From positions 99,541 to 163,540 of the forward strand of contig CABIVS010000003.1 of assembly GCA_902362375.1 (NCBI GenBank): 64,000 bases of DNA. The letters are read 5' to 3'. Positions 1 through 64,000 of the stretch are shown in pieces. This DNA is from Bacteroidaceae bacterium (GTDB taxonomy: Bacteria > Bacteroidota > Bacteroidia > Bacteroidales > Bacteroidaceae). Every line of letters begins with the position of its first letter. Within the stretch, counting starts at the first letter, position 1. A program made the position numbers and the translations under genes. The notes under the pieces are model-generated. The model saw only the letters and a program-made list of their open reading frames with translations, was not told the DNA's origin and did no database searches.

Positions 1-401
1 TGTTTCAGTTTCAGGTTATCTTCTGCATATTCCCTCAATTTCTTATGCTCATTTCCATAAAGCGAACTTTCAGTCACGTCAGAATTGAGCAGATTTTCTT
101 TGGGAGTAATTGTTGGTAGGAGCACTTGTTCCAACAGACCACGATAGGCACCGTTATATTCGCACCATACGATATCGTTGGTTACAAATATACGATAGGA
201 GTACTTAGACCAGGCAGTTTTGATTTCAATAGATGTAGCATAAATTTCAATGGTAGCTTCTGAACCATACGCTTGGTCACGGATCACAACGGTCGTCCGA
301 CCGCTAAGTTCTTCCTTCACGGAAGTTTGCCATTTATCAGAGTGTAAGATTTCTTCGATAATTTCCGGCAAATTTTCTTTAATCTCAAACTGTATTCTCA
401 T
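1..401 (-). CDS. Hypothetical protein, N-terminal part (runs off left edge)
   Basis: An uninterrupted minus-strand frame starts with ATG at 401-399 and stays open to the window edge, giving at least 133 codons. The protein begins MRIQFEIKENLPEIIEEIL and continues with alternating charged and aromatic residues. There is no signal peptide and no membrane segment. A purine-rich GGAGGAAAAAA tract lies about 30 nt upstream of the ATG, too far to be an ordinary ribosome-binding site. I do not recognise the family. The continuous frame and normal residue usage support a real gene, but its function and end are not visible here. Confidence 0.6.
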   Translation of the reverse strand, partial: MRIQFEIKENLPEIIEEILHSDKWQTSVKEELSGRTTVVIRDQAYGSEATIEIYATSIEIKTAWSKYSYRIFVTNDIVWCEYNGAYRGLLEQVLLPTITPKENLLNSDVTESSLYGNEHKKLREYAEDNLKLK

Positions 402-585
402 GGTGCTTGCCTGCGGGCAGGACTTTTTTGATTTTTTCCTCCTTAAACAATTAAGCTAGCCTAAAGTTACATAGATTAAAGCAAAAAAACAAGATTTTGT
501 TTGAGAATTTATTCTTTTTGCCAAACTATCTGCCTTTTTCGTTTGTTTTTATAATAAATATGCACAAATCGTAAAAATAGAGTTT

Positions 586-2808
586 ATGCGGAATAGGGCC
601 CGGAAGAATTATGTCATTTATGTATTGATGTTGCTCCTGTTTGGAGGGTTGATTTATGTCGCTATTGAAGAGGGTGACCGGTTTTCGCACTATGCGATAA
701 ATGCGCATAACGTGGCACAGGGAGACCCTTTCAGCCTATTTCTTCAGTTTATACAGGACAATATTCATCATCCGCTCTCTACCTTATTGATTCAGATTAT
801 AGCTGTATTGGTGATGGTGCGTCTTTTTGGCTATTTATTTAGCCTGATCGGGCAACCGGGAGTGATTGGTGAGATTGTTGCCGGTATCGTGTTGGGACCT
901 TCCGTGCTCGGCTTTTTCTTTCCGGATGCTTTTCATTTTCTTTTTCCGGCTCACTCGCTTACCAATCTTGAATTATTGAGTCAGGTGGGACTGATACTTT
1001 TCATGTTTGTCATCGGTATGGAGCTGGATTTCAGTGTGCTGAAAAATAAGATCAATGAAACGCTGGTGATTAGTCATGCCGGAATTTTGGTTCCTTTCTT
1101 TCTGGGTATTTTGTCTTCTTACTGGGTGTATGAAGAATATGCCGCCGACCAGACTCCATTCCTTCCATTTGCTCTGTTTATAGGTATTTCTATGAGTATC
1201 ACCGCCTTTCCGGTATTGGCGCGTATCATTCAGGAACGGAATATGACTAAGACTCCTTTAGGCACGCTGACTATTGCTTCCGCGGCCAATGACGATGTGA
1301 CGGCCTGGTGTCTGTTGGCGGTAGTTATCGCTATCTCCAAAGCGGGAAGTTTTGCCAGTGCACTATATTCAGTTGGACTGGCAGTTGTGTATATTGCAGT
1401 CATGTTTTTGGTCGTTCGTCCATTTTTGAAGAAGGTAGGAGAGGTATATGCCAATCGGGAAGTTATTAATAAAACATTTGTAGCATTTATTCTGCTCATT
1501 CTTATTATTTCCTCCTGTCTGACGGAGATTATCGGTATTCATGCCCTGTTCGGAGCTTTTATGGCAGGGGTGGTGATGCCGTCCAATTTGGGTTTCCGGA
1601 AGGTGATGATGGAAAAAGTGGAAGATATATCTTTAGTCTTCTTTTTACCTTTATTCTTTGCTTTCACCGGGTTACGTACGGAAATCGGTTTGATAAACAG
1701 TCCGGAGTTGTGGATGGTATGTCTGCTGTTGGTGACGGTTGCTGTTGCCGGCAAACTGGGTGGGTGTGCCATCGCTGCCCGTCTGGTGGGTGAATCGTGG
1801 AAGGATAGTTTGACGATAGGGACATTGATGAATACACGGGGATTGATGGAGCTTGTCGCTTTGAATATCGGTTATGAAATGGGAGTTCTTCCCCCGTCTA
1901 TATTCGTAATTTTGGTCATTATGGCGTTAGTTACGACCTTTATGACTACTCCTTTGCTTCATTTGGTGGAACATATTTTCGTACGTCGCGAAGAAAAGTT
2001 ATCTTTGAAGCATAAATTGATATTTTGTTTCGGACGTCCGGAATCCGGGCGTGTATTGCTTTCCATTTATAGTTTGTTATTTGGGAAGCAGTTGAGGAAA
2101 AATCATTTGATTGCGGCACACTATACGGTAGGCACGGATTTGAATCCGTTGAATGCCGAGCATTATGCCAGCGAGAGTTTTGCTTTGCTCAATCAACAGG
2201 CAGTGAAATTGAATATTCAGGTGGATAACCATTATCGGGTGACGGACAAACTTGTACAGGAAATCATTCATTTTGTCCGTAAAGAACATCCTGATATGCT
2301 GCTTTTGGGAGCCGGGAGCCATTACCGTACGGATATGCCGGGGACTCCGGGGGCTATTTTATGGTTAACGCTTTTCCGGGATAAGATTGATGATATTATG
2401 GAGCAGGTGAAGTGTCCGGTAGCTGTATTTGTCAATCGTCAGTATCGGGAAGGCGCAATGGTTAGTTTCGTACTTGGTGGAATGATTGATGCATTTCTTT
2501 TTTCGTATCTGGAGAAGATGTTGCAGAACGGGCATTCGATACGTCTTTTCCTCTTTGATACGGACGATGAGGAGTTTCGCGGATGTATTGATGATTTGCA
2601 GGCACGTTATCCGGGACAAATGATTATAGTATGGTTTGAAGGAGTTGAAGATTTAGTGACTAAAGAGAAAGACGGACTATTGATAATGAGTCATCTTTCT
2701 TATACGAAATTATCCGAGGATGAGGCTGTGATACGAGAATTGTCATCTCTGCTGGTGATCCGCCGGAATAAGAATGCGGGAGATAAAAATGAAGGACTTG
2801 AAAATTGA
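586..2808 (+). CDS. CPA2-type cation/proton antiporter with C-terminal cytoplasmic domain
   Basis: An inner-membrane monovalent cation/proton antiporter of the Na+/H+ exchanger (CPA2) type, 740 residues. One N-terminal hydrophobic segment (about residues 10-27) is followed by a block of about a dozen membrane helices (about 60-465). The helices include the family signatures GQPGVIGEIVAGIVLGPS (about 88-105) and AANDDVTAW, where the acidic residues normally bind the cation. The roughly 270-residue soluble tail contains stretches such as HPDMLLLGAGSHYR and CPVAVFVNR, which resemble universal-stress-type nucleotide-binding domains found in this antiporter group. The ion (Na+ or K+) cannot be decided. 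The stop overlaps the start of the downstream patatin-like gene, so the two are probably co-transcribed. Confidence 0.88.
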   Translation: MRNRARKNYVIYVLMLLLFGGLIYVAIEEGDRFSHYAINAHNVAQGDPFSLFLQFIQDNIHHPLSTLLIQIIAVLVMVRLFGYLFSLIGQPGVIGEIVAGIVLGPSVLGFFFPDAFHFLFPAHSLTNLELLSQVGLILFMFVIGMELDFSVLKNKINETLVISHAGILVPFFLGILSSYWVYEEYAADQTPFLPFALFIGISMSITAFPVLARIIQERNMTKTPLGTLTIASAANDDVTAWCLLAVVIAISKAGSFASALYSVGLAVVYIAVMFLVVRPFLKKVGEVYANREVINKTFVAFILLILIISSCLTEIIGIHALFGAFMAGVVMPSNLGFRKVMMEKVEDISLVFFLPLFFAFTGLRTEIGLINSPELWMVCLLLVTVAVAGKLGGCAIAARLVGESWKDSLTIGTLMNTRGLMELVALNIGYEMGVLPPSIFVILVIMALVTTFMTTPLLHLVEHIFVRREEKLSLKHKLIFCFGRPESGRVLLSIYSLLFGKQLRKNHLIAAHYTVGTDLNPLNAEHYASESFALLNQQAVKLNIQVDNHYRVTDKLVQEIIHFVRKEHPDMLLLGAGSHYRTDMPGTPGAILWLTLFRDKIDDIMEQVKCPVAVFVNRQYREGAMVSFVLGGMIDAFLFSYLEKMLQNGHSIRLFLFDTDDEEFRGCIDDLQARYPGQMIIVWFEGVEDLVTKEKDGLLIMSHLSYTKLSEDEAVIRELSSLLVIRRNKNAGDKNEGLEN

Positions 2809-3634
2809 CGAATCTACGGGATTAGTGTTGGAAGGCGGGGGAATGCGTGGAGTATTTACCTGCGGTGTACTTGATTACTTTATGGATCATGATATCCGGT
2901 TTCCCTATACGATAGGAGTGTCTGCCGGTGCGTGCAACGGATTGTCGTATGCATCGCGGCAACGGGGACGTGCCAAATACAGCAATATTGACCTGTTGGA
3001 GAAGTACAACTATATCGGTCTGAAACATTTGCTCAAAAAGCGTAATATTTTGGATTTCGATCTATTGTTCAAAGAATTTCCCGAACACATTCTTCCTTAT
3101 GATTATGAAACATATTTTGCTTCACCGGAACGTTTCGTGATGGTGACTACTAATTGCATTACGGGAGAAGCCAATTATTTCGAAGAGAAAAAAGACAGTA
3201 GCAGGGTGATCGATATTGTTCGTGCATCCAGCAGTCTCCCTTTTGTGTGTCCTATCACTTATGTAGACGAGGTTCCTATGCTCGATGGAGGAATTGTAGA
3301 TTCCATCCCTCTGCAAAGAGCTATTGCGGATGGCTGTAAGAGAAATGTCGTGGTACTTACCCGTAACCGGGGATATCGGAAAGATTCGAAAGACATTCGT
3401 ATCCCTTCGTTTGTATACCGGAAATATCCGAAGTTGCGTGAAGCGTTAAGTTGCCGGTGCGCTGTTTATAATGAACAGCTGGAAATGGTGGAACGTATGG
3501 AAGATGAAGGGAAGATTGTCGTTATCCGTCCTTTGAAACCTGTAGCTGTAGACCGTATAGAAAAAGATGTGCAAAAGCTGACAGAGTTTTATCAGGAAGG
3601 GTACGAATGTGCGAAAGCTTTATTTTCACTTTGA
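2789..3634 (+). CDS. Patatin-like phospholipase family protein
   Basis: A predicted cytoplasmic serine lipid acyl hydrolase of the bacterial patatin family, 281 residues from the chosen start. Near the N-terminus is the glycine-rich oxyanion motif LEGGGMRG. The nucleophile motif GVSAG places Ser45, and the catalytic-dyad motif DGG places Asp166. I chose ATG 2789 over the in-frame ATG at 2774 because GGGAG at 2778-2782 gives a Shine-Dalgarno-like site 6 nt before 2789. This start lies inside the last 20 nt of the antiporter gene, which suggests translational coupling. The 3' end overlaps the convergent WYL regulator by 9 nt. The natural substrate is unknown. Confidence 0.88.
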   Translation: MKDLKIDESTGLVLEGGGMRGVFTCGVLDYFMDHDIRFPYTIGVSAGACNGLSYASRQRGRAKYSNIDLLEKYNYIGLKHLLKKRNILDFDLLFKEFPEHILPYDYETYFASPERFVMVTTNCITGEANYFEEKKDSSRVIDIVRASSSLPFVCPITYVDEVPMLDGGIVDSIPLQRAIADGCKRNVVVLTRNRGYRKDSKDIRIPSFVYRKYPKLREALSCRCAVYNEQLEMVERMEDEGKIVVIRPLKPVAVDRIEKDVQKLTEFYQEGYECAKALFSL

Positions 3635-4648
3635 CTTAGTATATTGCTTGGCAGCCTTTTCCAATTTCCGACTCATTAATTCTACCAATGTTTTAGGATA
3701 AAGAATTTCTATTCCGTCGACATATCCGAAGAATACCCGTTCTAACTCGTGGTTGATTACGACTTCAATTTCCAGTATGACGCTTCCGTCAGGTAGCCTT
3801 TCCACCAGTTGTTGACTGCGATGTATAGGCTTGGTTATGATGTAAGGTGCTTCGGCTGCCGCTACTTTGAAGCCAACTTTCTCCGCTACGCTTCCGGAGT
3901 TTTTGGTGACACCTACCAGGTCGTCGAAGAACGTATTCGGATCGAAGAATGTATTTTTGATATAGTGTTTTTGTGGCAGAACTTCCAATGATTGTATTCT
4001 GTCCAAAGCTAAATTCTGCAATATTCGTTCGTTTCCTCTGACCCCATAAACGAACCATCGGTTGCGATATTCTTTTAATAGATAAGGATAGAAAATAAAG
4101 CTGTTTGCCGAACGTGCTTTGAACGAACGATATTTGAGTTGTATCGGGTGCTCGTTGACAATCGCATGATAGATGGTGTCCAGATAATCCAGTCCTTTCA
4201 ACGATTCATTCTTTTCAAAGTCAATGACAGGAGTGGTTTTCATCCGGGCAGAAGCAACATGGTCTTCCAGGCGATTGATAATCTCGCTCATTTCCGTGAA
4301 ATAGGAGAAACCTTTAAATTGTCGCAGCACTTCCACTGCTTCCGACATCATTTTCAGGTCTTGTTCGTTCAGTGGGGTTTGTGTGATACTGTATTCCGGA
4401 TCTTCATATTTATAGTATTTATTCTCGTACACCACAATCGGAGCATTATAGCCTAACTTCTCGCTACGCATCATCTGTATGTCCATTTGTACCGTCCGTT
4501 TGCTTATCCCTTTATCAATGCCTTCATATTCATAAAGAGCATCTGAACAGGCGTCTACCAAGTCTTCCAATGTCCAGCGTCGATACGGATTACGCAGACA
4601 GTTGTCAATCGTTTTATAACGGATTAGAGCATTTCTATTTGCTGGCAT
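3626..4648 (-). CDS. WYL-domain transcriptional regulator
   Basis: A predicted DNA-binding regulator with an N-terminal winged-helix/HTH region (first ~90 residues; RRWTLEDLVDAC followed by SKRTVQMDIQMM fits the recognition part) and a WYL ligand-sensing domain (about 150-220). A C-terminal extension completes the usual two-part architecture. I chose ATG 4648, giving MPANRNALIRYK, because the nine residues before it in the longest frame (MKQIFILLL) are not conserved-looking and WYL regulators normally start just before the HTH. The gene overlaps the convergent patatin-like gene at its 3' end. It diverges from the large PUL but is not an obvious PUL regulator, since the PUL promoter array at 4779-4849 faces the other way. 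Confidence 0.85.
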   Translation of the reverse strand: MPANRNALIRYKTIDNCLRNPYRRWTLEDLVDACSDALYEYEGIDKGISKRTVQMDIQMMRSEKLGYNAPIVVYENKYYKYEDPEYSITQTPLNEQDLKMMSEAVEVLRQFKGFSYFTEMSEIINRLEDHVASARMKTTPVIDFEKNESLKGLDYLDTIYHAIVNEHPIQLKYRSFKARSANSFIFYPYLLKEYRNRWFVYGVRGNERILQNLALDRIQSLEVLPQKHYIKNTFFDPNTFFDDLVGVTKNSGSVAEKVGFKVAAAEAPYIITKPIHRSQQLVERLPDGSVILEIEVVINHELERVFFGYVDGIEILYPKTLVELMSRKLEKAAKQYTKSK

Positions 4649-4778
4649 AAGTAGAAGAATAAAGATTTGCTTCAAAAGTAGAAAAATAAATTCAGGAAAA
4701 CAAAAAGGTTACAGGGCTTTATTTCCATAATATTTTCCTAATTAGGTATCTATTTCTACTACTTTATCTTTTTTTTCT

Positions 4779-4849
4779 CGATTAATTCGATTTTAAGTCA
4801 TTATTAATTCACTTTTGTGGAATTTATTAAGGGATGCCTCTTTACTTTG
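4779..4849 (+). promoter_or_regulatory. PUL promoter A: 11-bp heptamer array plus -7 box
   Basis: Three TTAA cores start at 4782, 4793 and 4804, exactly 11 bp apart. They form heptamers TTAATTC, TTAAGTC and TTAATTC reading towards the GH99-like/GH43 gene. The last base of the last TTAA (4807) is 35 nt from the first base of TTACTTTG (4842-4849), which fits the Bacteroides -7 consensus TAnnTTTG with one mismatch. A start site near 4856 would leave a leader of about 47 nt. The same layout occurs at three other promoters of this PUL. Promoter activity is inferred. Confidence 0.75.
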
Positions 4850-4902
4850 CTGAAAATAGTTTTAAGGACTTAATGGTATAACATGAAAAACAAAGAAATA
4901 AC

Positions 4903-7014
4903 ATGGTAAAAAGGTTGAATTGGTTATTGGTCTATTTATTGTTTTCAATAGGGATAATGGCACAGTCCGGCGGCAGGAAACAGTATAATTCTTACAAAGG
5001 ATTGGTTATGGCTGGTTATCAGGGGTGGTTCAACACCCCTGGTGACGGTTCCGGCCGTGGATGGCATCATTACAATGGTCGTGAAGGATTTCGTCCGGGA
5101 TCGTGTTCCGTAGATCTTTGGCCGGAGGTATCGGAGTATAAGAAGCTCTATAAAACGGATTTTACTTTTGAGGATGGTAAGTCTGCATCCGTCTTTTCTT
5201 CTTATGACAAATCGACTGTCAATGTTCATTTCAGATGGATGAAAGAGTATGGACTGGATGGAGTGTTCATGCAGCGTTTTATCGCAGAAATCCGGAATGA
5301 AAGCGGATTGCAGCATTTTAATAAAGTATTGAACTCGGCAATGAAAGCTGCTAATAAATATGAACGGGCTATTTGTGTAATGTATGACTTGAGCGGGATG
5401 CAGCCTGGAGAAGAAAAACTGCTGCTCAAAGACATTGCGGAAATTGCGCAACGCCATTCTTTAAAAAATCATGCGAAAAACCCTTCTTATCTGTATCACA
5501 ATGGCAAACCGTTGGTAACAGTATGGGGTGTGGGATTTAATGATAATCGTCGTTATGGATTGAAAGAAGCTGCACATATTATCGACGGCTTAAAATCACA
5601 GGGATTTAGTGTGATGCTTGGAGTACCTACCCAATGGCGGGAGCTGAAAGGGGATACGGAATCAGATCCCAGGTTGCATGAGCTTATCAGAAAATGCGAT
5701 ATTGTGATGCCTTGGTTCGTGGGACGTTACAATGAAACCACTTATCCGAAATATCAGAAGTTGGTGGAAGAAGATATCCAGTGGGCGAAAAAGAATCAGG
5801 TTGATTATGTACCGTTGGTTTTTCCGGGTTTCTCCTGGGGGAATATGAAAGGTAAAGATCATAATTCATTTATCCCCCGCAATAAAGGCTCTTTTCTTTG
5901 GAAACAGATGATGGGAGCTATCCGGGCGGGTGCCGAAATGATTTATGTAGCTATGTTTGACGAAATTGATGAGGGGACGGCTATCTTTAAATGTGCAAAG
6001 GAAGTTCCGACAGGGAAAAGTACATTCGTTCCTATCGAGGAGGGAGTGGAAAGTGACCATTATCTGAAACTGGTTGGTGAAGCCGCTAAGGTTCTGCGCA
6101 AAGAAAAGGCGATAGCTTTTAATACCAGTCTGAATCCGGCAACTCCGAATCCTTTCATCCGGCATATGTACACAGCAGACCCTTCGGCTCATGTTTGGGA
6201 AGACGGACGTCTGTACGTATATGCTTCCCATGATATTGCACCTCCGCGAGGTTGTGATTTGATGGATCGTTATCATGTGTTTTCAACCGATGATATGGTG
6301 ACCTGGACGGATCATGGAGAGATATTAAGCTCCGATCAGGTGCCATGGGGACGCAAAGAAGGAGGATTTATGTGGGCTCCGGATTGTGCTTATAAAAACG
6401 GTACTTACTATTTTTATTTTCCTCATCCCAGTGAAACAGACTGGAACGACAGTTGGAAGATCGGAGTGGCTACCAGCAATAAACCGGCGGAAGGATTCAA
6501 AGTGCAGGGATATGTTGAAGGGATGGATCCGATGATTGACCCTTGTGTCTTTGTAGATGACGACGGGCAGGCGTATATTTATAATGGCGGTGGCGGCACC
6601 TGTAAAGGAGGTAAGTTGAAAGATAATATGATGGAGCTGGATGGTCCGATGCAACTCATGAAAGGACTGGAAGATTTCCATGAGGCAGCTTGGATTCACA
6701 AATATGATGGAAAGTATTATCTCTCTTATTCCGACAATCATGATGAAAACTGGAACGATGGAGTGAAGGGGGACAACCGGATGCGCTATGCGATCAGTGA
6801 CTCTCCGTTGGGACCTTGGGAATCGAAAGGTATTTATATGGAACCGACTGACAGCTATACCAATCATGGATCTATTGTCAAGTTCAAAGGACAATGGTAT
6901 GCCTTTTACCATAACAGTGCGTTGTCCGGACACGACTGGCTTCGTTCTATCTGTGTAGATAAACTGTATTACAATCCTGATGGTACGATAAAGTTAGTAA
7001 GGCAAACCAAATAA
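4903..7014 (+). CDS. GH71/99-like domain fused to GH43 glycoside hydrolase
   Basis: A two-domain secreted carbohydrate-active enzyme of 703 residues with a signal peptide ending near IGIMAQ (about residue 21). Residues ~30-385 form a GH71/99-like TIM barrel. Its FDEIDEGT motif keeps two glutamates three residues apart (Glu354, Glu357), the spacing of the GH99 catalytic pair. Residues ~415-700 form a five-bladed GH43 propeller with the expected triad: Asp426 (TADPSAHVW), Asp546 (MIDPCVF) and Glu594 (FHEAAW). GH43 enzymes usually remove arabinose, xylose or galactose, and the GH99-like half would act endo on an alpha-linked backbone if active. The gene is first in the rightward PUL operon, 49 nt before the GH3 gene. 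An 8-codon upstream ORF at 4883-4909 overlaps the start. Confidence 0.82.
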   Translation: MVKRLNWLLVYLLFSIGIMAQSGGRKQYNSYKGLVMAGYQGWFNTPGDGSGRGWHHYNGREGFRPGSCSVDLWPEVSEYKKLYKTDFTFEDGKSASVFSSYDKSTVNVHFRWMKEYGLDGVFMQRFIAEIRNESGLQHFNKVLNSAMKAANKYERAICVMYDLSGMQPGEEKLLLKDIAEIAQRHSLKNHAKNPSYLYHNGKPLVTVWGVGFNDNRRYGLKEAAHIIDGLKSQGFSVMLGVPTQWRELKGDTESDPRLHELIRKCDIVMPWFVGRYNETTYPKYQKLVEEDIQWAKKNQVDYVPLVFPGFSWGNMKGKDHNSFIPRNKGSFLWKQMMGAIRAGAEMIYVAMFDEIDEGTAIFKCAKEVPTGKSTFVPIEEGVESDHYLKLVGEAAKVLRKEKAIAFNTSLNPATPNPFIRHMYTADPSAHVWEDGRLYVYASHDIAPPRGCDLMDRYHVFSTDDMVTWTDHGEILSSDQVPWGRKEGGFMWAPDCAYKNGTYYFYFPHPSETDWNDSWKIGVATSNKPAEGFKVQGYVEGMDPMIDPCVFVDDDGQAYIYNGGGGTCKGGKLKDNMMELDGPMQLMKGLEDFHEAAWIHKYDGKYYLSYSDNHDENWNDGVKGDNRMRYAISDSPLGPWESKGIYMEPTDSYTNHGSIVKFKGQWYAFYHNSALSGHDWLRSICVDKLYYNPDGTIKLVRQTK

Positions 7015-7063
7015 GTGATTGCCCCTTTTAAATTTTATTTCTGCAATTAATAAATCTGATAGT

Positions 7064-9281
7064 ATGAAGTTGAATAAAATAGTCTGTTTAGCCGTTTTAT
7101 GCAGTGTAGGTAGTCGGATGACGGCACAGGAAACGTATCCGTTCCGCAATCCGCAACTCTCTGTTGAACAGCGTGTCGACGATCTGGTTTCCCGTTTGAC
7201 TTTGGAAGAAAAGGTGAAACAGATGTTGAATAGCACTCCTCCCATTGACCGTTTGGGTATTCCTGCTTATAACTGGTGGAACGAATGTCTGCATGGTATC
7301 GGTCGTACCAAATATCATGTCACCGTATTCCCACAAGCCATCGGCATGGCTGCTGCCTGGAATGATGCATTGATTAAAGAAGTTGCTTCCTCCATCGCTG
7401 ACGAGGGTCGGGCTATCTATAACGATGCGCAGCGTAAAGAGGATTATAGCCAATATCACGCATTAACTTACTGGACTCCTAATATAAATATATTCCGTGA
7501 TCCTCGCTGGGGACGCGGACAGGAAACCTATGGTGAAGATCCTTTTCTGACTTCTAAAATTGGAGAATCCTTTGTGTTGGGATTGCAAGGAGACAATCCC
7601 CGTTATTTAAAAGCTTCGGCTTGTGCCAAACACTATGCCGTGCATAGCGGGCCGGAGAAAAACCGTCATAGCTTCAACTCGGATGTAAGTACTTATGATT
7701 TGTGGGACACTTATCTGCCGGCTTTCCGTACATTGGTTGTTGATGCCAAGGTATCCGGCGTGATGTGTGCATACAATGCTTTTCAGGGGCAGCCTTGTTG
7801 CGGCAATGATTTGCTGATGCAATCTATTTTGCGTGATAAATGGAATTTTAAAGGATATGGTCACTTCTGATTGTGGCGCTATCGATGATATATTCAATCA
7901 CCATAAGACCCATCCGGACGCAGCAACGGCAGCAGCCGATGCCGTATTTCATGGAACCGACTTGGATTGTGGACAAAGTGCTTATCTGGCATTGGTCAAA
8001 GCGGTAAAAGACGGAATTATCACAGAAAAACAAATTGATGTATCTGTCAAACGTCTGTTTGAGATTCGTTTCCGCTTGGGATTGTTTGACCCGGTGGAAG
8101 AAGTGGATTATGCACGTATTTCTGTTTCTATTCTGGAATGTAGAAAACATCAGGATTTAGCCAAACAACTGGCACGTGAGTCAATGGTATTACTAAAGAA
8201 CGACCAATTATTACCACTTCAAAAGAATAAACTGAAAAAGGTGGTAGTAATGGGACCGAACGCAGACTGCAGGGAATCGTTACTTGGAAACTATAATGGA
8301 CAGCCTTCCCGTATGCTGACTCCTTTGCAGGCCATTCGTGAACGTTTGAATGGTTGGGCAGAAGTCATATATATAGAAGGTGTAGATCATGTAGATGCTG
8401 TTCCCGAAAATCAATTGAAAGAATACATGAGACAGTCCAAGGAAGCAGATGTCGCCATTTTTGTCGGCGGTATCAGCCCGAGACTGGAAGGTGAAGAAAT
8501 GCCGGTCAGCAAAGATGGATTTGATGGCGGCGACCGTACGACAATTGCTTTACCGGCAGTTCAAACTCAAGTGATGAAAGCATTGGCTGCAGAGCATATT
8601 CCGACGGTTTTTGTGATGATGACAGGCAGCGCATTGGCTATTCCCTGGGAAGCCAAGAATGTTCCGGCTATACTGAATGCCTGGTATGGCGGACAATATG
8701 GAGGAGAAGCTATTGCTGATGTATTGTTGGGAGATTACAATCCTTCAGGAAAGCTTCCGGTCACTTTTTATGCACAGGATAGTGATTTGCCCGACTTCGA
8801 ATCGTATGATATGCAGGGACGTACCTATCGCTATTTTAACGGAAAAGCTCTTTATCCTTTTGGCTATGGATTGAGCTATACGGATTTTACTTATTCTTCA
8901 CTGAACCTGCCTAAAGTCTGTCACACCACAGACGAGGAAGTGCAGGTAACTGTAACGGTGAAGAATACCGGACGGTTGGAAGGTGAAGAAGTAGTTCAGC
9001 TTTATATATCCCATCCTGATAAAAAGATATTGGTTCCGTTGACCGCATTGAAAGGTTTTAAACGGGTGCACTTACGGTCTGGTGAAGCACAACGCCTGAC
9101 ATTTTCCCTGTCTCCGGAAGACTTGTCTTGTGTGGATGAAAATGGCATCCGGAAGGTCCTGCCGGGAACAGTAAGAATACAGGTTGGCGGTTCTTCACCT
9201 GTGCCGACGCTGGCTACTCCTTTGAAACTGGTAGAAAGTACATTGAAAATGATTGGAAATACACATATAATAGATAAATGA
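7064..9281 (+). pseudogene. GH3 beta-glycosidase (xylosidase-like), broken by a +1 frameshift
   Basis: A GH3 enzyme split into two frames. The first (7064-7870) has a signal peptide (MKLNKIVCLAVLCSVGSRMTAQ) and the N-terminal barrel. The motifs YNWWNECLHG and KHYAVHSGPE are typical of the beta-xylosidase branch of GH3. The frame ends early after NFKGYGHF. The second frame resumes at the nucleophile motif TSDCGA (Asp codon 7869-7871) and carries the C-terminal sandwich and fibronectin-like domain, ending at 9281. Removing one base near 7857-7861 restores GYVTSDCGAIDD and a full-length protein of about 738 residues. No slippery sequence is present, so this is a mutation or a sequencing error rather than programmed frameshifting. 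The start at 7064 was chosen for the signal peptide. Confidence 0.85.
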
Positions 9282-9313
9282 GATTCTGATAATATTAGAA
9301 AAACGAATATAAC

Positions 9314-12178
9314 ATGAAAAACAAAATGAAATGGATGTTGGCAATAGGATTATTGTCATGTTCGATGGCAATGGCGCAGCAACAAAGTGATATACTGTCG
9401 GTATCGGCTTCTGCCAATGCGGACAATGCTGCTTTAGCTTTTGATAAAAATGTAAAGACGATGTGGACATTACCTTCGCAGGCACTAAAGACCGAGCAAT
9501 GGCTGATGTTTACCATCCAGCAACCGGGTGATGTTTGCGAACTGGATCTTCAGATGCAGGGAGTCAACAAAAATGAACTGAAAGAGGTATTGGATATCTT
9601 TGTCACTTATGACCCGATGAATCTGGGAACTCCCGTAAACAACCGGATAGAAGGCAATGACAAACAGATGAAAGTGAAATTCACTCCTAAATATGGTGCT
9701 CATGTCAAGTTGAATTTCAAGCCGGGAAAGCTGGATAAACCTTTCTCTCTAAAGGAGATTTCAGTATTGGTAGCAGAGAAGGTACTGACAGATAGTAAAG
9801 GGAAAGTGACTGACCGTCGTTATATGGATGCATCGCTTCCGGTAGAAGAACGGGTGGAAAGTCTGCTGGCAGTGATGACACCCGAAGATAAAATGGAATT
9901 GATTCGTGAAGGATGGGGGATTCCCGGTATTCCTCATTTATATGTACCGCCTATCACAAAAGTGGAAGCCGTACATGGTTTCTCGTATGGAAGCGGAGCG
10001 ACTATTTTTCCGCAGGCTTTAGCAATGGGAGCCACCTGGAACCGGAAGCTGACGGAAGAAGTGGCGATGGTAATCGGAGACGAAACGGTAGCTGCCAATA
10101 CAAAGCAGGCATGGTCACCGGTGCTGGACGTTGCGCAGGATGCACGTTGGGGACGTTGTGAAGAGACTTTTGGAGAAGACCCGGTATTGGTATCACAAAT
10201 AGGTGGTGCATGGATCAAAGGATATCAGTCCAGAGGATTATTTACCACTCCCAAGCATTTTGGCGGACATGGTGCTCCATTGGGTGGGCGTGACTCGCAT
10301 GACATCGGTTTGTCTGAACGTGAAATGCGTGAAGTTCACCTGGTGCCGTTCCGTCATGCTATCCGAAACTATGACTGTCAGTCTTTGATGATGGCTTACT
10401 CCGATTATATGGGTATTCCGGTTGCCAAGAGTATGGAACTGCTGCAACAGATTTTACGGCAGGAATGGGGCTTCAACGGATTTATTGTCAGTGACTGTGG
10501 TGCTATAGGTAATCTGACTGCCCGTAAACATTATACGGCACAAGACAAGATTGAAGCTGCTAACCAGGCATTGGCTGCCGGTATTGCAACTAATTGCGGT
10601 GATACTTATAACAATAAAGAAGTGATTCAGGCCGCCAAAGACGGCCGCATCAACATGGAAAATCTGGACAACGTATGTCGTACCATGCTTTCTACCATGT
10701 TCCGTAATGAACTCTTTGAAAAGAATCCCTGCAAACCGTTGGACTGGAAGAAGATTTATCCGGGATGGAACTCTGACAGCCATAAAGAGATGGCACGTCA
10801 GGCAGCCCGTGAATCTATCGTAATGTTGGAGAATAAAGAGAACCTTCTGCCTTTGACCAAGAACCTGCGTACAATAGCTGTACTGGGTCCCGGAGCAGAC
10901 GATCTCCAACCGGGTGATTACACTCCGAAATTACTACCCGGACAGTTGAAGTCCGTATTGACAGGCATTAAAGAGGCTGTTGGTAAGCAAACGAAAGTTC
11001 TTTATGAACAGGGTTGTGACTTTACAAATCCAGATGAAACGAATATTCCCAAAGCAGTAAAAGCAGCTTCTCAATCCGATGTTGTAGTAATGGTATTGGG
11101 GGATTGTTCTACCAGCGAAGCCACCAATGATGTTCGCAAGACATGCGGCGAGAATAATGACTGGGCCACTCTGATTCTGCCGGGTAAACAACAGGAATTG
11201 CTGGAAGCGGTTTGTGCGACAGGTAAACCGGTGATTCTGATTCTTCAGGCAGGACGTCCTTATGATATTCTGAAAGCATCGGAAATGTGTAAAGCTATTC
11301 TCGTAAACTGGTTACCGGGACAGGAAGGCGGCCCGGCAATGGCAGATGTACTGTTTGGTGATTATAATCCCGGCGGTCGCTTGCCGATGACTTTTCCGCG
11401 TCACGTAGGACAACTTCCTTTATATTATAATTTCAAAACATCGGGGCGTCGTTACGAATATGTAGATATGGAATATTATCCTCTTTACCGTTTCGGATTC
11501 GGTCTTAGCTATACCTCTTTTGAATATTCGGATTTGAAGATACAGGAAAAACCGAATGGAAATGTGACGGTTCAGGCTACAGTGAAGAATACAGGAAGCC
11601 GTGCCGGTGATGAAGTAGTACAATTGTATGTGACGGATATGTATGCCAGCGTCAAGACCCGTGTTATGGAGTTAAAGGATTTCGATCGTATTTATTTGCA
11701 ACCGGGAGAATCGAAAACCGTCTCTTTTGAACTGACACCATACGATATTTCATTGCTCAATGACCACATGGACAGAGTAGTGGAAAAAGGAGAATTCAAA
11801 ATATGTGTCGGTGGCATGAGTCCTGACTATGTGGCCAAGAATGAGATTAAACATAGTGTGGGTTACAGCGATAAGAAAAAAGGGGTGACCGGTATGCTTA
11901 ACTATACGCACGAATTCGGTGCCGACTTTATCCTTTCTATATCCAAAGTGGAAGAGAATCTGACGAAGAATCAAAAGACTGTATGGGTCAGCGTGAAAAA
12001 CAATGGCACGCTGATGGATATTGGCAAGGTGGAAATGTTTGTTGACGGCAAAAAAGCAGGGGATGCCATTCATTATGAACTGGGAGCCGGAGAAGAAAAA
12101 CTGATTCCGTTCAAACTGGATAAAGACAACAAGCAACCTGTTGCTTTTACTACTAAATATAAGATGGTGGTTCTGTAG
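9314..12178 (+). CDS. GH3 beta-glycosidase with N-terminal discoidin-like domain
   Basis: A periplasmic GH3 enzyme of 954 residues, longer than usual. A signal peptide (MKNKMKWMLAIGLLSCSMAMAQ) is followed by a beta-rich domain at ~25-155 that looks like an F5/8 type C (discoidin) carbohydrate-binding module. The GH3 barrel (~165-500) has KHFGGHG and the nucleophile Asp394 in IVSDCGAI. The C-terminal GH3 sandwich follows, then a fibronectin III-like domain (~720-800; VKNTGSRAGDEVVQLYV) and an extra beta domain of about 130 residues. It lies 32 nt after the frameshifted GH3 gene in the same operon and might partly cover its loss, but the two differ in active-site motifs. Beta-glucosidase or beta-xylosidase activity cannot be decided. 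Confidence 0.87.
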   Translation: MKNKMKWMLAIGLLSCSMAMAQQQSDILSVSASANADNAALAFDKNVKTMWTLPSQALKTEQWLMFTIQQPGDVCELDLQMQGVNKNELKEVLDIFVTYDPMNLGTPVNNRIEGNDKQMKVKFTPKYGAHVKLNFKPGKLDKPFSLKEISVLVAEKVLTDSKGKVTDRRYMDASLPVEERVESLLAVMTPEDKMELIREGWGIPGIPHLYVPPITKVEAVHGFSYGSGATIFPQALAMGATWNRKLTEEVAMVIGDETVAANTKQAWSPVLDVAQDARWGRCEETFGEDPVLVSQIGGAWIKGYQSRGLFTTPKHFGGHGAPLGGRDSHDIGLSEREMREVHLVPFRHAIRNYDCQSLMMAYSDYMGIPVAKSMELLQQILRQEWGFNGFIVSDCGAIGNLTARKHYTAQDKIEAANQALAAGIATNCGDTYNNKEVIQAAKDGRINMENLDNVCRTMLSTMFRNELFEKNPCKPLDWKKIYPGWNSDSHKEMARQAARESIVMLENKENLLPLTKNLRTIAVLGPGADDLQPGDYTPKLLPGQLKSVLTGIKEAVGKQTKVLYEQGCDFTNPDETNIPKAVKAASQSDVVVMVLGDCSTSEATNDVRKTCGENNDWATLILPGKQQELLEAVCATGKPVILILQAGRPYDILKASEMCKAILVNWLPGQEGGPAMADVLFGDYNPGGRLPMTFPRHVGQLPLYYNFKTSGRRYEYVDMEYYPLYRFGFGLSYTSFEYSDLKIQEKPNGNVTVQATVKNTGSRAGDEVVQLYVTDMYASVKTRVMELKDFDRIYLQPGESKTVSFELTPYDISLLNDHMDRVVEKGEFKICVGGMSPDYVAKNEIKHSVGYSDKKKGVTGMLNYTHEFGADFILSISKVEENLTKNQKTVWVSVKNNGTLMDIGKVEMFVDGKKAGDAIHYELGAGEEKLIPFKLDKDNKQPVAFTTKYKMVVL

Positions 12179-12208
12179 AGCCATCACCTTCATCTAATTC
12201 CTGATAAA

Positions 12209-13924
12209 ATGAAACAATTACTTTTGGTTTCGTGCTTGCTGTCACTGTCCGCTATCTTGGGATTGCCGGAAGTGAAAGCAGATGTAAGGATGCCTTTGAT
12301 TTTCGGCAACCACATGGTTTTGCAGCAAGATACCCGGATTACGATTTGGGGATGGGCTGATGCCGGAGAAAACATTGAAGTACTCTTTGCCGGACAAAAA
12401 GTGAGAACCACTGCCAATGCCGACGGGACATGGCAGGTAAAATTGAAGCCGGTAAAAACGAAGAAAAAAGGAGAGACGCTGACTATTACCGGAAAAAATA
12501 AACTGGTTTATTCGGATGTACTGGTAGGTGATGTATGGGTTGCTTCCGGACAATCAAATATGGAGTGGGGGATCAAGGTCAGAAAAGAATATGCTGATGA
12601 TATAGCTCATTCGGAAGATTCATTGTTACGTTTATTCTTTGTTCCTAAAAATACATCGCTACAGCCATTGTCGGAGATTGAAATTCCTCAAGGAACAGCC
12701 AGTCCCGAACGGGCTGCCAGGTGGGTGCTTTGTACTCCGGAGATGCTGGCAAAAATAAATGGGCAGGGTTTCTCTGCTACTGCCTATTACTTTGCACGTG
12801 ATATGCGCGTTGCAAACGGACGTCCGTTAGGAGTGATACAGTCCGCCTGGGGTGGTACACGTGCAGAAGCTTGGACAAGCCTTTCCGGGCTAAAGCAGGA
12901 GCCAGCATTGGCTCATTATGTAGCTGCTTACGAGAAAAATGTGAAAGATAATCCGGAAATACTGGCTACTTATCCGCAAAAGCAGAAAGAGTTTGATACA
13001 GCAGTCAGAGAATGGGATCAAACAATAGGTAAAGAGTGGAATCAGGCACAGAAAGAATGGGCGGTAGCCGTACGGGCTGCACAAGCCGATGGGAAACCAG
13101 CGCCCGCCAAACCGGAACCCAGAGTACCTCGTCCACCCAATCCACGTAAACCGGACGGTGGAAATAACGGCCCGGCTAATCTGTTTAACGCCATGATTTT
13201 TCCTTTAATTCCGTTAAGTATCAAAGGTGTAATCTGGTATCAGGGTGAATTTAATTCCGGTGGCTCGGCAAAAGAATATGCGACACTTTTTTCCCGGATG
13301 ATTACAGATTGGAGGGAGAAATGGGGAATAGGAGATTTTCCTTTTGTATATGTACAGCTTCCTAATTTTGAGCCTGTAGATCAGGAGCCTTCTGTTGAGG
13401 GGAACGGTTGGCGTTGGGTGCGCGAAGGTCAGTTGAAAGCACTGAGCCTGCCTAATACTGCGATGGCGGTAACGATTGATGTTGGCGACCCGTTCGATTT
13501 GCATCCGGTTGATAAATATGATGTAGGACATCGGTTAGCTCTTGTTGCCCGTAAATTGGCATATGGAGAGAAAATTGTTGGTATGGGACCTCTTTATAAG
13601 AAAATGTCAGTGAAGGGCAATAAAATTATTTTGGAGTTTACCAATCAGGGTAAGAAGTTGATGATAGGGACTTCTCCCTATATCCCTGAAGGAGAACAGG
13701 CTCGTCCAAAGCCGACAAAGCTCACGGGATTTGGCATTGCCGGGACCGACCGTAAATTTGTTTGGGCGGATGCCGTCATAGAAGGTAATAAGGTCATTGT
13801 ATCGAGTCCTGAAGTTGCCGAACCCGTAGCTGTACGCTACGGATTTTCCAATAGCCCGCGTTGTAATCTGTATAATGAGGAAGGGTTGCCGGCATCGCCT
13901 TTTCGTACAGATCACTGGGAATGA
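12209..13924 (+). CDS. SGNH-type carbohydrate acetylesterase (sialate O-acetylesterase-like, CE20-type)
   Basis: A secreted SGNH-hydrolase esterase of 571 residues, with a signal peptide ending near PEVKA (about residue 25). The N-terminal beta domain has MVLQQ, the usual opening of this family. The nucleophile is Ser116 in ASGQSNMEW, and the acid and base are probably Asp430 and His432 in FDLHPVD. A helical, charged insertion with a proline-rich stretch lies at ~250-320. Database entries often call such proteins sialate O-acetylesterase. CE20 enzymes of this architecture have been described from a xyloglucan locus in Xanthomonas, so deacetylation of a plant glycan is the likelier role in this setting. 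It sits 30 nt after the GH3 gene. The family WYQGES motif reads WYQGEF here. Confidence 0.83.
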   Translation: MKQLLLVSCLLSLSAILGLPEVKADVRMPLIFGNHMVLQQDTRITIWGWADAGENIEVLFAGQKVRTTANADGTWQVKLKPVKTKKKGETLTITGKNKLVYSDVLVGDVWVASGQSNMEWGIKVRKEYADDIAHSEDSLLRLFFVPKNTSLQPLSEIEIPQGTASPERAARWVLCTPEMLAKINGQGFSATAYYFARDMRVANGRPLGVIQSAWGGTRAEAWTSLSGLKQEPALAHYVAAYEKNVKDNPEILATYPQKQKEFDTAVREWDQTIGKEWNQAQKEWAVAVRAAQADGKPAPAKPEPRVPRPPNPRKPDGGNNGPANLFNAMIFPLIPLSIKGVIWYQGEFNSGGSAKEYATLFSRMITDWREKWGIGDFPFVYVQLPNFEPVDQEPSVEGNGWRWVREGQLKALSLPNTAMAVTIDVGDPFDLHPVDKYDVGHRLALVARKLAYGEKIVGMGPLYKKMSVKGNKIILEFTNQGKKLMIGTSPYIPEGEQARPKPTKLTGFGIAGTDRKFVWADAVIEGNKVIVSSPEVAEPVAVRYGFSNSPRCNLYNEEGLPASPFRTDHWE

Positions 13925-13958
13925 CACAAATACCGGAATAAATAAAAAGAAAAACACC

Positions 13959-15656
13959 ATGAAGAGATCTACTCATCTATTAATTGCAAGCGTATTGGCA
14001 GGATGTATCACTTCCTGTTCATCAGGAAAGCGAATCGCCCAACATCGGATAGTAACTAATCCGATGAATCTGAACTACCGGTTTCAACCGAAAGACGAAT
14101 CGCGTCGGGAAGCTGCTGATCCGGTATTGGAGTATTTTAAAGGCTATTATTATTTATTTGCGTCCAAGTCCGGTGGATATTGGCGCTCTGAAGATCTGGC
14201 CGACTGGGAATATGTTCCTTGTACGACTATCCCCACATTGGAAGATTATGCTCCTACCATTCTTCCAATAGGAGATACGCTCTATTTTACTACTTCCAGT
14301 GGGAAAACACAGATTTTCAAAAATGCCCATCCGGAAAAAGATACTTGGGAGGCTGTAGATACCAAACTGACCTACCGGCTTCACGACCCGGCTTTCTATA
14401 GTGATGAGGACGGTAAGGTGTATATGTATTGGGGGTGTTCGGATAAGGACCCGATTATGGGGGTGGAAGTAGATCCGAAAGACGGTTTTCGTGCGTTGGG
14501 TGAAGCCAAAGCACTGATCGCGCATCATGGAGACAAGTATGGCTGGGAAGTTCCCGGAAAGAATAATGAAGAACCGCGTCAGGGATGGAACGAAGGACCT
14601 TGTATGCTGAAATATGAAGGACGTTACTATTTGCAATATGCGGCTCCGGGTACTCAATATCGTATCTATGGCGATGGAATCTATGTAGGAGATACTCCTT
14701 TGGGGCCTTTTGAATATGTGGAAGACAATCCGTTCTCATTTAAACCGGGAGGCTTTATCGGTGGGGCAGGACACGGACATACTTTTCGGGATAAGTATGG
14801 AAACTACTGGCACGTAGCTTCCATGATCATTTCCGTTCGTCATATGTTTGAACGGCGGTTGGGACTTTTCCCGGTTGCTGTATCCAGTCGCAACGGTATA
14901 TATGCTCACACAGTCTGGTCGGATTATCCTTTCTATATTCCTAACCGGAAAGTTGATTTTGATAAAACAGATTTGAGTATGGGATGGAATCTGCTTTCAT
15001 ACCGGAAACCGGTACAGGCTTCTTCGTCTCTTGCCGGCTATGAACCGGGCAATGCAAATGATGAACAGATTGAAACATGGTGGGCTGCTCAAACCGGAAA
15101 AAAGGGCGAATGGTTGCAGGTTGATTTGGAGACTCCAATGTTGGTAAATAGTATACACGTGAATTTTGCCGACCATCACTTCAAGGTTTTCGCACCACAC
15201 CCTCCCGTTGTTTATCAATTTTTTATCGAAGGTTCGGCAGATGGGAAAAAATGGATGAATTTGTTTGATGAAACAGAGAATGGAAAAGATGAGCCTCATC
15301 GCCTGTTTACGTTGGATAAACCCGTGAAGGTCCGTTATTTGAGAATTTGTAACGCTAAAGAGATGGATGGGTGCTTCTCTTTATCCGGTTTCCGTGTATT
15401 TGGTAAAGGAGAAGGTGCTGCTCCTTCTAAGGTGACAGGCTTCCGGGCAATTCGGGATTCGGAGGATAAACGAATGTACCGTTTCACTTGGGATGCACAA
15501 GAAGGGGCTACCGGATACGTGTTACGGTGGGGAACACAGAAAGATAAGTTAACGCACGCAGTGACGGTATTTGACAATCAATATGAAGCCCGTTACTTTA
15601 ACAGAGACTCGGAATATTATTTCTCGATAACGGCATTTAATGAGAATGGTAATTAG
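13959..15656 (+). CDS. GH43 family lipoprotein with F5/8 type C and fibronectin III domains
   Basis: A glycoside hydrolase family 43 lipoprotein of 565 residues. The signal peptide ends in a lipobox-like ITSC, and the following SSGKR lacks the acidic export signal, so a periplasm-facing lipoprotein is likely. The catalytic propeller (~45-340) shows the expected acids in ADPVLEYF, HDPAFY and NEGPCMLKY. A discoidin-like module follows (~370-500; ETWWAAQTGKKGEWLQVDL) and then a fibronectin III domain (~510-565). The start at 13959 replaces a longer frame that begins inside the upstream gene. The C-terminus is abrupt: deleting one A in ggtaattagt (about 15645-15655) would let the frame continue as NGISEMKGR into the GH2 relic, so the last residues have probably been altered by a frameshift. 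Confidence 0.82.
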   Translation: MKRSTHLLIASVLAGCITSCSSGKRIAQHRIVTNPMNLNYRFQPKDESRREAADPVLEYFKGYYYLFASKSGGYWRSEDLADWEYVPCTTIPTLEDYAPTILPIGDTLYFTTSSGKTQIFKNAHPEKDTWEAVDTKLTYRLHDPAFYSDEDGKVYMYWGCSDKDPIMGVEVDPKDGFRALGEAKALIAHHGDKYGWEVPGKNNEEPRQGWNEGPCMLKYEGRYYLQYAAPGTQYRIYGDGIYVGDTPLGPFEYVEDNPFSFKPGGFIGGAGHGHTFRDKYGNYWHVASMIISVRHMFERRLGLFPVAVSSRNGIYAHTVWSDYPFYIPNRKVDFDKTDLSMGWNLLSYRKPVQASSSLAGYEPGNANDEQIETWWAAQTGKKGEWLQVDLETPMLVNSIHVNFADHHFKVFAPHPPVVYQFFIEGSADGKKWMNLFDETENGKDEPHRLFTLDKPVKVRYLRICNAKEMDGCFSLSGFRVFGKGEGAAPSKVTGFRAIRDSEDKRMYRFTWDAQEGATGYVLRWGTQKDKLTHAVTVFDNQYEARYFNRDSEYYFSITAFNENGN

Positions 15657-16813
15657 TGAAATGAAAGGTCGTTCTTCATGGAAAAAAGGTTCCGGGATAG
15701 CTCCGGAACTGACAGCTCCCCAACCCGGCAAATGGGAAAAAGTAAAGATTAAAATCCCTTCTGCAATCAATGTCAATGACTGGGGAAGAGGTAGCAAGGT
15801 TGGAGCAGGGACACCACGACCGTATACACCGAGTTCGGTCTATTTCCCTAGCTATCCGGAACATTGGGTATATACCCGCATGGGATGGTTGTGTCGTAAC
15901 TTTCGTATTCCTGCCTCTCATGGCCTGAAACAGGAAGACCTTCCCAAAGATTTGAATAAACCGTTGATTGCTTCCTTTATATAAACCTTTGCCCATGTTC
16001 AATGCACTGAAAGCCGCACTCAAAGGCAGTGAATGGACTACATTCGAAGAAGTAAAACATCCGGTGAAACCGGAATATCCTTCTCCTGTTTATCCTGTTG
16101 CCTGTCTGATTGGACAGCCTCGTCCGGATTTAATGGATTTCATAACCAAAGCCGGTTTGGGGTTAACAGACCAGCCGAAAAAAGCAAACTTATGGATCAT
16201 AGATGCCGAATCGGTGACAGCCGAAGATTTGCAGCGCATACAACCAGCTTTGAAAAAATGGAAAAAGAAAGGGGGAATGGTACTGGCATTGAGCATCGGA
16301 CAGAAATTGAGTGATGACTTCTGTCACTGGTTGCCGGAGAAAGTAAAACTGACCGACCGCAGAGCTACGGCTTTAGAGATGAACAGAAATACTTCCTGGG
16401 GAAATTATTTTGAACTCCCCGATTTGTATTTTAGTGAGATGGAGGGTGACCGCTACATCTTAAAACAGGGATTATCCGGAGCATTGACCGAAAAGGGGAA
16501 TATCGTATTAAAAGCCTCCCGTACAGACTGGAGCTTGTTCAATACGTCTCCCGAACATTGGAAGTGTGCGCAGGTCGTATTATGTGAAGCATTGCAGAAA
16601 CCCGGGGGAGCAGCTTTAGTGACTTATCCTCTACAAGAGAATGTAAATCTGGTGTTGTCTGTGATTGACTATCGTTTACAGACGAAAGAAACGAATGTCT
16701 CCTGGAATTCCATGATGCGTGTAATGGGAATTGCAACATACGGAGCCGACTTCAATTCTCATGATGTAAAGAACAAGAAACATGGTTTGTTGATGGACGG
16801 CCCTGTAGATTAG
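15657..16813 (+). pseudogene. GH2 glycoside hydrolase relic with internal deletion
   Basis: Remains of a large GH2 gene in two frames. The first (about 15660-15984) matches the N-terminal jelly-roll of the GH2 at 43313-46555: here GIAPELTAPQPGKWEKVKI and FPSYPEHWVYTRMGW, there AAPELPLPKDGSNW and YPSYPKEWEQVKMAW. The second (15968-16813) matches its C-terminal region, joining at LPLYKPLPMFNALKAA against LPLYQEWPMYSALRAA, with a shared glycine-rich segment and a shared TDW motif. The signal peptide, about 500 central residues including both catalytic glutamates, and the last ~120 residues are missing. At least two deletions and frame changes are needed to explain this, so the gene is dead. Either frame might be expressed as a fragment within the operon, but no function is expected. 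Confidence 0.8.
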
Positions 16814-16886
16814 AAAGTGGGAAAGTGATTCCGGAGCAAGTGCTACGAACAATTATAAAAGAAAATATGATAGAAAAATGGTGATA

Positions 16887-19439
16887 ATGAACAGGTATAA
16901 AAAGATTTTGTTGGCAGGTACTTTATCTGTGATGTCTTGCTCATTGATACATGCGCAAGAGTTGTATAAGAATGAAAACGCTCCTGTGCACGAACGGGTG
17001 GCAGATTTACTTTCCCGCCTGACAGTGGAGGAAAAGATTAGTTTGCTGCGTGCTACTTCTCCCGGTATTCCTCGTTTGGGCATTGATAAATACTATCATG
17101 GCAATGAGGCATTGCATGGAGTAGTCCGTCCGGGACGTTTCACTGTATTTCCGCAAGCTATCGGACTGGCAGCTACCTGGAACCCTGAGTTACAAAAACG
17201 GGTGGCTACTGTGATTTCGGATGAGGCGCGTGCCCGTTGGAATGAACTCGATCAGGGGAGAGAGCAAAAAGAGCAGTTTAGTGATGTACTGACCTTTTGG
17301 TCACCTACGGTGAATATGGCACGTGATCCCCGTTGGGGACGTACCCCGGAAACGTATGGGGAAGATCCTTTTCTAAGCGGAGTGATGGGAACGGCTTTTG
17401 TGAAAGGCTTGCAAGGAGATGATCCGCGTTATTTGAAGATTGTTTCCACTCCCAAGCATTTTGCTGCCAATAACGAAGAACATAACCGTTTTGTCTGTAA
17501 TCCGCAAATCTCGGAAAAGCAACTGCGCGAATATTATTTCCCGGCTTTCGAAATGTGTGTGAAGGAAGGAAAGGCAGCTTCTATCATGGCTGCTTACAAT
17601 GCGTTGAACGATGTGCCTTGTACACTAAATGCCTGGCTGCTGAAAAAAGTGTTGCGTCAGGACTGGGGATTTCAGGGATATGTCGTTTCCGATTGTGGGG
17701 GACCTTCTTTATTGGTAAACGCCCATAAGTATGTAAAGACGAAAGAGGCGGCTGCCACTCTATCCATTCAGGCTGGATTGGATTTGGAATGTGGAGATGA
17801 TGTCTATGACGAATATCTGTTGAATGCTTACAAACAATACATGGTATCGGATGCCGATATCGATTCGGCTGCCTGCCATGTGTTGACAGCGCGTATGAAA
17901 CTGGGACTTTTTGATGGAACTGAACGAAATCCGTATACCAGAATCTCTCCGTCGGTGATCGGCTCGAAAGAGCATCAACAGATTGCTTTGGATGCAGCCC
18001 GGGAGTGCATTGTTTTATTGAAGAATAAGAATAATATACTTCCATTGAATGTTAATAAGGTGAAGTCAATAGCCGTGGTAGGTATCAATGCCGGTAAATG
18101 TGAGTTTGGTGATTATAGCGGTGCGCCGGTAGTAGATCCGGTTTCCATTTTGCAAGGTATAAAAGACAGGGCAAGCGATCAAGTGAAAGTAGTGTATGCA
18201 CCCTGGAAATCTGCTGCCGACGGCTTGGAACTGATTCAAGGAGAAAACTTTCCGGAAGGATTGAAAGCAGAATATTTTGAAAACACTGCATTGGAGGGTA
18301 CGCCTAAAGTACGTAAAGAAGGTTGGATTAATTTTGAGCCTGCCAATCAGGCGCCCGATCCTTTTCTTCCTAAATCTCCGCTTTCCGTTCGTTGGACGGG
18401 AAAGTTGAGACCGACTATCTCCGGTCGTTATACTTTTAGTTTTACTTCCGACGATGGTTGTCGTTTGAGTATTGACAACCAGTTGTTGATTGACGCCTGG
18501 TCGGCTCATGCGGTATCTACAGACTCTGCTTCCATCTATCTTGAAGCGGGGAAAGATTATCAGTTAAAAGCGGAATACTATGATAACCGGGATTATGCTA
18601 TCGCAAAATTACAATGGAAAGTGCCGCAGGTAGGAAAAGCGACCCGTCTCGATTTGTATGGGGAGGCCGGAAAAGCAGTCCGCGAATGTGAAACGGTCGT
18701 TGCTGTGATGGGAATCAATAAGTCAATAGAACGTGAAGGACAGGACCGGTACGATATTCAGCTTCCGGCAGACCAAAGAGAGTTCTTGCAGGAAATCTAT
18801 AAAGTAAATCCGAATATAATCGTTGTATTGGTAGCAGGAAGCTCACTGGCTGTCAACTGGATGAACGAACATATTCCTGCCATCGTAAATGCCTGGTATC
18901 CGGGTGAACAGGGAGGAACAGCCGTTGCCGACGTATTATTTGGTGACTACAATCCAGCCGGGCGTTTGCCGCTCACTTATTATAAATCTCTGGATGAATT
19001 GCCTGCTTTCGATGATTACGATATAACCAAAGGGCGTACTTACAAATATTTTAAAGGAGACGTTCTTTATCCTTTTGGTTACGGACTTAGTTATTCTTCT
19101 TTCAAATACAGCGATTTGAAAGTAAAAGACGGTGCAAATACCGTCAGCGTTTCTTTCCGCTTGAAGAATACCGGCAAGAGGAAAGGGGATGAAGTGGCAC
19201 AGGTTTATGTGCGGATTCCGGAAACCGGAGGTGTCGTTCCGATTAAAGAGTTGAAAGGTTTCCGGCGTATTCCTTTAAAATCAGGAGAGAGCCGTGTGGT
19301 GGAAATCGAACTCGATAAAGAGCAACTTCGTTATTGGGATGCAAGATTGGGACAATTCATCGTTCCCCAAGGTGCGTTCGACATTATGGTCGGTGCTTCC
19401 TCTAAAGATATTCGTCTGCAAACTGTCATTAATTTATAG
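16887..19439 (+). CDS. GH3 beta-glycosidase with inserted PA14 domain
   Basis: A periplasmic GH3 enzyme of 850 residues from ATG 16887, chosen because it directly precedes the signal peptide MNRYKKILLAGTLSVMSCS; three extra codons precede it in the longest frame. The barrel domain contains KHFAANNEEHNR and the nucleophile Asp269 in VVSDCGGP. The C-terminal sandwich is interrupted by a PA14 domain (~455-590; LKAEYFENTALEG, YTFSFTSDDGCRL, DYQLKAEYYDNRDY). A fibronectin III-like domain closes the protein. PA14-containing GH3 enzymes include beta-glucosidases, and the PA14 loop often shapes the active-site entrance. The gene follows the GH2 relic and is the last before a terminator-like hairpin. 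Confidence 0.9.
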   Translation: MNRYKKILLAGTLSVMSCSLIHAQELYKNENAPVHERVADLLSRLTVEEKISLLRATSPGIPRLGIDKYYHGNEALHGVVRPGRFTVFPQAIGLAATWNPELQKRVATVISDEARARWNELDQGREQKEQFSDVLTFWSPTVNMARDPRWGRTPETYGEDPFLSGVMGTAFVKGLQGDDPRYLKIVSTPKHFAANNEEHNRFVCNPQISEKQLREYYFPAFEMCVKEGKAASIMAAYNALNDVPCTLNAWLLKKVLRQDWGFQGYVVSDCGGPSLLVNAHKYVKTKEAAATLSIQAGLDLECGDDVYDEYLLNAYKQYMVSDADIDSAACHVLTARMKLGLFDGTERNPYTRISPSVIGSKEHQQIALDAARECIVLLKNKNNILPLNVNKVKSIAVVGINAGKCEFGDYSGAPVVDPVSILQGIKDRASDQVKVVYAPWKSAADGLELIQGENFPEGLKAEYFENTALEGTPKVRKEGWINFEPANQAPDPFLPKSPLSVRWTGKLRPTISGRYTFSFTSDDGCRLSIDNQLLIDAWSAHAVSTDSASIYLEAGKDYQLKAEYYDNRDYAIAKLQWKVPQVGKATRLDLYGEAGKAVRECETVVAVMGINKSIEREGQDRYDIQLPADQREFLQEIYKVNPNIIVVLVAGSSLAVNWMNEHIPAIVNAWYPGEQGGTAVADVLFGDYNPAGRLPLTYYKSLDELPAFDDYDITKGRTYKYFKGDVLYPFGYGLSYSSFKYSDLKVKDGANTVSVSFRLKNTGKRKGDEVAQVYVRIPETGGVVPIKELKGFRRIPLKSGESRVVEIELDKEQLRYWDARLGQFIVPQGAFDIMVGASSKDIRLQTVINL

Positions 19440-19458
19440 ATTGTATCATAGTTGTTGA

Positions 19459-19520
19459 GGCTGTGTAAAGGGTAATCGATGTATTAACTGTACCTTTTAC
19501 ACAGCCCGACTTTTAATTTA
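19459..19520 (+). terminator. Intrinsic terminator or attenuator between GH3 and GH95
   Basis: Arms GGCTGTGTAAAGGGTA (19459-19474) and TACCTTTTACACAGCC (19491-19506) pair along 16 bp with one G-U pair and a 16-nt loop. A T-rich stretch follows. The hairpin should end the main rightward operon or reduce read-through into GH95. Confidence 0.7.
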
Positions 19521-19527
19521 TTGTATT

Positions 19528-22107
19528 ATGAAAAACAAGTATTTGCGGTGTATAAACGCACTATTCTTATGCTGCCTGATGGCGGAAACAACAATGGCTG
19601 CCCGTTTCCAACAGCCACCCCTGAAAGCTACTTACAACAAACCCGCAAAAGTGTGGGAAAGCGAAGCATTGCCTATCGGTAACGGTTATATGGGCGCTAT
19701 GATCTTCGGAGGTGTGGAAGTAGATGTTATTCAGACAAATGAACATACTTTGTGGTCAGGAGGTCCTGGCGAAGATCCGTCTTATAACGGAGGGCATTTG
19801 GGAACCCCGGAAACGAATAAAAGTTATCTTCATAAAACCCGTGTGCTGTTACAGCAGAAGATGAATGATTTTACTGCAAATCATTCCGCTTATATTGACG
19901 CAGACGGAAAATTGATTACCCATAATTATGAGGGGGATGGTAACGGTACGGAACTACGAAACCTCATAGATAAACTGGCGGGAACTAAAGAGCATTTCGG
20001 CTCTTTTCAAACATTGAGTAATATCATTGTAGAGGTTGTAAATCCGGCTACCTCCGAACCTGCCTATTCTGACTATACTCGGACGCTGGATATCGACAAT
20101 GCCATTCATCGGGTAACTTATAAAGAGGGAGGAATAACCTTCAAACGGGAGTATTTTATGAGTTATCCGGACAATATCATGGTGATGCGTCTGACATCGG
20201 ATTCGAAGAAAGGAAAGATTTCACGTATGATATCTTTGGAGTCATTGCATACCGACAAGGTCATCCGGGCTTTGAACAATACGATTACCCTGACAGGATA
20301 TCCTACTCCGATGAGTGGTGACAAGCGTGTAGGAGATCATTGGAAGAATGGATTGAAATACGCCCAGCAACTATTAGTGAAACATACAGGCGGAAAGATT
20401 ACGGTAGTAGACGGGAAGAAATTGAAGATAGAAGATGCCAAAGAAATCATCGTATTGATGTCGGCTGCAACGAACTATGTGCAATGCATGGACGATTCTT
20501 ATCATTATTTCTCTGGAGAAGAACCGCTGGATAAAGTGAAGGCTACGCTGAAAAAGGCGACCAATAAAAAATACACCACTTTATTGGCTACCCACGAGAA
20601 AGATTACCATTCGTTGTATGACAGAATGAAACTGAATCTGGGCAATCCGCCGGGAATACCCGTTACAACTACGGACAGCCTGTTGAAGGGCATGGATGCC
20701 CATACCAACTCGGAATCCGAAAATCAATACTTGGAAATGTTGTATTTCCAATTTGGTCGTTATCTATTGATTTCTTCTTCAAGAGAAGGTTCTCTGCCTG
20801 CCAATTTGCAAGGTGTGTGGGGAGAAAGACTTTCCAATCCCTGGAATTCCGACTATCACACCAATATCAATGTGCAGATGAATTATTGGCCTACGCAGCC
20901 TACTAATCTATCCCGTTGCCACCTGCCTATGGTAGAATATGTAAAGAGCCTCGTACCACGCGGAAAATATACGGCACAACAATATTATTGCAAGCCCGAT
21001 GGCGGAAATGTACGTGGATGGGTGACGCATCATGAAAATAATATTTGGGGTAATACGGCTCCGGCCAAGAAAGACACTCCCCATCATTTTCCGGCAGGAG
21101 CTATTTGGATGTGCCAGGATATTTGGGAATATTACCAGTTTAATCTCGACAAGGACTTTTTAGAAGCGTATTATGATGTCATGCTCCAAGCGGCTCTTTT
21201 CTGGGTGGATAACCTTTGGACGGATGAGCGGGACGGTACTTTGGTGGCAAACCCCTCACATTCTCCCGAGCATGGTGAGTTTTCATTAGGTTGCTCCACC
21301 TCACAAGCTATGATAGCAGAGATGTTCGATATGATGATAAAAGCCAGCAAGGTGTTAGGTAAGGATAAAGAACCGGAGATTGCAGAAATAGAGACTGCAA
21401 TGAACAAACTTTCCGGTCCGAATATAGGATTGGGCGGACAATTGATGGAGTGGAAGGACGAAGTGACGAAAGACGTTACCGGAGACGGTGGGCACAGACA
21501 TACGAACCATCTTTTCTGGCTGCATCCGGGCTCGCAGATTGTGATCGGAAGGAGCGAAGAAGATGATAAATATGCAAATGCCATGAAAGTGACATTGAAT
21601 ACCCGTGGAGACGAGGGCACAGGCTGGAGTAAAGCGTGGAAACTAAATTTCTGGGCCCGTTTGCATGATGGTAACCGCTCTCATGCATTATTGCGGAGTG
21701 CAATGAAACTGACTGTTCCCCAAGGCCGTTTCGGTGGTGTATATACCAACCTTTTTGACGCGCATCCGCCTTTCCAGATTGATGGAAACTTTGGTTGTAC
21801 AGCCGGGATTGCGGAAATGTTGATGCAGAGTCAGGGAGGATATATCGAGTTGCTTCCCGCTTTGCCCGATGTATGGAAAGACGGTGCGTTCAAAGGGATG
21901 AAAGCCAGGGGAAACTTTGAAGTGGATGTAACCTGGAAAGAAGGGAAAATCACTTCGATTGAAATACTTTCTAATGCAGGTGCAGAGTGTATGCTTAAAT
22001 ATCCGGATGCAAAGAGTCTGAAAGTTTCCGGTGCTAAGGTAAGAGTACTCGCTGACGACCGGATTGCTTTTGATACTGTTAAAGGTAAGAGATATACGAT
22101 CAGATGA
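19528..22107 (+). CDS. GH95 family glycoside hydrolase (alpha-L-fucosidase type)
   Basis: A secreted GH95 inverting glycosidase of 859 residues, the usual family length. The signal peptide ends near TTMAA. The N-terminal domain carries [11 protein letters not shown], and the (alpha/alpha)6 barrel carries the family residues: Asn446 and Asn448 in [13 protein letters not shown], Glu581 in SHSPEHGEF, and Asp752 in [11 protein letters not shown]. These correspond in order and spacing to the Asn/Asn/Glu/Asp set of the bifidobacterial 1,2-alpha-L-fucosidase. Some Bacteroides GH95 enzymes act on alpha-L-galactose instead, and I cannot separate the two here. No heptamer array lies upstream, so expression probably depends on read-through past the hairpin at 19459-19506. 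It converges on the GH2 gene on the other strand. Confidence 0.9.
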
Positions 22108-22140
22108 ATATTGCACAATGCGATATTCGTTTTACAACGA

Positions 22141-22269
22141 TTATTTCCTTTCTGAAATAAAAAAGAGAGGACGAAAGTCCGAAAGACTTTAAAACGAAAA
22201 CTCCCCCTCACGGCAAAGTAAGAGGGAGTTTATTCATTCAAAACCTTTCGGACATTTGTCCTCTCTTTT
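22141..22269. terminator. Nested bidirectional terminator between convergent GH95 and GH2
   Basis: Arms of 25 nt at 22161-22185 and 22245-22269 are inverted copies with two mismatches; they begin AAAAGAGAGGAC and end GTCCTCTCTTTT. Inside them is a second hairpin (AACTCCCCCT at 22199-22208 with AGAGGGAGTT at 22221-22230). A small TTATTTC/GAAATAA hairpin lies at 22141-22160. The A-rich and T-rich flanks suit termination from both sides. Confidence 0.75.
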
Positions 22270-22291
22270 ATTTCTGTTTTCTACCTTATTC

Positions 22292-25200
22292 CTATTTGTT
22301 GGTAGTCAGGCAATTAATCATATTCACTACTAACTTACCAGCTACCGGATCTGTCGTTGCCTTTTCCGTACACATGGTAGAGATCATTGCTTCTCCCTTT
22401 CCGTCAGCTATTTGTAACATCGTCAGTCCACGCATAGATTCTATTCGTTCGATGCGGTCTTCCGGTTTTCCACCATCAATGTAAGCATGAATTTTCATCT
22501 GTCCTGCCAGTTCCGTCACGTTCTTGTGGCGATGGACTTTCAGAGTAGCGGTACATGCTTGCGGAATTTCCCGTTTATTGTTGTTGAAATAGCGTAATTC
22601 CAATACATCGATGTCATTGAACACCGGAGCATCATTGCGTTCCATAATTACGATATCGCCTTCTGTCGGGATAATCCAGCCCGTGATATATTCAGGATAT
22701 ATAGCTTTGACGGCTTCCTTACTGTTGAGGAAGAGTAGCTTTCCACCTTTTGACTGATAAGCACGGATCAGCTCCTTTTCTTCGTCAGTGCAGGCTGTCA
22801 GACCGGAGATAACGCAAAGGTCAGCTTTCAGTTTGCTGTTGAGCAATTCTTTTATGGAAGAAATCGGTTGATAATTGATGTTCAGGAAGTCAAATACCAT
22901 TTTCGTGTTATCTTTATCCAATAATACAATCTTTTTGTTTGGGTCTACCTGACCTACATTCCACTCTTTATTAGTGAGCAACAACTCATATTCATTGGCA
23001 GAAATTGGCAGACCGTTCTCTGTGAGTTTTAATACCAGTTTGGCTTTTGTCTTGTCGGCAGGCAGATTGGCCGGCAACTGAATATCAGGTTCGGCATAGT
23101 ATCGCGCATAATGTTTCACAGCCGGAATCTTTTCACTGCCGCTTGCCAGGCACTTTCCGCTTTCATCTTGTATTTCCCAGCGAAGCAGGGACGGTTGCAG
23201 ATCCGTACCGTCTTCACGGTCATTGACCACATAGATGCGTGTAGGCAGTTTCTCACCTGCGTACAAGTTGCGTCCCCACAATTCTGCACTAACCAATACA
23301 GGTTGTAAAGCCCGTTTCAAAGCATAGTAGGTGGGGTACGGTTCAATGTTCTGATAATCGTATGTCTGACGGAACCATGTCATCAATGCAAAGTGCATAA
23401 TACCCGAAGCCTGGTCGTTGGAGCGACGAAGCGTTTCGGCCAGTTCACCCGTGATGAATGCTTGTACTTTCAGGAAGGAAGCCGGGTCTGCCCAGTCATA
23501 AGATTCATAACCGATCAGTGTATAAGGATTTTGGTGGATGAGCTGATAGGAGCGGGTAGGATGCCCCGTTTCATTATTGGGATAACCTGTAGACATCTCC
23601 TGACTGATAAGCGGACGGTCGGTTACCTTGAACTGTTTTTGGAATTCTCCATTGAAGAAACGGAAAACCGAGTAGTCATACCAATTGTAATAACCGTGCA
23701 TATCGTCAATGTCGCCATCATCGATGCTGCTCATAAAGTCAGCACCGAATTTCTTATCCTTGCCTTTGGCCTGATAGTTGGAGTCGAAGCAGATAGGACG
23801 GGTAGGGTCGATGCGACGCATCTCTTTCACTACATCCGAAATAATACGGTATTTCTCTTTGGCACGTTCCAGATTGCTGTCATTGTCGTAGAACTTCATT
23901 TCATTGTTCACTGTCCAGAAGAGCAGTGAAGGGTGATTGCGATATTTTTTCAGCAATCCTAAAAACTCGTTACGCCATATTTCAATCAGACGCTGGTCTG
24001 GAATTGGAGTGGAATGAATCATCAACCACGACCATGTGCCTTCGAATGAAACACCGATACCGTTACGGTCGGCAGCTGTCATCCAGCGTTTGTTCCACGG
24101 AGTGGTGTGTGTACGGGTTACGTCGATGTTTCCGGCTTTCATCAGTTGCATGAAAGTATTGGCCAGATTTTCATCATTAGGTGCCAGTGCGAAAGGAATG
24201 TGGTTTCCGCCGCGCAACCAGTATTTATTACCGTTCAGGTAGAAAAGTCCGTCTTTCACCTCAAAAGTACGGAATCCGGAAGTTTCTGTCAGACAGTCCA
24301 GTTCTGTTCCTTTATCTGCTACCAGGCGGAATTTGAAATCGTACAGGTTGGGATGCTGCGGTGTCCATAAGCGAGGTTTCAAATCGCTGATCGTATAGGT
24401 TTCCATGCGCTCTTCATCTGCATTGAGATTCAGTTTCCGTATGGATAATCCCGAATAGAGTACAGCACCGGTTTCTTTGTCGATGATATCCGTATAAAGG
24501 TCGAACTGTTTCTTTTTACTACCATGGTTCTTTAGGGTTACATCGAAGGTAGCGCCATTCAGGGTCGGTTTGATAAAGACATCTTCCACTTTTGCGGGGT
24601 CGGTAATCGTCAGCTTTACCGGTTGCCAGATTCCGGCAGGTTCGTCACCATAAAAACCATGAGGAATTTCTTTCAGCAGAGCATCTTTGTTCACTTCCAC
24701 TTTGGCATCTTCCTGCTCACTTTCACGTACGGAAGAATAGAAGAAATCGATGGCATTTGCCGATTCCGATGCGCTTCCATCCATTTTGCGTGTCACTTTT
24801 ACGGTAATCAGGTTCTTACCGGGTTTCAGCAAATGGCTGCCGTCTACCTGAATTTCACCGAACATGCCGAGATGTGAAGTGGCTAATGTTCCGTTGATAT
24901 AGATTTCGGCAATTTTGGAGACCGCGTCGAAGGTCAGTGTCATATTTTTGCCTTCCACATTGGCAGGCAGTTCCAGCCATTGACGGTACCAGGCATATTT
25001 CACCCGGCGATAATCGAATGTATAGTTTTCACAGCGGTCGGTTTCCTGTTGGTAGTAGGTGTCCGACACACCTTTGGGTTGTGCACCGGTAGGAGAGGGC
25101 ATCGTTTCGCCATGCAGCCAGATACGGATTGGTGTCCAGAAGTTAGGAACGGACATGATGTGCCAGTCCTGGTCGTTCGTTTGTACCGAAACAGCCTTAT

Positions 25201-25993
25201 CCTTGTTGTCCAGTTGATAGTCGGGCATAAAGAGCCAGTTGCCATCCAGCGTGATGTCTGTGCGGCTGCCGGTGAGCGCTGCCAGTTTGGCGGAAGTATA
25301 GGAAGCCCGTTCCTGGCAGCGTTTGTTTTCTTTCTCCGCAGGAGTGGCCTTCTTTTGATATTCTGCCACTTTCACGTTTTTCAGTGCATCGTCTGCCATC
25401 GGAGTAACGGTGAGGTCATCAAATTCAGTTTCTATCCATCCTCCACCCAGAGCAACTTCACCTGATGGTACCAGGTCGGCATTCTTGTCTACAAGATCAA
25501 TATGTGGTTGTTTCTCGTCGTTGAGGAATATGCGGATACGGTTGCCGCAAACTTCTACTTTTACACGATACCACTCTCCCGGTACAGGATGGAAACCTAA
25601 CGGGCGGACTCCCATAAATTCGTCCGTACCCATATATCCGGTGCGCATCAGGTAAAGATCATCTTGCAGTCCGCCTTTGATACCTACCACATAACGGTCG
25701 AAACGGTTGTAATTGCGGAAGCTCGCCCATATCTGCACCTGTTCGGCATTTTTAGGGGCACGGGCTTTGAAAGAAAAGGAGTAGTTTTTCCATTCGGGAT
25801 GACCGAATACGGCATAAGCGCCTTTCGAACGGAATACATTGTCGGCAATACTGCATGTTCCCCGACCCACCACTTTCAATGTTTCTCCGGCATTGGAGAA
25901 GTCGTTTGTCCATGTAGCATTGCTTTGTGCTTGTCCGTTCATGCAGAGGACGCTGCACGCACAAGCCAGAAATACTTTGCTGATTCTATTCAT
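22292..25993 (-). CDS. GH2 family glycoside hydrolase with N-terminal lectin-like domain
   Basis: A very large secreted GH2 enzyme of 1233 residues. A signal peptide (MNRISKVFLACACSVLCMNG) is followed by a LamG/DUF1080-like jelly roll (~25-200) and the GH2 sugar-binding, immunoglobulin-like and barrel domains. Glu698 in TVNNEMK is the predicted acid/base and Glu799 in ISQEMSTGY the predicted nucleophile. A C-terminal region of about 200 residues looks like a GATase-like/beta extension. I chose ATG 25993 rather than 26041 because the predicted -7 box (26030-26023) lies inside the longer frame, so an mRNA from that promoter cannot contain the 26041 start. The activity could be beta-galactosidase, beta-glucuronidase or beta-mannosidase type. 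Confidence 0.87.
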   Translation of the reverse strand: MNRISKVFLACACSVLCMNGQAQSNATWTNDFSNAGETLKVVGRGTCSIADNVFRSKGAYAVFGHPEWKNYSFSFKARAPKNAEQVQIWASFRNYNRFDRYVVGIKGGLQDDLYLMRTGYMGTDEFMGVRPLGFHPVPGEWYRVKVEVCGNRIRIFLNDEKQPHIDLVDKNADLVPSGEVALGGGWIETEFDDLTVTPMADDALKNVKVAEYQKKATPAEKENKRCQERASYTSAKLAALTGSRTDITLDGNWLFMPDYQLDNKDKAVSVQTNDQDWHIMSVPNFWTPIRIWLHGETMPSPTGAQPKGVSDTYYQQETDRCENYTFDYRRVKYAWYRQWLELPANVEGKNMTLTFDAVSKIAEIYINGTLATSHLGMFGEIQVDGSHLLKPGKNLITVKVTRKMDGSASESANAIDFFYSSVRESEQEDAKVEVNKDALLKEIPHGFYGDEPAGIWQPVKLTITDPAKVEDVFIKPTLNGATFDVTLKNHGSKKKQFDLYTDIIDKETGAVLYSGLSIRKLNLNADEERMETYTISDLKPRLWTPQHPNLYDFKFRLVADKGTELDCLTETSGFRTFEVKDGLFYLNGNKYWLRGGNHIPFALAPNDENLANTFMQLMKAGNIDVTRTHTTPWNKRWMTAADRNGIGVSFEGTWSWLMIHSTPIPDQRLIEIWRNEFLGLLKKYRNHPSLLFWTVNNEMKFYDNDSNLERAKEKYRIISDVVKEMRRIDPTRPICFDSNYQAKGKDKKFGADFMSSIDDGDIDDMHGYYNWYDYSVFRFFNGEFQKQFKVTDRPLISQEMSTGYPNNETGHPTRSYQLIHQNPYTLIGYESYDWADPASFLKVQAFITGELAETLRRSNDQASGIMHFALMTWFRQTYDYQNIEPYPTYYALKRALQPVLVSAELWGRNLYAGEKLPTRIYVVNDREDGTDLQPSLLRWEIQDESGKCLASGSEKIPAVKHYARYYAEPDIQLPANLPADKTKAKLVLKLTENGLPISANEYELLLTNKEWNVGQVDPNKKIVLLDKDNTKMVFDFLNINYQPISSIKELLNSKLKADLCVISGLTACTDEEKELIRAYQSKGGKLLFLNSKEAVKAIYPEYITGWIIPTEGDIVIMERNDAPVFNDIDVLELRYFNNNKREIPQACTATLKVHRHKNVTELAGQMKIHAYIDGGKPEDRIERIESMRGLTMLQIADGKGEAMISTMCTEKATTDPVAGKLVVNMINCLTTNK

Positions 25994-26022
25994 GATATTA
26001 CAAGTTAATAATAATTTTGGTA

Positions 26023-26094
26023 TAAAAGTACGGTTCGACAATAAATATTAGAATGAAGTACCGCTTAATGTACACTTAATATGTGCTTAATTGT
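26023..26094 (-). promoter_or_regulatory. PUL promoter B: 11-bp heptamer array plus -7 box
   Basis: TTAA cores at 26087, 26076 and 26065 are exactly 11 bp apart. Read on the minus strand the heptamers are TTAAGCA, TTAAGTG and TTAAGCG. The array is followed 35 nt later by TACTTTTA (26030-26023), one mismatch from TAnnTTTG. It drives the GH2 gene starting at 25993, with a predicted leader of only about 20 nt. Layout and spacing match promoters A, C and D. Confidence 0.72.
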
Positions 26095-26162
26095 CTTTGC
26101 TCTTGTTTTTCGTTGATTAATTTTGTATCTTTATAGGTTTCTCTTTCTTTTTAAATTGCTGT

Positions 26163-26340
26163 TCACCTTATAAAGTGACAAATAGCACTTTATAAGGTGA
26201 CATTTGTCTTACTATAAGATGACTATGGTCCCGTTGCAATATGACAACTATGCCGTTGCATAAACTCCTCTAGTTTTATGCATAGAAAATCCTAAATCTA
26301 TGCACAGAAAAAACTAAATCTATGCATTGAAAAACTAAAT
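26163..26340. repeat. Cluster of inverted and direct repeats in intergenic region
   Basis: The 450-nt gap between two leftward genes has no credible ORF but contains ordered repeats. A perfect 15-bp inverted repeat (TCACCTTATAAAGTG at 26163-26177, its complement at 26186-26200) has an 8-nt spacer. A degenerate further copy follows (cttactataagatgac). Three direct copies of TATGCAYWGAAAAA...CTAAAT start at 26277, 26299 and 26321, 22 nt apart, and are preceded by a partly inverted copy (26255-26285). No mobile-element gene is present. It looks like a dispersed intergenic repeat of the genus, function unknown. Confidence 0.65.
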
Positions 26341-26371
26341 GTTGCAATGAATTTGACATAAATGCCATGTG

Positions 26372-26431
26372 AAAAATAAAAAGAACCATGCCAAAAAACG
26401 AAGATTACAAGCTTACGATTTAGTGGCATGG
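26372..26431 (-). terminator. Terminator of the leftward SusC/D operon
   Basis: Arms CCATGCCA (26386-26393) and TGGCATGG (26424-26431) form a hairpin read on the minus strand. A TTCTTTTTATTTTT tract follows. It lies just past the stop codon of the 901-residue lipoprotein gene. Confidence 0.65.
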
Positions 26432-26494
26432 CTATTTATAGATTAGTTTTTGTTCAATATCATAACGATACTCTATTATGAATAGGTTCCGGAA

Positions 26495-29200
26495 TTATCC
26501 TTCGATGATTCTGAAGAACATATTCTGACTGGAGTAGTCGCTGATAAAGGTAAACTTGAATTGGAAGTTAGTAGTGGTCGGAACAATTTTCAATGTGAAA
26601 GATTGTTCTTCGCTGTTTACGTCCAATGTGCTACTCGTTTCATTTCCTTGTGGCTCTAAAACCAAAGAATAGTTTTGTTTGCAGAAATATTTCTTGCAAT
26701 AGTCAGTCATCACAATCTTGTTTCCGGCAGAGTCATATTTCAGCAATACAGGCAACTTGGTACCAGTAAGACCGGTCGGACCGCCATATACGTCCCAAGA
26801 ACAACCATTCGTCCAGAAAGCATGATTCTTAAAATAGTTCCCCAAGTAGTATTTCTTGCCTACTTCCAAGTCTGCCATTTTTGTCTTCGTGTCATCACCG
26901 GTGATTTCAGAAACTTTAATTTCATAGTCTTTGCTTACAACTCCTGTTGCATTCGGTTGTTTATCACTACCCATGTAAATTGTATGCTCTCCCGGTTGGC
27001 GTACAGGGTCTTTGATGTACCACTGTTCATTACCTTCGGATTTCACCTCTCCCTTTCCGGCATTGAATGTCCACGAGAACTTGAGGCCGTTGTCAGCTTC
27101 ATTCATTTCATTGATCTTCTTGTCATTGAAATTAAGCTGGAATAACTGCATGTGCGGGCTGTTACGAACCAGTGTGAGTGTGTAATTGGCAGCATCCCAT
27201 ATTACATTATTGGCATCCCATCTTTCTTTTACTTTTGTATTCTGATCGTTTTTGTTCAACGTGATGGTGAATTCTGCATCGGCAGGTTTGAAGTTATATA
27301 ACGTTTTGCGCAGATCCACATTAGTAAAGTGATAACCTTCCGTTTCATCATATACACCCGGAATTGTATATCTTTCGCCCAAACGTATGGACGGTGTTTC
27401 ATTGTTGATACCAGCCTTACCGTAAATCATGATATTCAATTCAGGTTTCTTTGTCGGAGCTTCTACTACGTACTTCGAAGTTACATTACCTATATACAAT
27501 CCCACTTCTTTTTCATTGAGTGTGAAAGCTGCTTTGTCTGTCCCCTCGTCATTCATAGCGAACAGGTTAGCACCATCTATACCTTCAGTTTGAGGACCTA
27601 CCAATAGATAATTAGCCTTTTGAGCCGCATCATAGTAAAGACATACTTCACCATTAGCCAACTCGGTTTCTTGTGTAATCGTTGCGAGATTTGTAGTCAT
27701 AGGGATTGTTTCCCAGCTGCCACCGTTAAGTTGAGTACCCAGTTTCCATGCTTTAGATGCAGTAACACCCATATTTTCCAATGTGGTTTGAGCATTGTGC
27801 ACTTTGATGACTTTGGTACCTTTATAAAGACTTTCGATATTGCTCAACAGTTCTGTTACACCTGTCAGTCCAATACCATTTTTAGCAGTCGATTCATCTT
27901 GTGAGTAAATCAATACTTCTTTAGAGAATTCTTCTTCGGCAACAGTATAAGTCACTTTCACTTTACCTGATTTATTGGCAGCTTTAGCGGTTAACACACC
28001 TTTATCTGTTACTTCGAATGTGTTATTTGGGTTCTCTGTCAACTCATAAGTTGTTTCAATAGCCAATTCACCGAATCCCAGTTCGTCTACAAACTTCACT
28101 TCTCCGCTTTCGCCGAATCCCCAGCCTATTGTTTTAGCAAGGTCGAGACTTTCGGTGCTGATGAATTTCAGAGATTCCGAGTCCTGATAAAGCGTACGTG
28201 TTTCACGATAAGCAAACAGACCGTTGCTGGCGCTGTAAGAAGTCGGTTTCACTACGAAATAGTTGGAACTGGTAGTGGTCTTGTCTAATGTGATTTCCAA
28301 CACTGCACCGTAGTATGGAGCTGTCATGTTGCTTGGAGTCAGTTCTACGGTCAGGAGGCCGTTTTCGTCCAGTTTCTTATTGGTATTTACCAACAGTTGA
28401 GGCACTTCCGCACGTGTCAGTTTCAATTCGTGGATATCCGCGCACTGGAAGTCTGCTTCGGACAAGTCGATGTCTTTAGGCAGAATCTTGAACTTGGCGG
28501 TAGCTGTATGGGCAGTAACCACTTTACCTAGTTTGTTAGTATAGCTGGCTGCTTCCAGGAACTCGTCTTCCTCAAAAACAAATTGTTTTTGGAAGAGGAT
28601 AGAGCTGATACCGCTGAAACCACCGCCCTGTACGGGGAGGATATAGTTTTCACCGTAGATATAGACAGAGAGCGTCTTATTCTCTTTGTTCTCTGCCAGA
28701 ATCGGAGTGTCTTTATCAGCTGTGATGGTGGTTTGCACCAGTCCTTCTGTTTTTTGGATGTAGATGTAACCGTTACTCTTGTCGTAGTATAACTGGTCTT
28801 TATCTGTTCCGGGGATTTCCTGTTCAGTGCCGAATGTCAACACCTTGTACCAGCCTGCACCTTTGTCTTTGGTGTATCTCCATGTACCTTCTTCCACCTT
28901 GAACTGGTAGAAAGGAGTCGCTTTATTGGAAGCCTGTACATATAATTCGTCTCCGTTGCTTAATACAATTGTGTATTGTGATTGGTCTTCACTGGGATAC
29001 CAGCTCTGTACTGTCAGATTGGCGTTCAATGCAGCCTCAATCTTTTCTTTGAATCTATCCATGTCAGATTCAACCGTGCTGATACGGTTGTTCAGTCCTT
29101 CAATATCCGAGTCGTAATCCTTACAGGAAACAACTCCTGTTCCTAATGAAAACAACAGTGCTCCATAGAGAAAACTGTTTAATACTCTTTTGTTCATCAT
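26495..29200 (-). CDS. Large surface lipoprotein with N-terminal coiled coil (DUF4988-like), function unknown
   Basis: A 901-residue lipoprotein, the last gene of the SusC/D operon. The signal peptide ends in GVVSC, and the mature start CKDYDSD carries the K-(D/E) type acidic signal associated with export to the cell surface in Bacteroidetes. Residues ~30-65 (DIEGLNNRISTVESDMDRF) form a heptad-rich short coiled coil, as in DUF4988-type proteins, and may trimerise. The rest is predicted beta-rich, with repeated immunoglobulin-like or BACON-like stretches and no catalytic motif I recognise. Its position downstream of susC, susD and two other lipoproteins fits a surface glycan-binding role, which is inference. 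ATG 29200 and 29197 are both possible starts. Confidence 0.75.
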   Translation of the reverse strand: MMNKRVLNSFLYGALLFSLGTGVVSCKDYDSDIEGLNNRISTVESDMDRFKEKIEAALNANLTVQSWYPSEDQSQYTIVLSNGDELYVQASNKATPFYQFKVEEGTWRYTKDKGAGWYKVLTFGTEQEIPGTDKDQLYYDKSNGYIYIQKTEGLVQTTITADKDTPILAENKENKTLSVYIYGENYILPVQGGGFSGISSILFQKQFVFEEDEFLEAASYTNKLGKVVTAHTATAKFKILPKDIDLSEADFQCADIHELKLTRAEVPQLLVNTNKKLDENGLLTVELTPSNMTAPYYGAVLEITLDKTTTSSNYFVVKPTSYSASNGLFAYRETRTLYQDSESLKFISTESLDLAKTIGWGFGESGEVKFVDELGFGELAIETTYELTENPNNTFEVTDKGVLTAKAANKSGKVKVTYTVAEEEFSKEVLIYSQDESTAKNGIGLTGVTELLSNIESLYKGTKVIKVHNAQTTLENMGVTASKAWKLGTQLNGGSWETIPMTTNLATITQETELANGEVCLYYDAAQKANYLLVGPQTEGIDGANLFAMNDEGTDKAAFTLNEKEVGLYIGNVTSKYVVEAPTKKPELNIMIYGKAGINNETPSIRLGERYTIPGVYDETEGYHFTNVDLRKTLYNFKPADAEFTITLNKNDQNTKVKERWDANNVIWDAANYTLTLVRNSPHMQLFQLNFNDKKINEMNEADNGLKFSWTFNAGKGEVKSEGNEQWYIKDPVRQPGEHTIYMGSDKQPNATGVVSKDYEIKVSEITGDDTKTKMADLEVGKKYYLGNYFKNHAFWTNGCSWDVYGGPTGLTGTKLPVLLKYDSAGNKIVMTDYCKKYFCKQNYSLVLEPQGNETSSTLDVNSEEQSFTLKIVPTTTNFQFKFTFISDYSSQNMFFRIIEG

Positions 29201-29244
29201 AGGTAAATTTTTAGTTTGATAAATATTTCATTTTTCTTGTTTCT

Positions 29245-31074
29245 TTATTTCTCTGCGATAATCTCTGCATAATTCAGGCTGATGTCACCTTCGGTCACTA
29301 TCAGGTTGAAGTCGGCATATCCACGTGCATCGCGAGAATAAACTGCTATTTCGACTTCTTCCCATGTACTGCCTGTTGCGGGGAGGCTTACGCTTTTTGT
29401 CATTGTATCGCCAATCTGGCAACGTACGCTGGCAGCACCATTGCTGGAATAGCGGAAATGGATAGTTGATTTTCCGGTTCTGAAAGGGAGTTCTTTCCAT
29501 TTCAGTGTGTTCAGACCACCGGAAGTGAGGTTGGTATGCCAACCACCGTTATACTTCGTGTCGTTGCAATATTTTACTGCTCCCTGTTCGGGAGCATTGT
29601 TCATTTCCACTTCCGTCAGAGATGTTTCTATCTTGCTGCCGGAAACAGTGCCTTGGTAACAGTAGTCACAAGCTTCAGCTTCCAGTTTCTGTCTGGTCGG
29701 GAAAGGATGATTGCTATACTTACGGAGCAGGTTGATGCGCTGGTTGGGATAATCGTAATAGATCTTGTCCGAACTACGCCACCATGCAGCGTTTTCTGCA
29801 AGGTCGGTAAATCCTTCAAGGAATACCAGATCAGGCTTCTTGGATAGGAAAGATTCCATCATCTTGGTTGCATAACGGCCGTGGTCGGCATCTATAAATT
29901 GCCAGTTCGGACGAGCTAGATCACCTTGTACGAATCCCGGACATCCGCTGCCTACGCTGAAACCTTTGAAGTTGTAAGCGGAAATATAGGTGTTGTAGAG
30001 CAAGTTTTCGTTATATACGTCCTCTGCCATATCCATTGTAGGAACGGCAAACCAGTTGTGAATACCATCCAGATAGGGGCAGTCCACCAGTGAGTAGTCC
30101 CGGTCAGTCCATTCGCGTTGGATGATGAGGAACGGACGTACGCCAAATGTGGTGTTGAAGTCGTCGCTGATACACTTCAGAATATAACTCAACTTTCCAT
30201 GATAGGCATCTGATTTCGTTTCGTCAAGTCCGGTCGTACTTTTGTACTTTACCGGGTCTTTCTTCATCAGTTCGCTAAGATAACTGTCCTGTAGGAATCC
30301 ATTGGGGTTCCAGAATAGGATGACAGGGCGTCCGTCTATCTCAAACCAATAGTCACGCGGAACATTTTCGAACGATGGTTTCAGGTTGGCATCCCAGATG
30401 TAGTAATATATCTCTTTGCGGAAATCGTTGTTTGCACCTTTCATATCTTCTTTCTCAGGGTCGAGGAAGAGTAGCGGATAGTGTGAACCCTCTACGCGGC
30501 TACCATTTTTGAACGGTTTGTTGTCGTATCCGTATCCTTTATGTGCATTGCGTGCAGCCGACCATGAGGCAGGGGTATCATCAAAGATAGCGATCTTGAA
30601 TTCATGTTCCACACCTTTGCGTTTGATAGCTGCCATCAAGTCATGGAGTTTGTCGGGGCGACCGTGGTCTATATCAGGATTTGCTTCACCACGACAGTTC
30701 ATGGCAACATAATCCTGACCACTGTAAGCGATTTCTTCTACGAAGTTGTCCCACCAGTCGGCTTCGGTAATTGGACCGGGATATGCTTTGTCATCTTGTG
30801 CTTCGGGATAAGCAGAAGCTACGTAACGGCAGAATAATGAACGGTTGTGCATAGTAGAAACGTCAGTGAACGGCTTGTCCATCTTTTGGCGCAAGTTGCC
30901 TTCGAATCCAGCCAATGTACCTATTTTATAGGAACGTACAATTTCTTGTTCCGTTCCCTGTCCACCTTCAGAGCCGGGACCGTCGGGCCCGTCATTCGGA
31001 TTGTCATCAGAGCATGTCCAGCAGAAAGCCCCCAAACCTAGCAGACATATGTATTTCCAATATTTATTTCTCAT
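29245..31074 (-). CDS. Surface lipoprotein, DUF5010/GH99-like with C-terminal CBM-like domain
   Basis: A 609-residue lipoprotein. The signal peptide ends FCWTC and is followed by SDDNPND, an acidic surface-export signal, then a Gly/Pro/Asp-rich linker (~22-45). Residues ~50-455 resemble the DUF5010 family, which has a GH99-like barrel layout. FTDLAENAAW places Asp424 and Glu427 where GH99 enzymes have their E-x-x-E pair, so catalysis is possible but unproven. Residues ~470-609 form a CBM6-like beta sandwich (SKIETSLTEVEMNNAPEQG ... WEEVEIAVY). The gene lies between two other PUL lipoprotein genes. It could be a surface endo-hydrolase starting digestion or a surface glycan-binding protein. Confidence 0.72.
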   Translation of the reverse strand: MRNKYWKYICLLGLGAFCWTCSDDNPNDGPDGPGSEGGQGTEQEIVRSYKIGTLAGFEGNLRQKMDKPFTDVSTMHNRSLFCRYVASAYPEAQDDKAYPGPITEADWWDNFVEEIAYSGQDYVAMNCRGEANPDIDHGRPDKLHDLMAAIKRKGVEHEFKIAIFDDTPASWSAARNAHKGYGYDNKPFKNGSRVEGSHYPLLFLDPEKEDMKGANNDFRKEIYYYIWDANLKPSFENVPRDYWFEIDGRPVILFWNPNGFLQDSYLSELMKKDPVKYKSTTGLDETKSDAYHGKLSYILKCISDDFNTTFGVRPFLIIQREWTDRDYSLVDCPYLDGIHNWFAVPTMDMAEDVYNENLLYNTYISAYNFKGFSVGSGCPGFVQGDLARPNWQFIDADHGRYATKMMESFLSKKPDLVFLEGFTDLAENAAWWRSSDKIYYDYPNQRINLLRKYSNHPFPTRQKLEAEACDYCYQGTVSGSKIETSLTEVEMNNAPEQGAVKYCNDTKYNGGWHTNLTSGGLNTLKWKELPFRTGKSTIHFRYSSNGAASVRCQIGDTMTKSVSLPATGSTWEEVEIAVYSRDARGYADFNLIVTEGDISLNYAEIIAEK

Positions 31075-31103
31075 ATTCTTTTTATCATTAAAGAGTTAAC
31101 ATT

Positions 31104-32465
31104 TTAGTTCTTCTTGAATTGCTGGCGGGTGATTTCCAGATATGTTCTTCCATATCCGTTGCCATAATTTTCTACTGTCGGCTCGATGAATGAGTCGAAA
31201 TTATATTTGTTGTAAGAGTCAACCAGAATCAGACGGTTGCGTCCGGCATTCATCTTGGCTACGTTACACATGGTACGATATGTGGCAGGGTCTTTTTTTA
31301 CAATCGGTGAGTTACCGATAGAACCGCGACCATCCTGCACCAGCTTGTTCCAAGCCGGACCAACAGTAGGAACGAACTCCATGCTTCCGTCGCCAAATGC
31401 TGGTAATGCAGTCTCACGGTTGTACTTCCAGTTCTGGTCTATCATTTGCGGATACATATAAGAGCGGCTCATTTCCGACTGGTCGTACATATTACGGCTG
31501 GCTACAGCGTCTACGCAGCCTTCCATGTAAAAGTATTGGTAACGCATCTGGTTGCACCATACATCGGCACTTTCCACCATGATGTAGATGTCGTAGCCGG
31601 TAGCTTCTTTCACAGCTTTCCGGATGCCATCGTACATGGCTTTGGATTCTTGTGCATAGATTTCACCAGTCTTATTTTTAATGTAAACCACCGGACGCGT
31701 GCCACCGATTTTGTAGTAGCGGTCGTCAGAGAAGTAACAGCCGATTTTGCTGAAGAAGTTGTTCAGCAGTTGTTGGCGGGTGTATGTGATACCATCATAT
31801 ACCTTTCCGGCTGCAGTCTCGATACAATTGGTTGAAGATAGTGTAGGAGGCAGGTCGACGATGTTGTTCCAGTTAACACTAACCACAATTTTCATCGTTT
31901 TCAAGTCGACGAAGTCTATACCCGGTTGTCCCATGTGTGGCATCGGAAGGCGTTTGCCGCCTCTGCCAGAGCGTCCCAACATCAAGGTGATGAACAGAGA
32001 GTCACCTTGATTAATTTCGGTACCGGGTCCTTTACCCAAATCTGCTCCTGCTTCGGGCAGAATGATAAAGTCTGCCCCAGCTTCGATGCAATCGTCCACG
32101 TGTTGTTGTATCATTGGAATCATACGGTAACTTTGACTTCCTGCATCCGGCTGTAAATAGCCGTCTTTTTGTGATTCGGGCATTACTTGCGGTGTCAGGT
32201 TATTATAGTCATTCTTTGCACTCAATTCCTTATCGGTCAGCGTCAGAAGCTCCCAGCGGGTGAAGTTGGGATCACCGTTCGGCCTGGTGGTAATATCATT
32301 CCCTTTGTAGTAGAAAATGCCAACCTGATAATCTTCGGTGACAGGAATTTCCGGAATTTCGTAGTTCAAGAAGTAGTCATCGATGTTCGGACCCTCTTCT
32401 TTGTTGCATCCCGCAAGAAGTAATAAAGCGGCAGAGCACCCCGTAATGTATTTCATTAGTTTCAT
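31104..32465 (-). CDS. Surface lipoprotein with degenerate GH99/WbsX-like barrel
   Basis: A 453-residue lipoprotein. The signal peptide ends LLAGC, and NKEEGP follows, an acidic surface-export signal. The body looks like the GH99/WbsX-like barrel (VGIFYYKG near the start; HVDDCIEAGADFIILPEAGAD). In the C-terminal signature, which in GH99/WbsX proteins resembles SFNEWHEGTQIEPT, this protein reads SYNKYNFDSFIEPT (417-430). The alignment is gap-free, and the two expected glutamates are Lys420 and Phe423. It is therefore probably not a GH99-type enzyme, and a glycan-binding role beside SusD is likelier. It starts 22 nt after the susD-like gene. A second possible start, Met4, is 9 nt downstream. 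Confidence 0.72.
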   Translation of the reverse strand: MKLMKYITGCSAALLLLAGCNKEEGPNIDDYFLNYEIPEIPVTEDYQVGIFYYKGNDITTRPNGDPNFTRWELLTLTDKELSAKNDYNNLTPQVMPESQKDGYLQPDAGSQSYRMIPMIQQHVDDCIEAGADFIILPEAGADLGKGPGTEINQGDSLFITLMLGRSGRGGKRLPMPHMGQPGIDFVDLKTMKIVVSVNWNNIVDLPPTLSSTNCIETAAGKVYDGITYTRQQLLNNFFSKIGCYFSDDRYYKIGGTRPVVYIKNKTGEIYAQESKAMYDGIRKAVKEATGYDIYIMVESADVWCNQMRYQYFYMEGCVDAVASRNMYDQSEMSRSYMYPQMIDQNWKYNRETALPAFGDGSMEFVPTVGPAWNKLVQDGRGSIGNSPIVKKDPATYRTMCNVAKMNAGRNRLILVDSYNKYNFDSFIEPTVENYGNGYGRTYLEITRQQFKKN

Positions 32466-32487
32466 AACTGTCTTTCTTTTTATTTTA

Positions 32488-34482
32488 TTATTTATTATCT
32501 TCTATGCGTACAAACTTGATACTTGCCGCTAAGCGTTCTTCTCCTTGTAGGGAAGCATACTCGGGATAGTCTTCCAATACGTTTTCGACAAATTCTTCAA
32601 TGGTGTCTCCATACCAATGAGCTACCATTTCGTTATTATACATTAACTGACCGCCTTTCCAACGTTCGTATAGACCTTCTTGATTGTATGGTCCGCCGAT
32701 ACCCAATGGAGTAAAGAAATTATCATTATAGTTTCCGTCGGAACGAGGTACCAGTGAAGTGGATTGTAGCATACGGCAGGCTTCCCGGTAATAGTTCATG
32801 TTCCAGTTACGTTCGTCTGTAGGATATTGCAAACGTTCGGGAACCGGATCGAATTGATTGGCCCCGTAGGTCCCGTAATTGTTCGGAGTTCCGTTATAGA
32901 AAATAGGAGGATATTTCATCACACGTGTTCTGCGTTCCAGTGTCCAACCGGCAAATCCGTTGAAGTAGTCGGCGATGTAACGTTGTTTCCATACTTGTTC
33001 CAGATTGTTTTTATAACCGCCTTTTCCGTTGATATCGGCTTTGTAGAAGGCACGGTAGTCACGACATCCCAGTCCGTTGGTGTTCCATTTGACTCCGTTA
33101 CGTTCTATGTATTCGGAGATTCCGGCAGTAACACTATATTCGTTCATGGAAGCAGTAATACCGTTGTAGTAATATTGTTCAGCACTCTGCGGCAATGCAA
33201 CATTCACACCCCATTCATCTTTACGTAATTGGATTTCGGCAAGCATGAAGTTTACGTCCGCCCATGTCAACAGTTTCACCATAGCATCCTGTTTGATGAA
33301 ATCGCGCTGAATCAGAGCATATGTGTAGCCTTCAATACTTACGGAAGCGGTTGAATAAAGGCTCTGAAGGTTGTTGTTGTGTTCATCCTTGCCGACAATC
33401 CATCCACTCGGTGTTTGTTTCAGCTCGAAGCGGGGTAGGAAAGGTATTCTGTATGAAACTTGTACGTATTTCTGTTCTGCTTCCGACCATAGGGAGTCTC
33501 TTACTACGGCACGGTAATCACCCGTTTCATTGATACGGGATGTTTGCGCATATCTGCTCAAACGGGGATCTTTGTAAGAGCGCATATAACAGAAGAAGTA
33601 TTCGTTCATTGCCGGGTAAGTCAGCCCGCCTATTTCTGTCTCCAGCTTGGTGCCCAGATCGAATTCTTTCAGGATACGGTTGTAATATAAGGAAACGTCG
33701 GCATTGGGGTCAGTACCATAGCGTCCTGCTGCATTGTCATTGTTGGAGCTGAATAAGTAGTTGCGGTTGGTTTCGTTCAACGCTTTTTCAATTTGCTCAC
33801 GTGCCATAGAGATAGCTTCAGGGCTTTTTTTCATGTTCATCATGCGGATAGCCACGTCCAGACGCAAGGAGTTGGCAAATTTACGCCATTTTTCAATGTC
33901 ACTGTCACCACTGGCAGAAGGATAGAAAGGATCTTTCAGCATTTTGGGTCCGTTCGGGTCGAAAGTTTCTACTGCTTGATCCAGCCAACGGAGGATTTGC
34001 ATATATGCTTCAGCTTCACTGTTATAGTAATATACGTTTCCATAAGTCTCTTTACAAGCTGCGTCCATAGGTATCGGTCCCCAAGTGCCTGTCAGTACGG
34101 AGTAGAGGTAGGCTTTCCAGGTAATCAGTATTGCCCAATAATTTCTATCGGTGTCCTGAGCGTATTTATCTTCCATAATAGCTACATCACCCAATACTTT
34201 CTTATAGAAGTTATAGAATCTGTCACCTACATTGTCTGAACTTTGCGGGCTGGTCCAGGAAACCACGTAGCGTGCCATATAGGCGTAATAGTTATAATTC
34301 ATTTCGGATAATACGTCCAGAGACTTGTAGATAGTGCCTGGAAATATTTTCTGAATATCAATCTCATCCAGATATAGTTTGTTGGGGTTCTGGTTAGTTG
34401 CGTCGAAACTATCTACGCAAGATGTTGCCAATCCCAACAGAGCTGCGGTACATAATGTATATAAATACTTTTTCATTGTCAT
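32488..34482 (-). CDS. SusD/RagB family nutrient-binding outer-membrane lipoprotein
   Basis: The SusD-like lid of the PUL transporter, 664 residues, longer than typical SusD (about 550). The signal peptide ends GLATSC and the mature protein begins CVDSFDATNQNPN. The N-terminal half has the helical TPR pattern of SusD proteins (NYYAYMARYVVSW; WKAYLYSVLTGTWG), and the C-terminal half carries the variable ligand loops. It lies 5 nt downstream of the susC-like gene, as expected for an obligate complex. Binding specificity cannot be predicted from sequence alone. The start may be ATG 34482 or, two codons later, 34476. Confidence 0.93.
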   Translation of the reverse strand: MTMKKYLYTLCTAALLGLATSCVDSFDATNQNPNKLYLDEIDIQKIFPGTIYKSLDVLSEMNYNYYAYMARYVVSWTSPQSSDNVGDRFYNFYKKVLGDVAIMEDKYAQDTDRNYWAILITWKAYLYSVLTGTWGPIPMDAACKETYGNVYYYNSEAEAYMQILRWLDQAVETFDPNGPKMLKDPFYPSASGDSDIEKWRKFANSLRLDVAIRMMNMKKSPEAISMAREQIEKALNETNRNYLFSSNNDNAAGRYGTDPNADVSLYYNRILKEFDLGTKLETEIGGLTYPAMNEYFFCYMRSYKDPRLSRYAQTSRINETGDYRAVVRDSLWSEAEQKYVQVSYRIPFLPRFELKQTPSGWIVGKDEHNNNLQSLYSTASVSIEGYTYALIQRDFIKQDAMVKLLTWADVNFMLAEIQLRKDEWGVNVALPQSAEQYYYNGITASMNEYSVTAGISEYIERNGVKWNTNGLGCRDYRAFYKADINGKGGYKNNLEQVWKQRYIADYFNGFAGWTLERRTRVMKYPPIFYNGTPNNYGTYGANQFDPVPERLQYPTDERNWNMNYYREACRMLQSTSLVPRSDGNYNDNFFTPLGIGGPYNQEGLYERWKGGQLMYNNEMVAHWYGDTIEEFVENVLEDYPEYASLQGEERLAASIKFVRIEDNK

Positions 34483-34487
34483 CGCTG

Positions 34488-37400
34488 TTAAAAAGTTATT
34501 TTAAAATCGAAACCGTAACTGGAAGTCGGTAAGTTGAAACCTCGTTCCAAACCTTGTTGGATTCCCATGGAAGAAGTTGCTTCCGGATCTATCCCCTTAG
34601 GTGTTTTCTGGTGGAGAATAGCTACATTTCTGCCTACGGCTGAAATTCTCATAGATTGTATGAAACCTATCTTTCTTAACCAATTCTTAGGAATATTATA
34701 TCCTAAGGAAATCTCTTTCAGTTTTACATAAGAGGCGTCATACAGGTACAGCTCACCGTTTTTGCCACTATCATTAGTCCAATAGTCTATTGGTTTAATC
34801 CATGCCTGGCAAGGCTGTCCCGCTAGTCCCGGTACGGAACTGTCATAAACGGCTCCGGGGATATTCATGCCTTTCGGGCGGGAAGCATCCATATAAATGT
34901 TGTTTTTGCCGGAAGGTACATATTTTGAATCCAGAATACCGAGATAGCCCGTCTGGTCACCTTCGTTGAGAATCATATCAGCAAATAAATGTTCTGTACG
35001 TCCGCCCAGTGACATGATAGATTGTGCATTTCGGGAAGATTGGAAGGCAGTCTCCGACCATACGTGTCCACCCATACGAATATCGAGCATGGCAGAAAAA
35101 GACAAGTCTTTCCAACGGAGAGAAGTACGGATACTACCCGTCCATTTCGGTTCTACGCTGGCGAGGAATTTGGCTTCACCTGACAGGGGACGACCGTTGG
35201 CTCCCACCAATACTTGTCCTTCATCATTGGTTTTCCATGGCTCACGGCAATAAAGACTTACCAACGGCTCACCTTTCACGATACGTAATTCTACACTGTT
35301 TTGAACGGTAGTCAGTGTCATGTAGTCCATTCCGTTTGCCAGTGAAACTACTTCTGAGTTGTTTTTCGCCCAGTTGATGTCTACTTTCCATTCCCAATCT
35401 TTATTTCTAAAAGGAACGACTCCCAATGTCACTTCATATCCCCAGTTCTTTACTTCACCGGCATTGAACAAGGCTTCTCCATATCCGCTTACACCGTTGA
35501 TGGTGGAAGTCAAAATTTGGTTTTTGGTATTCTTATTATAATAAGTGAAACTAAAGGAAGCGCGGTCTTGCAGGAAGCGCAGATCTAATCCCGTTTCGAA
35601 TGAAGTGGTACTTTCCGGTTTCAATGTGTTGGTTTTCCGTTTGTTTTCACTTTCGAACCACGCCATGTCCCCCAGATAAGAAGTGTTATAACTGAATCCA
35701 TTTAGCAACTGGTCGAAACCGGTATCATTACCTACTTTGGCATAAGAACCACGGAACTTGGCATACGATAGCCAATCTTTTGGAATGCTTTTTACCAACT
35801 CCGTCAGTACGAAACTGACGCCGTAGGAGGAATAGAAATAAGAACGGTTGTCAGAAGGTAAGGCAGATGACCAGTCGTTACGTCCGGTAACATCCAGATA
35901 AATGAAATCTTTATAACCTACACTGACTGTTCCATAGATTGCTTGCTTTTTCTTTGCATTATATTCCGGCCATGATTTGATAGTGGCGCCATTATTGGTA
36001 AGAGAAATAAAGTCGGAGGTAGCCAATGTTCCGACTTCCGAGTTTTGTTTCTTAAACAGGAAATCCTGCGAATTGGCACCCACGCTGGCGGATATATTGA
36101 AGTCTTTCCAGGTCTTGTTGTAAGAAAGCATAGCCTCATAAGTATAGTTACGAGCTTTCTCTGTGAACTCTTTGTAAAATCCGTCGGCATCCCCCGGAGT
36201 GTACATATTGCGGAATTCATACCCCTCTTTCATATTCAGGTCGAGAGCGGCCTTCAAACGCAGCTTCAGATCTTTGGTCAGTTTGTAGTTTACTGTTACA
36301 TCGGCCAGTAACCATTCTTTCTTGTCTTGGTTGGAAAGCTCGTTCAGCATCCATACCGGACTTTTAAATTGAAGGGCGGTCGGTTTTCCGTTTTCATCTT
36401 TCCAAGGATACATTTCCTGTATGGAAAGGTCACGGGGCATATCCATCAGTGTATAGATAGGGTTACGGTCTGAATTGTTACGATAAGAGCGGTTGTTGAC
36501 ATGCTCATGTGTATAGCGTCCATTCAGATCGACATCCAATGACTTTGTCAACTTCACATTGGAACGTACATTGAATGCGTTACGGGTAAGTTTGTTCAAC
36601 CCTTCCAGTACGTCGTCGCTTCGCAGGTTGGTAAAGCCGATACGGGTAGAGACATGTTCGGTGGCCCGTTCTATAGAAACACTGTTTGTCCAGGAGTAAG
36701 CAGTCTGGTACATAGAGGTTGTATTTTCCGGAGTAGGAACATAGGCTTTGAGTTCTCCGTTGCGTCCTACTACCTGAAAGCCTAACATAGGCATACCCCA
36801 TGAACGGGAATTATCGTAACCTTCCATTCGTTGGATGCCATAAGGCATATTTGGATCATAAGGAACCTTTACGTCACCATTGAATGAGTTGGCTTTGTTA
36901 TTTTCAAAACGGTTGATGTGCCCACCGCCATAGATATTCTGATAGATAGGGTATTGTGAAAATTCTGTGAATTGTACATTTGTAGAGTACGTAATCCCCA
37001 GACCACTTTTTTGACCGGCTTTTTTGGTCGTAATCAATATAGCACCATTAGCGGCATCCGAACCGTAGAGTGCGGATGCGTTGGCCCCTTTCAAAACTAC
37101 GATATTTTCAATGTCGTCGGGATTGATACTGTTAGCAGGGTTACCGTAATCGATTTCACCACCAGTCACATCATTTATAATAGGTACACCGTCGATTACG
37201 TAGAGTGGTTGGTTGTTGCCGGAAATGGAATTGGCACCACGGATACGTACTGTGGCTGAACCGGCAGCACCATTTGATATCACTTGCAGACCAGCTACTT
37301 TACCAGCCAGCATATTTACAAATCCGGCATCCCGGTTTTCGGTCATGCCTTCTATGTCCATTTTCTGGAAGGCGGTAGACAGAGATTTTTCATCGCGACG

Positions 37401-37775
37401 TAAGTCCATAGCTGTTACTACTGTCTGTTCCAACATTACAGCATCTTCATCCAACGTCACATTCAATACATTCTTTCCTTTTACTATATTGAATGATTTG
37501 GTTTTAAAACCAATATAGGAGAATTTCAATACAGCACCGTTTTCAGGAACTTGAATAGAATACTTGCCATCAAGATCGGTTATTACACCTTTTGTTCCGC
37601 CCACTATCACTACATTGGCACCGATAATAGGCTCACCTTGTGTGTCGGTCACTGTTCCTTTTACTGTCCGGTTTTGTGCTTGCACTACCGAAACGCTGAA
37701 CAGCATTAAAATAAAAATGAGACTTCTTTCATAGCATCTCATGTACTGAGAAAATCGTTGTTTCATGTTTTTCAT
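34488..37775 (-). CDS. SusC/RagA family TonB-dependent glycan transporter
   Basis: An outer-membrane TonB-dependent transporter of 1095 residues. A signal sequence (LIFILMLFSVSVVQAQ) is followed by the carboxypeptidase-regulatory-like domain typical of SusC (KGTVTDTQGEPIIGANV, ~38-115). The plug domain (~125-255) contains RIRGANSISGNNQPLYVIDG and ALYGSDAANGAILITTK. A 22-strand barrel extends to the C-terminal aromatic residues. It heads the leftward operon susC-susD-three lipoproteins and is driven by promoter C, which leaves a long leader of about 135 nt. It should import oligosaccharides released at the surface. Met4 (37766) is an alternative start. Confidence 0.95.
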   Translation of the reverse strand: MKNMKQRFSQYMRCYERSLIFILMLFSVSVVQAQNRTVKGTVTDTQGEPIIGANVVIVGGTKGVITDLDGKYSIQVPENGAVLKFSYIGFKTKSFNIVKGKNVLNVTLDEDAVMLEQTVVTAMDLRRDEKSLSTAFQKMDIEGMTENRDAGFVNMLAGKVAGLQVISNGAAGSATVRIRGANSISGNNQPLYVIDGVPIINDVTGGEIDYGNPANSINPDDIENIVVLKGANASALYGSDAANGAILITTKKAGQKSGLGITYSTNVQFTEFSQYPIYQNIYGGGHINRFENNKANSFNGDVKVPYDPNMPYGIQRMEGYDNSRSWGMPMLGFQVVGRNGELKAYVPTPENTTSMYQTAYSWTNSVSIERATEHVSTRIGFTNLRSDDVLEGLNKLTRNAFNVRSNVKLTKSLDVDLNGRYTHEHVNNRSYRNNSDRNPIYTLMDMPRDLSIQEMYPWKDENGKPTALQFKSPVWMLNELSNQDKKEWLLADVTVNYKLTKDLKLRLKAALDLNMKEGYEFRNMYTPGDADGFYKEFTEKARNYTYEAMLSYNKTWKDFNISASVGANSQDFLFKKQNSEVGTLATSDFISLTNNGATIKSWPEYNAKKKQAIYGTVSVGYKDFIYLDVTGRNDWSSALPSDNRSYFYSSYGVSFVLTELVKSIPKDWLSYAKFRGSYAKVGNDTGFDQLLNGFSYNTSYLGDMAWFESENKRKTNTLKPESTTSFETGLDLRFLQDRASFSFTYYNKNTKNQILTSTINGVSGYGEALFNAGEVKNWGYEVTLGVVPFRNKDWEWKVDINWAKNNSEVVSLANGMDYMTLTTVQNSVELRIVKGEPLVSLYCREPWKTNDEGQVLVGANGRPLSGEAKFLASVEPKWTGSIRTSLRWKDLSFSAMLDIRMGGHVWSETAFQSSRNAQSIMSLGGRTEHLFADMILNEGDQTGYLGILDSKYVPSGKNNIYMDASRPKGMNIPGAVYDSSVPGLAGQPCQAWIKPIDYWTNDSGKNGELYLYDASYVKLKEISLGYNIPKNWLRKIGFIQSMRISAVGRNVAILHQKTPKGIDPEATSSMGIQQGLERGFNLPTSSYGFDFKITF

Positions 37776-37918
37776 GAATTTATTTATGAATAATCACTAA
37801 ATTAAGAATTAATCGGATGAGAGAGCCTGAATTCGTTTTAAGGTTCGTCATTCGAATCAGATTAAGGTGTTCTTTCTTCTTTCATAATAATATTATATTT
37901 TTTAAGATTAATTTTCAG

Positions 37919-38000
37919 CAAAAGAACTATAAGACGATAAAAAAAGAGGGGTGTTCGCGATTAATTGGGAATTAAAAAACAATTAAATGTGAATTAAGTC
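37919..38000 (-). promoter_or_regulatory. PUL promoter C: four-unit 11-bp heptamer array plus -7 box
   Basis: Four TTAA cores start at 37994, 37983, 37972 and 37961, each exactly 11 bp apart. The minus-strand heptamers are TTAATTC, TTAATTG, TTAATTC and TTAATCG. TTCTTTTG (37926-37919), one mismatch from TAnnTTTG, begins 35 nt after the last TTAA. This is the longest of the four arrays and stands before the susC-like gene, beside the regulator gene proposed to bind it. The rest of 37776-38222 holds only the terminator at 38123-38176. Confidence 0.78.
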
Positions 38001-38122
38001 TTTTTTTTCTTATAATCATTCACAAATAGGTGCTGTTTTTCTTGGTATTGGATGAAAACAATGTAACGGGCTATAAAATATTACTGGAATTATTCGCGTT
38101 TGTAATAAAGAAAGTATAGAAT

Positions 38123-38176
38123 CTCCCCCTCTTTCCTCCATCTTGATATGTATCGGTGGTTTAAGGAGAGGGGGAG
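38123..38176 (-). terminator. Terminator of the transmembrane regulator gene
   Basis: Arms CTCCCCCTCT (38123-38132) and AGAGGGGGAG (38167-38176) pair perfectly over 10 bp. On the minus strand the hairpin follows the regulator's stop codon by about 45 nt and separates it from the susC promoter. Confidence 0.65.
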
Positions 38177-38222
38177 GTTTGTTTTATAGAATAATTAATT
38201 AAGAAGCAATTGTCGGCCGGAC

Positions 38223-40808
38223 TTATAAGTCGGCAAATGGGATTTTGTAGCTTTCACCCATCGAGTCGTGATATTCTTTGCAGAAACGATCATATAGGTT
38301 TCGAGCTATACCTTTTTTCCCTTGTGCGGCCAGTACTGTACATTTAGCAGCCAGAGCCTCCTCATTGAGCGGGTCATGCAGGAACATGATGTCGGCAAGC
38401 CGGATAATCATATCCTGATGATTCCGGCTGATTTCAATATCCAGCAAATTTTTTAATAAGTCAATAGAATGACTGGAATAGGCATCTTTAAAATCGTCCA
38501 GCCAATCAACAATGGTATTGGGTAATAAAGGACCATATAGCAATAACTCTAAAATTCTATTGAGCAATTCTTCACTTTTCACTTGTTCGAATTGTTTGGT
38601 ACATGCAAGTAATGTGTGGTAATCGCAAAAAACATTTGTTCCCCATTTTATACGCAAGAAATTGTTTTCTATCATTACTTCCATATCTCCGATACTTTCC
38701 AACAATACCCGTAGCTTGCGCAGATTTACATTACGGTTATTGCGGGCGGCTGTTTCTTCTTTTTCCGGCCATAGTATTTCCGTTGTTTTGGAAGTTAGGA
38801 TGCCTTGGGCATTTTTTTCTGTATAAAGTATCAGCAGAATAAGCAAGTGTTTCAGACGGGGGGTAAAATTGGATGTGATGTCATTTCCATTTTTATCGCG
38901 TACATTGAAACAGCCCAACAAAGAAATAGATGCACGGCTACGGTCATAATAATTGATCGTTTTTGTGAAAACGGATTCCGTGTCTTGTATTCTTTCTTTT
39001 TTCGGTATGATTCTGGATTCAGGCATTCCTGGTTGTTTGAGGCTGTCTTCAGTTGTTGCAGTGGGAGTTTCTTCTATAATCCTCCCGGCTGCAGATGCTT
39101 TTTTCTTTTTACTGCTGTATTTGAAACGGTAGAATACTAAACCGACCAATGCAAGTAGCAGTAAGACTCCGGCGGTATAGAAATGCCATCGGCTGTTAGC
39201 GCTTTCTTCAACTGTTGACTGCCGGATATCCATTTCATTTACGAGAGGCATATTGATGGCGTAAATAGCCACATCATGTGTGTGGTTACTTAGTATTTTA
39301 TCTAATACTAAGAATAACTTTCCATGTGACGGAGAAGTATAAAGGCTGAAGTCACAATCCTGATAAGTTGATTCGTTATAAATGGGCTTGGAAACTTCCG
39401 TATAGACGGAATCTTTCATTGAAATCTTCCATAACACACCTCCTTTATTTGTCGAAACAGCATAAAAGGAACTATCCGATGGCTCGAAATACATGGAAGA
39501 GGCCATTATCGTACCATCTTCTTTGGGATTATTTTGTTGCCAGACTATACGTGACTGCTTATTTTTCAGATTGATGGAGCATAATCCCCAATAATAATGG
39601 CTACTCAACTCTTGTTTGCCATACTTGTTTCCTCTACCGCCGAAGATATATAATTCATCGCCCACTAGAGCCATAGCTGCCGAATAACGGGGGTAGAGGG
39701 GACGTTCGTATTCTATTTGTTCCACTTTGTTAGTACCGGATTTCATCCGGTAAAGATCGTTGCGGTATTGGTAGAAACCATAACCTCCGAAAAAGTAGAA
39801 ACAAGAGTCTGCCGGATTAAAAGTTTTGGCATGATTATAATTGGTGGCTTCTTCTGTGTTGCGTATCTCATTACTCCATTTTTCTGTGTCAAATGAGAAA
39901 CTGGAAATTATGCCTTTCTTGGGATAATAAGACACAAGCTTATTGCTTAAAGTATCATATAAGAGATGATTGGGGAATTCTACAGCCGGATAGCCTCCAC
40001 GCACTATCACTTCGTTCTGCAAAACTCCATTCTCGTCTAAGATTTCGATTGATTGGGATTTGACTAAATAAAATAAGGCCTCACGGGCATTGAAGGCCAC
40101 GTTCAGTTTTCCCGGAATTTTAGCCTGATGAACAAGTTTCCATTCGATATGATTGTCTATTAACCATAAGGGATGGACAGCACGTGCCACAGCTCTTTCT
40201 ATTTCATCATAACAGACATTATCATTATGCTTCCACAACTTCCATTCACGTATCTGTTTTCCATCTTGTATGATGGTTATATTTCTAAGATTTATTGGAG
40301 CTACATCTGCCAGATAGTTTTGCATTTGTCCGAATAAAGCGGTAACACTTTTCACTCCTTGTAAGGGAGCCATAGCTGATATTTTCTTGTTATCGTAATC
40401 TATTTCTATGACATTATCCTTCAAACGCAAGTGCAAAGAAACATCCAGCCATTTTTCTCGTTCTATGGGGCTGTTAATGTTGACGATGCCTTCATTGAGA
40501 ACCAACGCTGGAAAATGTCTTTCTTCACCTGCGACAAATGAAAAACGGATATATTGATTGGTGTTTGTATGCAGATGGAGAATAGAGCCGAAGTCATGCT
40601 CATTGACACGTACATACATTTGAAAAGAAATCGTGAAATCGTTTTTTATAGAGAAAGGTTGGTTATCATCCAAGTACAAGGTTGTTCTCTCAATTCCAGC
40701 TACTGCATGGGATTTGAGAGAAAGTCCATAATCATACAAAGAAGATGCGTCCACTTTACCTACCATGCAAAGCAGGACGAAGAGCAAAATTTGTAGTTGA
40801 TATTTCAT
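38223..40808 (-). CDS. Membrane-spanning one-component regulator: LamG/propeller sensor with SARP-type output
   Basis: An 861-residue predicted regulator. After a signal peptide (QILLFVLLCMVGKVDA) come a LamG-like jelly roll (~25-205) and a beta-propeller-like region with Kelch features (~215-530; FYFFGGYGFY, DELYIFGGRGNKYG). One membrane helix follows (~544-562, GVLLLLALVGLVFY), then a KYSSKKKK stop-transfer and a polar linker. The cytoplasmic part starts near residue 626. It has an OmpR-like winged helix (SISLLGCFNVRDKNG; LTSKTTEILWPEKE; NRNVNLRKLRVLLESIG), then a helical BTAD-like domain to the end, the arrangement of SARP activators. No kinase or receiver domain is present. The gene sits between susC and GH92, suggesting it senses a product of this PUL and binds the 11-bp arrays. 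Annotation as a Kelch or galactose oxidase protein would miss the output domain. Confidence 0.82.
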   Translation of the reverse strand: MKYQLQILLFVLLCMVGKVDASSLYDYGLSLKSHAVAGIERTTLYLDDNQPFSIKNDFTISFQMYVRVNEHDFGSILHLHTNTNQYIRFSFVAGEERHFPALVLNEGIVNINSPIEREKWLDVSLHLRLKDNVIEIDYDNKKISAMAPLQGVKSVTALFGQMQNYLADVAPINLRNITIIQDGKQIREWKLWKHNDNVCYDEIERAVARAVHPLWLIDNHIEWKLVHQAKIPGKLNVAFNAREALFYLVKSQSIEILDENGVLQNEVIVRGGYPAVEFPNHLLYDTLSNKLVSYYPKKGIISSFSFDTEKWSNEIRNTEEATNYNHAKTFNPADSCFYFFGGYGFYQYRNDLYRMKSGTNKVEQIEYERPLYPRYSAAMALVGDELYIFGGRGNKYGKQELSSHYYWGLCSINLKNKQSRIVWQQNNPKEDGTIMASSMYFEPSDSSFYAVSTNKGGVLWKISMKDSVYTEVSKPIYNESTYQDCDFSLYTSPSHGKLFLVLDKILSNHTHDVAIYAINMPLVNEMDIRQSTVEESANSRWHFYTAGVLLLLALVGLVFYRFKYSSKKKKASAAGRIIEETPTATTEDSLKQPGMPESRIIPKKERIQDTESVFTKTINYYDRSRASISLLGCFNVRDKNGNDITSNFTPRLKHLLILLILYTEKNAQGILTSKTTEILWPEKEETAARNNRNVNLRKLRVLLESIGDMEVMIENNFLRIKWGTNVFCDYHTLLACTKQFEQVKSEELLNRILELLLYGPLLPNTIVDWLDDFKDAYSSHSIDLLKNLLDIEISRNHQDMIIRLADIMFLHDPLNEEALAAKCTVLAAQGKKGIARNLYDRFCKEYHDSMGESYKIPFADL

Positions 40809-40928
40809 AGTACTTTATTTATAGTGCAAAAATACAAAAAACTGTATGATATCCCCAAGAATCAGAATTTATTTATAAGGCAATACTTTCAAACTACCGT
40901 TTGTTATTACGATCATACGTTTAATGAA

Positions 40929-40991
40929 ATATGAAGATGTCCCAAAATAGAATGTAGGAAATGAAAATTCTATTTTGCGACATCTTCATAT
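40929..40991 (-). terminator. Terminator of the GH2-GH92 operon
   Basis: A long inverted repeat: ATATGAAGATGTC...AATAGAAT (40929-40953) pairs with ATTCTATT...GACATCTTCATAT (40967-40991), 25-nt arms with two or three mismatches. It directly follows the GH92 stop on the minus strand. The AT-rich sequence beyond suits termination before the regulator gene. Confidence 0.7.
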
Positions 40992-41005
40992 AAATCGGGC
41001 AGTAC

Positions 41006-43267
41006 TTATTTGGCTTCTGCTGAAGGAGGAACGGCATTGTCTTCGCTGCCCCATGCTTTATTAGGTTTATTGCCCATTGTCAGTACTAATTTACCTCCGT
41101 TTTTCAAATCGTCATGGCTGAACCAGGGTTTTTCCCATTTTTGACCGTTCAGTGTAGCCGATTGGATGTACTTATTTTCGTCGGAAGCATTCTGGGCTTC
41201 GATTTCAAATACGGAACCGTTGCTGAGTATTATTTTTGTATTTGTGAAAAGTGGACTTCCGATATTGTAGATTGGTAAGCCCGGAGTGACAGGATAAAAA
41301 CCCAATGAAGAGAAAACAACAAATGAAGTCATACCTCCGCCATCTTCGTCCCCAGGTATTCCCATGAGGTCATTACGGAACCATGTTTTCAGCATCTGAC
41401 GGATACGCTTCTGCGTTTTCCAGGGTTGACCTGCATAATTGTAGAGATAAGGTATGTGTAATGATGGCTCATTTGCCATAGAAAACTGCCCGACATTACC
41501 CGTGTGGTCAGGTAGTTTTGAATAGAATTCATATTTACTGCGTCCCAGCGGTTCACTGAAAGTACGGTCGAGATTGGAGATGAACTGCTCTTTTCCTCCC
41601 ATTAGGTTGATGAGGTCGGCCACATTGTGAGGTACATCCCAACGGTAAACCCAACCATTGTTCTCTCCATAATATTCGCGGGCGCCCATACCACCGGAAT
41701 AACGGTAATCGAACGGTGTAATCCACTTGCCTTCCTTATCTTTCGGGTGGAAGAAACCGGTCTCTTTATTGAAGATATTCCGATAGTTGTAAGAGCATTG
41801 CAGATAGTGGGCGGCTTCGTCTTTCTTACCCAATAATTCTGCGATACGAGAAAGACACCATTGGTCGTAGCTGGTTCCTAATGTGACAGCGACAGGTTGA
41901 CGCTTTTCGAAAGGGTGTACATTCGGATCTGTTTCCTTTTCATCCGGGCGAAGGGCGGGGATATATCCGTTTTCGCGGTAGAAGTTGTCCAACCATCCGG
42001 CAGCGGCTCCCGACCAGGGCGCAAGAGTTTTTTCTTCCATTCCTTTCCGGCACGCTTCATAGGCTTTCACCGCATTTATGTTCAGTCCTTTAGCCAGAGC
42101 GTCGGCTATGGTGGCAACGGCATGATTGGAGTTCATGCGGCGTGAGTCACCTGTAACTTCAGGGAAGGTAGGCATCCACATTGTTCCCATCTGTTCCGCC
42201 ATTAACAGGAAAGAAGCAATGATGTCTTCTTCTTTTTTGGTGTCGATCAATATACGAAGTGGATGTGCCGCACGGTATGTGTCCCAAATCCAGTCATCGT
42301 TATAGAAAGGCGTACCGTTGTCATCATGTACCTTGCCGTCAAAAGCACTAAAGTAACGGCCACCGGCTTCACTCATGCAGATAGGGCGCTCGAAAGTACG
42401 GTAGAATGAAGAGTATAATACAGTCTTGTCATCTTCTGTTCCTCCTTCCACTTTGATACGTCCTAGAGTTTCGTTCCAGATTTGGCGTCCTGCTTTTGCC
42501 AGGTTTTTTATATTGTAGTCTTTCAGTTCATTACGCATATTCTTTTCTGCTTGTTCTTCACTGATGAAAGATATGCCGTAACGAAGACTGACTGTTGTTG
42601 TACCATCGGCAAAACGCCATGCTGCACAAGCATTGATGCCTTCCGCATTGTCTTTGCTGGCTTCGATGACTCCGTCTTTTAAGATGCCAGTGCTTACCGG
42701 TTTTTCCTGTGGTTCGATATATACGTACACATTGGTGTTGGCACTTAATTGCTGATGGCCGCTGATAAAGTTTTCGCCTACATGAATCGAACCATTACGG
42801 GAGTTTATAATGATATAGGCAGGTTTGTCTGCCTCAAATGTGATCCGGTAGAGAGCCGACTGATGGGAAAGGGCATATTCTGCTTTCATGCTGTTGTCGT
42901 TCAGGTCTACTTGATACGAGTAAGGCGTGATATGTTCGTTATCGTAGTTGTAGGTTATGATCGGACGAAGCTCTTTTCCCTGATAAGGACTAAGGTTGAA
43001 CGCGGAACGTTCCCGGTGATTGGTGACAATCAACGGCAGCCCGTTTAACAATTCGGTGGTATAATCCGCACGTTCGGGATAGACACGAAGCATACTGTTT
43101 GGTAATTGAATGGTCGGAAACGTGGGAACTAGCAGATGGCTGATATTCCCTATGTATGGATTGACATAGTCGACCGGTGTCCGGTTAGTGGTTTGTGATT
43201 GCTCTCTATTACATCCGCTTAACATTGCAGCAACTGTGATCGTAGCAAAGAAATGTAAGATTCTCAT
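41006..43267 (-). CDS. GH92 family glycoside hydrolase (putative alpha-mannosidase), lipoprotein
   Basis: A GH92 enzyme of 753 residues. The signal peptide ends MLSGC and is followed by NREQSQ, which lacks an acidic export signal, so it probably faces the periplasm. The N-terminal beta sandwich begins VDYVNPYIGN, and the (alpha/alpha)6 barrel contains the catalytic elements. Glu535 in YGENNGWVYRW is the predicted acid, and Asp640 and Asp642 in PGDEDGGGM supply the predicted base. Residue numbers and spacing agree well with characterised Bacteroides GH92 alpha-mannosidases, which are calcium-dependent and inverting. The usual EGNAWQYTW motif is altered to ENNGWVYRW, so the sugar or linkage may differ from ordinary mannosidases. 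It lies 45 nt downstream of a GH2 gene. Confidence 0.88.
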   Translation of the reverse strand: MRILHFFATITVAAMLSGCNREQSQTTNRTPVDYVNPYIGNISHLLVPTFPTIQLPNSMLRVYPERADYTTELLNGLPLIVTNHRERSAFNLSPYQGKELRPIITYNYDNEHITPYSYQVDLNDNSMKAEYALSHQSALYRITFEADKPAYIIINSRNGSIHVGENFISGHQQLSANTNVYVYIEPQEKPVSTGILKDGVIEASKDNAEGINACAAWRFADGTTTVSLRYGISFISEEQAEKNMRNELKDYNIKNLAKAGRQIWNETLGRIKVEGGTEDDKTVLYSSFYRTFERPICMSEAGGRYFSAFDGKVHDDNGTPFYNDDWIWDTYRAAHPLRILIDTKKEEDIIASFLLMAEQMGTMWMPTFPEVTGDSRRMNSNHAVATIADALAKGLNINAVKAYEACRKGMEEKTLAPWSGAAAGWLDNFYRENGYIPALRPDEKETDPNVHPFEKRQPVAVTLGTSYDQWCLSRIAELLGKKDEAAHYLQCSYNYRNIFNKETGFFHPKDKEGKWITPFDYRYSGGMGAREYYGENNGWVYRWDVPHNVADLINLMGGKEQFISNLDRTFSEPLGRSKYEFYSKLPDHTGNVGQFSMANEPSLHIPYLYNYAGQPWKTQKRIRQMLKTWFRNDLMGIPGDEDGGGMTSFVVFSSLGFYPVTPGLPIYNIGSPLFTNTKIILSNGSVFEIEAQNASDENKYIQSATLNGQKWEKPWFSHDDLKNGGKLVLTMGNKPNKAWGSEDNAVPPSAEAK

Positions 43268-43312
43268 GGTACTTTTATTTTTAATCGTTTTTAATCCTCT
43301 TTTATCTTCATT

Positions 43313-46300
43313 TTATCTGGCTTCCGGGTTTGTGAAGGCAGCTTTCAAAGTCGGAAGAAAATCCTTCTTGTTATCGCATTTAAAGAAACCGCTGAAATCA
43401 TTCCGGTCTCCGTCTCCTATTTTAATAACCAGTTTATTCCATCCTTGCAATAGAGGGATTTCTTTATAGATTACCTCGTTACGTCCGTCGTGAGATATGC
43501 TTGTATAGGGGGTGTCATTAATGAATAATTCACGAGTTTTTGCTTTTAACATCAGAGAGAGTTTTGGCATATTAGGCTCTATCAGCAGGTCATCCAGAGG
43601 GCGCGGGCTGAATACGTAGAATTCCAGTGTCCATCCGTTATCTTTCTTTACGAATTTTTCTTTGGTTGCTACGGGGAAGTTTATCTGTTCATCACGCAGG
43701 AAGAATACTTCATTAATATTGGTTTCTGGCTTCTGATAGCTTATTCCTGCATTTTTTAAGATCATACTTAATGTGTTGTATCCTTTTTCTGAATTGGCGA
43801 ATTCGGTCAATGTACTTAAATAAAAGGAGGAAGCACCTTGCTGGTATTTAACAAATACCGGAGTAGCGGACGTACATTCGTATTCACTGCGGATTGTTCC
43901 GGCAGTTTTGATTTCCTCCGGACGCTTGTTCCATTTGCGCCAGTCAGTCTTACAAGCGTTCAACAAGATATCCCCTTCTTCTACGAATGTGCCTTTTAAT
44001 GAATAATTGGAAGCATCCGCTTTTTGAAGTTCGCAGAAATAGAAATCAGAATTGTTAAGTCCTTGCATCCATGCTTTCTGCACAGGTAGGAAAGAGGAAC
44101 GTTTCAGTGGTTCCAGTGCGACAGGAAGTGGTAGAATATCATTGTATCTGCCTACTGTTTCCGGTGTAATTCCCCAAATCCATAAATCTGCACCTTTGGC
44201 GAGTTGTTTCTGTATTTCCTTTTGGGTAGTGTCATCTAACACTTGGCTGCCATCTATGATGTAAAGCAGTGAGGAGGGAGTGGTGATTTTAGAAGCGAAT
44301 GCTACTCCTTGTGCATTTAACAGGTGTTTTACTTTGCTTTCTGGATTGCCGATAAATACTACCTCCTTATAATTTTTGTCCGGATTGGTAGTTTTGTGAG
44401 CTTTATATTGCTCTTTGTCGATGATGGCATAAGGAGACCATGCTGGTGCGCCCGGAGCATTGGCAGCACGTAAGGCACTATACATCGGCCATTCTTGATA
44501 GAGTGGCAAGGTGGGATCATAGCCAGGATTGAATGTAGTGCAATAAGGTCCCACACGTTCTGGTTGTACACCCGGAATCCCCTCTTTGTACTCACCGAAA
44601 AATACACCATCTTCTCTAACATCAGGTGCTTTGGTAATGTCTTTTTTACCGAGTGGGAGTGGTTTCAGCGCATACCATGCCATATTGAAAACCGTACTGT
44701 ATGAAGCCCCCATCCGGCGTTGGTTGGCTATTAGGTTGTAACATTCGTTAGCTAACCCTTCCATACGTCCTTCTTGTGATTCGTAGGCACGTTCTCCGTT
44801 ATATTTGGATACTTGCTCAGGTGTGCCGTAATATGCCATACTGTGTTCACCGATTCCCCAAGGCTTTCCGATATTAATCCAGTTTTTCATGGAGTTGATG
44901 TCTCCGTAATGTCCTACGGTCACGGGTAATATACCATTACCGTCGTCTTCGCCGTCAGATGAAATCCAAGGACGGGTAGGGTCGTACAGACGTACAATGT
45001 CACGCCATTCTTTCCATGCTTTTTGTTGGGCGGGGATTAATTCGGGACGGTTATATACATGCAGGATAACAGGTTTATTTTCATTGCTGATACTCCAACC
45101 GAAAACGGATGCATGATTGCGGTCACGCAGGACGAAACGCTTTAAATGTTCTTTCGATGCTTCCCAGAAGTGATCTGAATCTAGTTTCGGACCGCCGTCG
45201 CTAGCCCAGTTAGCGGTCTCATTCAGTACGCAGATTCCCATTTCATCCGCCATATCCATATAAAAACGAGGATAAACCTGTGCGTGCGGACGAACTGCGT
45301 TGCCGTTCATGCCTTTAATAGCGGTAAACCATGCCCATGCGTAGCGGCGTGTCATTTGCGGGATACCCATGAAGTGCCAGGAGTCTCCGTGTAGAGCATA
45401 AGGTTTGCCATTGAGGTATTGTGTGGTTCCCTGTAATGTCCATTCACGCCAACCAAAACGTTCGTATTTCGTGTCGATAGTTTGTTTCTTGTCCTTGATA
45501 GAAAGTAACAAGGCATACAGATTCGGTTGTTCGGGAGTCCAATATTGTAGTATATTCTCATTGACAGGTACTTGCAGTGTTATTATCTGTGATGCATTAG
45601 CTGCAATTGAAACTTTGCGTGGTGCGACCTGTAATGCTTCCGTACCCAGTGTCCATGCGGGAACGGGAGCGGAGTTTATGTCCGTTCCGGCGTAATTTAT
45701 CCATTCTCTGACATTGCCTTGCAGTTGTATGTCAGCTTTCCGGTTGGTTTTGTTTTGTATGGTTACTTCGATTTCTAATGTATTCTTGGCAACCAATGGT
45801 TTCACATATACATCTTCTATATGTATTTGGGGTAAAGCTAACAGATATACATCTTGCCAGATACCGTTGATGTGATATCCCCACATAGAGCCTCCTGGGA
45901 TAATACGGCGGCCGATAGTTGAATTATCTTCAAATAAGGATTGGCTGCGCACGCCTACAAGCACCTCTATTGTTTCACCGGGAGTGACTTTATCCGTGAT
46001 GTCGAAGCTAAATGGCAGAAATAAATCGAAATTTTCACCTATTTTTTCCTTATTGACATAGACTTCTGAATATCCTGCGACGGCTTCAAAGTAAAGTTTG
46101 ATTTGCCGGCCTGTCCAGTTGGAAGGAATTGTTATATTTTTTTTCATCCATGCCATTTTCACTTGTTCCCATTCTTTCGGATAAGACGGATAGTTACGGT
46201 GGTCGGGACCTTCGAGATCACGATAACCAAAAGCGTTGATATTCCATGGAGAAGGTATTTTGATGCGTGTCTTACTCCAGTTACTACCATCTTTCGGGAG

Positions 46301-46555
46301 TGGTAATTCGGGAGCTGCTCCTTTACCTTGTTTATAGTCTTTCGGTAAAGCAATGGGTTGGAAATCCCAATAGCCATTTAAACAAATTTCTTGGCGATGC
46401 TCTTTCTCGGTTTTATTCACCAGACCTTCACTGGGAGCGAAAGGATAGGGATAGAGTAATTTTTGACTGTTAGTCGCCGTTTGTGCATTTGTCTGTACGG
46501 GCTGTAAGGTAAAACTTGCCAGCAAACTGCACAATAGGATTAGATTTTTTTTCAT
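43313..46555 (-). CDS. GH2 family glycoside hydrolase
   Basis: A secreted GH2 enzyme of 1080 residues with a signal peptide ending near PVQTNAQ. The sugar-binding jelly roll (~50-215) has LNGYWDFQP and IKIPSPWNINAFG. The barrel carries Glu492 in WSISNENKP (acid/base) and Glu570 in WGIGEHSMAYYG (likely nucleophile). A long C-terminal region has a GATase-like fold segment (~700-850) and a final beta domain (~960-1060; LQGWNKLVIKIGDGD). This is the intact relative of the relic at 15657-16813, and the shared stretches show that the PUL once had two such enzymes. Promoter D lies 84 nt upstream. Beta-galactosidase or beta-glucuronidase activity is possible. Confidence 0.88.
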   Translation of the reverse strand: MKKNLILLCSLLASFTLQPVQTNAQTATNSQKLLYPYPFAPSEGLVNKTEKEHRQEICLNGYWDFQPIALPKDYKQGKGAAPELPLPKDGSNWSKTRIKIPSPWNINAFGYRDLEGPDHRNYPSYPKEWEQVKMAWMKKNITIPSNWTGRQIKLYFEAVAGYSEVYVNKEKIGENFDLFLPFSFDITDKVTPGETIEVLVGVRSQSLFEDNSTIGRRIIPGGSMWGYHINGIWQDVYLLALPQIHIEDVYVKPLVAKNTLEIEVTIQNKTNRKADIQLQGNVREWINYAGTDINSAPVPAWTLGTEALQVAPRKVSIAANASQIITLQVPVNENILQYWTPEQPNLYALLLSIKDKKQTIDTKYERFGWREWTLQGTTQYLNGKPYALHGDSWHFMGIPQMTRRYAWAWFTAIKGMNGNAVRPHAQVYPRFYMDMADEMGICVLNETANWASDGGPKLDSDHFWEASKEHLKRFVLRDRNHASVFGWSISNENKPVILHVYNRPELIPAQQKAWKEWRDIVRLYDPTRPWISSDGEDDGNGILPVTVGHYGDINSMKNWINIGKPWGIGEHSMAYYGTPEQVSKYNGERAYESQEGRMEGLANECYNLIANQRRMGASYSTVFNMAWYALKPLPLGKKDITKAPDVREDGVFFGEYKEGIPGVQPERVGPYCTTFNPGYDPTLPLYQEWPMYSALRAANAPGAPAWSPYAIIDKEQYKAHKTTNPDKNYKEVVFIGNPESKVKHLLNAQGVAFASKITTPSSLLYIIDGSQVLDDTTQKEIQKQLAKGADLWIWGITPETVGRYNDILPLPVALEPLKRSSFLPVQKAWMQGLNNSDFYFCELQKADASNYSLKGTFVEEGDILLNACKTDWRKWNKRPEEIKTAGTIRSEYECTSATPVFVKYQQGASSFYLSTLTEFANSEKGYNTLSMILKNAGISYQKPETNINEVFFLRDEQINFPVATKEKFVKKDNGWTLEFYVFSPRPLDDLLIEPNMPKLSLMLKAKTRELFINDTPYTSISHDGRNEVIYKEIPLLQGWNKLVIKIGDGDRNDFSGFFKCDNKKDFLPTLKAAFTNPEAR

Positions 46556-46596
46556 ATTTGTACATTAATAGTTTTTCTGATATTATTAGTTAACGG

Positions 46597-46667
46597 CAAA
46601 GTAAAAGGAAAAGTATTAAAAAGGAGGAATGAAATGGCTTAATCTGGGATTAAAAAGTGATTAATTG
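46597..46667 (-). promoter_or_regulatory. PUL promoter D: 11-bp heptamer array plus -7 box
   Basis: TTAA cores start at 46661, 46650 and 46639, exactly 11 bp apart. The minus-strand heptamers are TTAATCA, TTAATCC and TTAAGCC. TTACTTTG (46604-46597) is the same 8-mer as in promoter A and starts 35 nt after the last TTAA. It drives the GH2-GH92 pair with a predicted leader of about 35 nt. Confidence 0.75.
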
Positions 46668-46801
46668 CATAAAAATATTTGTTTTTCCTTTAAGTAAAGG
46701 AGAAAAAAGACTTTTAATCATCTTTTGTAGGCTTGGATAATATTATGAATAAGGATGATTTTGTTTTACGCTTGACAGCTTATTTTTCAGGTGATTGATA
46801 A

Positions 46802-47020
46802 GAATCCCTATAGTCAAAGTTTGTACGACAGTGGAAGAAGATGGAAAGTTCGCCCTTTCTTTTGATGGAGGGATACAGTTGGACCATTGTCACAACTACA
46901 GGGAACTGGACTGTTTATGATGATTTTATAGTATCAAACATACAATTATCAGTCGGTATTCATATGATGAAAATTCATATACTCGGTCCTATGAATATTG
47001 ATTGTTTTGAATTCTGGTAG
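46802..47020 (+). pseudogene. CBM6-like C-terminal gene remnant
   Basis: Between divergent GH2 and GH32 genes, a decayed coding trace reads VEEDGKFALSFDGG in one frame. One base further it continues as GYSWTIVTTTGNWTVYDDF and ends ILGPMNIDCFEFW with a stop at 47018-47020. Deleting one G near 46868-46872 joins the two parts. The TGNW...YDDF pattern and the closing MNID-FEF are typical of the end of CBM6 carbohydrate-binding modules. No start or upstream catalytic domain remains. It is probably the tail of a deleted PUL hydrolase. The remaining parts of 46556-47154 hold promoter D, levan promoter L1 and nothing else I can identify. Confidence 0.55.
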
Positions 47021-47055
47021 AAAAATAGTAAGGTGATGTATCAAAATTGATACCC

Positions 47056-47102
47056 TTTGAAACAAAGTTTATAGACGAAGGTGAATATACCCCCTATCTT
47101 TG
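47056..47102 (+). promoter_or_regulatory. Levan promoter L1 (TTTGAAACA box and -7 box)
   Basis: TTTGAAACA at 47056-47064 is followed by AG at the same distance as in L2 and L3. TATCTTTG (47095-47102) is a perfect TAnnTTTG -7 box. The distance from the start of TTTGAAACA to the TTTG of the -7 box is 43 nt, identical at all three levan promoters. Confidence 0.7.
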
Positions 47103-47154
47103 CCTTCATCTATTTTGATTAAAAGCTTGTGTAAATCAGGAATACTTTGTTGCC

Positions 47155-49035
47155 ATGAAAACAACCCCTTGGATAAAACTATGTAAAGGTGCGGCACTTG
47201 CATTAGCAGTCTCTTACGGACTGACTTATTGCCATACAACTAAAAGCAAGTTGACTTTGGAACAGAAAGGTGATAGCCTGACTGTCATTCACATCACCTA
47301 TCCGGCTAATTATATATTGCTTCCTATAGAAGAGGAAGCAATGGAAAGTCAGGTTCTTCTGGATACAGGAGAGGCTACAGATACCGATATGGATATTCGT
47401 CTGGCACAGACAAAAGTGGACTATTTTGTTCCGCTTGCCTTACCTGCCGGAGCAAAGACTGCTACCGTACGTGTGCGTAATAAATCAAAGGATGCACTTT
47501 GCTGGAAAGAAATCAAACTATCTGATACATTTGATACAGCCAATACAGATAAGTTTCGTCCAGTTTATCACCATACTCCTCTGTATGGTTGGATGAATGA
47601 TGCCAACGGGTTGGTCTATAAAGATGGAGAATATCATTTGTACTTTCAATACAACCCTTACGGTTCCAAATGGGGAAATATGCATTGGGGACATTCCGTC
47701 AGCAGAGATCTTGTGCATTGGGAACACTTGCCTCCGGCTATTGCCCGTGATACATTGGGACATATCTTTTCCGGCAGTTCTGTTGTTGATAAGGAGAATG
47801 TGGCTGGCTATGGAGCGGGGAGTATTCTGGCTTTTTATACTTCTGCTAGTGACAAAAACGGGCAGATCCAATGTCTTGCTTTTAGCAAAGATAACGGACG
47901 GACATTTACTAAATACGAGAAGAATCCCATCCTTTGTCCTTCTGACGGTTTGAAAGATTTCCGCGATCCGAAAGTTTTCCGGTATGAACCGGAAGATAAG
48001 TGGGTTATGATTGTTTCTGCCGATAAGGAAATGCGTTTTTATGACTCTAAGAATCTGAAAGACTGGAATTATATGAGCAGTTTCGGAGAAGGGTACGGAG
48101 TGCAACCTTGTCAGTTTGAATGTCCGGATATGGTGGAACTTCCGATAGATGGAGACATAAATCGTAAGAAATGGGCGTTGATAGTAAACGTGAATCCGGG
48201 ATGCTATTTCGGAGGGAGTGCAACCCAGTACTTTACAGGAAACTTTGACGGAACGAAATTTATTTGTGACAATCAGCCAAATGTCACGAAATGGCTGGAT
48301 TGGGGAAAGGATCATTATGCTACGGTCTGTTTTTCGAACACAAGTGATCGGACGGTTGCCATACCTTGGATGAGTAACTGGCAATATTGCAATATTGTTC
48401 CGACAAAGCAATTCCGTAGTGCCAATGCTTTACCGCGTGAGTTGGGACTTTATACACAAGACGGTGAGCTTTATCTTTCGGCGGCTCCGGTGGCAGAGAC
48501 GAAAACTTTGCGGAAAGAAAACAAGGAGATTCCTTCTTTCACCGTATCCAATGATTATCATATTGATTCTCTACTGACTGATAATAACGGAGCTTATGAA
48601 TTAGCATTGGAGATTACTACCGGCAAAGCGGAGATTATGGGCTTCAGTCTTTTTAATGATAAAGGTGAAAAGGTAGATATCTATTTCAATCTTCCTGAAA
48701 AAAGACTGGTAATGGACCGGACGAAAAGTGGTATCGTAGATTTCGGAAAGAATAGCGTCCCTCATGAAATAGAAGCTCATGACCGTAGAAAGACGACTTC
48801 GATCAATTATATCGATGATTTCGCATTAGCTACCTGGGCGCCGATAAAAAAAGAAAATAAATACGCTTTGGATATCTTTATTGATAAGTGTTCTGTAGAA
48901 ATATTCCTGAATGGAGGAAAAATAGCAATGACGAATCTGGTTTTTCCATCGGAACCATACAACCGTATGTGTTTTTATAGTAAAGGAGGAACGTTCAATG
49001 TTGATTCATTCAATGCGTATCGATTAGGTTTATAA
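47155..49035 (+). CDS. GH32 fructosidase, lipoprotein (BT1765-like)
   Basis: A GH32 enzyme of 626 residues acting on levan or inulin-type fructans. The N-terminus (MKTTPWIKL...GLTYC) looks like a lipoprotein signal. HTTKSK after the Cys has no acidic export signal, which suggests the periplasmic face. An N-terminal beta domain (~30-125, DUF4980-like) precedes the five-bladed propeller (~135-455) and the C-terminal sandwich. The predicted nucleophile is Asp149 in WMNDANG, the transition-state stabiliser Asp271 in FRDPKVF and the acid Glu322 in FECPDM. The family motif is WMNDPNG, so Pro to Ala is unusual next to the nucleophile. Its position matches BT1765 of the levan locus. It has its own promoter L1. 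Confidence 0.9.
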   Translation: MKTTPWIKLCKGAALALAVSYGLTYCHTTKSKLTLEQKGDSLTVIHITYPANYILLPIEEEAMESQVLLDTGEATDTDMDIRLAQTKVDYFVPLALPAGAKTATVRVRNKSKDALCWKEIKLSDTFDTANTDKFRPVYHHTPLYGWMNDANGLVYKDGEYHLYFQYNPYGSKWGNMHWGHSVSRDLVHWEHLPPAIARDTLGHIFSGSSVVDKENVAGYGAGSILAFYTSASDKNGQIQCLAFSKDNGRTFTKYEKNPILCPSDGLKDFRDPKVFRYEPEDKWVMIVSADKEMRFYDSKNLKDWNYMSSFGEGYGVQPCQFECPDMVELPIDGDINRKKWALIVNVNPGCYFGGSATQYFTGNFDGTKFICDNQPNVTKWLDWGKDHYATVCFSNTSDRTVAIPWMSNWQYCNIVPTKQFRSANALPRELGLYTQDGELYLSAAPVAETKTLRKENKEIPSFTVSNDYHIDSLLTDNNGAYELALEITTGKAEIMGFSLFNDKGEKVDIYFNLPEKRLVMDRTKSGIVDFGKNSVPHEIEAHDRRKTTSINYIDDFALATWAPIKKENKYALDIFIDKCSVEIFLNGGKIAMTNLVFPSEPYNRMCFYSKGGTFNVDSFNAYRLGL

Positions 49036-49159
49036 TATAAGGTAGAGGTTTACACAATAGATATTTTCATAGATTCAGTAAGAGCAATGGGTATTAGTTG
49101 CTTAAAGGTTCATAGGTTAGATTTATAAGTTAGGTTTTGTAGATTAGAATTAGGTGTTG

Positions 49160-49196
49160 GTAGCTGTCAGATGTGAAATCCGGCAGCTACTTTTTA
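49160..49196 (+). terminator. Terminator after GH32
   Basis: GTAGCTG (49160-49166) pairs with CAGCTAC (49184-49190) and is followed directly by TTTTTATTT. It ends transcription of the first GH32 gene before the convergent epimerase gene. Confidence 0.7.
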
Positions 49197-49224
49197 TTTG
49201 CCGGGTCTTGTTGGCTATTGTCGA

Positions 49225-50106
49225 TTATTCTTCGATTTCAATTGTATATCCCCCTTGGAATATCTCATCCGGTTGCAGGTGCTGTATCCAGTCTTTATCT
49301 TTATATTCCCCTGTATAATGTGCGCGGTCGCAACGTCCATACCAAGGCTCGATGCAAACAAAAGGAGCATTCTTTGCAGGTGGCGACCAAAGGCCGACTA
49401 CCGGAGCATTGAAGTGTAAACTTAAATAAGCCCGTTTCTCCTTATTAAATAAGGTGACTTTGCGAACCTGGCCGTTTTCCAAGATCAAAGCATCTTTATC
49501 AAAAGTATGAGTATCCAATGGTAACAATCCGTCTGCCAACTCTAAGGAATACTCAACAGAAGGATCAGCGCATCCCTTTTCAGAAATAAGAATATACTTC
49601 AAGCCATCTTTCCTGTCGAATCCGAAGAACCCTCTTTCTAAACTGTTCGCATCAAACTCCGGCCAGTAGAAAGCAGGATGTGCCCCAATCTGAAAATACA
49701 TTTCTTTGTCGCCGGTATTCTTTACTTTCCATATCACCTCAATTTGCTTTCCTTGAATGCGATAACCTATTTCCAGACAGAATGGAAACGGATATTTTTG
49801 CAAAGTCTCTTCATTGCTGATAAGGCGGTAATGTACTTCATTTTCTTTTTCGGAAACAAGCGTAAATTCCATGTCGCGTGCAAATCCATGTTGGGTAAGT
49901 GTATAAGGAATCCCTTCATTGCGATATTCATTTTCCCATACGCTTCCGACAATAGGGAATAGGACAGGAGAGTGACGTTTCCAAAAAGCAGGATCCGCTT
50001 GCCACAGATATTCTTTTCCATTGGCGAAGATGCTGCAAAGTTCCGCTCCATGCGGAGATACTTGAATGGTAAGTTGTTCGTTGGAGATTGTTTTCATATC
50101 GTTCAA
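49225..50106 (-). CDS. Aldose 1-epimerase family protein (LacX-like)
   Basis: A cytoplasmic mutarotase-like protein of 293 residues with no signal peptide. The family motifs are GAELCSI near the N-terminus, LTQHGFARD (first catalytic His region, ~75), IGAHPAFYWP (second His, ~150) and VCIEPWYG (catalytic Glu, ~255). LacX-like epimerases interconvert alpha and beta anomers or related sugar phosphates. The gene lies on the opposite strand between two levan transcription units and lacks the levan promoter motif, so its membership of the regulon is uncertain. ATG 50106 or, three codons later, 50097 could be the start. The 50107-50414 gap beyond it contains levan promoter L2 and no other gene. Confidence 0.85.
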   Translation of the reverse strand: MNDMKTISNEQLTIQVSPHGAELCSIFANGKEYLWQADPAFWKRHSPVLFPIVGSVWENEYRNEGIPYTLTQHGFARDMEFTLVSEKENEVHYRLISNEETLQKYPFPFCLEIGYRIQGKQIEVIWKVKNTGDKEMYFQIGAHPAFYWPEFDANSLERGFFGFDRKDGLKYILISEKGCADPSVEYSLELADGLLPLDTHTFDKDALILENGQVRKVTLFNKEKRAYLSLHFNAPVVGLWSPPAKNAPFVCIEPWYGRCDRAHYTGEYKDKDWIQHLQPDEIFQGGYTIEIEE

Positions 50107-50296
50107 TTTTCAGTTGGTTACAATCGGTAACTGACTTTTTTTATTAATCGTTTTAATTATAACTACTTTTTAAAAGCTTATATCACTACGCAAAGGTAAT
50201 ATTTTCCCACTGACAAGAGAATATCTTCTCCATAATTCTTGTGATGAGAAAAATAATGTATAAAACCCTATAAAATAGCGTTCTATGCAACAAATG

Positions 50297-50351
50297 TTAC
50301 AGCCTTTGAAACATTTTTTTCAGTCGATTGACGTAAATCAACCGTAATTTG
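50297..50351 (+). promoter_or_regulatory. Levan promoter L2 before susC
   Basis: TTACAG (50297-50302), two spacer bases and TTTGAAACA (50305-50313) precede GTAATTTG (50344-50351). The final TTTG starts 43 nt after the first T of TTTGAAACA, as in L1 and L3. The -7 box itself is weaker (first two bases off consensus), so activation may be essential here. Confidence 0.65.
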
Positions 50352-50414
50352 CATTATCGATAAAGATAAAATTCGTACTTTTAATTTAATAACATCAAAC
50401 TAATGCTTAGTATT

Positions 50415-53400
50415 ATGAAGAACAAAAAACTTCTTTGCAGCGTTTGTTTCCTGTTTACTTTCATGTCAGTCCTTTGGGGACAAAACATAACGGTGAAGGG
50501 AAACGTTACTTCTAAAACGGATGGACAGCCGGTCATCGGTGCCTCTGTTGTTGAAGCTTCAGCTACTACTAATGGAACAATTACTGATTTAGATGGTAAT
50601 TTCACCCTTTCGGTTCCGGCTAACTCTACTTTAAAGATTACGTATATTGGTTATAAACCGGTGACCGTAAAATCGGCTACAATCGTTAATGTACTATTGG
50701 AAGAAGACACTCAAATGGTAGATGAAGTGGTCGTAACAGGCTATACTACCCAGCGAAAAGCAGACTTGACCGGTGCTGTTTCCGTAGTAAAAGTAGATGA
50801 AATCCAGAAACAAGGTGAAAATAATCCGGTAAAAGCCCTTCAAGGACGTGTTCCCGGCATGAACATTACTGCTGATGGTAATCCGAGCGGATCGGCTACC
50901 GTACGTATTCGTGGTATTGGTACGTTGAACAACAACGACCCGCTTTATATCATCGACGGTGTTCCTACCAAAGCTGGTATGCACGAATTGAATGGCAATG
51001 ATATTGAATCCATTCAAGTGCTGAAAGATGCAGCTTCGGCCTCTATCTATGGTTCTCGTGCTGCAAATGGTGTTATCATCATTACTACCAAACAAGGCAA
51101 AAAAGGACAGATCAAAGTAAACTTTGATGCTTCGGTTTCTGCTTCCATGTACCAAAGCAAGATGGATGTGCTCAATACGGAACAGTACGGACGTGCCATG
51201 TGGCAGGCCTATGTAAACGATGGCGAGAATCCGAATGGTAATGCCTTGGGATATAACTACAACTGGGGATATAACGCCGATGGAAATCCGGTATTATATG
51301 GTATGAGTCTTTCCAAATATCTGGATTCGAAGAATACGATGCCTGTGGCAGATACTGACTGGTTTGATGAAATCACCCGTACAGGTGTTATCCAGCAATA
51401 CAATCTGTCTGTCAGCAACGGTTCGGAAAAAGGTTCTTCCTTCTTCTCATTGGGCTACTATAAAAACTTGGGCGTTATTAAAGATACGGACTTCGACCGT
51501 TTCTCGGCCCGTATGAACAGCGATTATAAATTAATTGATGATATATTGACTATCGGTCAGCATTTCACATTAAACCGTACTTCGGAAGTGCAAGCTCCTG
51601 GCGGAATTATCGAAACTGCTTTGGATATTCCTTCCGCCATTCCCGTTTATGCTTCGGATGGTTCATGGGGAGGACCGGTAGGAGGATGGCCGGACCGTCG
51701 TAATCCTCGTGCCGTACTCGAATACAATAAAGACAATCGATACACGTACTGGCGTATGTTCGGTGATGCTTATGTGAATCTAAGCCTTTTCAATGGATTG
51801 AATGTACGGTCTACTTTCGGTCTGGACTATGCTAACAAACAAGCCCGTTACTTCACTTATCCTTATCAGGAAGGAACACAGACCAACAACGGCAAGAGCG
51901 CAGTAGAAGCCAAACAGGAACACTGGACCAAATGGATGTGGAATGCCATTGCCACTTATCAGTTGGAGATAGGCAAACATCGTGGAGACGTGATGGCAGG
52001 TATGGAGTTGAACCGTGAAGATGACAGCCATTTCTCCGGATATAAAGAAGACTTCTCTATCCTTACCCCGGATTATATGTGGCCCGATGCAGGTAGTGGT
52101 ACGGCACAGGCTTACGGTGCCGGTGAAGGTTATTCACTTGTCTCTTTCTTCGGTAAAATGAACTATTCTTATGCTGACAGATATCTGCTTTCATTGACTA
52201 TTCGTCGTGACGGTTCTTCCCGCTTCGGTAAAAATCATCGTTACGCTACTTTCCCTTCCGTATCTTTGGGATGGCGCATCACGCAGGAAAACTTTATGAA
52301 AGAGTTGACTTGGCTGGACGATTTGAAACTGCGTGCTTCATGGGGACAGACCGGTAATCAGGAAATCTCCAACCTTGCCCGTTACACGATTTACGCGCCT
52401 AACTATGGTACAACAGATTCCTTCGGAGGTCAGAGCTACGGTACGGCATACGATATTACCGGTTCCAATGGAGGCAGCACTCTACCTTCCGGATTCAAAC
52501 GTAACCAGATCGGAAATGATAATATCAAGTGGGAGACAACCACACAGACCAATGTCGGTATCGACTTCAGCCTGTTCAAACAATCCCTCTATGGTTCATT
52601 GGAATACTATTATAAGAAAACAACCGACATCCTGACCGAAATGGCCGGTGTAGGAGTATTGGGAGAAGGTGGCAGCCGTTGGATTAATTCGGGTGCGATG
52701 AAAAACCAAGGCTTTGAATTCAATCTGGGTTATCGTAACAAGACTGCTTTCGGACTGACTTACGACCTGAACGGAAACATCTCCACCTACCGGAATGAAA
52801 TTCTTGAATTACCGGAGACGGTGGCTGCTAATGGAAAGTTTGGTGGTAATGGAGTAAAGAGTGTAGTCGGACATACTTACAATGCACAAGTGGGTTACAT
52901 TGCCGATGGTATTTTCAAATCACAGGAAGAAGTTGACAATCATGCTACCCAGGAAGGAGCAGCTGTCGGCCGTATTCGCTATCGTGACATCGACCACAAC
53001 GGTGTGATTGATGAAAAAGACCAGGAATGGATTTACGATCCTACTCCTTCTTTCAGCTACGGCTTGAATATCTATCTGGAATATAAGAACTTCGATCTGA
53101 CTATGTTCTGGCAAGGCGTGCAGGGAGTGGATATTATTAGTGACGTGAAGAAGAAAAGCGATTTCTGGAGTGCAGCCAATGTCGGCTTCCTGAACAAAGG
53201 AACCCGTTTGCTCAATGCCTGGTCGCCTACCAATCCGAATTCCAATATCCCGGCATTGACTCGTAGCGATACAAACAATGAACAGCGCGTCTCCACTTAT
53301 TTTGTAGAAAACGGTTCTTTCCTGAAACTGCGCAATATCCAATTAGGATATACAGTTCCGGCAGTCATCTCCAAGAAGTTGAGAATGGAACGCTTGCGTT

Positions 53401-53528
53401 TCTATTGCAGTGCACAAAACCTGCTGACTATCAAAAGTAAGGACTTTACAGGAGAAGATCCGGAGAATCCGAACTTCTCTTATCCGATCCCTGTGAATAT
53501 CACATTCGGACTTAACATCGGATTTTAA
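50415..53528 (+). CDS. susC: SusC-like TonB-dependent levan transporter (BT1763-like)
   Basis: The outer-membrane importer of fructo-oligosaccharides, 1037 residues. A signal peptide ends MSVLWGQ. It is followed by a carboxypeptidase-regulatory-like domain (~25-95; KTDGQPVIGASVVEASATT), the TonB box and plug (MVDEVVVTGY; VRIRGIGTLNNNDPLYIIDG) and the barrel, ending in a terminal Phe. ATG 50415 is preferred over 50403 because it begins the signal peptide MKNKKLLCSVCF. The gene order susC-susD-lipoprotein-GH32 and the neighbouring fructose genes identify it as the levan transporter by analogy with BT1763. The gap to susD is 27 nt. Confidence 0.93.
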   Translation: MKNKKLLCSVCFLFTFMSVLWGQNITVKGNVTSKTDGQPVIGASVVEASATTNGTITDLDGNFTLSVPANSTLKITYIGYKPVTVKSATIVNVLLEEDTQMVDEVVVTGYTTQRKADLTGAVSVVKVDEIQKQGENNPVKALQGRVPGMNITADGNPSGSATVRIRGIGTLNNNDPLYIIDGVPTKAGMHELNGNDIESIQVLKDAASASIYGSRAANGVIIITTKQGKKGQIKVNFDASVSASMYQSKMDVLNTEQYGRAMWQAYVNDGENPNGNALGYNYNWGYNADGNPVLYGMSLSKYLDSKNTMPVADTDWFDEITRTGVIQQYNLSVSNGSEKGSSFFSLGYYKNLGVIKDTDFDRFSARMNSDYKLIDDILTIGQHFTLNRTSEVQAPGGIIETALDIPSAIPVYASDGSWGGPVGGWPDRRNPRAVLEYNKDNRYTYWRMFGDAYVNLSLFNGLNVRSTFGLDYANKQARYFTYPYQEGTQTNNGKSAVEAKQEHWTKWMWNAIATYQLEIGKHRGDVMAGMELNREDDSHFSGYKEDFSILTPDYMWPDAGSGTAQAYGAGEGYSLVSFFGKMNYSYADRYLLSLTIRRDGSSRFGKNHRYATFPSVSLGWRITQENFMKELTWLDDLKLRASWGQTGNQEISNLARYTIYAPNYGTTDSFGGQSYGTAYDITGSNGGSTLPSGFKRNQIGNDNIKWETTTQTNVGIDFSLFKQSLYGSLEYYYKKTTDILTEMAGVGVLGEGGSRWINSGAMKNQGFEFNLGYRNKTAFGLTYDLNGNISTYRNEILELPETVAANGKFGGNGVKSVVGHTYNAQVGYIADGIFKSQEEVDNHATQEGAAVGRIRYRDIDHNGVIDEKDQEWIYDPTPSFSYGLNIYLEYKNFDLTMFWQGVQGVDIISDVKKKSDFWSAANVGFLNKGTRLLNAWSPTNPNSNIPALTRSDTNNEQRVSTYFVENGSFLKLRNIQLGYTVPAVISKKLRMERLRFYCSAQNLLTIKSKDFTGEDPENPNFSYPIPVNITFGLNIGF

Positions 53529-53555
53529 TTCACCTCATTTATAAAACGAACGATT

Positions 53556-55268
53556 ATGAAAAAGATATTATATATAGCAACCATCGGATTTACCTTGCTG
53601 ACAAGCAGTTGTGACGATTTCTTGGATCGTCAGGTTCCGCAGGGCATTGTGACCGGAGATCAGATCGCTTCTCCCGAATACGTGGACAACCTCGTGATTT
53701 CAGCCTACGCCATTTGGGCGACAGGTGACGATATCAACTCTTCTTTCTCTCTTTGGAATTATGATGTACGTTCCGACGATTGTTATAAAGGTGGTTCCGG
53801 AACAGAAGACGGTGGTGTGTTCAACGCATTGGAGATTTCCAAAGGTATCAACACTACAGACTGGAACATCAACGATATATGGAAAAGACTGTATCAATGC
53901 ATCACTCGTGCCAACACAGCCTTACAGTCACTCGACCTGATGGATGAAAAAACTTATCCGCTGAAGAACCAGCGCATTGCTGAAATGAGATTCCTGCGCG
54001 GTCATGCTCACTTTATGTTGAAGCAACTGTTCAAGAAGATTGTTATCGTGAACGATGAAAACATGGACCCGGATGCTTACAACGAGCTTTCGAATACCAC
54101 TTATACCAATAATGAACAATGGCAAAAGATAGCAGACGACTTCCAGTTTGCTTACGATAATCTGCCGGAGATACAAATGGAAAAAGGACGTCCTACCCAG
54201 GCTGCCGCTGCCGCTTATCTGGCAAAGACCTACCTGTATAAGGCTTACCGTCAAGACGGAGTGAACAACAACCTTACCGGCATCAACGAAGAAGACTTGA
54301 AACAGGTGGTGAAATATACCGATCCCCTTATCATGGCCAAAGCCGGTTACGGACTGGAAACTGATTATAGCATGAACTTCCTGCCGCAATACGAAAATGG
54401 TTCAGAATCTGTATGGGCCATTCAGTATTCTATCAACGACGGAACCTACAACGGTAACCTGAACTGGGGAATGGGATTGACAACTCCGCAGATACTCGGT
54501 TGCTGTGATTTCCACAAGCCGAGCCAGAATCTGGTGAATGCTTTCAAAACTGATTCGCAGGGAAAACCGCTGTTCAGCACTTATGATAATGAGAACTACG
54601 AGGTTACGTCAGACAATGTAGACCCCCGTTTATTCCACACGGTAGGTATGCCGGGCTTCCCTTATAAATACAACGAAGGCTACATGATTCAGAAGAATGA
54701 TGACTGGAGCCGTAGCAAGGGACTTTACGGATATTATGTTTCTCTCAAAGAGAATGTAGACCCGGATTGTGACTGTTTGAAGAAAGGTTCTTATTGGGCA
54801 AGTTCTCTGAACCATATTGTCATCCGTTATGCAGACGTATTGCTGATGCGTGCCGAAGCCTTGATACAGTTGAACGATGGACGTATCGCTGACGCTATCT
54901 CACTTATCAATGATGTACGCAGCCGTGCAGCCGGAAGTACCATGCTGATTTTCAATTACAAAGAAGAGTACGGAGTAAACTTCAAAGTAACCCCTTATGA
55001 ACTGAAAGCCTATGCACAGGACGAAGCAATGAAAATGCTGAAATGGGAACGTCGTGTAGAGTTTGGAATGGAAAGCTCACGTTTCTTCGACCTCGTAAGA
55101 TGGGGAGAAGCCAAAGACGTCATCAATGCTTATTATGTAACCGAAGCATCCCGTTGCTCTGTCTACAAGAATGCAGGTTTCACAGAAAATAAGAACGAAT
55201 ACCTCCCTGTTCCATTCGAACAGATCAGTGCTAGTAACGGAAATTATACACAGAATTTCGGTTGGTAA
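53556..55268 (+). CDS. susD: SusD-like levan-binding lipoprotein (BT1762-like)
   Basis: The SusD partner of the levan importer, 570 residues. The signal peptide ends LLTSSC, followed by DDFLDRQVPQG, which has the acidic export signal and the usual SusD opening. Conserved SusD elements include MRFLRGHAHFMLKQLF (TPR helix), AAAAAYLAKTYLYKAYR, and near the end RRVEFGMESSRFFDLVRWG. It forms a lid over the SusC pore and binds levan oligosaccharides by analogy with BT1762. It lies between susC and the surface glycan-binding lipoprotein in one operon. Confidence 0.94.
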   Translation: MKKILYIATIGFTLLTSSCDDFLDRQVPQGIVTGDQIASPEYVDNLVISAYAIWATGDDINSSFSLWNYDVRSDDCYKGGSGTEDGGVFNALEISKGINTTDWNINDIWKRLYQCITRANTALQSLDLMDEKTYPLKNQRIAEMRFLRGHAHFMLKQLFKKIVIVNDENMDPDAYNELSNTTYTNNEQWQKIADDFQFAYDNLPEIQMEKGRPTQAAAAAYLAKTYLYKAYRQDGVNNNLTGINEEDLKQVVKYTDPLIMAKAGYGLETDYSMNFLPQYENGSESVWAIQYSINDGTYNGNLNWGMGLTTPQILGCCDFHKPSQNLVNAFKTDSQGKPLFSTYDNENYEVTSDNVDPRLFHTVGMPGFPYKYNEGYMIQKNDDWSRSKGLYGYYVSLKENVDPDCDCLKKGSYWASSLNHIVIRYADVLLMRAEALIQLNDGRIADAISLINDVRSRAAGSTMLIFNYKEEYGVNFKVTPYELKAYAQDEAMKMLKWERRVEFGMESSRFFDLVRWGEAKDVINAYYVTEASRCSVYKNAGFTENKNEYLPVPFEQISASNGNYTQNFGW

Positions 55269-55294
55269 CCATCAATCTTAAAACAAAGAATAAC

Positions 55295-56680
55295 ATGAAA
55301 TCAATCATAAAACAACTTTATATAATCCTGTTGGTGACTGTAGCATGTCTGACAGCCACGGGATGTAGTGATGACTTCAAATCCAATCTTCGTCTGGACG
55401 GAGATGTATGGGTGAACGCTATCAAGCTGGATGCATACGCGGGAACGATCGATTATCAGAATAAAACAATCGTAGTAGGAGTTCCTTACGATTATGACGT
55501 AACCCGGATGGCAGTCACAGAAATGAATCTTTCCGAAGGAGCTACGGCTAGCATCGCTATCGGTGAGACCATCGACTTTTCTCTTCCCGTATCTTTGACA
55601 GTGAAGAATGGTGATGTACAAATGAGCTACACGATTACCGTGAAGAGAGATGAAGCGAAGATTCTGACCTTCAAGCTGAATGATACTTATGTGGGTAAAG
55701 TAGACCAGTTATCCAAAACGATATCTGTGGTTGTGCCGCTGACGGTGGACATCACCCAGTTGAAAGCTACATTTGCCGTATCAGATGGAGCCACTGTGAC
55801 TCCGGCATCCGGAAGTATCCAGGACTTTACAAATCCTGTTACCTATACGGCAACTTACCGTTCGGCAGTTACTCCTTATGTAGTGACAGTCACTCAAGGA
55901 AATGTGATTCCGACTGCTTTTGTCGGTACAGCTTCTTCCGTGAGCCAGCTGACAAGTCCTGAAGAAAAAGCCGCTGCCCAATGGATGATGGATAATATAT
56001 CAATGTCCGAATATATCTCGTTCAAAGATATAGTAGATGGAAAAGTTGATTTAGGTAAATATACCGCAATCTGGTGGCACTTCCACGCAGATAATGGCGA
56101 CAATCCTCCTTTGCCGGACGATGCAAAAGCAGCCGTAGAGAAGTTTAAAGTCTATTACCAGAATGGTGGTAACCTTCTATTGACCCGCTACGCAACTTTC
56201 TATATTAAGGACCTTAGCATTGCAAAAGATGAATGTGTACCGAACAACAGTTGGGGAAGAAACGAAGACTCACCCGAAATCGTTGATGGACCATGGAGCT
56301 TCCCGATTACCGGCAACGAATCACATCCGTTATTCCAGAATTTAAGATGGAAAGATGGTGACCAAACAAGAGTCTATACCTTTGATGCAGGTTACGCGAT
56401 TACCAATAGCACAGCCCAATGGCATATCGGAACAGACTGGGGAGGTTATGAGGATCTGGACGCATGGCGTAACCTAACAGGAGGAATCGATGTGGCATGC
56501 GGAGACGACGGTGCGGTAATCATTGCCGAATTCGAGCCGCGCTCCAATAGTGGACGTACGATCTGCATCGGTTCCGGTTGTTACGACTGGTATGGTAAAG
56601 GAGTAGACGCTTCTGCCGACTACTACCACTATAACGTAGAGCAAATGACTCTGAATGCAATCAACTACTTATGTAAATAA
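55295..56680 (+). CDS. Levan surface glycan-binding lipoprotein (BT1761-like)
   Basis: A 461-residue lipoprotein from ATG 55295; the longer frame begins at a TTG inside susD and is unlikely. The signal peptide ends TATGC, and SDDFKSN follows as a surface-export signal. Two immunoglobulin-like DUF5018-type repeats occur at ~35-115 and ~120-200 (each with YVVTV or YTITV endings). A C-terminal domain at ~205-460 (DUF4960-like; YTAIWWHFHADNGDNPP; NGGNLLLTRYATFY) is followed by the stop. No catalytic motif is seen. By position it corresponds to BT1761, a levan-binding surface protein, and should help keep the polymer near SusC/D and the endo-levanase. Confidence 0.85.
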   Translation: MKSIIKQLYIILLVTVACLTATGCSDDFKSNLRLDGDVWVNAIKLDAYAGTIDYQNKTIVVGVPYDYDVTRMAVTEMNLSEGATASIAIGETIDFSLPVSLTVKNGDVQMSYTITVKRDEAKILTFKLNDTYVGKVDQLSKTISVVVPLTVDITQLKATFAVSDGATVTPASGSIQDFTNPVTYTATYRSAVTPYVVTVTQGNVIPTAFVGTASSVSQLTSPEEKAAAQWMMDNISMSEYISFKDIVDGKVDLGKYTAIWWHFHADNGDNPPLPDDAKAAVEKFKVYYQNGGNLLLTRYATFYIKDLSIAKDECVPNNSWGRNEDSPEIVDGPWSFPITGNESHPLFQNLRWKDGDQTRVYTFDAGYAITNSTAQWHIGTDWGGYEDLDAWRNLTGGIDVACGDDGAVIIAEFEPRSNSGRTICIGSGCYDWYGKGVDASADYYHYNVEQMTLNAINYLCK

Positions 56681-56697
56681 AAGAATAAGCGATAATT

Positions 56698-58266
56698 ATG
56701 AAAAATATGATCTTACATATAGCATTAACCACGCTGTTGGCCTCAATGACCGCCTGCAGTGATGAGATGGACCCCGTATTGACCCAGAAAGACTGGGATG
56801 GTACAGCCACTTATTTCCAATCGACCGACGAACATGGCTTCTCCATGTATTACAAACCGAAGGTAGGCTTTATCGGTGACCCGATGCCATTTTATGATCC
56901 GGTTGCCAAGGACTTTAAAGTGATGTATCTGCAAGATTACCGTCCGAACCCTGAAGCTACTTACCACCCCATTTTCGGGGTGGCAACCAAAGACGGTGCC
57001 ACTTATGAATCCCTTGGCGAACTGATTCCCTGCGGAGCCCGCGATGAACAGGATGCGGCAATCGGTACAGGAGGTACAATCTACAATCCGGCTGATAAAC
57101 TCTATTACACATTCTATACCGGCAATAAGTTCAAACCCTCTTCTGACCAGAATGCACAAGTCGTGATGGTAGCTACTTCGCCTGACTTCAAAACATGGAC
57201 TAAAAACCGTACTTTTTACCTGAAAGGAGATACTTACGGCTATGATAAGAATGACTTCCGCGACCCGTTCCTGTTTCAGACCGAAGACGGTGTTTATCAC
57301 ATGTTGATCGCTACCCGTAAAAACGGAAAAGGGCACATTGCCGAATTTACCTCTACCGACTTGAAAGAGTGGGAATCTGCCGGAACATTTATGACCATGA
57401 TGTGGGATCGTTTCTACGAATGTCCGGACGTATTCAAGATGGGAGACTGGTGGTATTTGATTTACTCCGAACAGGCTTCTTTTATGCGCAAAGTACAATA
57501 CTTCAAAGGCAGAACGCTGGAAGATTTAAAGGCAACTACTGCCAATGACGCCGGAATATGGCCGGACAGTCGCGAAGGTATGCTGGACAGTCGTGCATTC
57601 TACGCAGGCAAGACCGCTTCCGACGGAACGAACCGTTACATCTGGGGCTGGTGTCCCACACGTGCCGGCAATGATAACGGAAACGTAGGTGAGGCAGAAC
57701 CCGAATGGGCAGGCAATCTGGTGGCACAACGCTTGATTCAGCACGAAGACGGTACGTTGACGCTCGGAGTTCCCGATGCAATCGACCGTAAATACACTTC
57801 TGCCCAAGAAGTGAAAGTAATGGCTAAAGAAGGAAATGTAACAGAAAGCGGTAAGACATATACGTTGGCCGAAGGTGCTTCTGTCATTTTCAACCGACTG
57901 AAAGTACATAACAAGATTTCCTTTACCGTAAAGGCATCCTCGAATACAGATCGTTTTGGAATCTCTTTCGTTCGTGGAACGGACTCCAAATCATGGTACA
58001 GTATCCATGTCAACGCTGATGAAGGCAAAGCTAACTTCGAGAAAGACGGCGATGATGCCAAATATTTGTTTGATAACAAATTCAACATCCCGGTCGATAA
58101 CGAATACCGTGTGACAATTTACAGTGACCAGTCGGTTTGTGTGACTTACATCAACGACCAGTTATCTTTCACAAACCGTATCTACCAGATGCAGAAGAAT
58201 CCATGGTCACTCTGCTGTTATAAAGGTGAAATCACCGTATCAAACATTCAGGTGAGCACATATTAA
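56698..58266 (+). CDS. Surface GH32 endo-levanase (BT1760-like)
   Basis: A cell-surface endo-acting GH32 enzyme of 522 residues that cuts beta-2,6-fructan into importable oligosaccharides. The lipoprotein signal ends ASMTAC, followed by SDEMD, an acidic surface-export signal. The propeller (~35-345) has Asp61 in FIGDPMP, Asp189 in DFRDPFLF and Glu241 in YECPDVF. These are exactly 20 positions after the Asp41, Asp169 and Glu221 I recall for BT1760. As in that enzyme, the nucleophile motif is GDP rather than WMNDPNG. A C-terminal beta sandwich follows (~375-522). It is the last gene of the susC operon, 17 nt after the glycan-binding protein. Confidence 0.9.
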   Translation: MKNMILHIALTTLLASMTACSDEMDPVLTQKDWDGTATYFQSTDEHGFSMYYKPKVGFIGDPMPFYDPVAKDFKVMYLQDYRPNPEATYHPIFGVATKDGATYESLGELIPCGARDEQDAAIGTGGTIYNPADKLYYTFYTGNKFKPSSDQNAQVVMVATSPDFKTWTKNRTFYLKGDTYGYDKNDFRDPFLFQTEDGVYHMLIATRKNGKGHIAEFTSTDLKEWESAGTFMTMMWDRFYECPDVFKMGDWWYLIYSEQASFMRKVQYFKGRTLEDLKATTANDAGIWPDSREGMLDSRAFYAGKTASDGTNRYIWGWCPTRAGNDNGNVGEAEPEWAGNLVAQRLIQHEDGTLTLGVPDAIDRKYTSAQEVKVMAKEGNVTESGKTYTLAEGASVIFNRLKVHNKISFTVKASSNTDRFGISFVRGTDSKSWYSIHVNADEGKANFEKDGDDAKYLFDNKFNIPVDNEYRVTIYSDQSVCVTYINDQLSFTNRIYQMQKNPWSLCCYKGEITVSNIQVSTY

Positions 58267-58283
58267 TAGAAAAGTAACATCTT

Positions 58284-58338
58284 TTACAGTGTTTGAAACA
58301 AAAGTGACAGGCGCTTCATTCCGGAGCGCCTATCTTTG
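58284..58338 (+). promoter_or_regulatory. Levan promoter L3 before second GH32
   Basis: TTACAG (58284-58289), two spacer bases and TTTGAAACA (58292-58300) precede a perfect -7 box TATCTTTG (58331-58338). TTTG starts 43 nt after the motif, as in L1 and L2. A GGCGCT/AGCGCC inverted repeat (58310-58330) lies between the motif and the -7 box. Confidence 0.72.
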
Positions 58339-58366
58339 CACTGTAACAACCTTAATACCATAAAGC

Positions 58367-60202
58367 ATGAATTTAAAACTCTCTTCCAAACAAATTCAAA
58401 CCTTCGCGGTTTTACTTTGCATGATTGTGATGAATATCTCCCTATCCGCTCGCGCGGATAACTCTCCTCTATTAATAAAAGATTTAGGAGAAGGACATTG
58501 CCTTGTACGTGTCAACACTAATCAGAAATATCTGTTGTTGCCCGTAGAAGATGCATCTCCCGACGTGCGTATCCGCATGATTGTCGATAATAAGGAAGTG
58601 GATAACTTTGATGTCCGCCTGGCCATCCATAAAGTCGATTACTTTGTCCCGGTAGACCTTTCGGCTTATTCCGGCAAACAAATCTCTTTCAAGTTTAAAA
58701 TGAATTCGAACGACCCGATTCGTGTCAACCTTTCACCGGATAACACGGCTTGTTGCAAGGAAATGAAGTTGTCTGACACGTTCGACACCAGTAATCGAGA
58801 AAAGTTCCGTCCCACCTACCACTTCTCACCTCTCTACGGATGGATGAACGACCCCAACGGAATGGTATATAAAGACGGAGAATACCACCTGTTCTATCAA
58901 TACAACCCATACGGTTCCAAATGGGGCAATATGAACTGGGGACATGCCATCAGCAAAGACCTCATCAACTGGGAACATCGTCCCGTAGCCATTGCGCCGG
59001 ATGCATTCGGAACCATCTTCAGTGGTTCGGCTGTGGTAGATTCCAAAAACACTGCTGGCTTCGGTGCTGGCGCCATCATCGCTATTTATACCCAAAATGG
59101 CGACCGCCAAGTGCAGAGTATCGCTTACAGCACCGACAACGGACGCTCTTTTACTAAATATGAAAACAATCCCGTACTAGTATCCGAAGCACGCGACTTC
59201 CGCGACCCGAAAGTCTTCTGGTATGAAGGCACTCAACGCTGGATTATGACATTGGCAGTAGGGCAGGAGATGCAATTCTTCTCTTCTCCCAACCTGAAAG
59301 ACTGGACATTCGAAAGTAGCTTCGGCAAAGGACAGGGTGCTCACGGAAACGTTTGGGAGTGTCCCGACTTGTTCGAACTTCCGGTAGAGGGAACGAATGA
59401 AAAGAAATGGGTATTACTTTGCAGCTTGGGCGACGGTCCTTTCGGTGACTCGGCCACTCAATACTTTGTCGGAACGTTCAACGGAAAAGAATTTGTAAAC
59501 GAATCACCCTCCAAAACCAAATGGATGGACTGGGGGAAAGACCATTATGCTACCGTGACTTGGAGCGATGCTCCCGACAACCGTCGCATCGCTATCGCAT
59601 GGATGAGCAACTGGCAATATGCAAACGATGTTCCTACCTCTCAATACCGTAGCCCGAACTCTGTTCCTCGCGATTTGAGCCTGTTCACCGTAGATGGCGA
59701 AACTTATCTTCAGTCTGCTCCTTCTCCCGAACTGCTGAAACTGCGTGACATCTCCAAGAAACGCTCGTTCAAAGTGAACGGAACACGTACCGTCAAAGAC
59801 ATGATTGCCGGCAATGAGGGTGCATACGAAATAGAACTGATTATCGAAAATCAACATGCGGATGTAATCGGCTTCCGTCTCTATAATGACAAAGGCGAAG
59901 AAGTGGATATGCAATATGACATGAAAGAAAAGAAATTCTCGATGGACCGCCGCAAGAGCGGAGATGTAGGTTTCAATGAGAACTTCCCAATGTTGACCTG
60001 GACGGCCATTGAAAGTGGAAAAGATGAATTGAAACTCCGTCTGTTTGTTGATAAATCCAGTGTGGAAGCCTTTGGTGATGGCGGACGTTTTGTGATGACT
60101 AATCAGTTATTCCCGTCGGAACCTTACACTCATATCGACTTTTACAGTAAAGGAGGAGCGTATAAAGTAGAATCGTTTGTGATCTATAAGTTGAAGAAAT
60201 AA
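58367..60202 (+). CDS. Periplasmic GH32 exo-fructosidase (BT1759-like)
   Basis: A GH32 enzyme of 611 residues with a cleavable signal peptide (LLCMIVMNISLSARA), so probably soluble in the periplasm. It has the same plan as the GH32 at 47155: an N-terminal DUF4980-like beta domain (~35-125), propeller and C-terminal sandwich. Catalytic residues are Asp162 in the standard WMNDPNG, Asp280 in FRDPKVF and Glu331 in WECPDLF. It should release fructose from imported fructo-oligosaccharides. Its place between the endo-levanase and the fructose importer matches BT1759. Promoter L3 lets it be transcribed separately from the susC operon. Confidence 0.92.
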   Translation: MNLKLSSKQIQTFAVLLCMIVMNISLSARADNSPLLIKDLGEGHCLVRVNTNQKYLLLPVEDASPDVRIRMIVDNKEVDNFDVRLAIHKVDYFVPVDLSAYSGKQISFKFKMNSNDPIRVNLSPDNTACCKEMKLSDTFDTSNREKFRPTYHFSPLYGWMNDPNGMVYKDGEYHLFYQYNPYGSKWGNMNWGHAISKDLINWEHRPVAIAPDAFGTIFSGSAVVDSKNTAGFGAGAIIAIYTQNGDRQVQSIAYSTDNGRSFTKYENNPVLVSEARDFRDPKVFWYEGTQRWIMTLAVGQEMQFFSSPNLKDWTFESSFGKGQGAHGNVWECPDLFELPVEGTNEKKWVLLCSLGDGPFGDSATQYFVGTFNGKEFVNESPSKTKWMDWGKDHYATVTWSDAPDNRRIAIAWMSNWQYANDVPTSQYRSPNSVPRDLSLFTVDGETYLQSAPSPELLKLRDISKKRSFKVNGTRTVKDMIAGNEGAYEIELIIENQHADVIGFRLYNDKGEEVDMQYDMKEKKFSMDRRKSGDVGFNENFPMLTWTAIESGKDELKLRLFVDKSSVEAFGDGGRFVMTNQLFPSEPYTHIDFYSKGGAYKVESFVIYKLKK

Positions 60203-60498
60203 GCTCATTCTTCTTACTCTATGCGCTCTTTTCTCGTTTCTTTAGAGTAGAATACTTCTTTCCTTATGGAAGAGTACGTCTGTCCTAGTGGAAGAGTTCT
60301 ACTAAAGTGCGGAGACACTTTCTTCAAAGCCACGGTTCTGTTAGTTCGTCACGGCCGTGGTAACCCAACAAGACCGTAGCTTTAAAGTAACAAGGAACGG
60401 GAGATACATCAACTGTATAAAGGACTGATGCATACATTGCCATAGGGTTATGTGCTCCGCCCTATGGAAACAGAATTCATCATATAAAAGATAAAATA
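60203..60498 (+). other. Hairpin-rich leader before the fructose importer
   Basis: This 296-nt gap has no credible ORF and no TTTGAAACA motif. It contains several perfect stems: AAAGTG/CACTTT (60304-60321), CCACGG/CCGTGG (60330-60360) and CCATAGGG/CCCTATGG (60440-60467), the last ending 31 nt before the ATG. Repeated TGGAAGAGT elements occur at about 60261-60290. It could be a read-through leader with attenuation, or simple decay, and no known riboswitch is recognised. Confidence 0.45.
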
Positions 60499-61668
60499 AT
60501 GGAAAACAGTAAAAACTCTTCCCTCTCCAAACTAATCCCGGTGATGCTTTGCTTCTTCGCCATGGGATTCGTTGACCTGGTAGGCATTGCCTCCAATTAC
60601 GTAAAGGCAGATCTTGGTCTGTCGGACTCACAGGCGAATATCTTTCCGTCACTGGTATTCTTCTGGTTCTTGATTTTCTCCGTACCCACCGGCATGCTGA
60701 TGAGCCGCATTGGTCAGAAGAAAACCGTATTGCTTAGTTTGATTGTGACTTTCGCTTCTCTGTTGCTACCCGTTTTCGGCGACAGCTATATGCTGATGCT
60801 GATTTCTTTCTCCCTCCTGGGCATCGGAAATGCGTTGATGCAGACTTCTTTGAATCCGTTACTTTCCAATATCGTGCGTGGCGACCGCCTGGCAAGTAGT
60901 CTGACTTTCGGTCAGTTTGTGAAAGCCATAGCTTCTTTTCTGGCACCTTACATCGCCATGTGGGGAGCGACACAAGCCATTCCGACTTTCGATCTAGGCT
61001 GGCGCATCCTGTTCCCTATTTATATGATTGTAGCTGTCATTGCTATTCTTCTGCTCAATGTCACACAGATTGAAGAGGAAAAAGAAGAGGGCAAACCGTC
61101 TACTTTCGGACAATGTATCGCCCTGCTTGGCAAATCGTTTATTCTGCTTTGTTTCATTGGCATCATGTGTCATGTCGGCATTGACGTAGGTACGAATACT
61201 ACCGCCCCGAAGATTTTGATGGAGCGCATCGGCATGGGATTGGATGATGCTGCTTTTGCAACCAGTCTTTATTTTATTTTCCGTACGGCAGGTTGCTTTC
61301 TGGGTTCTTTCATCTTGCGTAAGATGTCTCCGAAATCTTTCTTCGGCATTAGTGTGGTGATGATGTTGATTGCCATGATCGGTTTGTTTATCTTCCATGA
61401 AAAGGCAATTATCTATGCTTGCATCGCTTTGATTGGTTTCGGCAACTCCAATGTGTTTTCCGTTATCTTCTCGCAGGCATTGCTTTATCTGCCGGGTAAG
61501 AAAAACGAAGTTTCCGGCTTGATGATTATGGGACTTTTCGGCGGGACGGTGTTTCCGTTGGCAATGGGAGTGGCTTCGGATACTTCCATGGGACAGAATG
61601 GTGCTATCGCCGTAATGACGGTGGGCGTGCTTTATCTCTTGTATTATACGTTCCGTATCAGAAAATAA
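60499..61668 (+). CDS. MFS fructose importer (BT1758-like)
   Basis: An inner-membrane major facilitator superfamily sugar transporter of 389 residues with about twelve helices, related to the FucP type. The first helix carries CFFAMGFVDLVGIASNYVK. Between helices 2 and 3 is MSRIGQKKT, the MFS loop motif. A cytoplasmic central loop (QIEEEKEEGKPS, ~195) divides the two halves. Its place between the periplasmic GH32 and the fructokinase matches BT1758, the fructose importer of the levan locus. Free fructose made in the periplasm would enter the cytoplasm here. A hairpin-rich leader precedes it. Confidence 0.9.
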   Translation: MENSKNSSLSKLIPVMLCFFAMGFVDLVGIASNYVKADLGLSDSQANIFPSLVFFWFLIFSVPTGMLMSRIGQKKTVLLSLIVTFASLLLPVFGDSYMLMLISFSLLGIGNALMQTSLNPLLSNIVRGDRLASSLTFGQFVKAIASFLAPYIAMWGATQAIPTFDLGWRILFPIYMIVAVIAILLLNVTQIEEEKEEGKPSTFGQCIALLGKSFILLCFIGIMCHVGIDVGTNTTAPKILMERIGMGLDDAAFATSLYFIFRTAGCFLGSFILRKMSPKSFFGISVVMMLIAMIGLFIFHEKAIIYACIALIGFGNSNVFSVIFSQALLYLPGKKNEVSGLMIMGLFGGTVFPLAMGVASDTSMGQNGAIAVMTVGVLYLLYYTFRIRK

Positions 61669-61703
61669 TTTTATAACTTTGGAAACAATAAAACCAATAT
61701 ATC

Positions 61704-62591
61704 ATGAATAATATAATTGTAGGAATGGGCGAAGCACTTTGGGATGTGTTGCCCGAAGGAAAGAAAATCGGTGGTGCTCCGGCAAACTTTGCCTATCATG
61801 TATCACAGTTTGGTTTTGACAGTCGTGTAGTGAGTGCCGTAGGCAGGGATGAACTGGGAGAAGAAATTCTGAAAGTATTCAACGAGAAGAAGTTGAAGAT
61901 GCAGATTGAACAGGTAGACTATCCTACCGGTACGGTGCAGGTGACGCTCGATGACGAGGGCGTGCCTTGTTACGAAATCAAAGAGGGCGTGGCGTGGGAT
62001 AACATTCCCTTTACGGATGAACTGAAACGTTTGGCCTTGAGCACACGTGCTGTTTGCTTCGGTTCGCTGGCTCAACGTAATGACGTGAGCCGTGCCACTA
62101 TCAATCGCTTTCTGGATACGATGCCCGATATAGACGGACAGCTCAAGATATTTGATATCAATCTCCGCCAGGATTTCTACTCAAAAGAGGTATTGCGTGA
62201 ATCGTTCCGCCGCTGCAACGTCCTGAAGATAAACGACGAAGAACTGGTGACTATCAGCCGTATGTTTGGTTATCCCGGTATCGATTTGCAGGATAAATGC
62301 TGGATTCTGTTGGCAAAATACAACCTGAAGATGCTGATTCTCACTTGTGGAATCAATGGCAGCTATGTGTTCACTCCGGGCGTTGTCTCTTTCCAGGAGA
62401 CGCCCAAAGTACCGGTTGCCGACACAGTGGGTGCAGGCGATTCTTTTACGGCTGCTTTCTGTGCTTCCATTCTCAATGGAAAACCGGTGCCCGAAGCGCA
62501 TAAACTGGCTGTCGAGGTTTCTGCTTATGTCTGCACACAGAGCGGTGCGATGCCCGAACTTCCGCAGGTTTTGAAAGATAGACTGATGTAA
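61704..62591 (+). CDS. Fructokinase, PfkB family (BT1757-like)
   Basis: A cytoplasmic PfkB-family sugar kinase of 295 residues that phosphorylates fructose. The N-terminal substrate-binding motif is GGAPANFAYHVSQFG (~27-41). The C-terminal signature DTVGAGDSFTAAF holds the catalytic base Asp246 and the anion hole of the ATP site. It starts 35 nt after the importer gene, so the two are probably co-transcribed. It completes the levan pathway from surface cutting to intracellular fructose phosphate. Its position corresponds to BT1757. Confidence 0.92.
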   Translation: MNNIIVGMGEALWDVLPEGKKIGGAPANFAYHVSQFGFDSRVVSAVGRDELGEEILKVFNEKKLKMQIEQVDYPTGTVQVTLDDEGVPCYEIKEGVAWDNIPFTDELKRLALSTRAVCFGSLAQRNDVSRATINRFLDTMPDIDGQLKIFDINLRQDFYSKEVLRESFRRCNVLKINDEELVTISRMFGYPGIDLQDKCWILLAKYNLKMLILTCGINGSYVFTPGVVSFQETPKVPVADTVGAGDSFTAAFCASILNGKPVPEAHKLAVEVSAYVCTQSGAMPELPQVLKDRLM

Positions 62592-62614
62592 TTCTTTTAT
62601 TGATAGTAAGCATA

Positions 62615-62656
62615 GAGGTATATTTCATTTCGTGGGGGTGTACCTCTTGTTTTTTG
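62615..62656 (+). terminator. Terminator after fructokinase
   Basis: GAGGTA (62615-62620) pairs with TACCTC (62641-62646), followed by TTGTTTTTTG. The stem is short but the T-rich tail fits. Confidence 0.5.
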
Positions 62657-62678
62657 TACGTACGAAAGATACAGGCAT

Positions 62679-62741
62679 AAAAAAAGGAGCAACGCCTTGC
62701 TCCAACCTTTGTTAACCTTAAATCTAATACTATGAAAAACA
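62679..62741 (-). ncRNA. Probable small RNA with own promoter and terminator
   Basis: On the minus strand a perfect -7 box TATCTTTG (62754-62747), with a TTTG upstream near the -33 position, precedes a short transcribed segment. It ends in a GGAGCAA/TTGCTCC hairpin (62686-62703) and a run of seven T (62685-62679). The start near 62741 is estimated from the -7 box. The body (TTAGATTTAAGGTTAACAA) resembles, from memory, a short sequence found many times in Bacteroides genomes and related to duplicated sRNA families. No ORF of note is present. Confidence 0.6.
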
Positions 62742-62982
62742 CATTGCAAAGATACGGACTTCTGTCAACTTTGCAAATAATCCAAATAAAAAGAGATGTT
62801 TTATAACATCAATTAAGTGTTTGTATCACGCTTTATACGTTTGTTAATGGTTTCCTGGGTAAGTATGGGGACTATTTTTACTTTTTTTCAGAGGATAAGA
62901 TTGCGAATAATCGGGTGATTTATAGCATACTCACAGTTTTATTTTCTATTTTTGTTCTCAATCTATCTATTTATCGAATACC

Positions 62983-64000
62983 ATGAACACAATGCTATGC
63001 CAGCTAAAGAGCCTGTTGTTATTGGGAGTCCTGCTTTTTGCCAATGGAGCATTCGGACAACCGATGCTCTGGGACGATGCCTCTTCCGAAACGATCGTTT
63101 TCGAACTGACCAACAAAGAGGCCTTGAAACTTCTCAAAGGCAAACTCCGACAGAAACAGTGGAAAAAAATACAGCAGACTCCTTTTGCCCGTTTCACGGA
63201 AACTTGGAACAACCCTCCGGTCAAAGGGCATTTTCTGCTGGCTGATGTAGAGCGGAACGAAGTTCATTACCGTTATGCTCCGGTGATTCCTTTTCATGTT
63301 TTCCTTTTCAAGGAGTATGGTGTACTTACCTTGCAGGTGGTTGATGCCGGGGGAACAATCAGGAAAGATGCCAAAGTGCGGGTAGGCAGCAAGGTTGTTT
63401 ATTACGATGAAGACAGTCAGACATATACTGACGATAACTGGTCCCAGAAAGAACAGCACATTTTGACGGTTGAAGTGGATAAGTTTCGTGCGGTATTCGA
63501 TTTGAGGAAACACCTTGTACCACCCTGGTATAAAAATGATTATGACCGGCAAGATGCACCGGAGTTTTATAGTTACCTGATTACTGACAAGAATAAATAC
63601 AGACCGGGCGAAACTGTCCGTTTCAAGTCTTATGCTCTCTCCGAACATAAACGCCCTTTGAAACAGGAACTTTCATTGTGGATGCGTGTCGGTTCTTCCT
63701 GGCGTGACTATAAGAAGATAATGTCCGTCGTCCCTTACCATCCGGGAGGCTTCGCCGGAGAATTCCTGTTGGCGGATTCATTGAATCTGAAGCTCGATCA
63801 GAGATATACTGTACAGCTTCGCGATAAGCGGGGACGCATCGTAGCCTCCACCAATTTCAAATATGAAGACTACGAACTGAACGGAAACAAGTTGTTGGTG
63901 AAGCTGGCTTCGAATGTGCAATATGCACCGCAGAGTAACCGCATGGATATCAGTGCAACGGATGCCAACGGACTTCCTTTGCGGGAGGTGAATGTAGAAG
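62983..64000 (+). CDS. Alpha-2-macroglobulin-like protein, N-terminal part (runs off right edge)
   Basis: An open frame from ATG 62983 to the window edge, at least 339 codons. It has a signal peptide (LLLLGVLLFANGAFG) and then beta-rich domains. The segment YLITDKNKYRPGETVRFKSY (~200) is the typical opening of an alpha-2-macroglobulin MG2 domain, and ASTNFKYEDYELNGNKL follows in the expected place. Bacteroides have large periplasmic proteins of this kind, some with a TonB-linked role. The thioester motif, if present, would lie outside the window. A TAnnTTTG-like box (TACGTTTG, 62836-62843) could drive it, with a leader of about 130 nt. Longer frames beginning at 62952 are in another phase and are not real. 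Confidence 0.75.
   Translation, partial: MNTMLCQLKSLLLLGVLLFANGAFGQPMLWDDASSETIVFELTNKEALKLLKGKLRQKQWKKIQQTPFARFTETWNNPPVKGHFLLADVERNEVHYRYAPVIPFHVFLFKEYGVLTLQVVDAGGTIRKDAKVRVGSKVVYYDEDSQTYTDDNWSQKEQHILTVEVDKFRAVFDLRKHLVPPWYKNDYDRQDAPEFYSYLITDKNKYRPGETVRFKSYALSEHKRPLKQELSLWMRVGSSWRDYKKIMSVVPYHPGGFAGEFLLADSLNLKLDQRYTVQLRDKRGRIVASTNFKYEDYELNGNKLLVKLASNVQYAPQSNRMDISATDANGLPLREVNVE

What the first reader, a model, noticed from the sequence alone, without database searches (positions are those of the whole stretch)
4779..46667. Four PUL promoters share an 11-bp heptamer array at a fixed distance from the -7 box
Arrays at 4782-4810, 26065-26090, 37961-37997 and 46639-46664 carry three or four TTAA cores spaced exactly 11 bp. 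Read towards the gene, the heptamers fit TTAAKYS in most of 13 copies. In every case the last TTAA base is 35 nt from the first base of a -7-like box (TTACTTTG, TACTTTTA, TTCTTTTG, TTACTTTG). SARP and OmpR-type activators bind heptamers with 4-bp spacers, i.e. 11-bp repeats on one DNA face. This matches the SARP-like regulator encoded in the same PUL, so sensor, operator and regulon can all be proposed from this window.
Basis: partly seen in the sequence, partly recalled or inferred. Interest (0 to 1): 0.9.

Follow-up and report, generated by a model that had tools for sequence, protein, structure and literature searches.

The report
Glycan-gene switch with phased TTAA repeats
In a gut-type Bacteroides, the four promoters of one glycan-degradation gene cluster carry the same evenly spaced DNA repeats, and comparison with related genomes suggests that a membrane-spanning sensor encoded in the cluster, built like the Streptomyces antibiotic activators called SARPs, reads them to switch all four on together.

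Summary
Four arrays of TTAA at exact 11-bp steps precede four transcription units of one PUL, each 35 nt from a -7-like box. The regulator in the PUL (38223-40808, -) is modelled as a beta-rich domain, a Kelch propeller, one membrane helix and a C-terminal half whose only strong structural matches are the SARPs AfsR and EmbR.

At least 52 of the 65 lie within 60 kb of a SARP gene, and 53 carry an unselected TTAA at -15, so a heptamer ends 8 bp from the box, the published Streptomyces SARP spacing. A second class (-38/-27/-15) occurs 69 times against 2; 34 are near SARP genes, 19 form one unlinked, unexplained family.

Best reading: a membrane-anchored SARP activator with its operator and local regulon. 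Binding, ligand and start sites are untested, and 31 of 60 SARP loci show no such lattice. New variant of a known kind.

The parts
4782..4810 (+). Array 1, distal heptamers TTAATTC, TTAAGTC, TTAATTC at box -60, -49, -38; upstream of the GH43 gene 4903-7014 (with a weak GH99 match) and the genes behind it
   Evidence: near-identical array in G001, G002, G003, G005, G088 and G107
4827..4833 (+). Array 1 proximal heptamer TTAAGGG, ending 8 bp before the -7 box
   Evidence: unselected TTAA at -15 in 53 of 65 sites
4842..4849 (+). -7-like box TTACTTTG (Bacteroides consensus TAnnTTTG, one mismatch)
   Evidence: consensus quoted in PMC7366714 (passages)
26062..26090 (-). Array 2, distal heptamers TTAAGCA, TTAAGTG, TTAAGCG; upstream of the GH2 gene whose likely ATG is at 25993
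26039..26045 (-). Array 2 proximal heptamer TTTATTG (one mismatch to TTAAKYS)
26023..26030 (-). -7-like box TACTTTTA
37958..37997 (-). Array 3, four distal heptamers TTAATTC, TTAATTG, TTAATTC, TTAATCG; upstream of SusC (34488-37775) and SusD
37935..37941 (-). Array 3 proximal heptamer TTTATCG (one mismatch)
37919..37926 (-). -7-like box TTCTTTTG
46636..46664 (-). Array 4, distal heptamers TTAATCA, TTAATCC, TTAAGCC; upstream of GH2 (43313-46555) and GH92 (41006-43267)
46613..46619 (-). Array 4 proximal heptamer TTAATAC (TTAA exact)
46597..46604 (-). -7-like box TTACTTTG
38223..40808 (-). SARP-type regulator, 861 aa: N-terminal signal-like helix, beta-rich domain (about 40-200; LamG-like is my guess, no match found), Kelch propeller (220-523), hydrophobic helix 539-565 read as transmembrane, disordered linker (566-616), winged helix plus BTAD/TPR (about 625-861)
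   Evidence: membrane helix and signal read from the sequence, no topology program run
40929..40991 (-). Strong hairpin between the GH92 gene and the regulator gene; possible terminator or insulator
   Evidence: z -6.7; no array upstream of the regulator
4903..22107 (+). Genes behind array 1: GH43, GH3 (split into two frames), GH3, SASA esterase, GH43, two short ORFs, GH3-PA14, GH95. Whether they form one operon was not tested
26495..37775 (-). Genes behind array 3: SusC, SusD-like, weakly WbsX-like, DUF5010/CBM35, 901-aa protein without a Pfam match. Operon structure not tested

Best explanation
The four arrays are operators of the regulator encoded at 38223-40808. The protein is a one-component signal transducer: its periplasmic part with the Kelch propeller senses a glycan fragment (inferred), one transmembrane helix connects it to a cytoplasmic SARP-type DNA-binding and BTAD half, and that half binds TTAAKYS heptamers side by side on one face of the DNA. 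Each operator has three or four distal heptamers at 11-bp steps (-60, -49, -38 and in array 3 also -71 from the -7 box start) and a proximal one at -15, ending 8 bp before the -7 box, where in Streptomyces the downstream SARP protomer meets sigma region 4. The mostly empty slot at -27 lies about where the -33 element would be. Ligand-bound regulator would then recruit or hold RNA polymerase at all four promoters and induce the PUL as one unit. The regulator's own gene has no array and a hairpin upstream, so it is probably expressed independently of the switch. Shown by sequence and comparison: the arrays, spacing, proximal element, SARP fold, co-distribution. Inferred: binding, activation, oligomer size, topology, ligand, use of the -7 boxes.
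Against: No binding, expression or start-site data. 31 of 60 SARP loci have no lattice site above the control maximum. 13 of 65 distal-type and 16 of 69 proximal-type sites have no SARP gene within 60 kb on their contig (many contigs are short), and 19 of the 69 are one conserved sequence never near a SARP gene. In the five genomes the reversed pattern also occurs, 17 times against 39. The lattice offsets were first read off the same loci on which one search tested them; some of the 39 new genomes carry near-copies of sites already seen. The matrix is in-sample. Position 7 is loose: 3 of 7 changes stay C/G. The 40 random control regions held no SusC homologue, so they are not matched for PULs; only the whole-genome scans are. 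BTAD in the window protein is below Pfam's cut-off (19.3 against 22.1 bits) and Trans_reg_C is not found in it. Two of the four window proximal copies have TTTA, not TTAA, and the pattern would miss window promoter 2 (box ends TTTA).
Confidence: 0.85

Rival explanations
1. The arrays are phased A/T tracts that bend DNA or act as UP elements for RNA polymerase, with no dedicated regulator.
For: TTAA at 11 bp is near helical phase; T-rich stretches occur around -29 to -27 at the distal-type promoters; distal copies sit where an alpha subunit could reach.
Against: 34 of 39 TTAA triples in five whole genomes cluster around SARP genes, which a general promoter feature would not do. Positions 5 and 6 outside TTAA are T/G and T/C in all 13 window copies and mostly stay so between orthologues, and position 5 differs with the putative recognition helix.
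Confidence: 0.06
2. Another regulator binds the arrays: the WYL-domain protein at 3626-4675 next to array 1, or a regulator of the neighbouring fructan PUL.
For: The WYL gene is divergent from array 1.
Against: In the pieces fetched, a WYL homologue was found in 2 of 5 orthologue genomes (L022, L027) and in 0 of 60 SARP loci, while arrays follow SARP genes. The fructan PUL has no array. A published survey gives hybrid two-component systems direct repeats with an average 21-bp distance (PMC3878776 passages).
Confidence: 0.05
3. The regulator binds these arrays but as a repressor that the glycan releases.
For: Distal arrays reach beyond the usual -33 position; membrane sensors can work either way.
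Against: Position and spacing match SARP activators (8 bp from the -7 box) and the repeats lie upstream of the box, not over it.
Confidence: 0.04

Closest known systems
AfsR and other Streptomyces antibiotic regulatory proteins (SARPs)
   Same: OmpR-type winged helix followed by BTAD; 11-bp direct repeats; nearest repeat 8 bp from the -10-type element
   Different: Here the SARP half follows a membrane helix and an N-terminal beta-rich plus Kelch part; the operator has three or four distal heptamers plus one proximal with a mostly empty slot between; the core is TTAA; the promoter is of the Bacteroides -7 type; neighbours are glycan genes
EmbR of Mycobacterium tuberculosis
   Same: SARP-type winged helix plus BTAD fold
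   Different: EmbR has a C-terminal FHA domain (PMC10936776, passages) and, as I recall, no membrane part
SusR and SusR-like regulators of Bacteroides PULs
   Same: Membrane regulator with periplasmic sensor and cytoplasmic C-terminal DNA-binding part, as described in PMC3878776
   Different: A B. faecis protein taken for SusR from its place beside SusE/SusF hits (L219:4421-6124; gene order recalled) is not hit by the SARP profile even without filters and hhalign gives probability 0.1%; the published SusR-like motif is two sites 67 or 77 bp apart
Hybrid two-component systems of Bacteroides PULs
   Same: PUL-linked, periplasmic sensor, direct-repeat operators (PMC3878776)
   Different: No kinase, receiver or AraC domain found here
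ToxR/CadC-type membrane-bound OmpR-family activators (recalled)
   Same: One-component, OmpR-type winged helix tied to the membrane
   Different: Reversed order: sensor N-terminal and DNA-binding half C-terminal, with a BTAD

Membership tests
SARP activators | OmpR-type winged helix followed by BTAD/TPR domain | tested here: met
   Foldseek and VIA on the model of residues 620-861: AfsR and EmbR on top over nearly the whole domain; BTAD in 31 of 68 and Trans_reg_C in 8 of 68 aligned members at E <= 1. In the window protein BTAD is below Pfam's cut-off and Trans_reg_C absent.
SARP activators | Direct repeats 11 (or 22) bp apart upstream of target genes | tested here: met
   distance histogram at 59 other SARP loci peaks at 11 bp (123 pairs; most other distances of 4-20 bp 13-31)
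SARP activators | Nearest repeat 8 bp from the -10-type element | tested here: met
   Proximal TTAANNN starts at -15 and ends 8 bp before the -7 box in 53 of 65 sites where -15 was not selected; in the window two of the four proximal copies have TTTA
SARP activators | Binds the repeats and activates transcription with RNA polymerase | not testable with these tools
   No experiment available
SusR-like regulators | Sequence relatedness of the C-terminal DNA-binding part to SusR | tested here: not met
   one presumed SusR (B. faecis); structures were not compared
SusR-like regulators | Two sites 67 or 77 bp apart | not tested
   Motif letters are not in the section read
Hybrid two-component systems | Histidine kinase, receiver and AraC-type domains in one protein | tested here: not met
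   Pfam scan of the regulator at E <= 0.001 shows Kelch-type families only
ToxR/CadC-type regulators | N-terminal winged helix, C-terminal periplasmic domain | tested here: not met
   The model has the winged helix after the membrane helix, at the C-terminus; order of the known family recalled

The most novel reading that the evidence does not exclude
These proteins are a PUL regulator class distinct from SusR, hybrid two-component and ECF systems: membrane-tethered SARPs that polymerise along a 3+1 or longer heptamer lattice. One promoter class leaves the -27 slot empty so that sigma region 4 stays on its own DNA, and the other fills it and displaces sigma as in Streptomyces. Induction would pull four operons of one PUL to the inner membrane as a unit.
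Probability: 0.3. Interest if true: 0.9.

Novelty: new variant of a known kind. Interest (0 to 1): 0.8.

Why it matters
PUL regulation in Bacteroides has been described through SusR-like proteins, hybrid two-component systems and ECF sigma factors (PMC3878776 passages). This adds a sensor type with a readable cis code, so that operators and regulons can be proposed from sequence in many genomes: 103 such genes in 60 of 158 genomes searched in the genus at E <= 1e-15, though only about half of the loci sampled show this lattice. It also places the promoter geometry of Streptomyces antibiotic activators (11-bp repeats, 8 bp from the -10) in a phylum with a different primary sigma factor and promoter, which bears on how SARPs work with RNA polymerase in general. 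In the listings I saw no paper joining SARPs with Bacteroides PULs; the library is open-access only.

Tried and rejected
Rejected: chance; arrays as copies of one duplicated promoter (outside the lattice positions the four differ; seen on the sequences); the WYL protein as the binder; SusR as a hidden SARP by sequence.

Led nowhere: finding the window's own genome (not held); relatives in viral contigs (none confirmed); Pfam and NCBIfam scans and the PDB sequence search on the whole regulator, which show Kelch or nothing, and the PDB profile search of the DNA-binding half, which lists mostly TPR proteins; the whole-length fold search, whose list is filled mainly by propellers, so the DNA-binding half was folded alone; a clear TTTG at the -33 position of distal-type promoters (T-rich only); a lattice in the 487-aa SARP proteins of L146-L148 (none above control). 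A straight 11-11 register (-37/-26/-15) looks real by eye at a few loci, but 7 of 31 loci above its control maximum is not clearly above the 2-7 of 60 seen at most shifted registers. A phylum-wide search found the domain in 11 of 296 genomes, G001 included, at E <= 1e-12, so the family looks centred on Bacteroides and near kin.

Rows dropped before counts: of 78 SARP hits in 119 genomes (E about 3e-17 or better, weaker ones left out) 60 regions were fetched as L111-L170 and 6 within L022-L038; 12, mostly on short or edge contigs or partial, were not. One search counts L111 with the orthologues (16 pieces from 6 genomes, not independent) and L112-L170 as 59 others. In one search only sites in loci with an aligned regulator and not over 80% identical to one another were counted (45 sites). 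In one search, 29 of the 65 sites were picked by hand as dissimilar. In one search orthologous promoters at or under 60% identity over 87 nt were left out (14 kept). One search used the 78 SARP hits, another the 103, and a hand-picked 42 of those 103, chosen for genomes with array hits, so its 52 is a lower bound.
Full report
OBSERVATION. The triple pattern occurs 5 times against 0.02 expected in shuffles. All nine TTAA pairs 11 bp apart in 64 kb are in these arrays. Read towards the gene, all 13 copies carry T or G at position 5 and T or C at position 6, and 11 of 13 carry C or G at position 7. The last TTAA base is 35 nt from the first base of a TAnnTTTG-like box in all four. TAnnTTTG at -7 is the published Bacteroides consensus (PMC7366714, passages).

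SETTING. Array 1 precedes a series of GH43, GH3, esterase, GH43, GH3 and GH95 genes; array 2 a GH2 gene; array 3 SusC, SusD and three further genes; array 4 GH2 and GH92. Whether each series is one operon was not tested. The neighbouring fructan-type PUL (GH32, SusC/D, from 47155) has no array. The glycan target of the arrayed PUL is not clear from the enzymes.

ARRAYS FOLLOW SARP GENES. A genome scan found 6 orthologues, 59-87% identical. In the five of those genomes that are held, TTAA triples occur at 39 places (reversed pattern 17); 34 of the 39 lie within 60 kb of a SARP gene, a zone of at most 5.8% of the sequence. Some 'outliers' from the orthologous PUL proved to sit beside other SARP genes. 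Over 119 genomes the stricter TTAAKY triple occurs 46 times (reversed control 9): 32 within 60 kb of a SARP gene, 41 in SARP-bearing genomes.

THE FAMILY-WIDE LATTICE. In intergenic DNA of 59 other SARP loci, TTAA-TTAA distances peak at 11 (123), 23 (76), 34 (59), 12 (56) and 22 (52). TTAA per offset from exact TAnnTTTG boxes averages 5, with peaks at -15 (30), -27 (29), -38 (27) and -60 (17), and at -1 (27), which overlaps the box itself. Requiring three TTAA on the lattice -15/-27/-38/-49/-60 with a box of at most one mismatch gave 61 promoters in 29 of 59 loci, against 0-9 at shifts of 1-6 nt, 26 in 15 of 16 orthologue pieces, and 1 in 40 control regions. Since the offsets came from the same loci, I tested them again on whole genomes.

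INDEPENDENT TESTS. On 158 genomes of the genus (119 of them those above), with the box written TNNNTTTG, the -38/-27/-15 triple plus box occurs 69 times; with the box moved 2 nt, 2 times; reversed, 1. Of the 69, 34 are within 60 kb of a SARP gene, 19 are copies of one conserved sequence never near a SARP gene, and 16 lie elsewhere (14 of these in SARP-bearing genomes). In the 39 genomes not used before, 18 hits occur: 11 near a SARP gene, 3 of the unlinked family, 4 elsewhere; several are near-copies of sites seen before, so the genomes are new but not all sites are independent.

THE HIDDEN PROXIMAL ELEMENT. In those 65 sites the stretch between array and box was not selected. TTAA stands at -15 in 53 of 65 (28 of 35 non-redundant); the next best offset, -27, has 6. 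In the window the four promoters have TTAAGGG, TTTATTG, TTTATCG and TTAATAC there. A heptamer from -15 ends 8 bp before the box. The published rule for SARP promoters is repeats 11 or 22 bp apart with the 3' repeat 8 bp from the -10 element (PMC10936776, passages). So the 35 nt is the distance of a distal block (three or four copies) from a promoter whose SARP-contact site lies closer in. The -27 slot, about where the -33 element would be, is mostly empty in this class and filled in the other.

A SPECIFICITY CODE IN OUTLINE. Between orthologous promoters position 6 changed at 14 of 45 comparisons with 13 staying T/C, position 5 at 4 with all staying T/G, position 7 at 7 with 3 staying C/G, and spacers at 11 of 124; the unchanged TTAA cores (0 of 180) follow from how sites were picked. 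SARPs whose putative recognition helix reads NNR go with position 5 T61 G36 C5 A1; those reading NLK or NSR with T18 C14 G4 (Fisher p about 2e-6 for G against C). Sites are related, so the p-value overstates.

LIMITS. 31 of 60 SARP loci gave no lattice site above the best control. A few look by eye as if they used an 11-11 register (-37/-26/-15; L129, L130, L137, L138), but the count is not clearly above background; others show nothing I could find. Random control regions contained no SusC homologue and are not PUL-matched. Genome G107 keeps array 1 without an orthologous regulator; its locus matches DNA on both sides of the window's PUL with about 2 kb between, which reads as a deletion scar. 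The domain is rare in the phylum at large, 11 of 296 genomes.

HOW IT PROBABLY WORKS. A periplasmic glycan fragment binds the sensor part (inferred). The SARP halves assemble side by side on the distal block and occupy the proximal heptamer, contacting sigma region 4 and the polymerase as AfsR does (inferred from AfsR, PMC10936776 abstract and passages). All four units fire together. The regulator gene has no array, and a hairpin (-32.1 kcal/mol, z -6.7) separates it from GH92, so it is probably made without induction.

COMPARISON. By fold and promoter geometry it is a SARP; by layout it is a membrane sensor like SusR, but not detectably related in sequence to the one presumed SusR tested. The listings of six literature searches showed no paper linking SARPs to Bacteroides PULs; the library is open-access only. 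Ravcheev et al. 2013 (PMC3878776; abstract, passages and one section read) describe SusR-like proteins and hybrid two-component systems with other motifs.

Noticed in passing
window 7019-9281: A GH3 gene is split into two overlapping frames (N-terminal part 7019-7870, C-terminal part 7833-9281): a frameshift in the gene or in the assembly.
   Followed up: partly
window 62676-62742 (-): Rfam match to the FopS small-RNA family (RF04319, 77.8 bits) beside the fructan PUL.
   Followed up: no
G001:C32:206514, G004:C57:242350 and one place in each of 17 further genomes: A conserved sequence beginning TTAACATC fits the -38/-27/-15 lattice and box in 19 genomes but is never within 60 kb of a SARP gene on its contig. 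Unexplained.
   Followed up: no
L220 (G107:C1:4850000-4869999): Array 1 survives between DNA matching both sides of the PUL in a genome where no orthologous regulator was found: probably a deletion scar with a relic operator.
   Followed up: partly
L146, L147, L148: SARP-type proteins of about 487 aa sit in a similar series of 300-510-aa ORFs in three genomes, without lattice sites above control.
   Followed up: no
L226 (G059:C1:195000-214999) and G075:C1:221565: Lattice promoters more than 200 kb from any SARP gene found on the contig; possible regulon members in trans.
   Followed up: no
L129, L130, L137, L138: Some SARP loci show, by eye, operators with a straight 11-11 register (-37/-26/-15) instead of the 12-bp proximal step; not statistically established.
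   Followed up: partly
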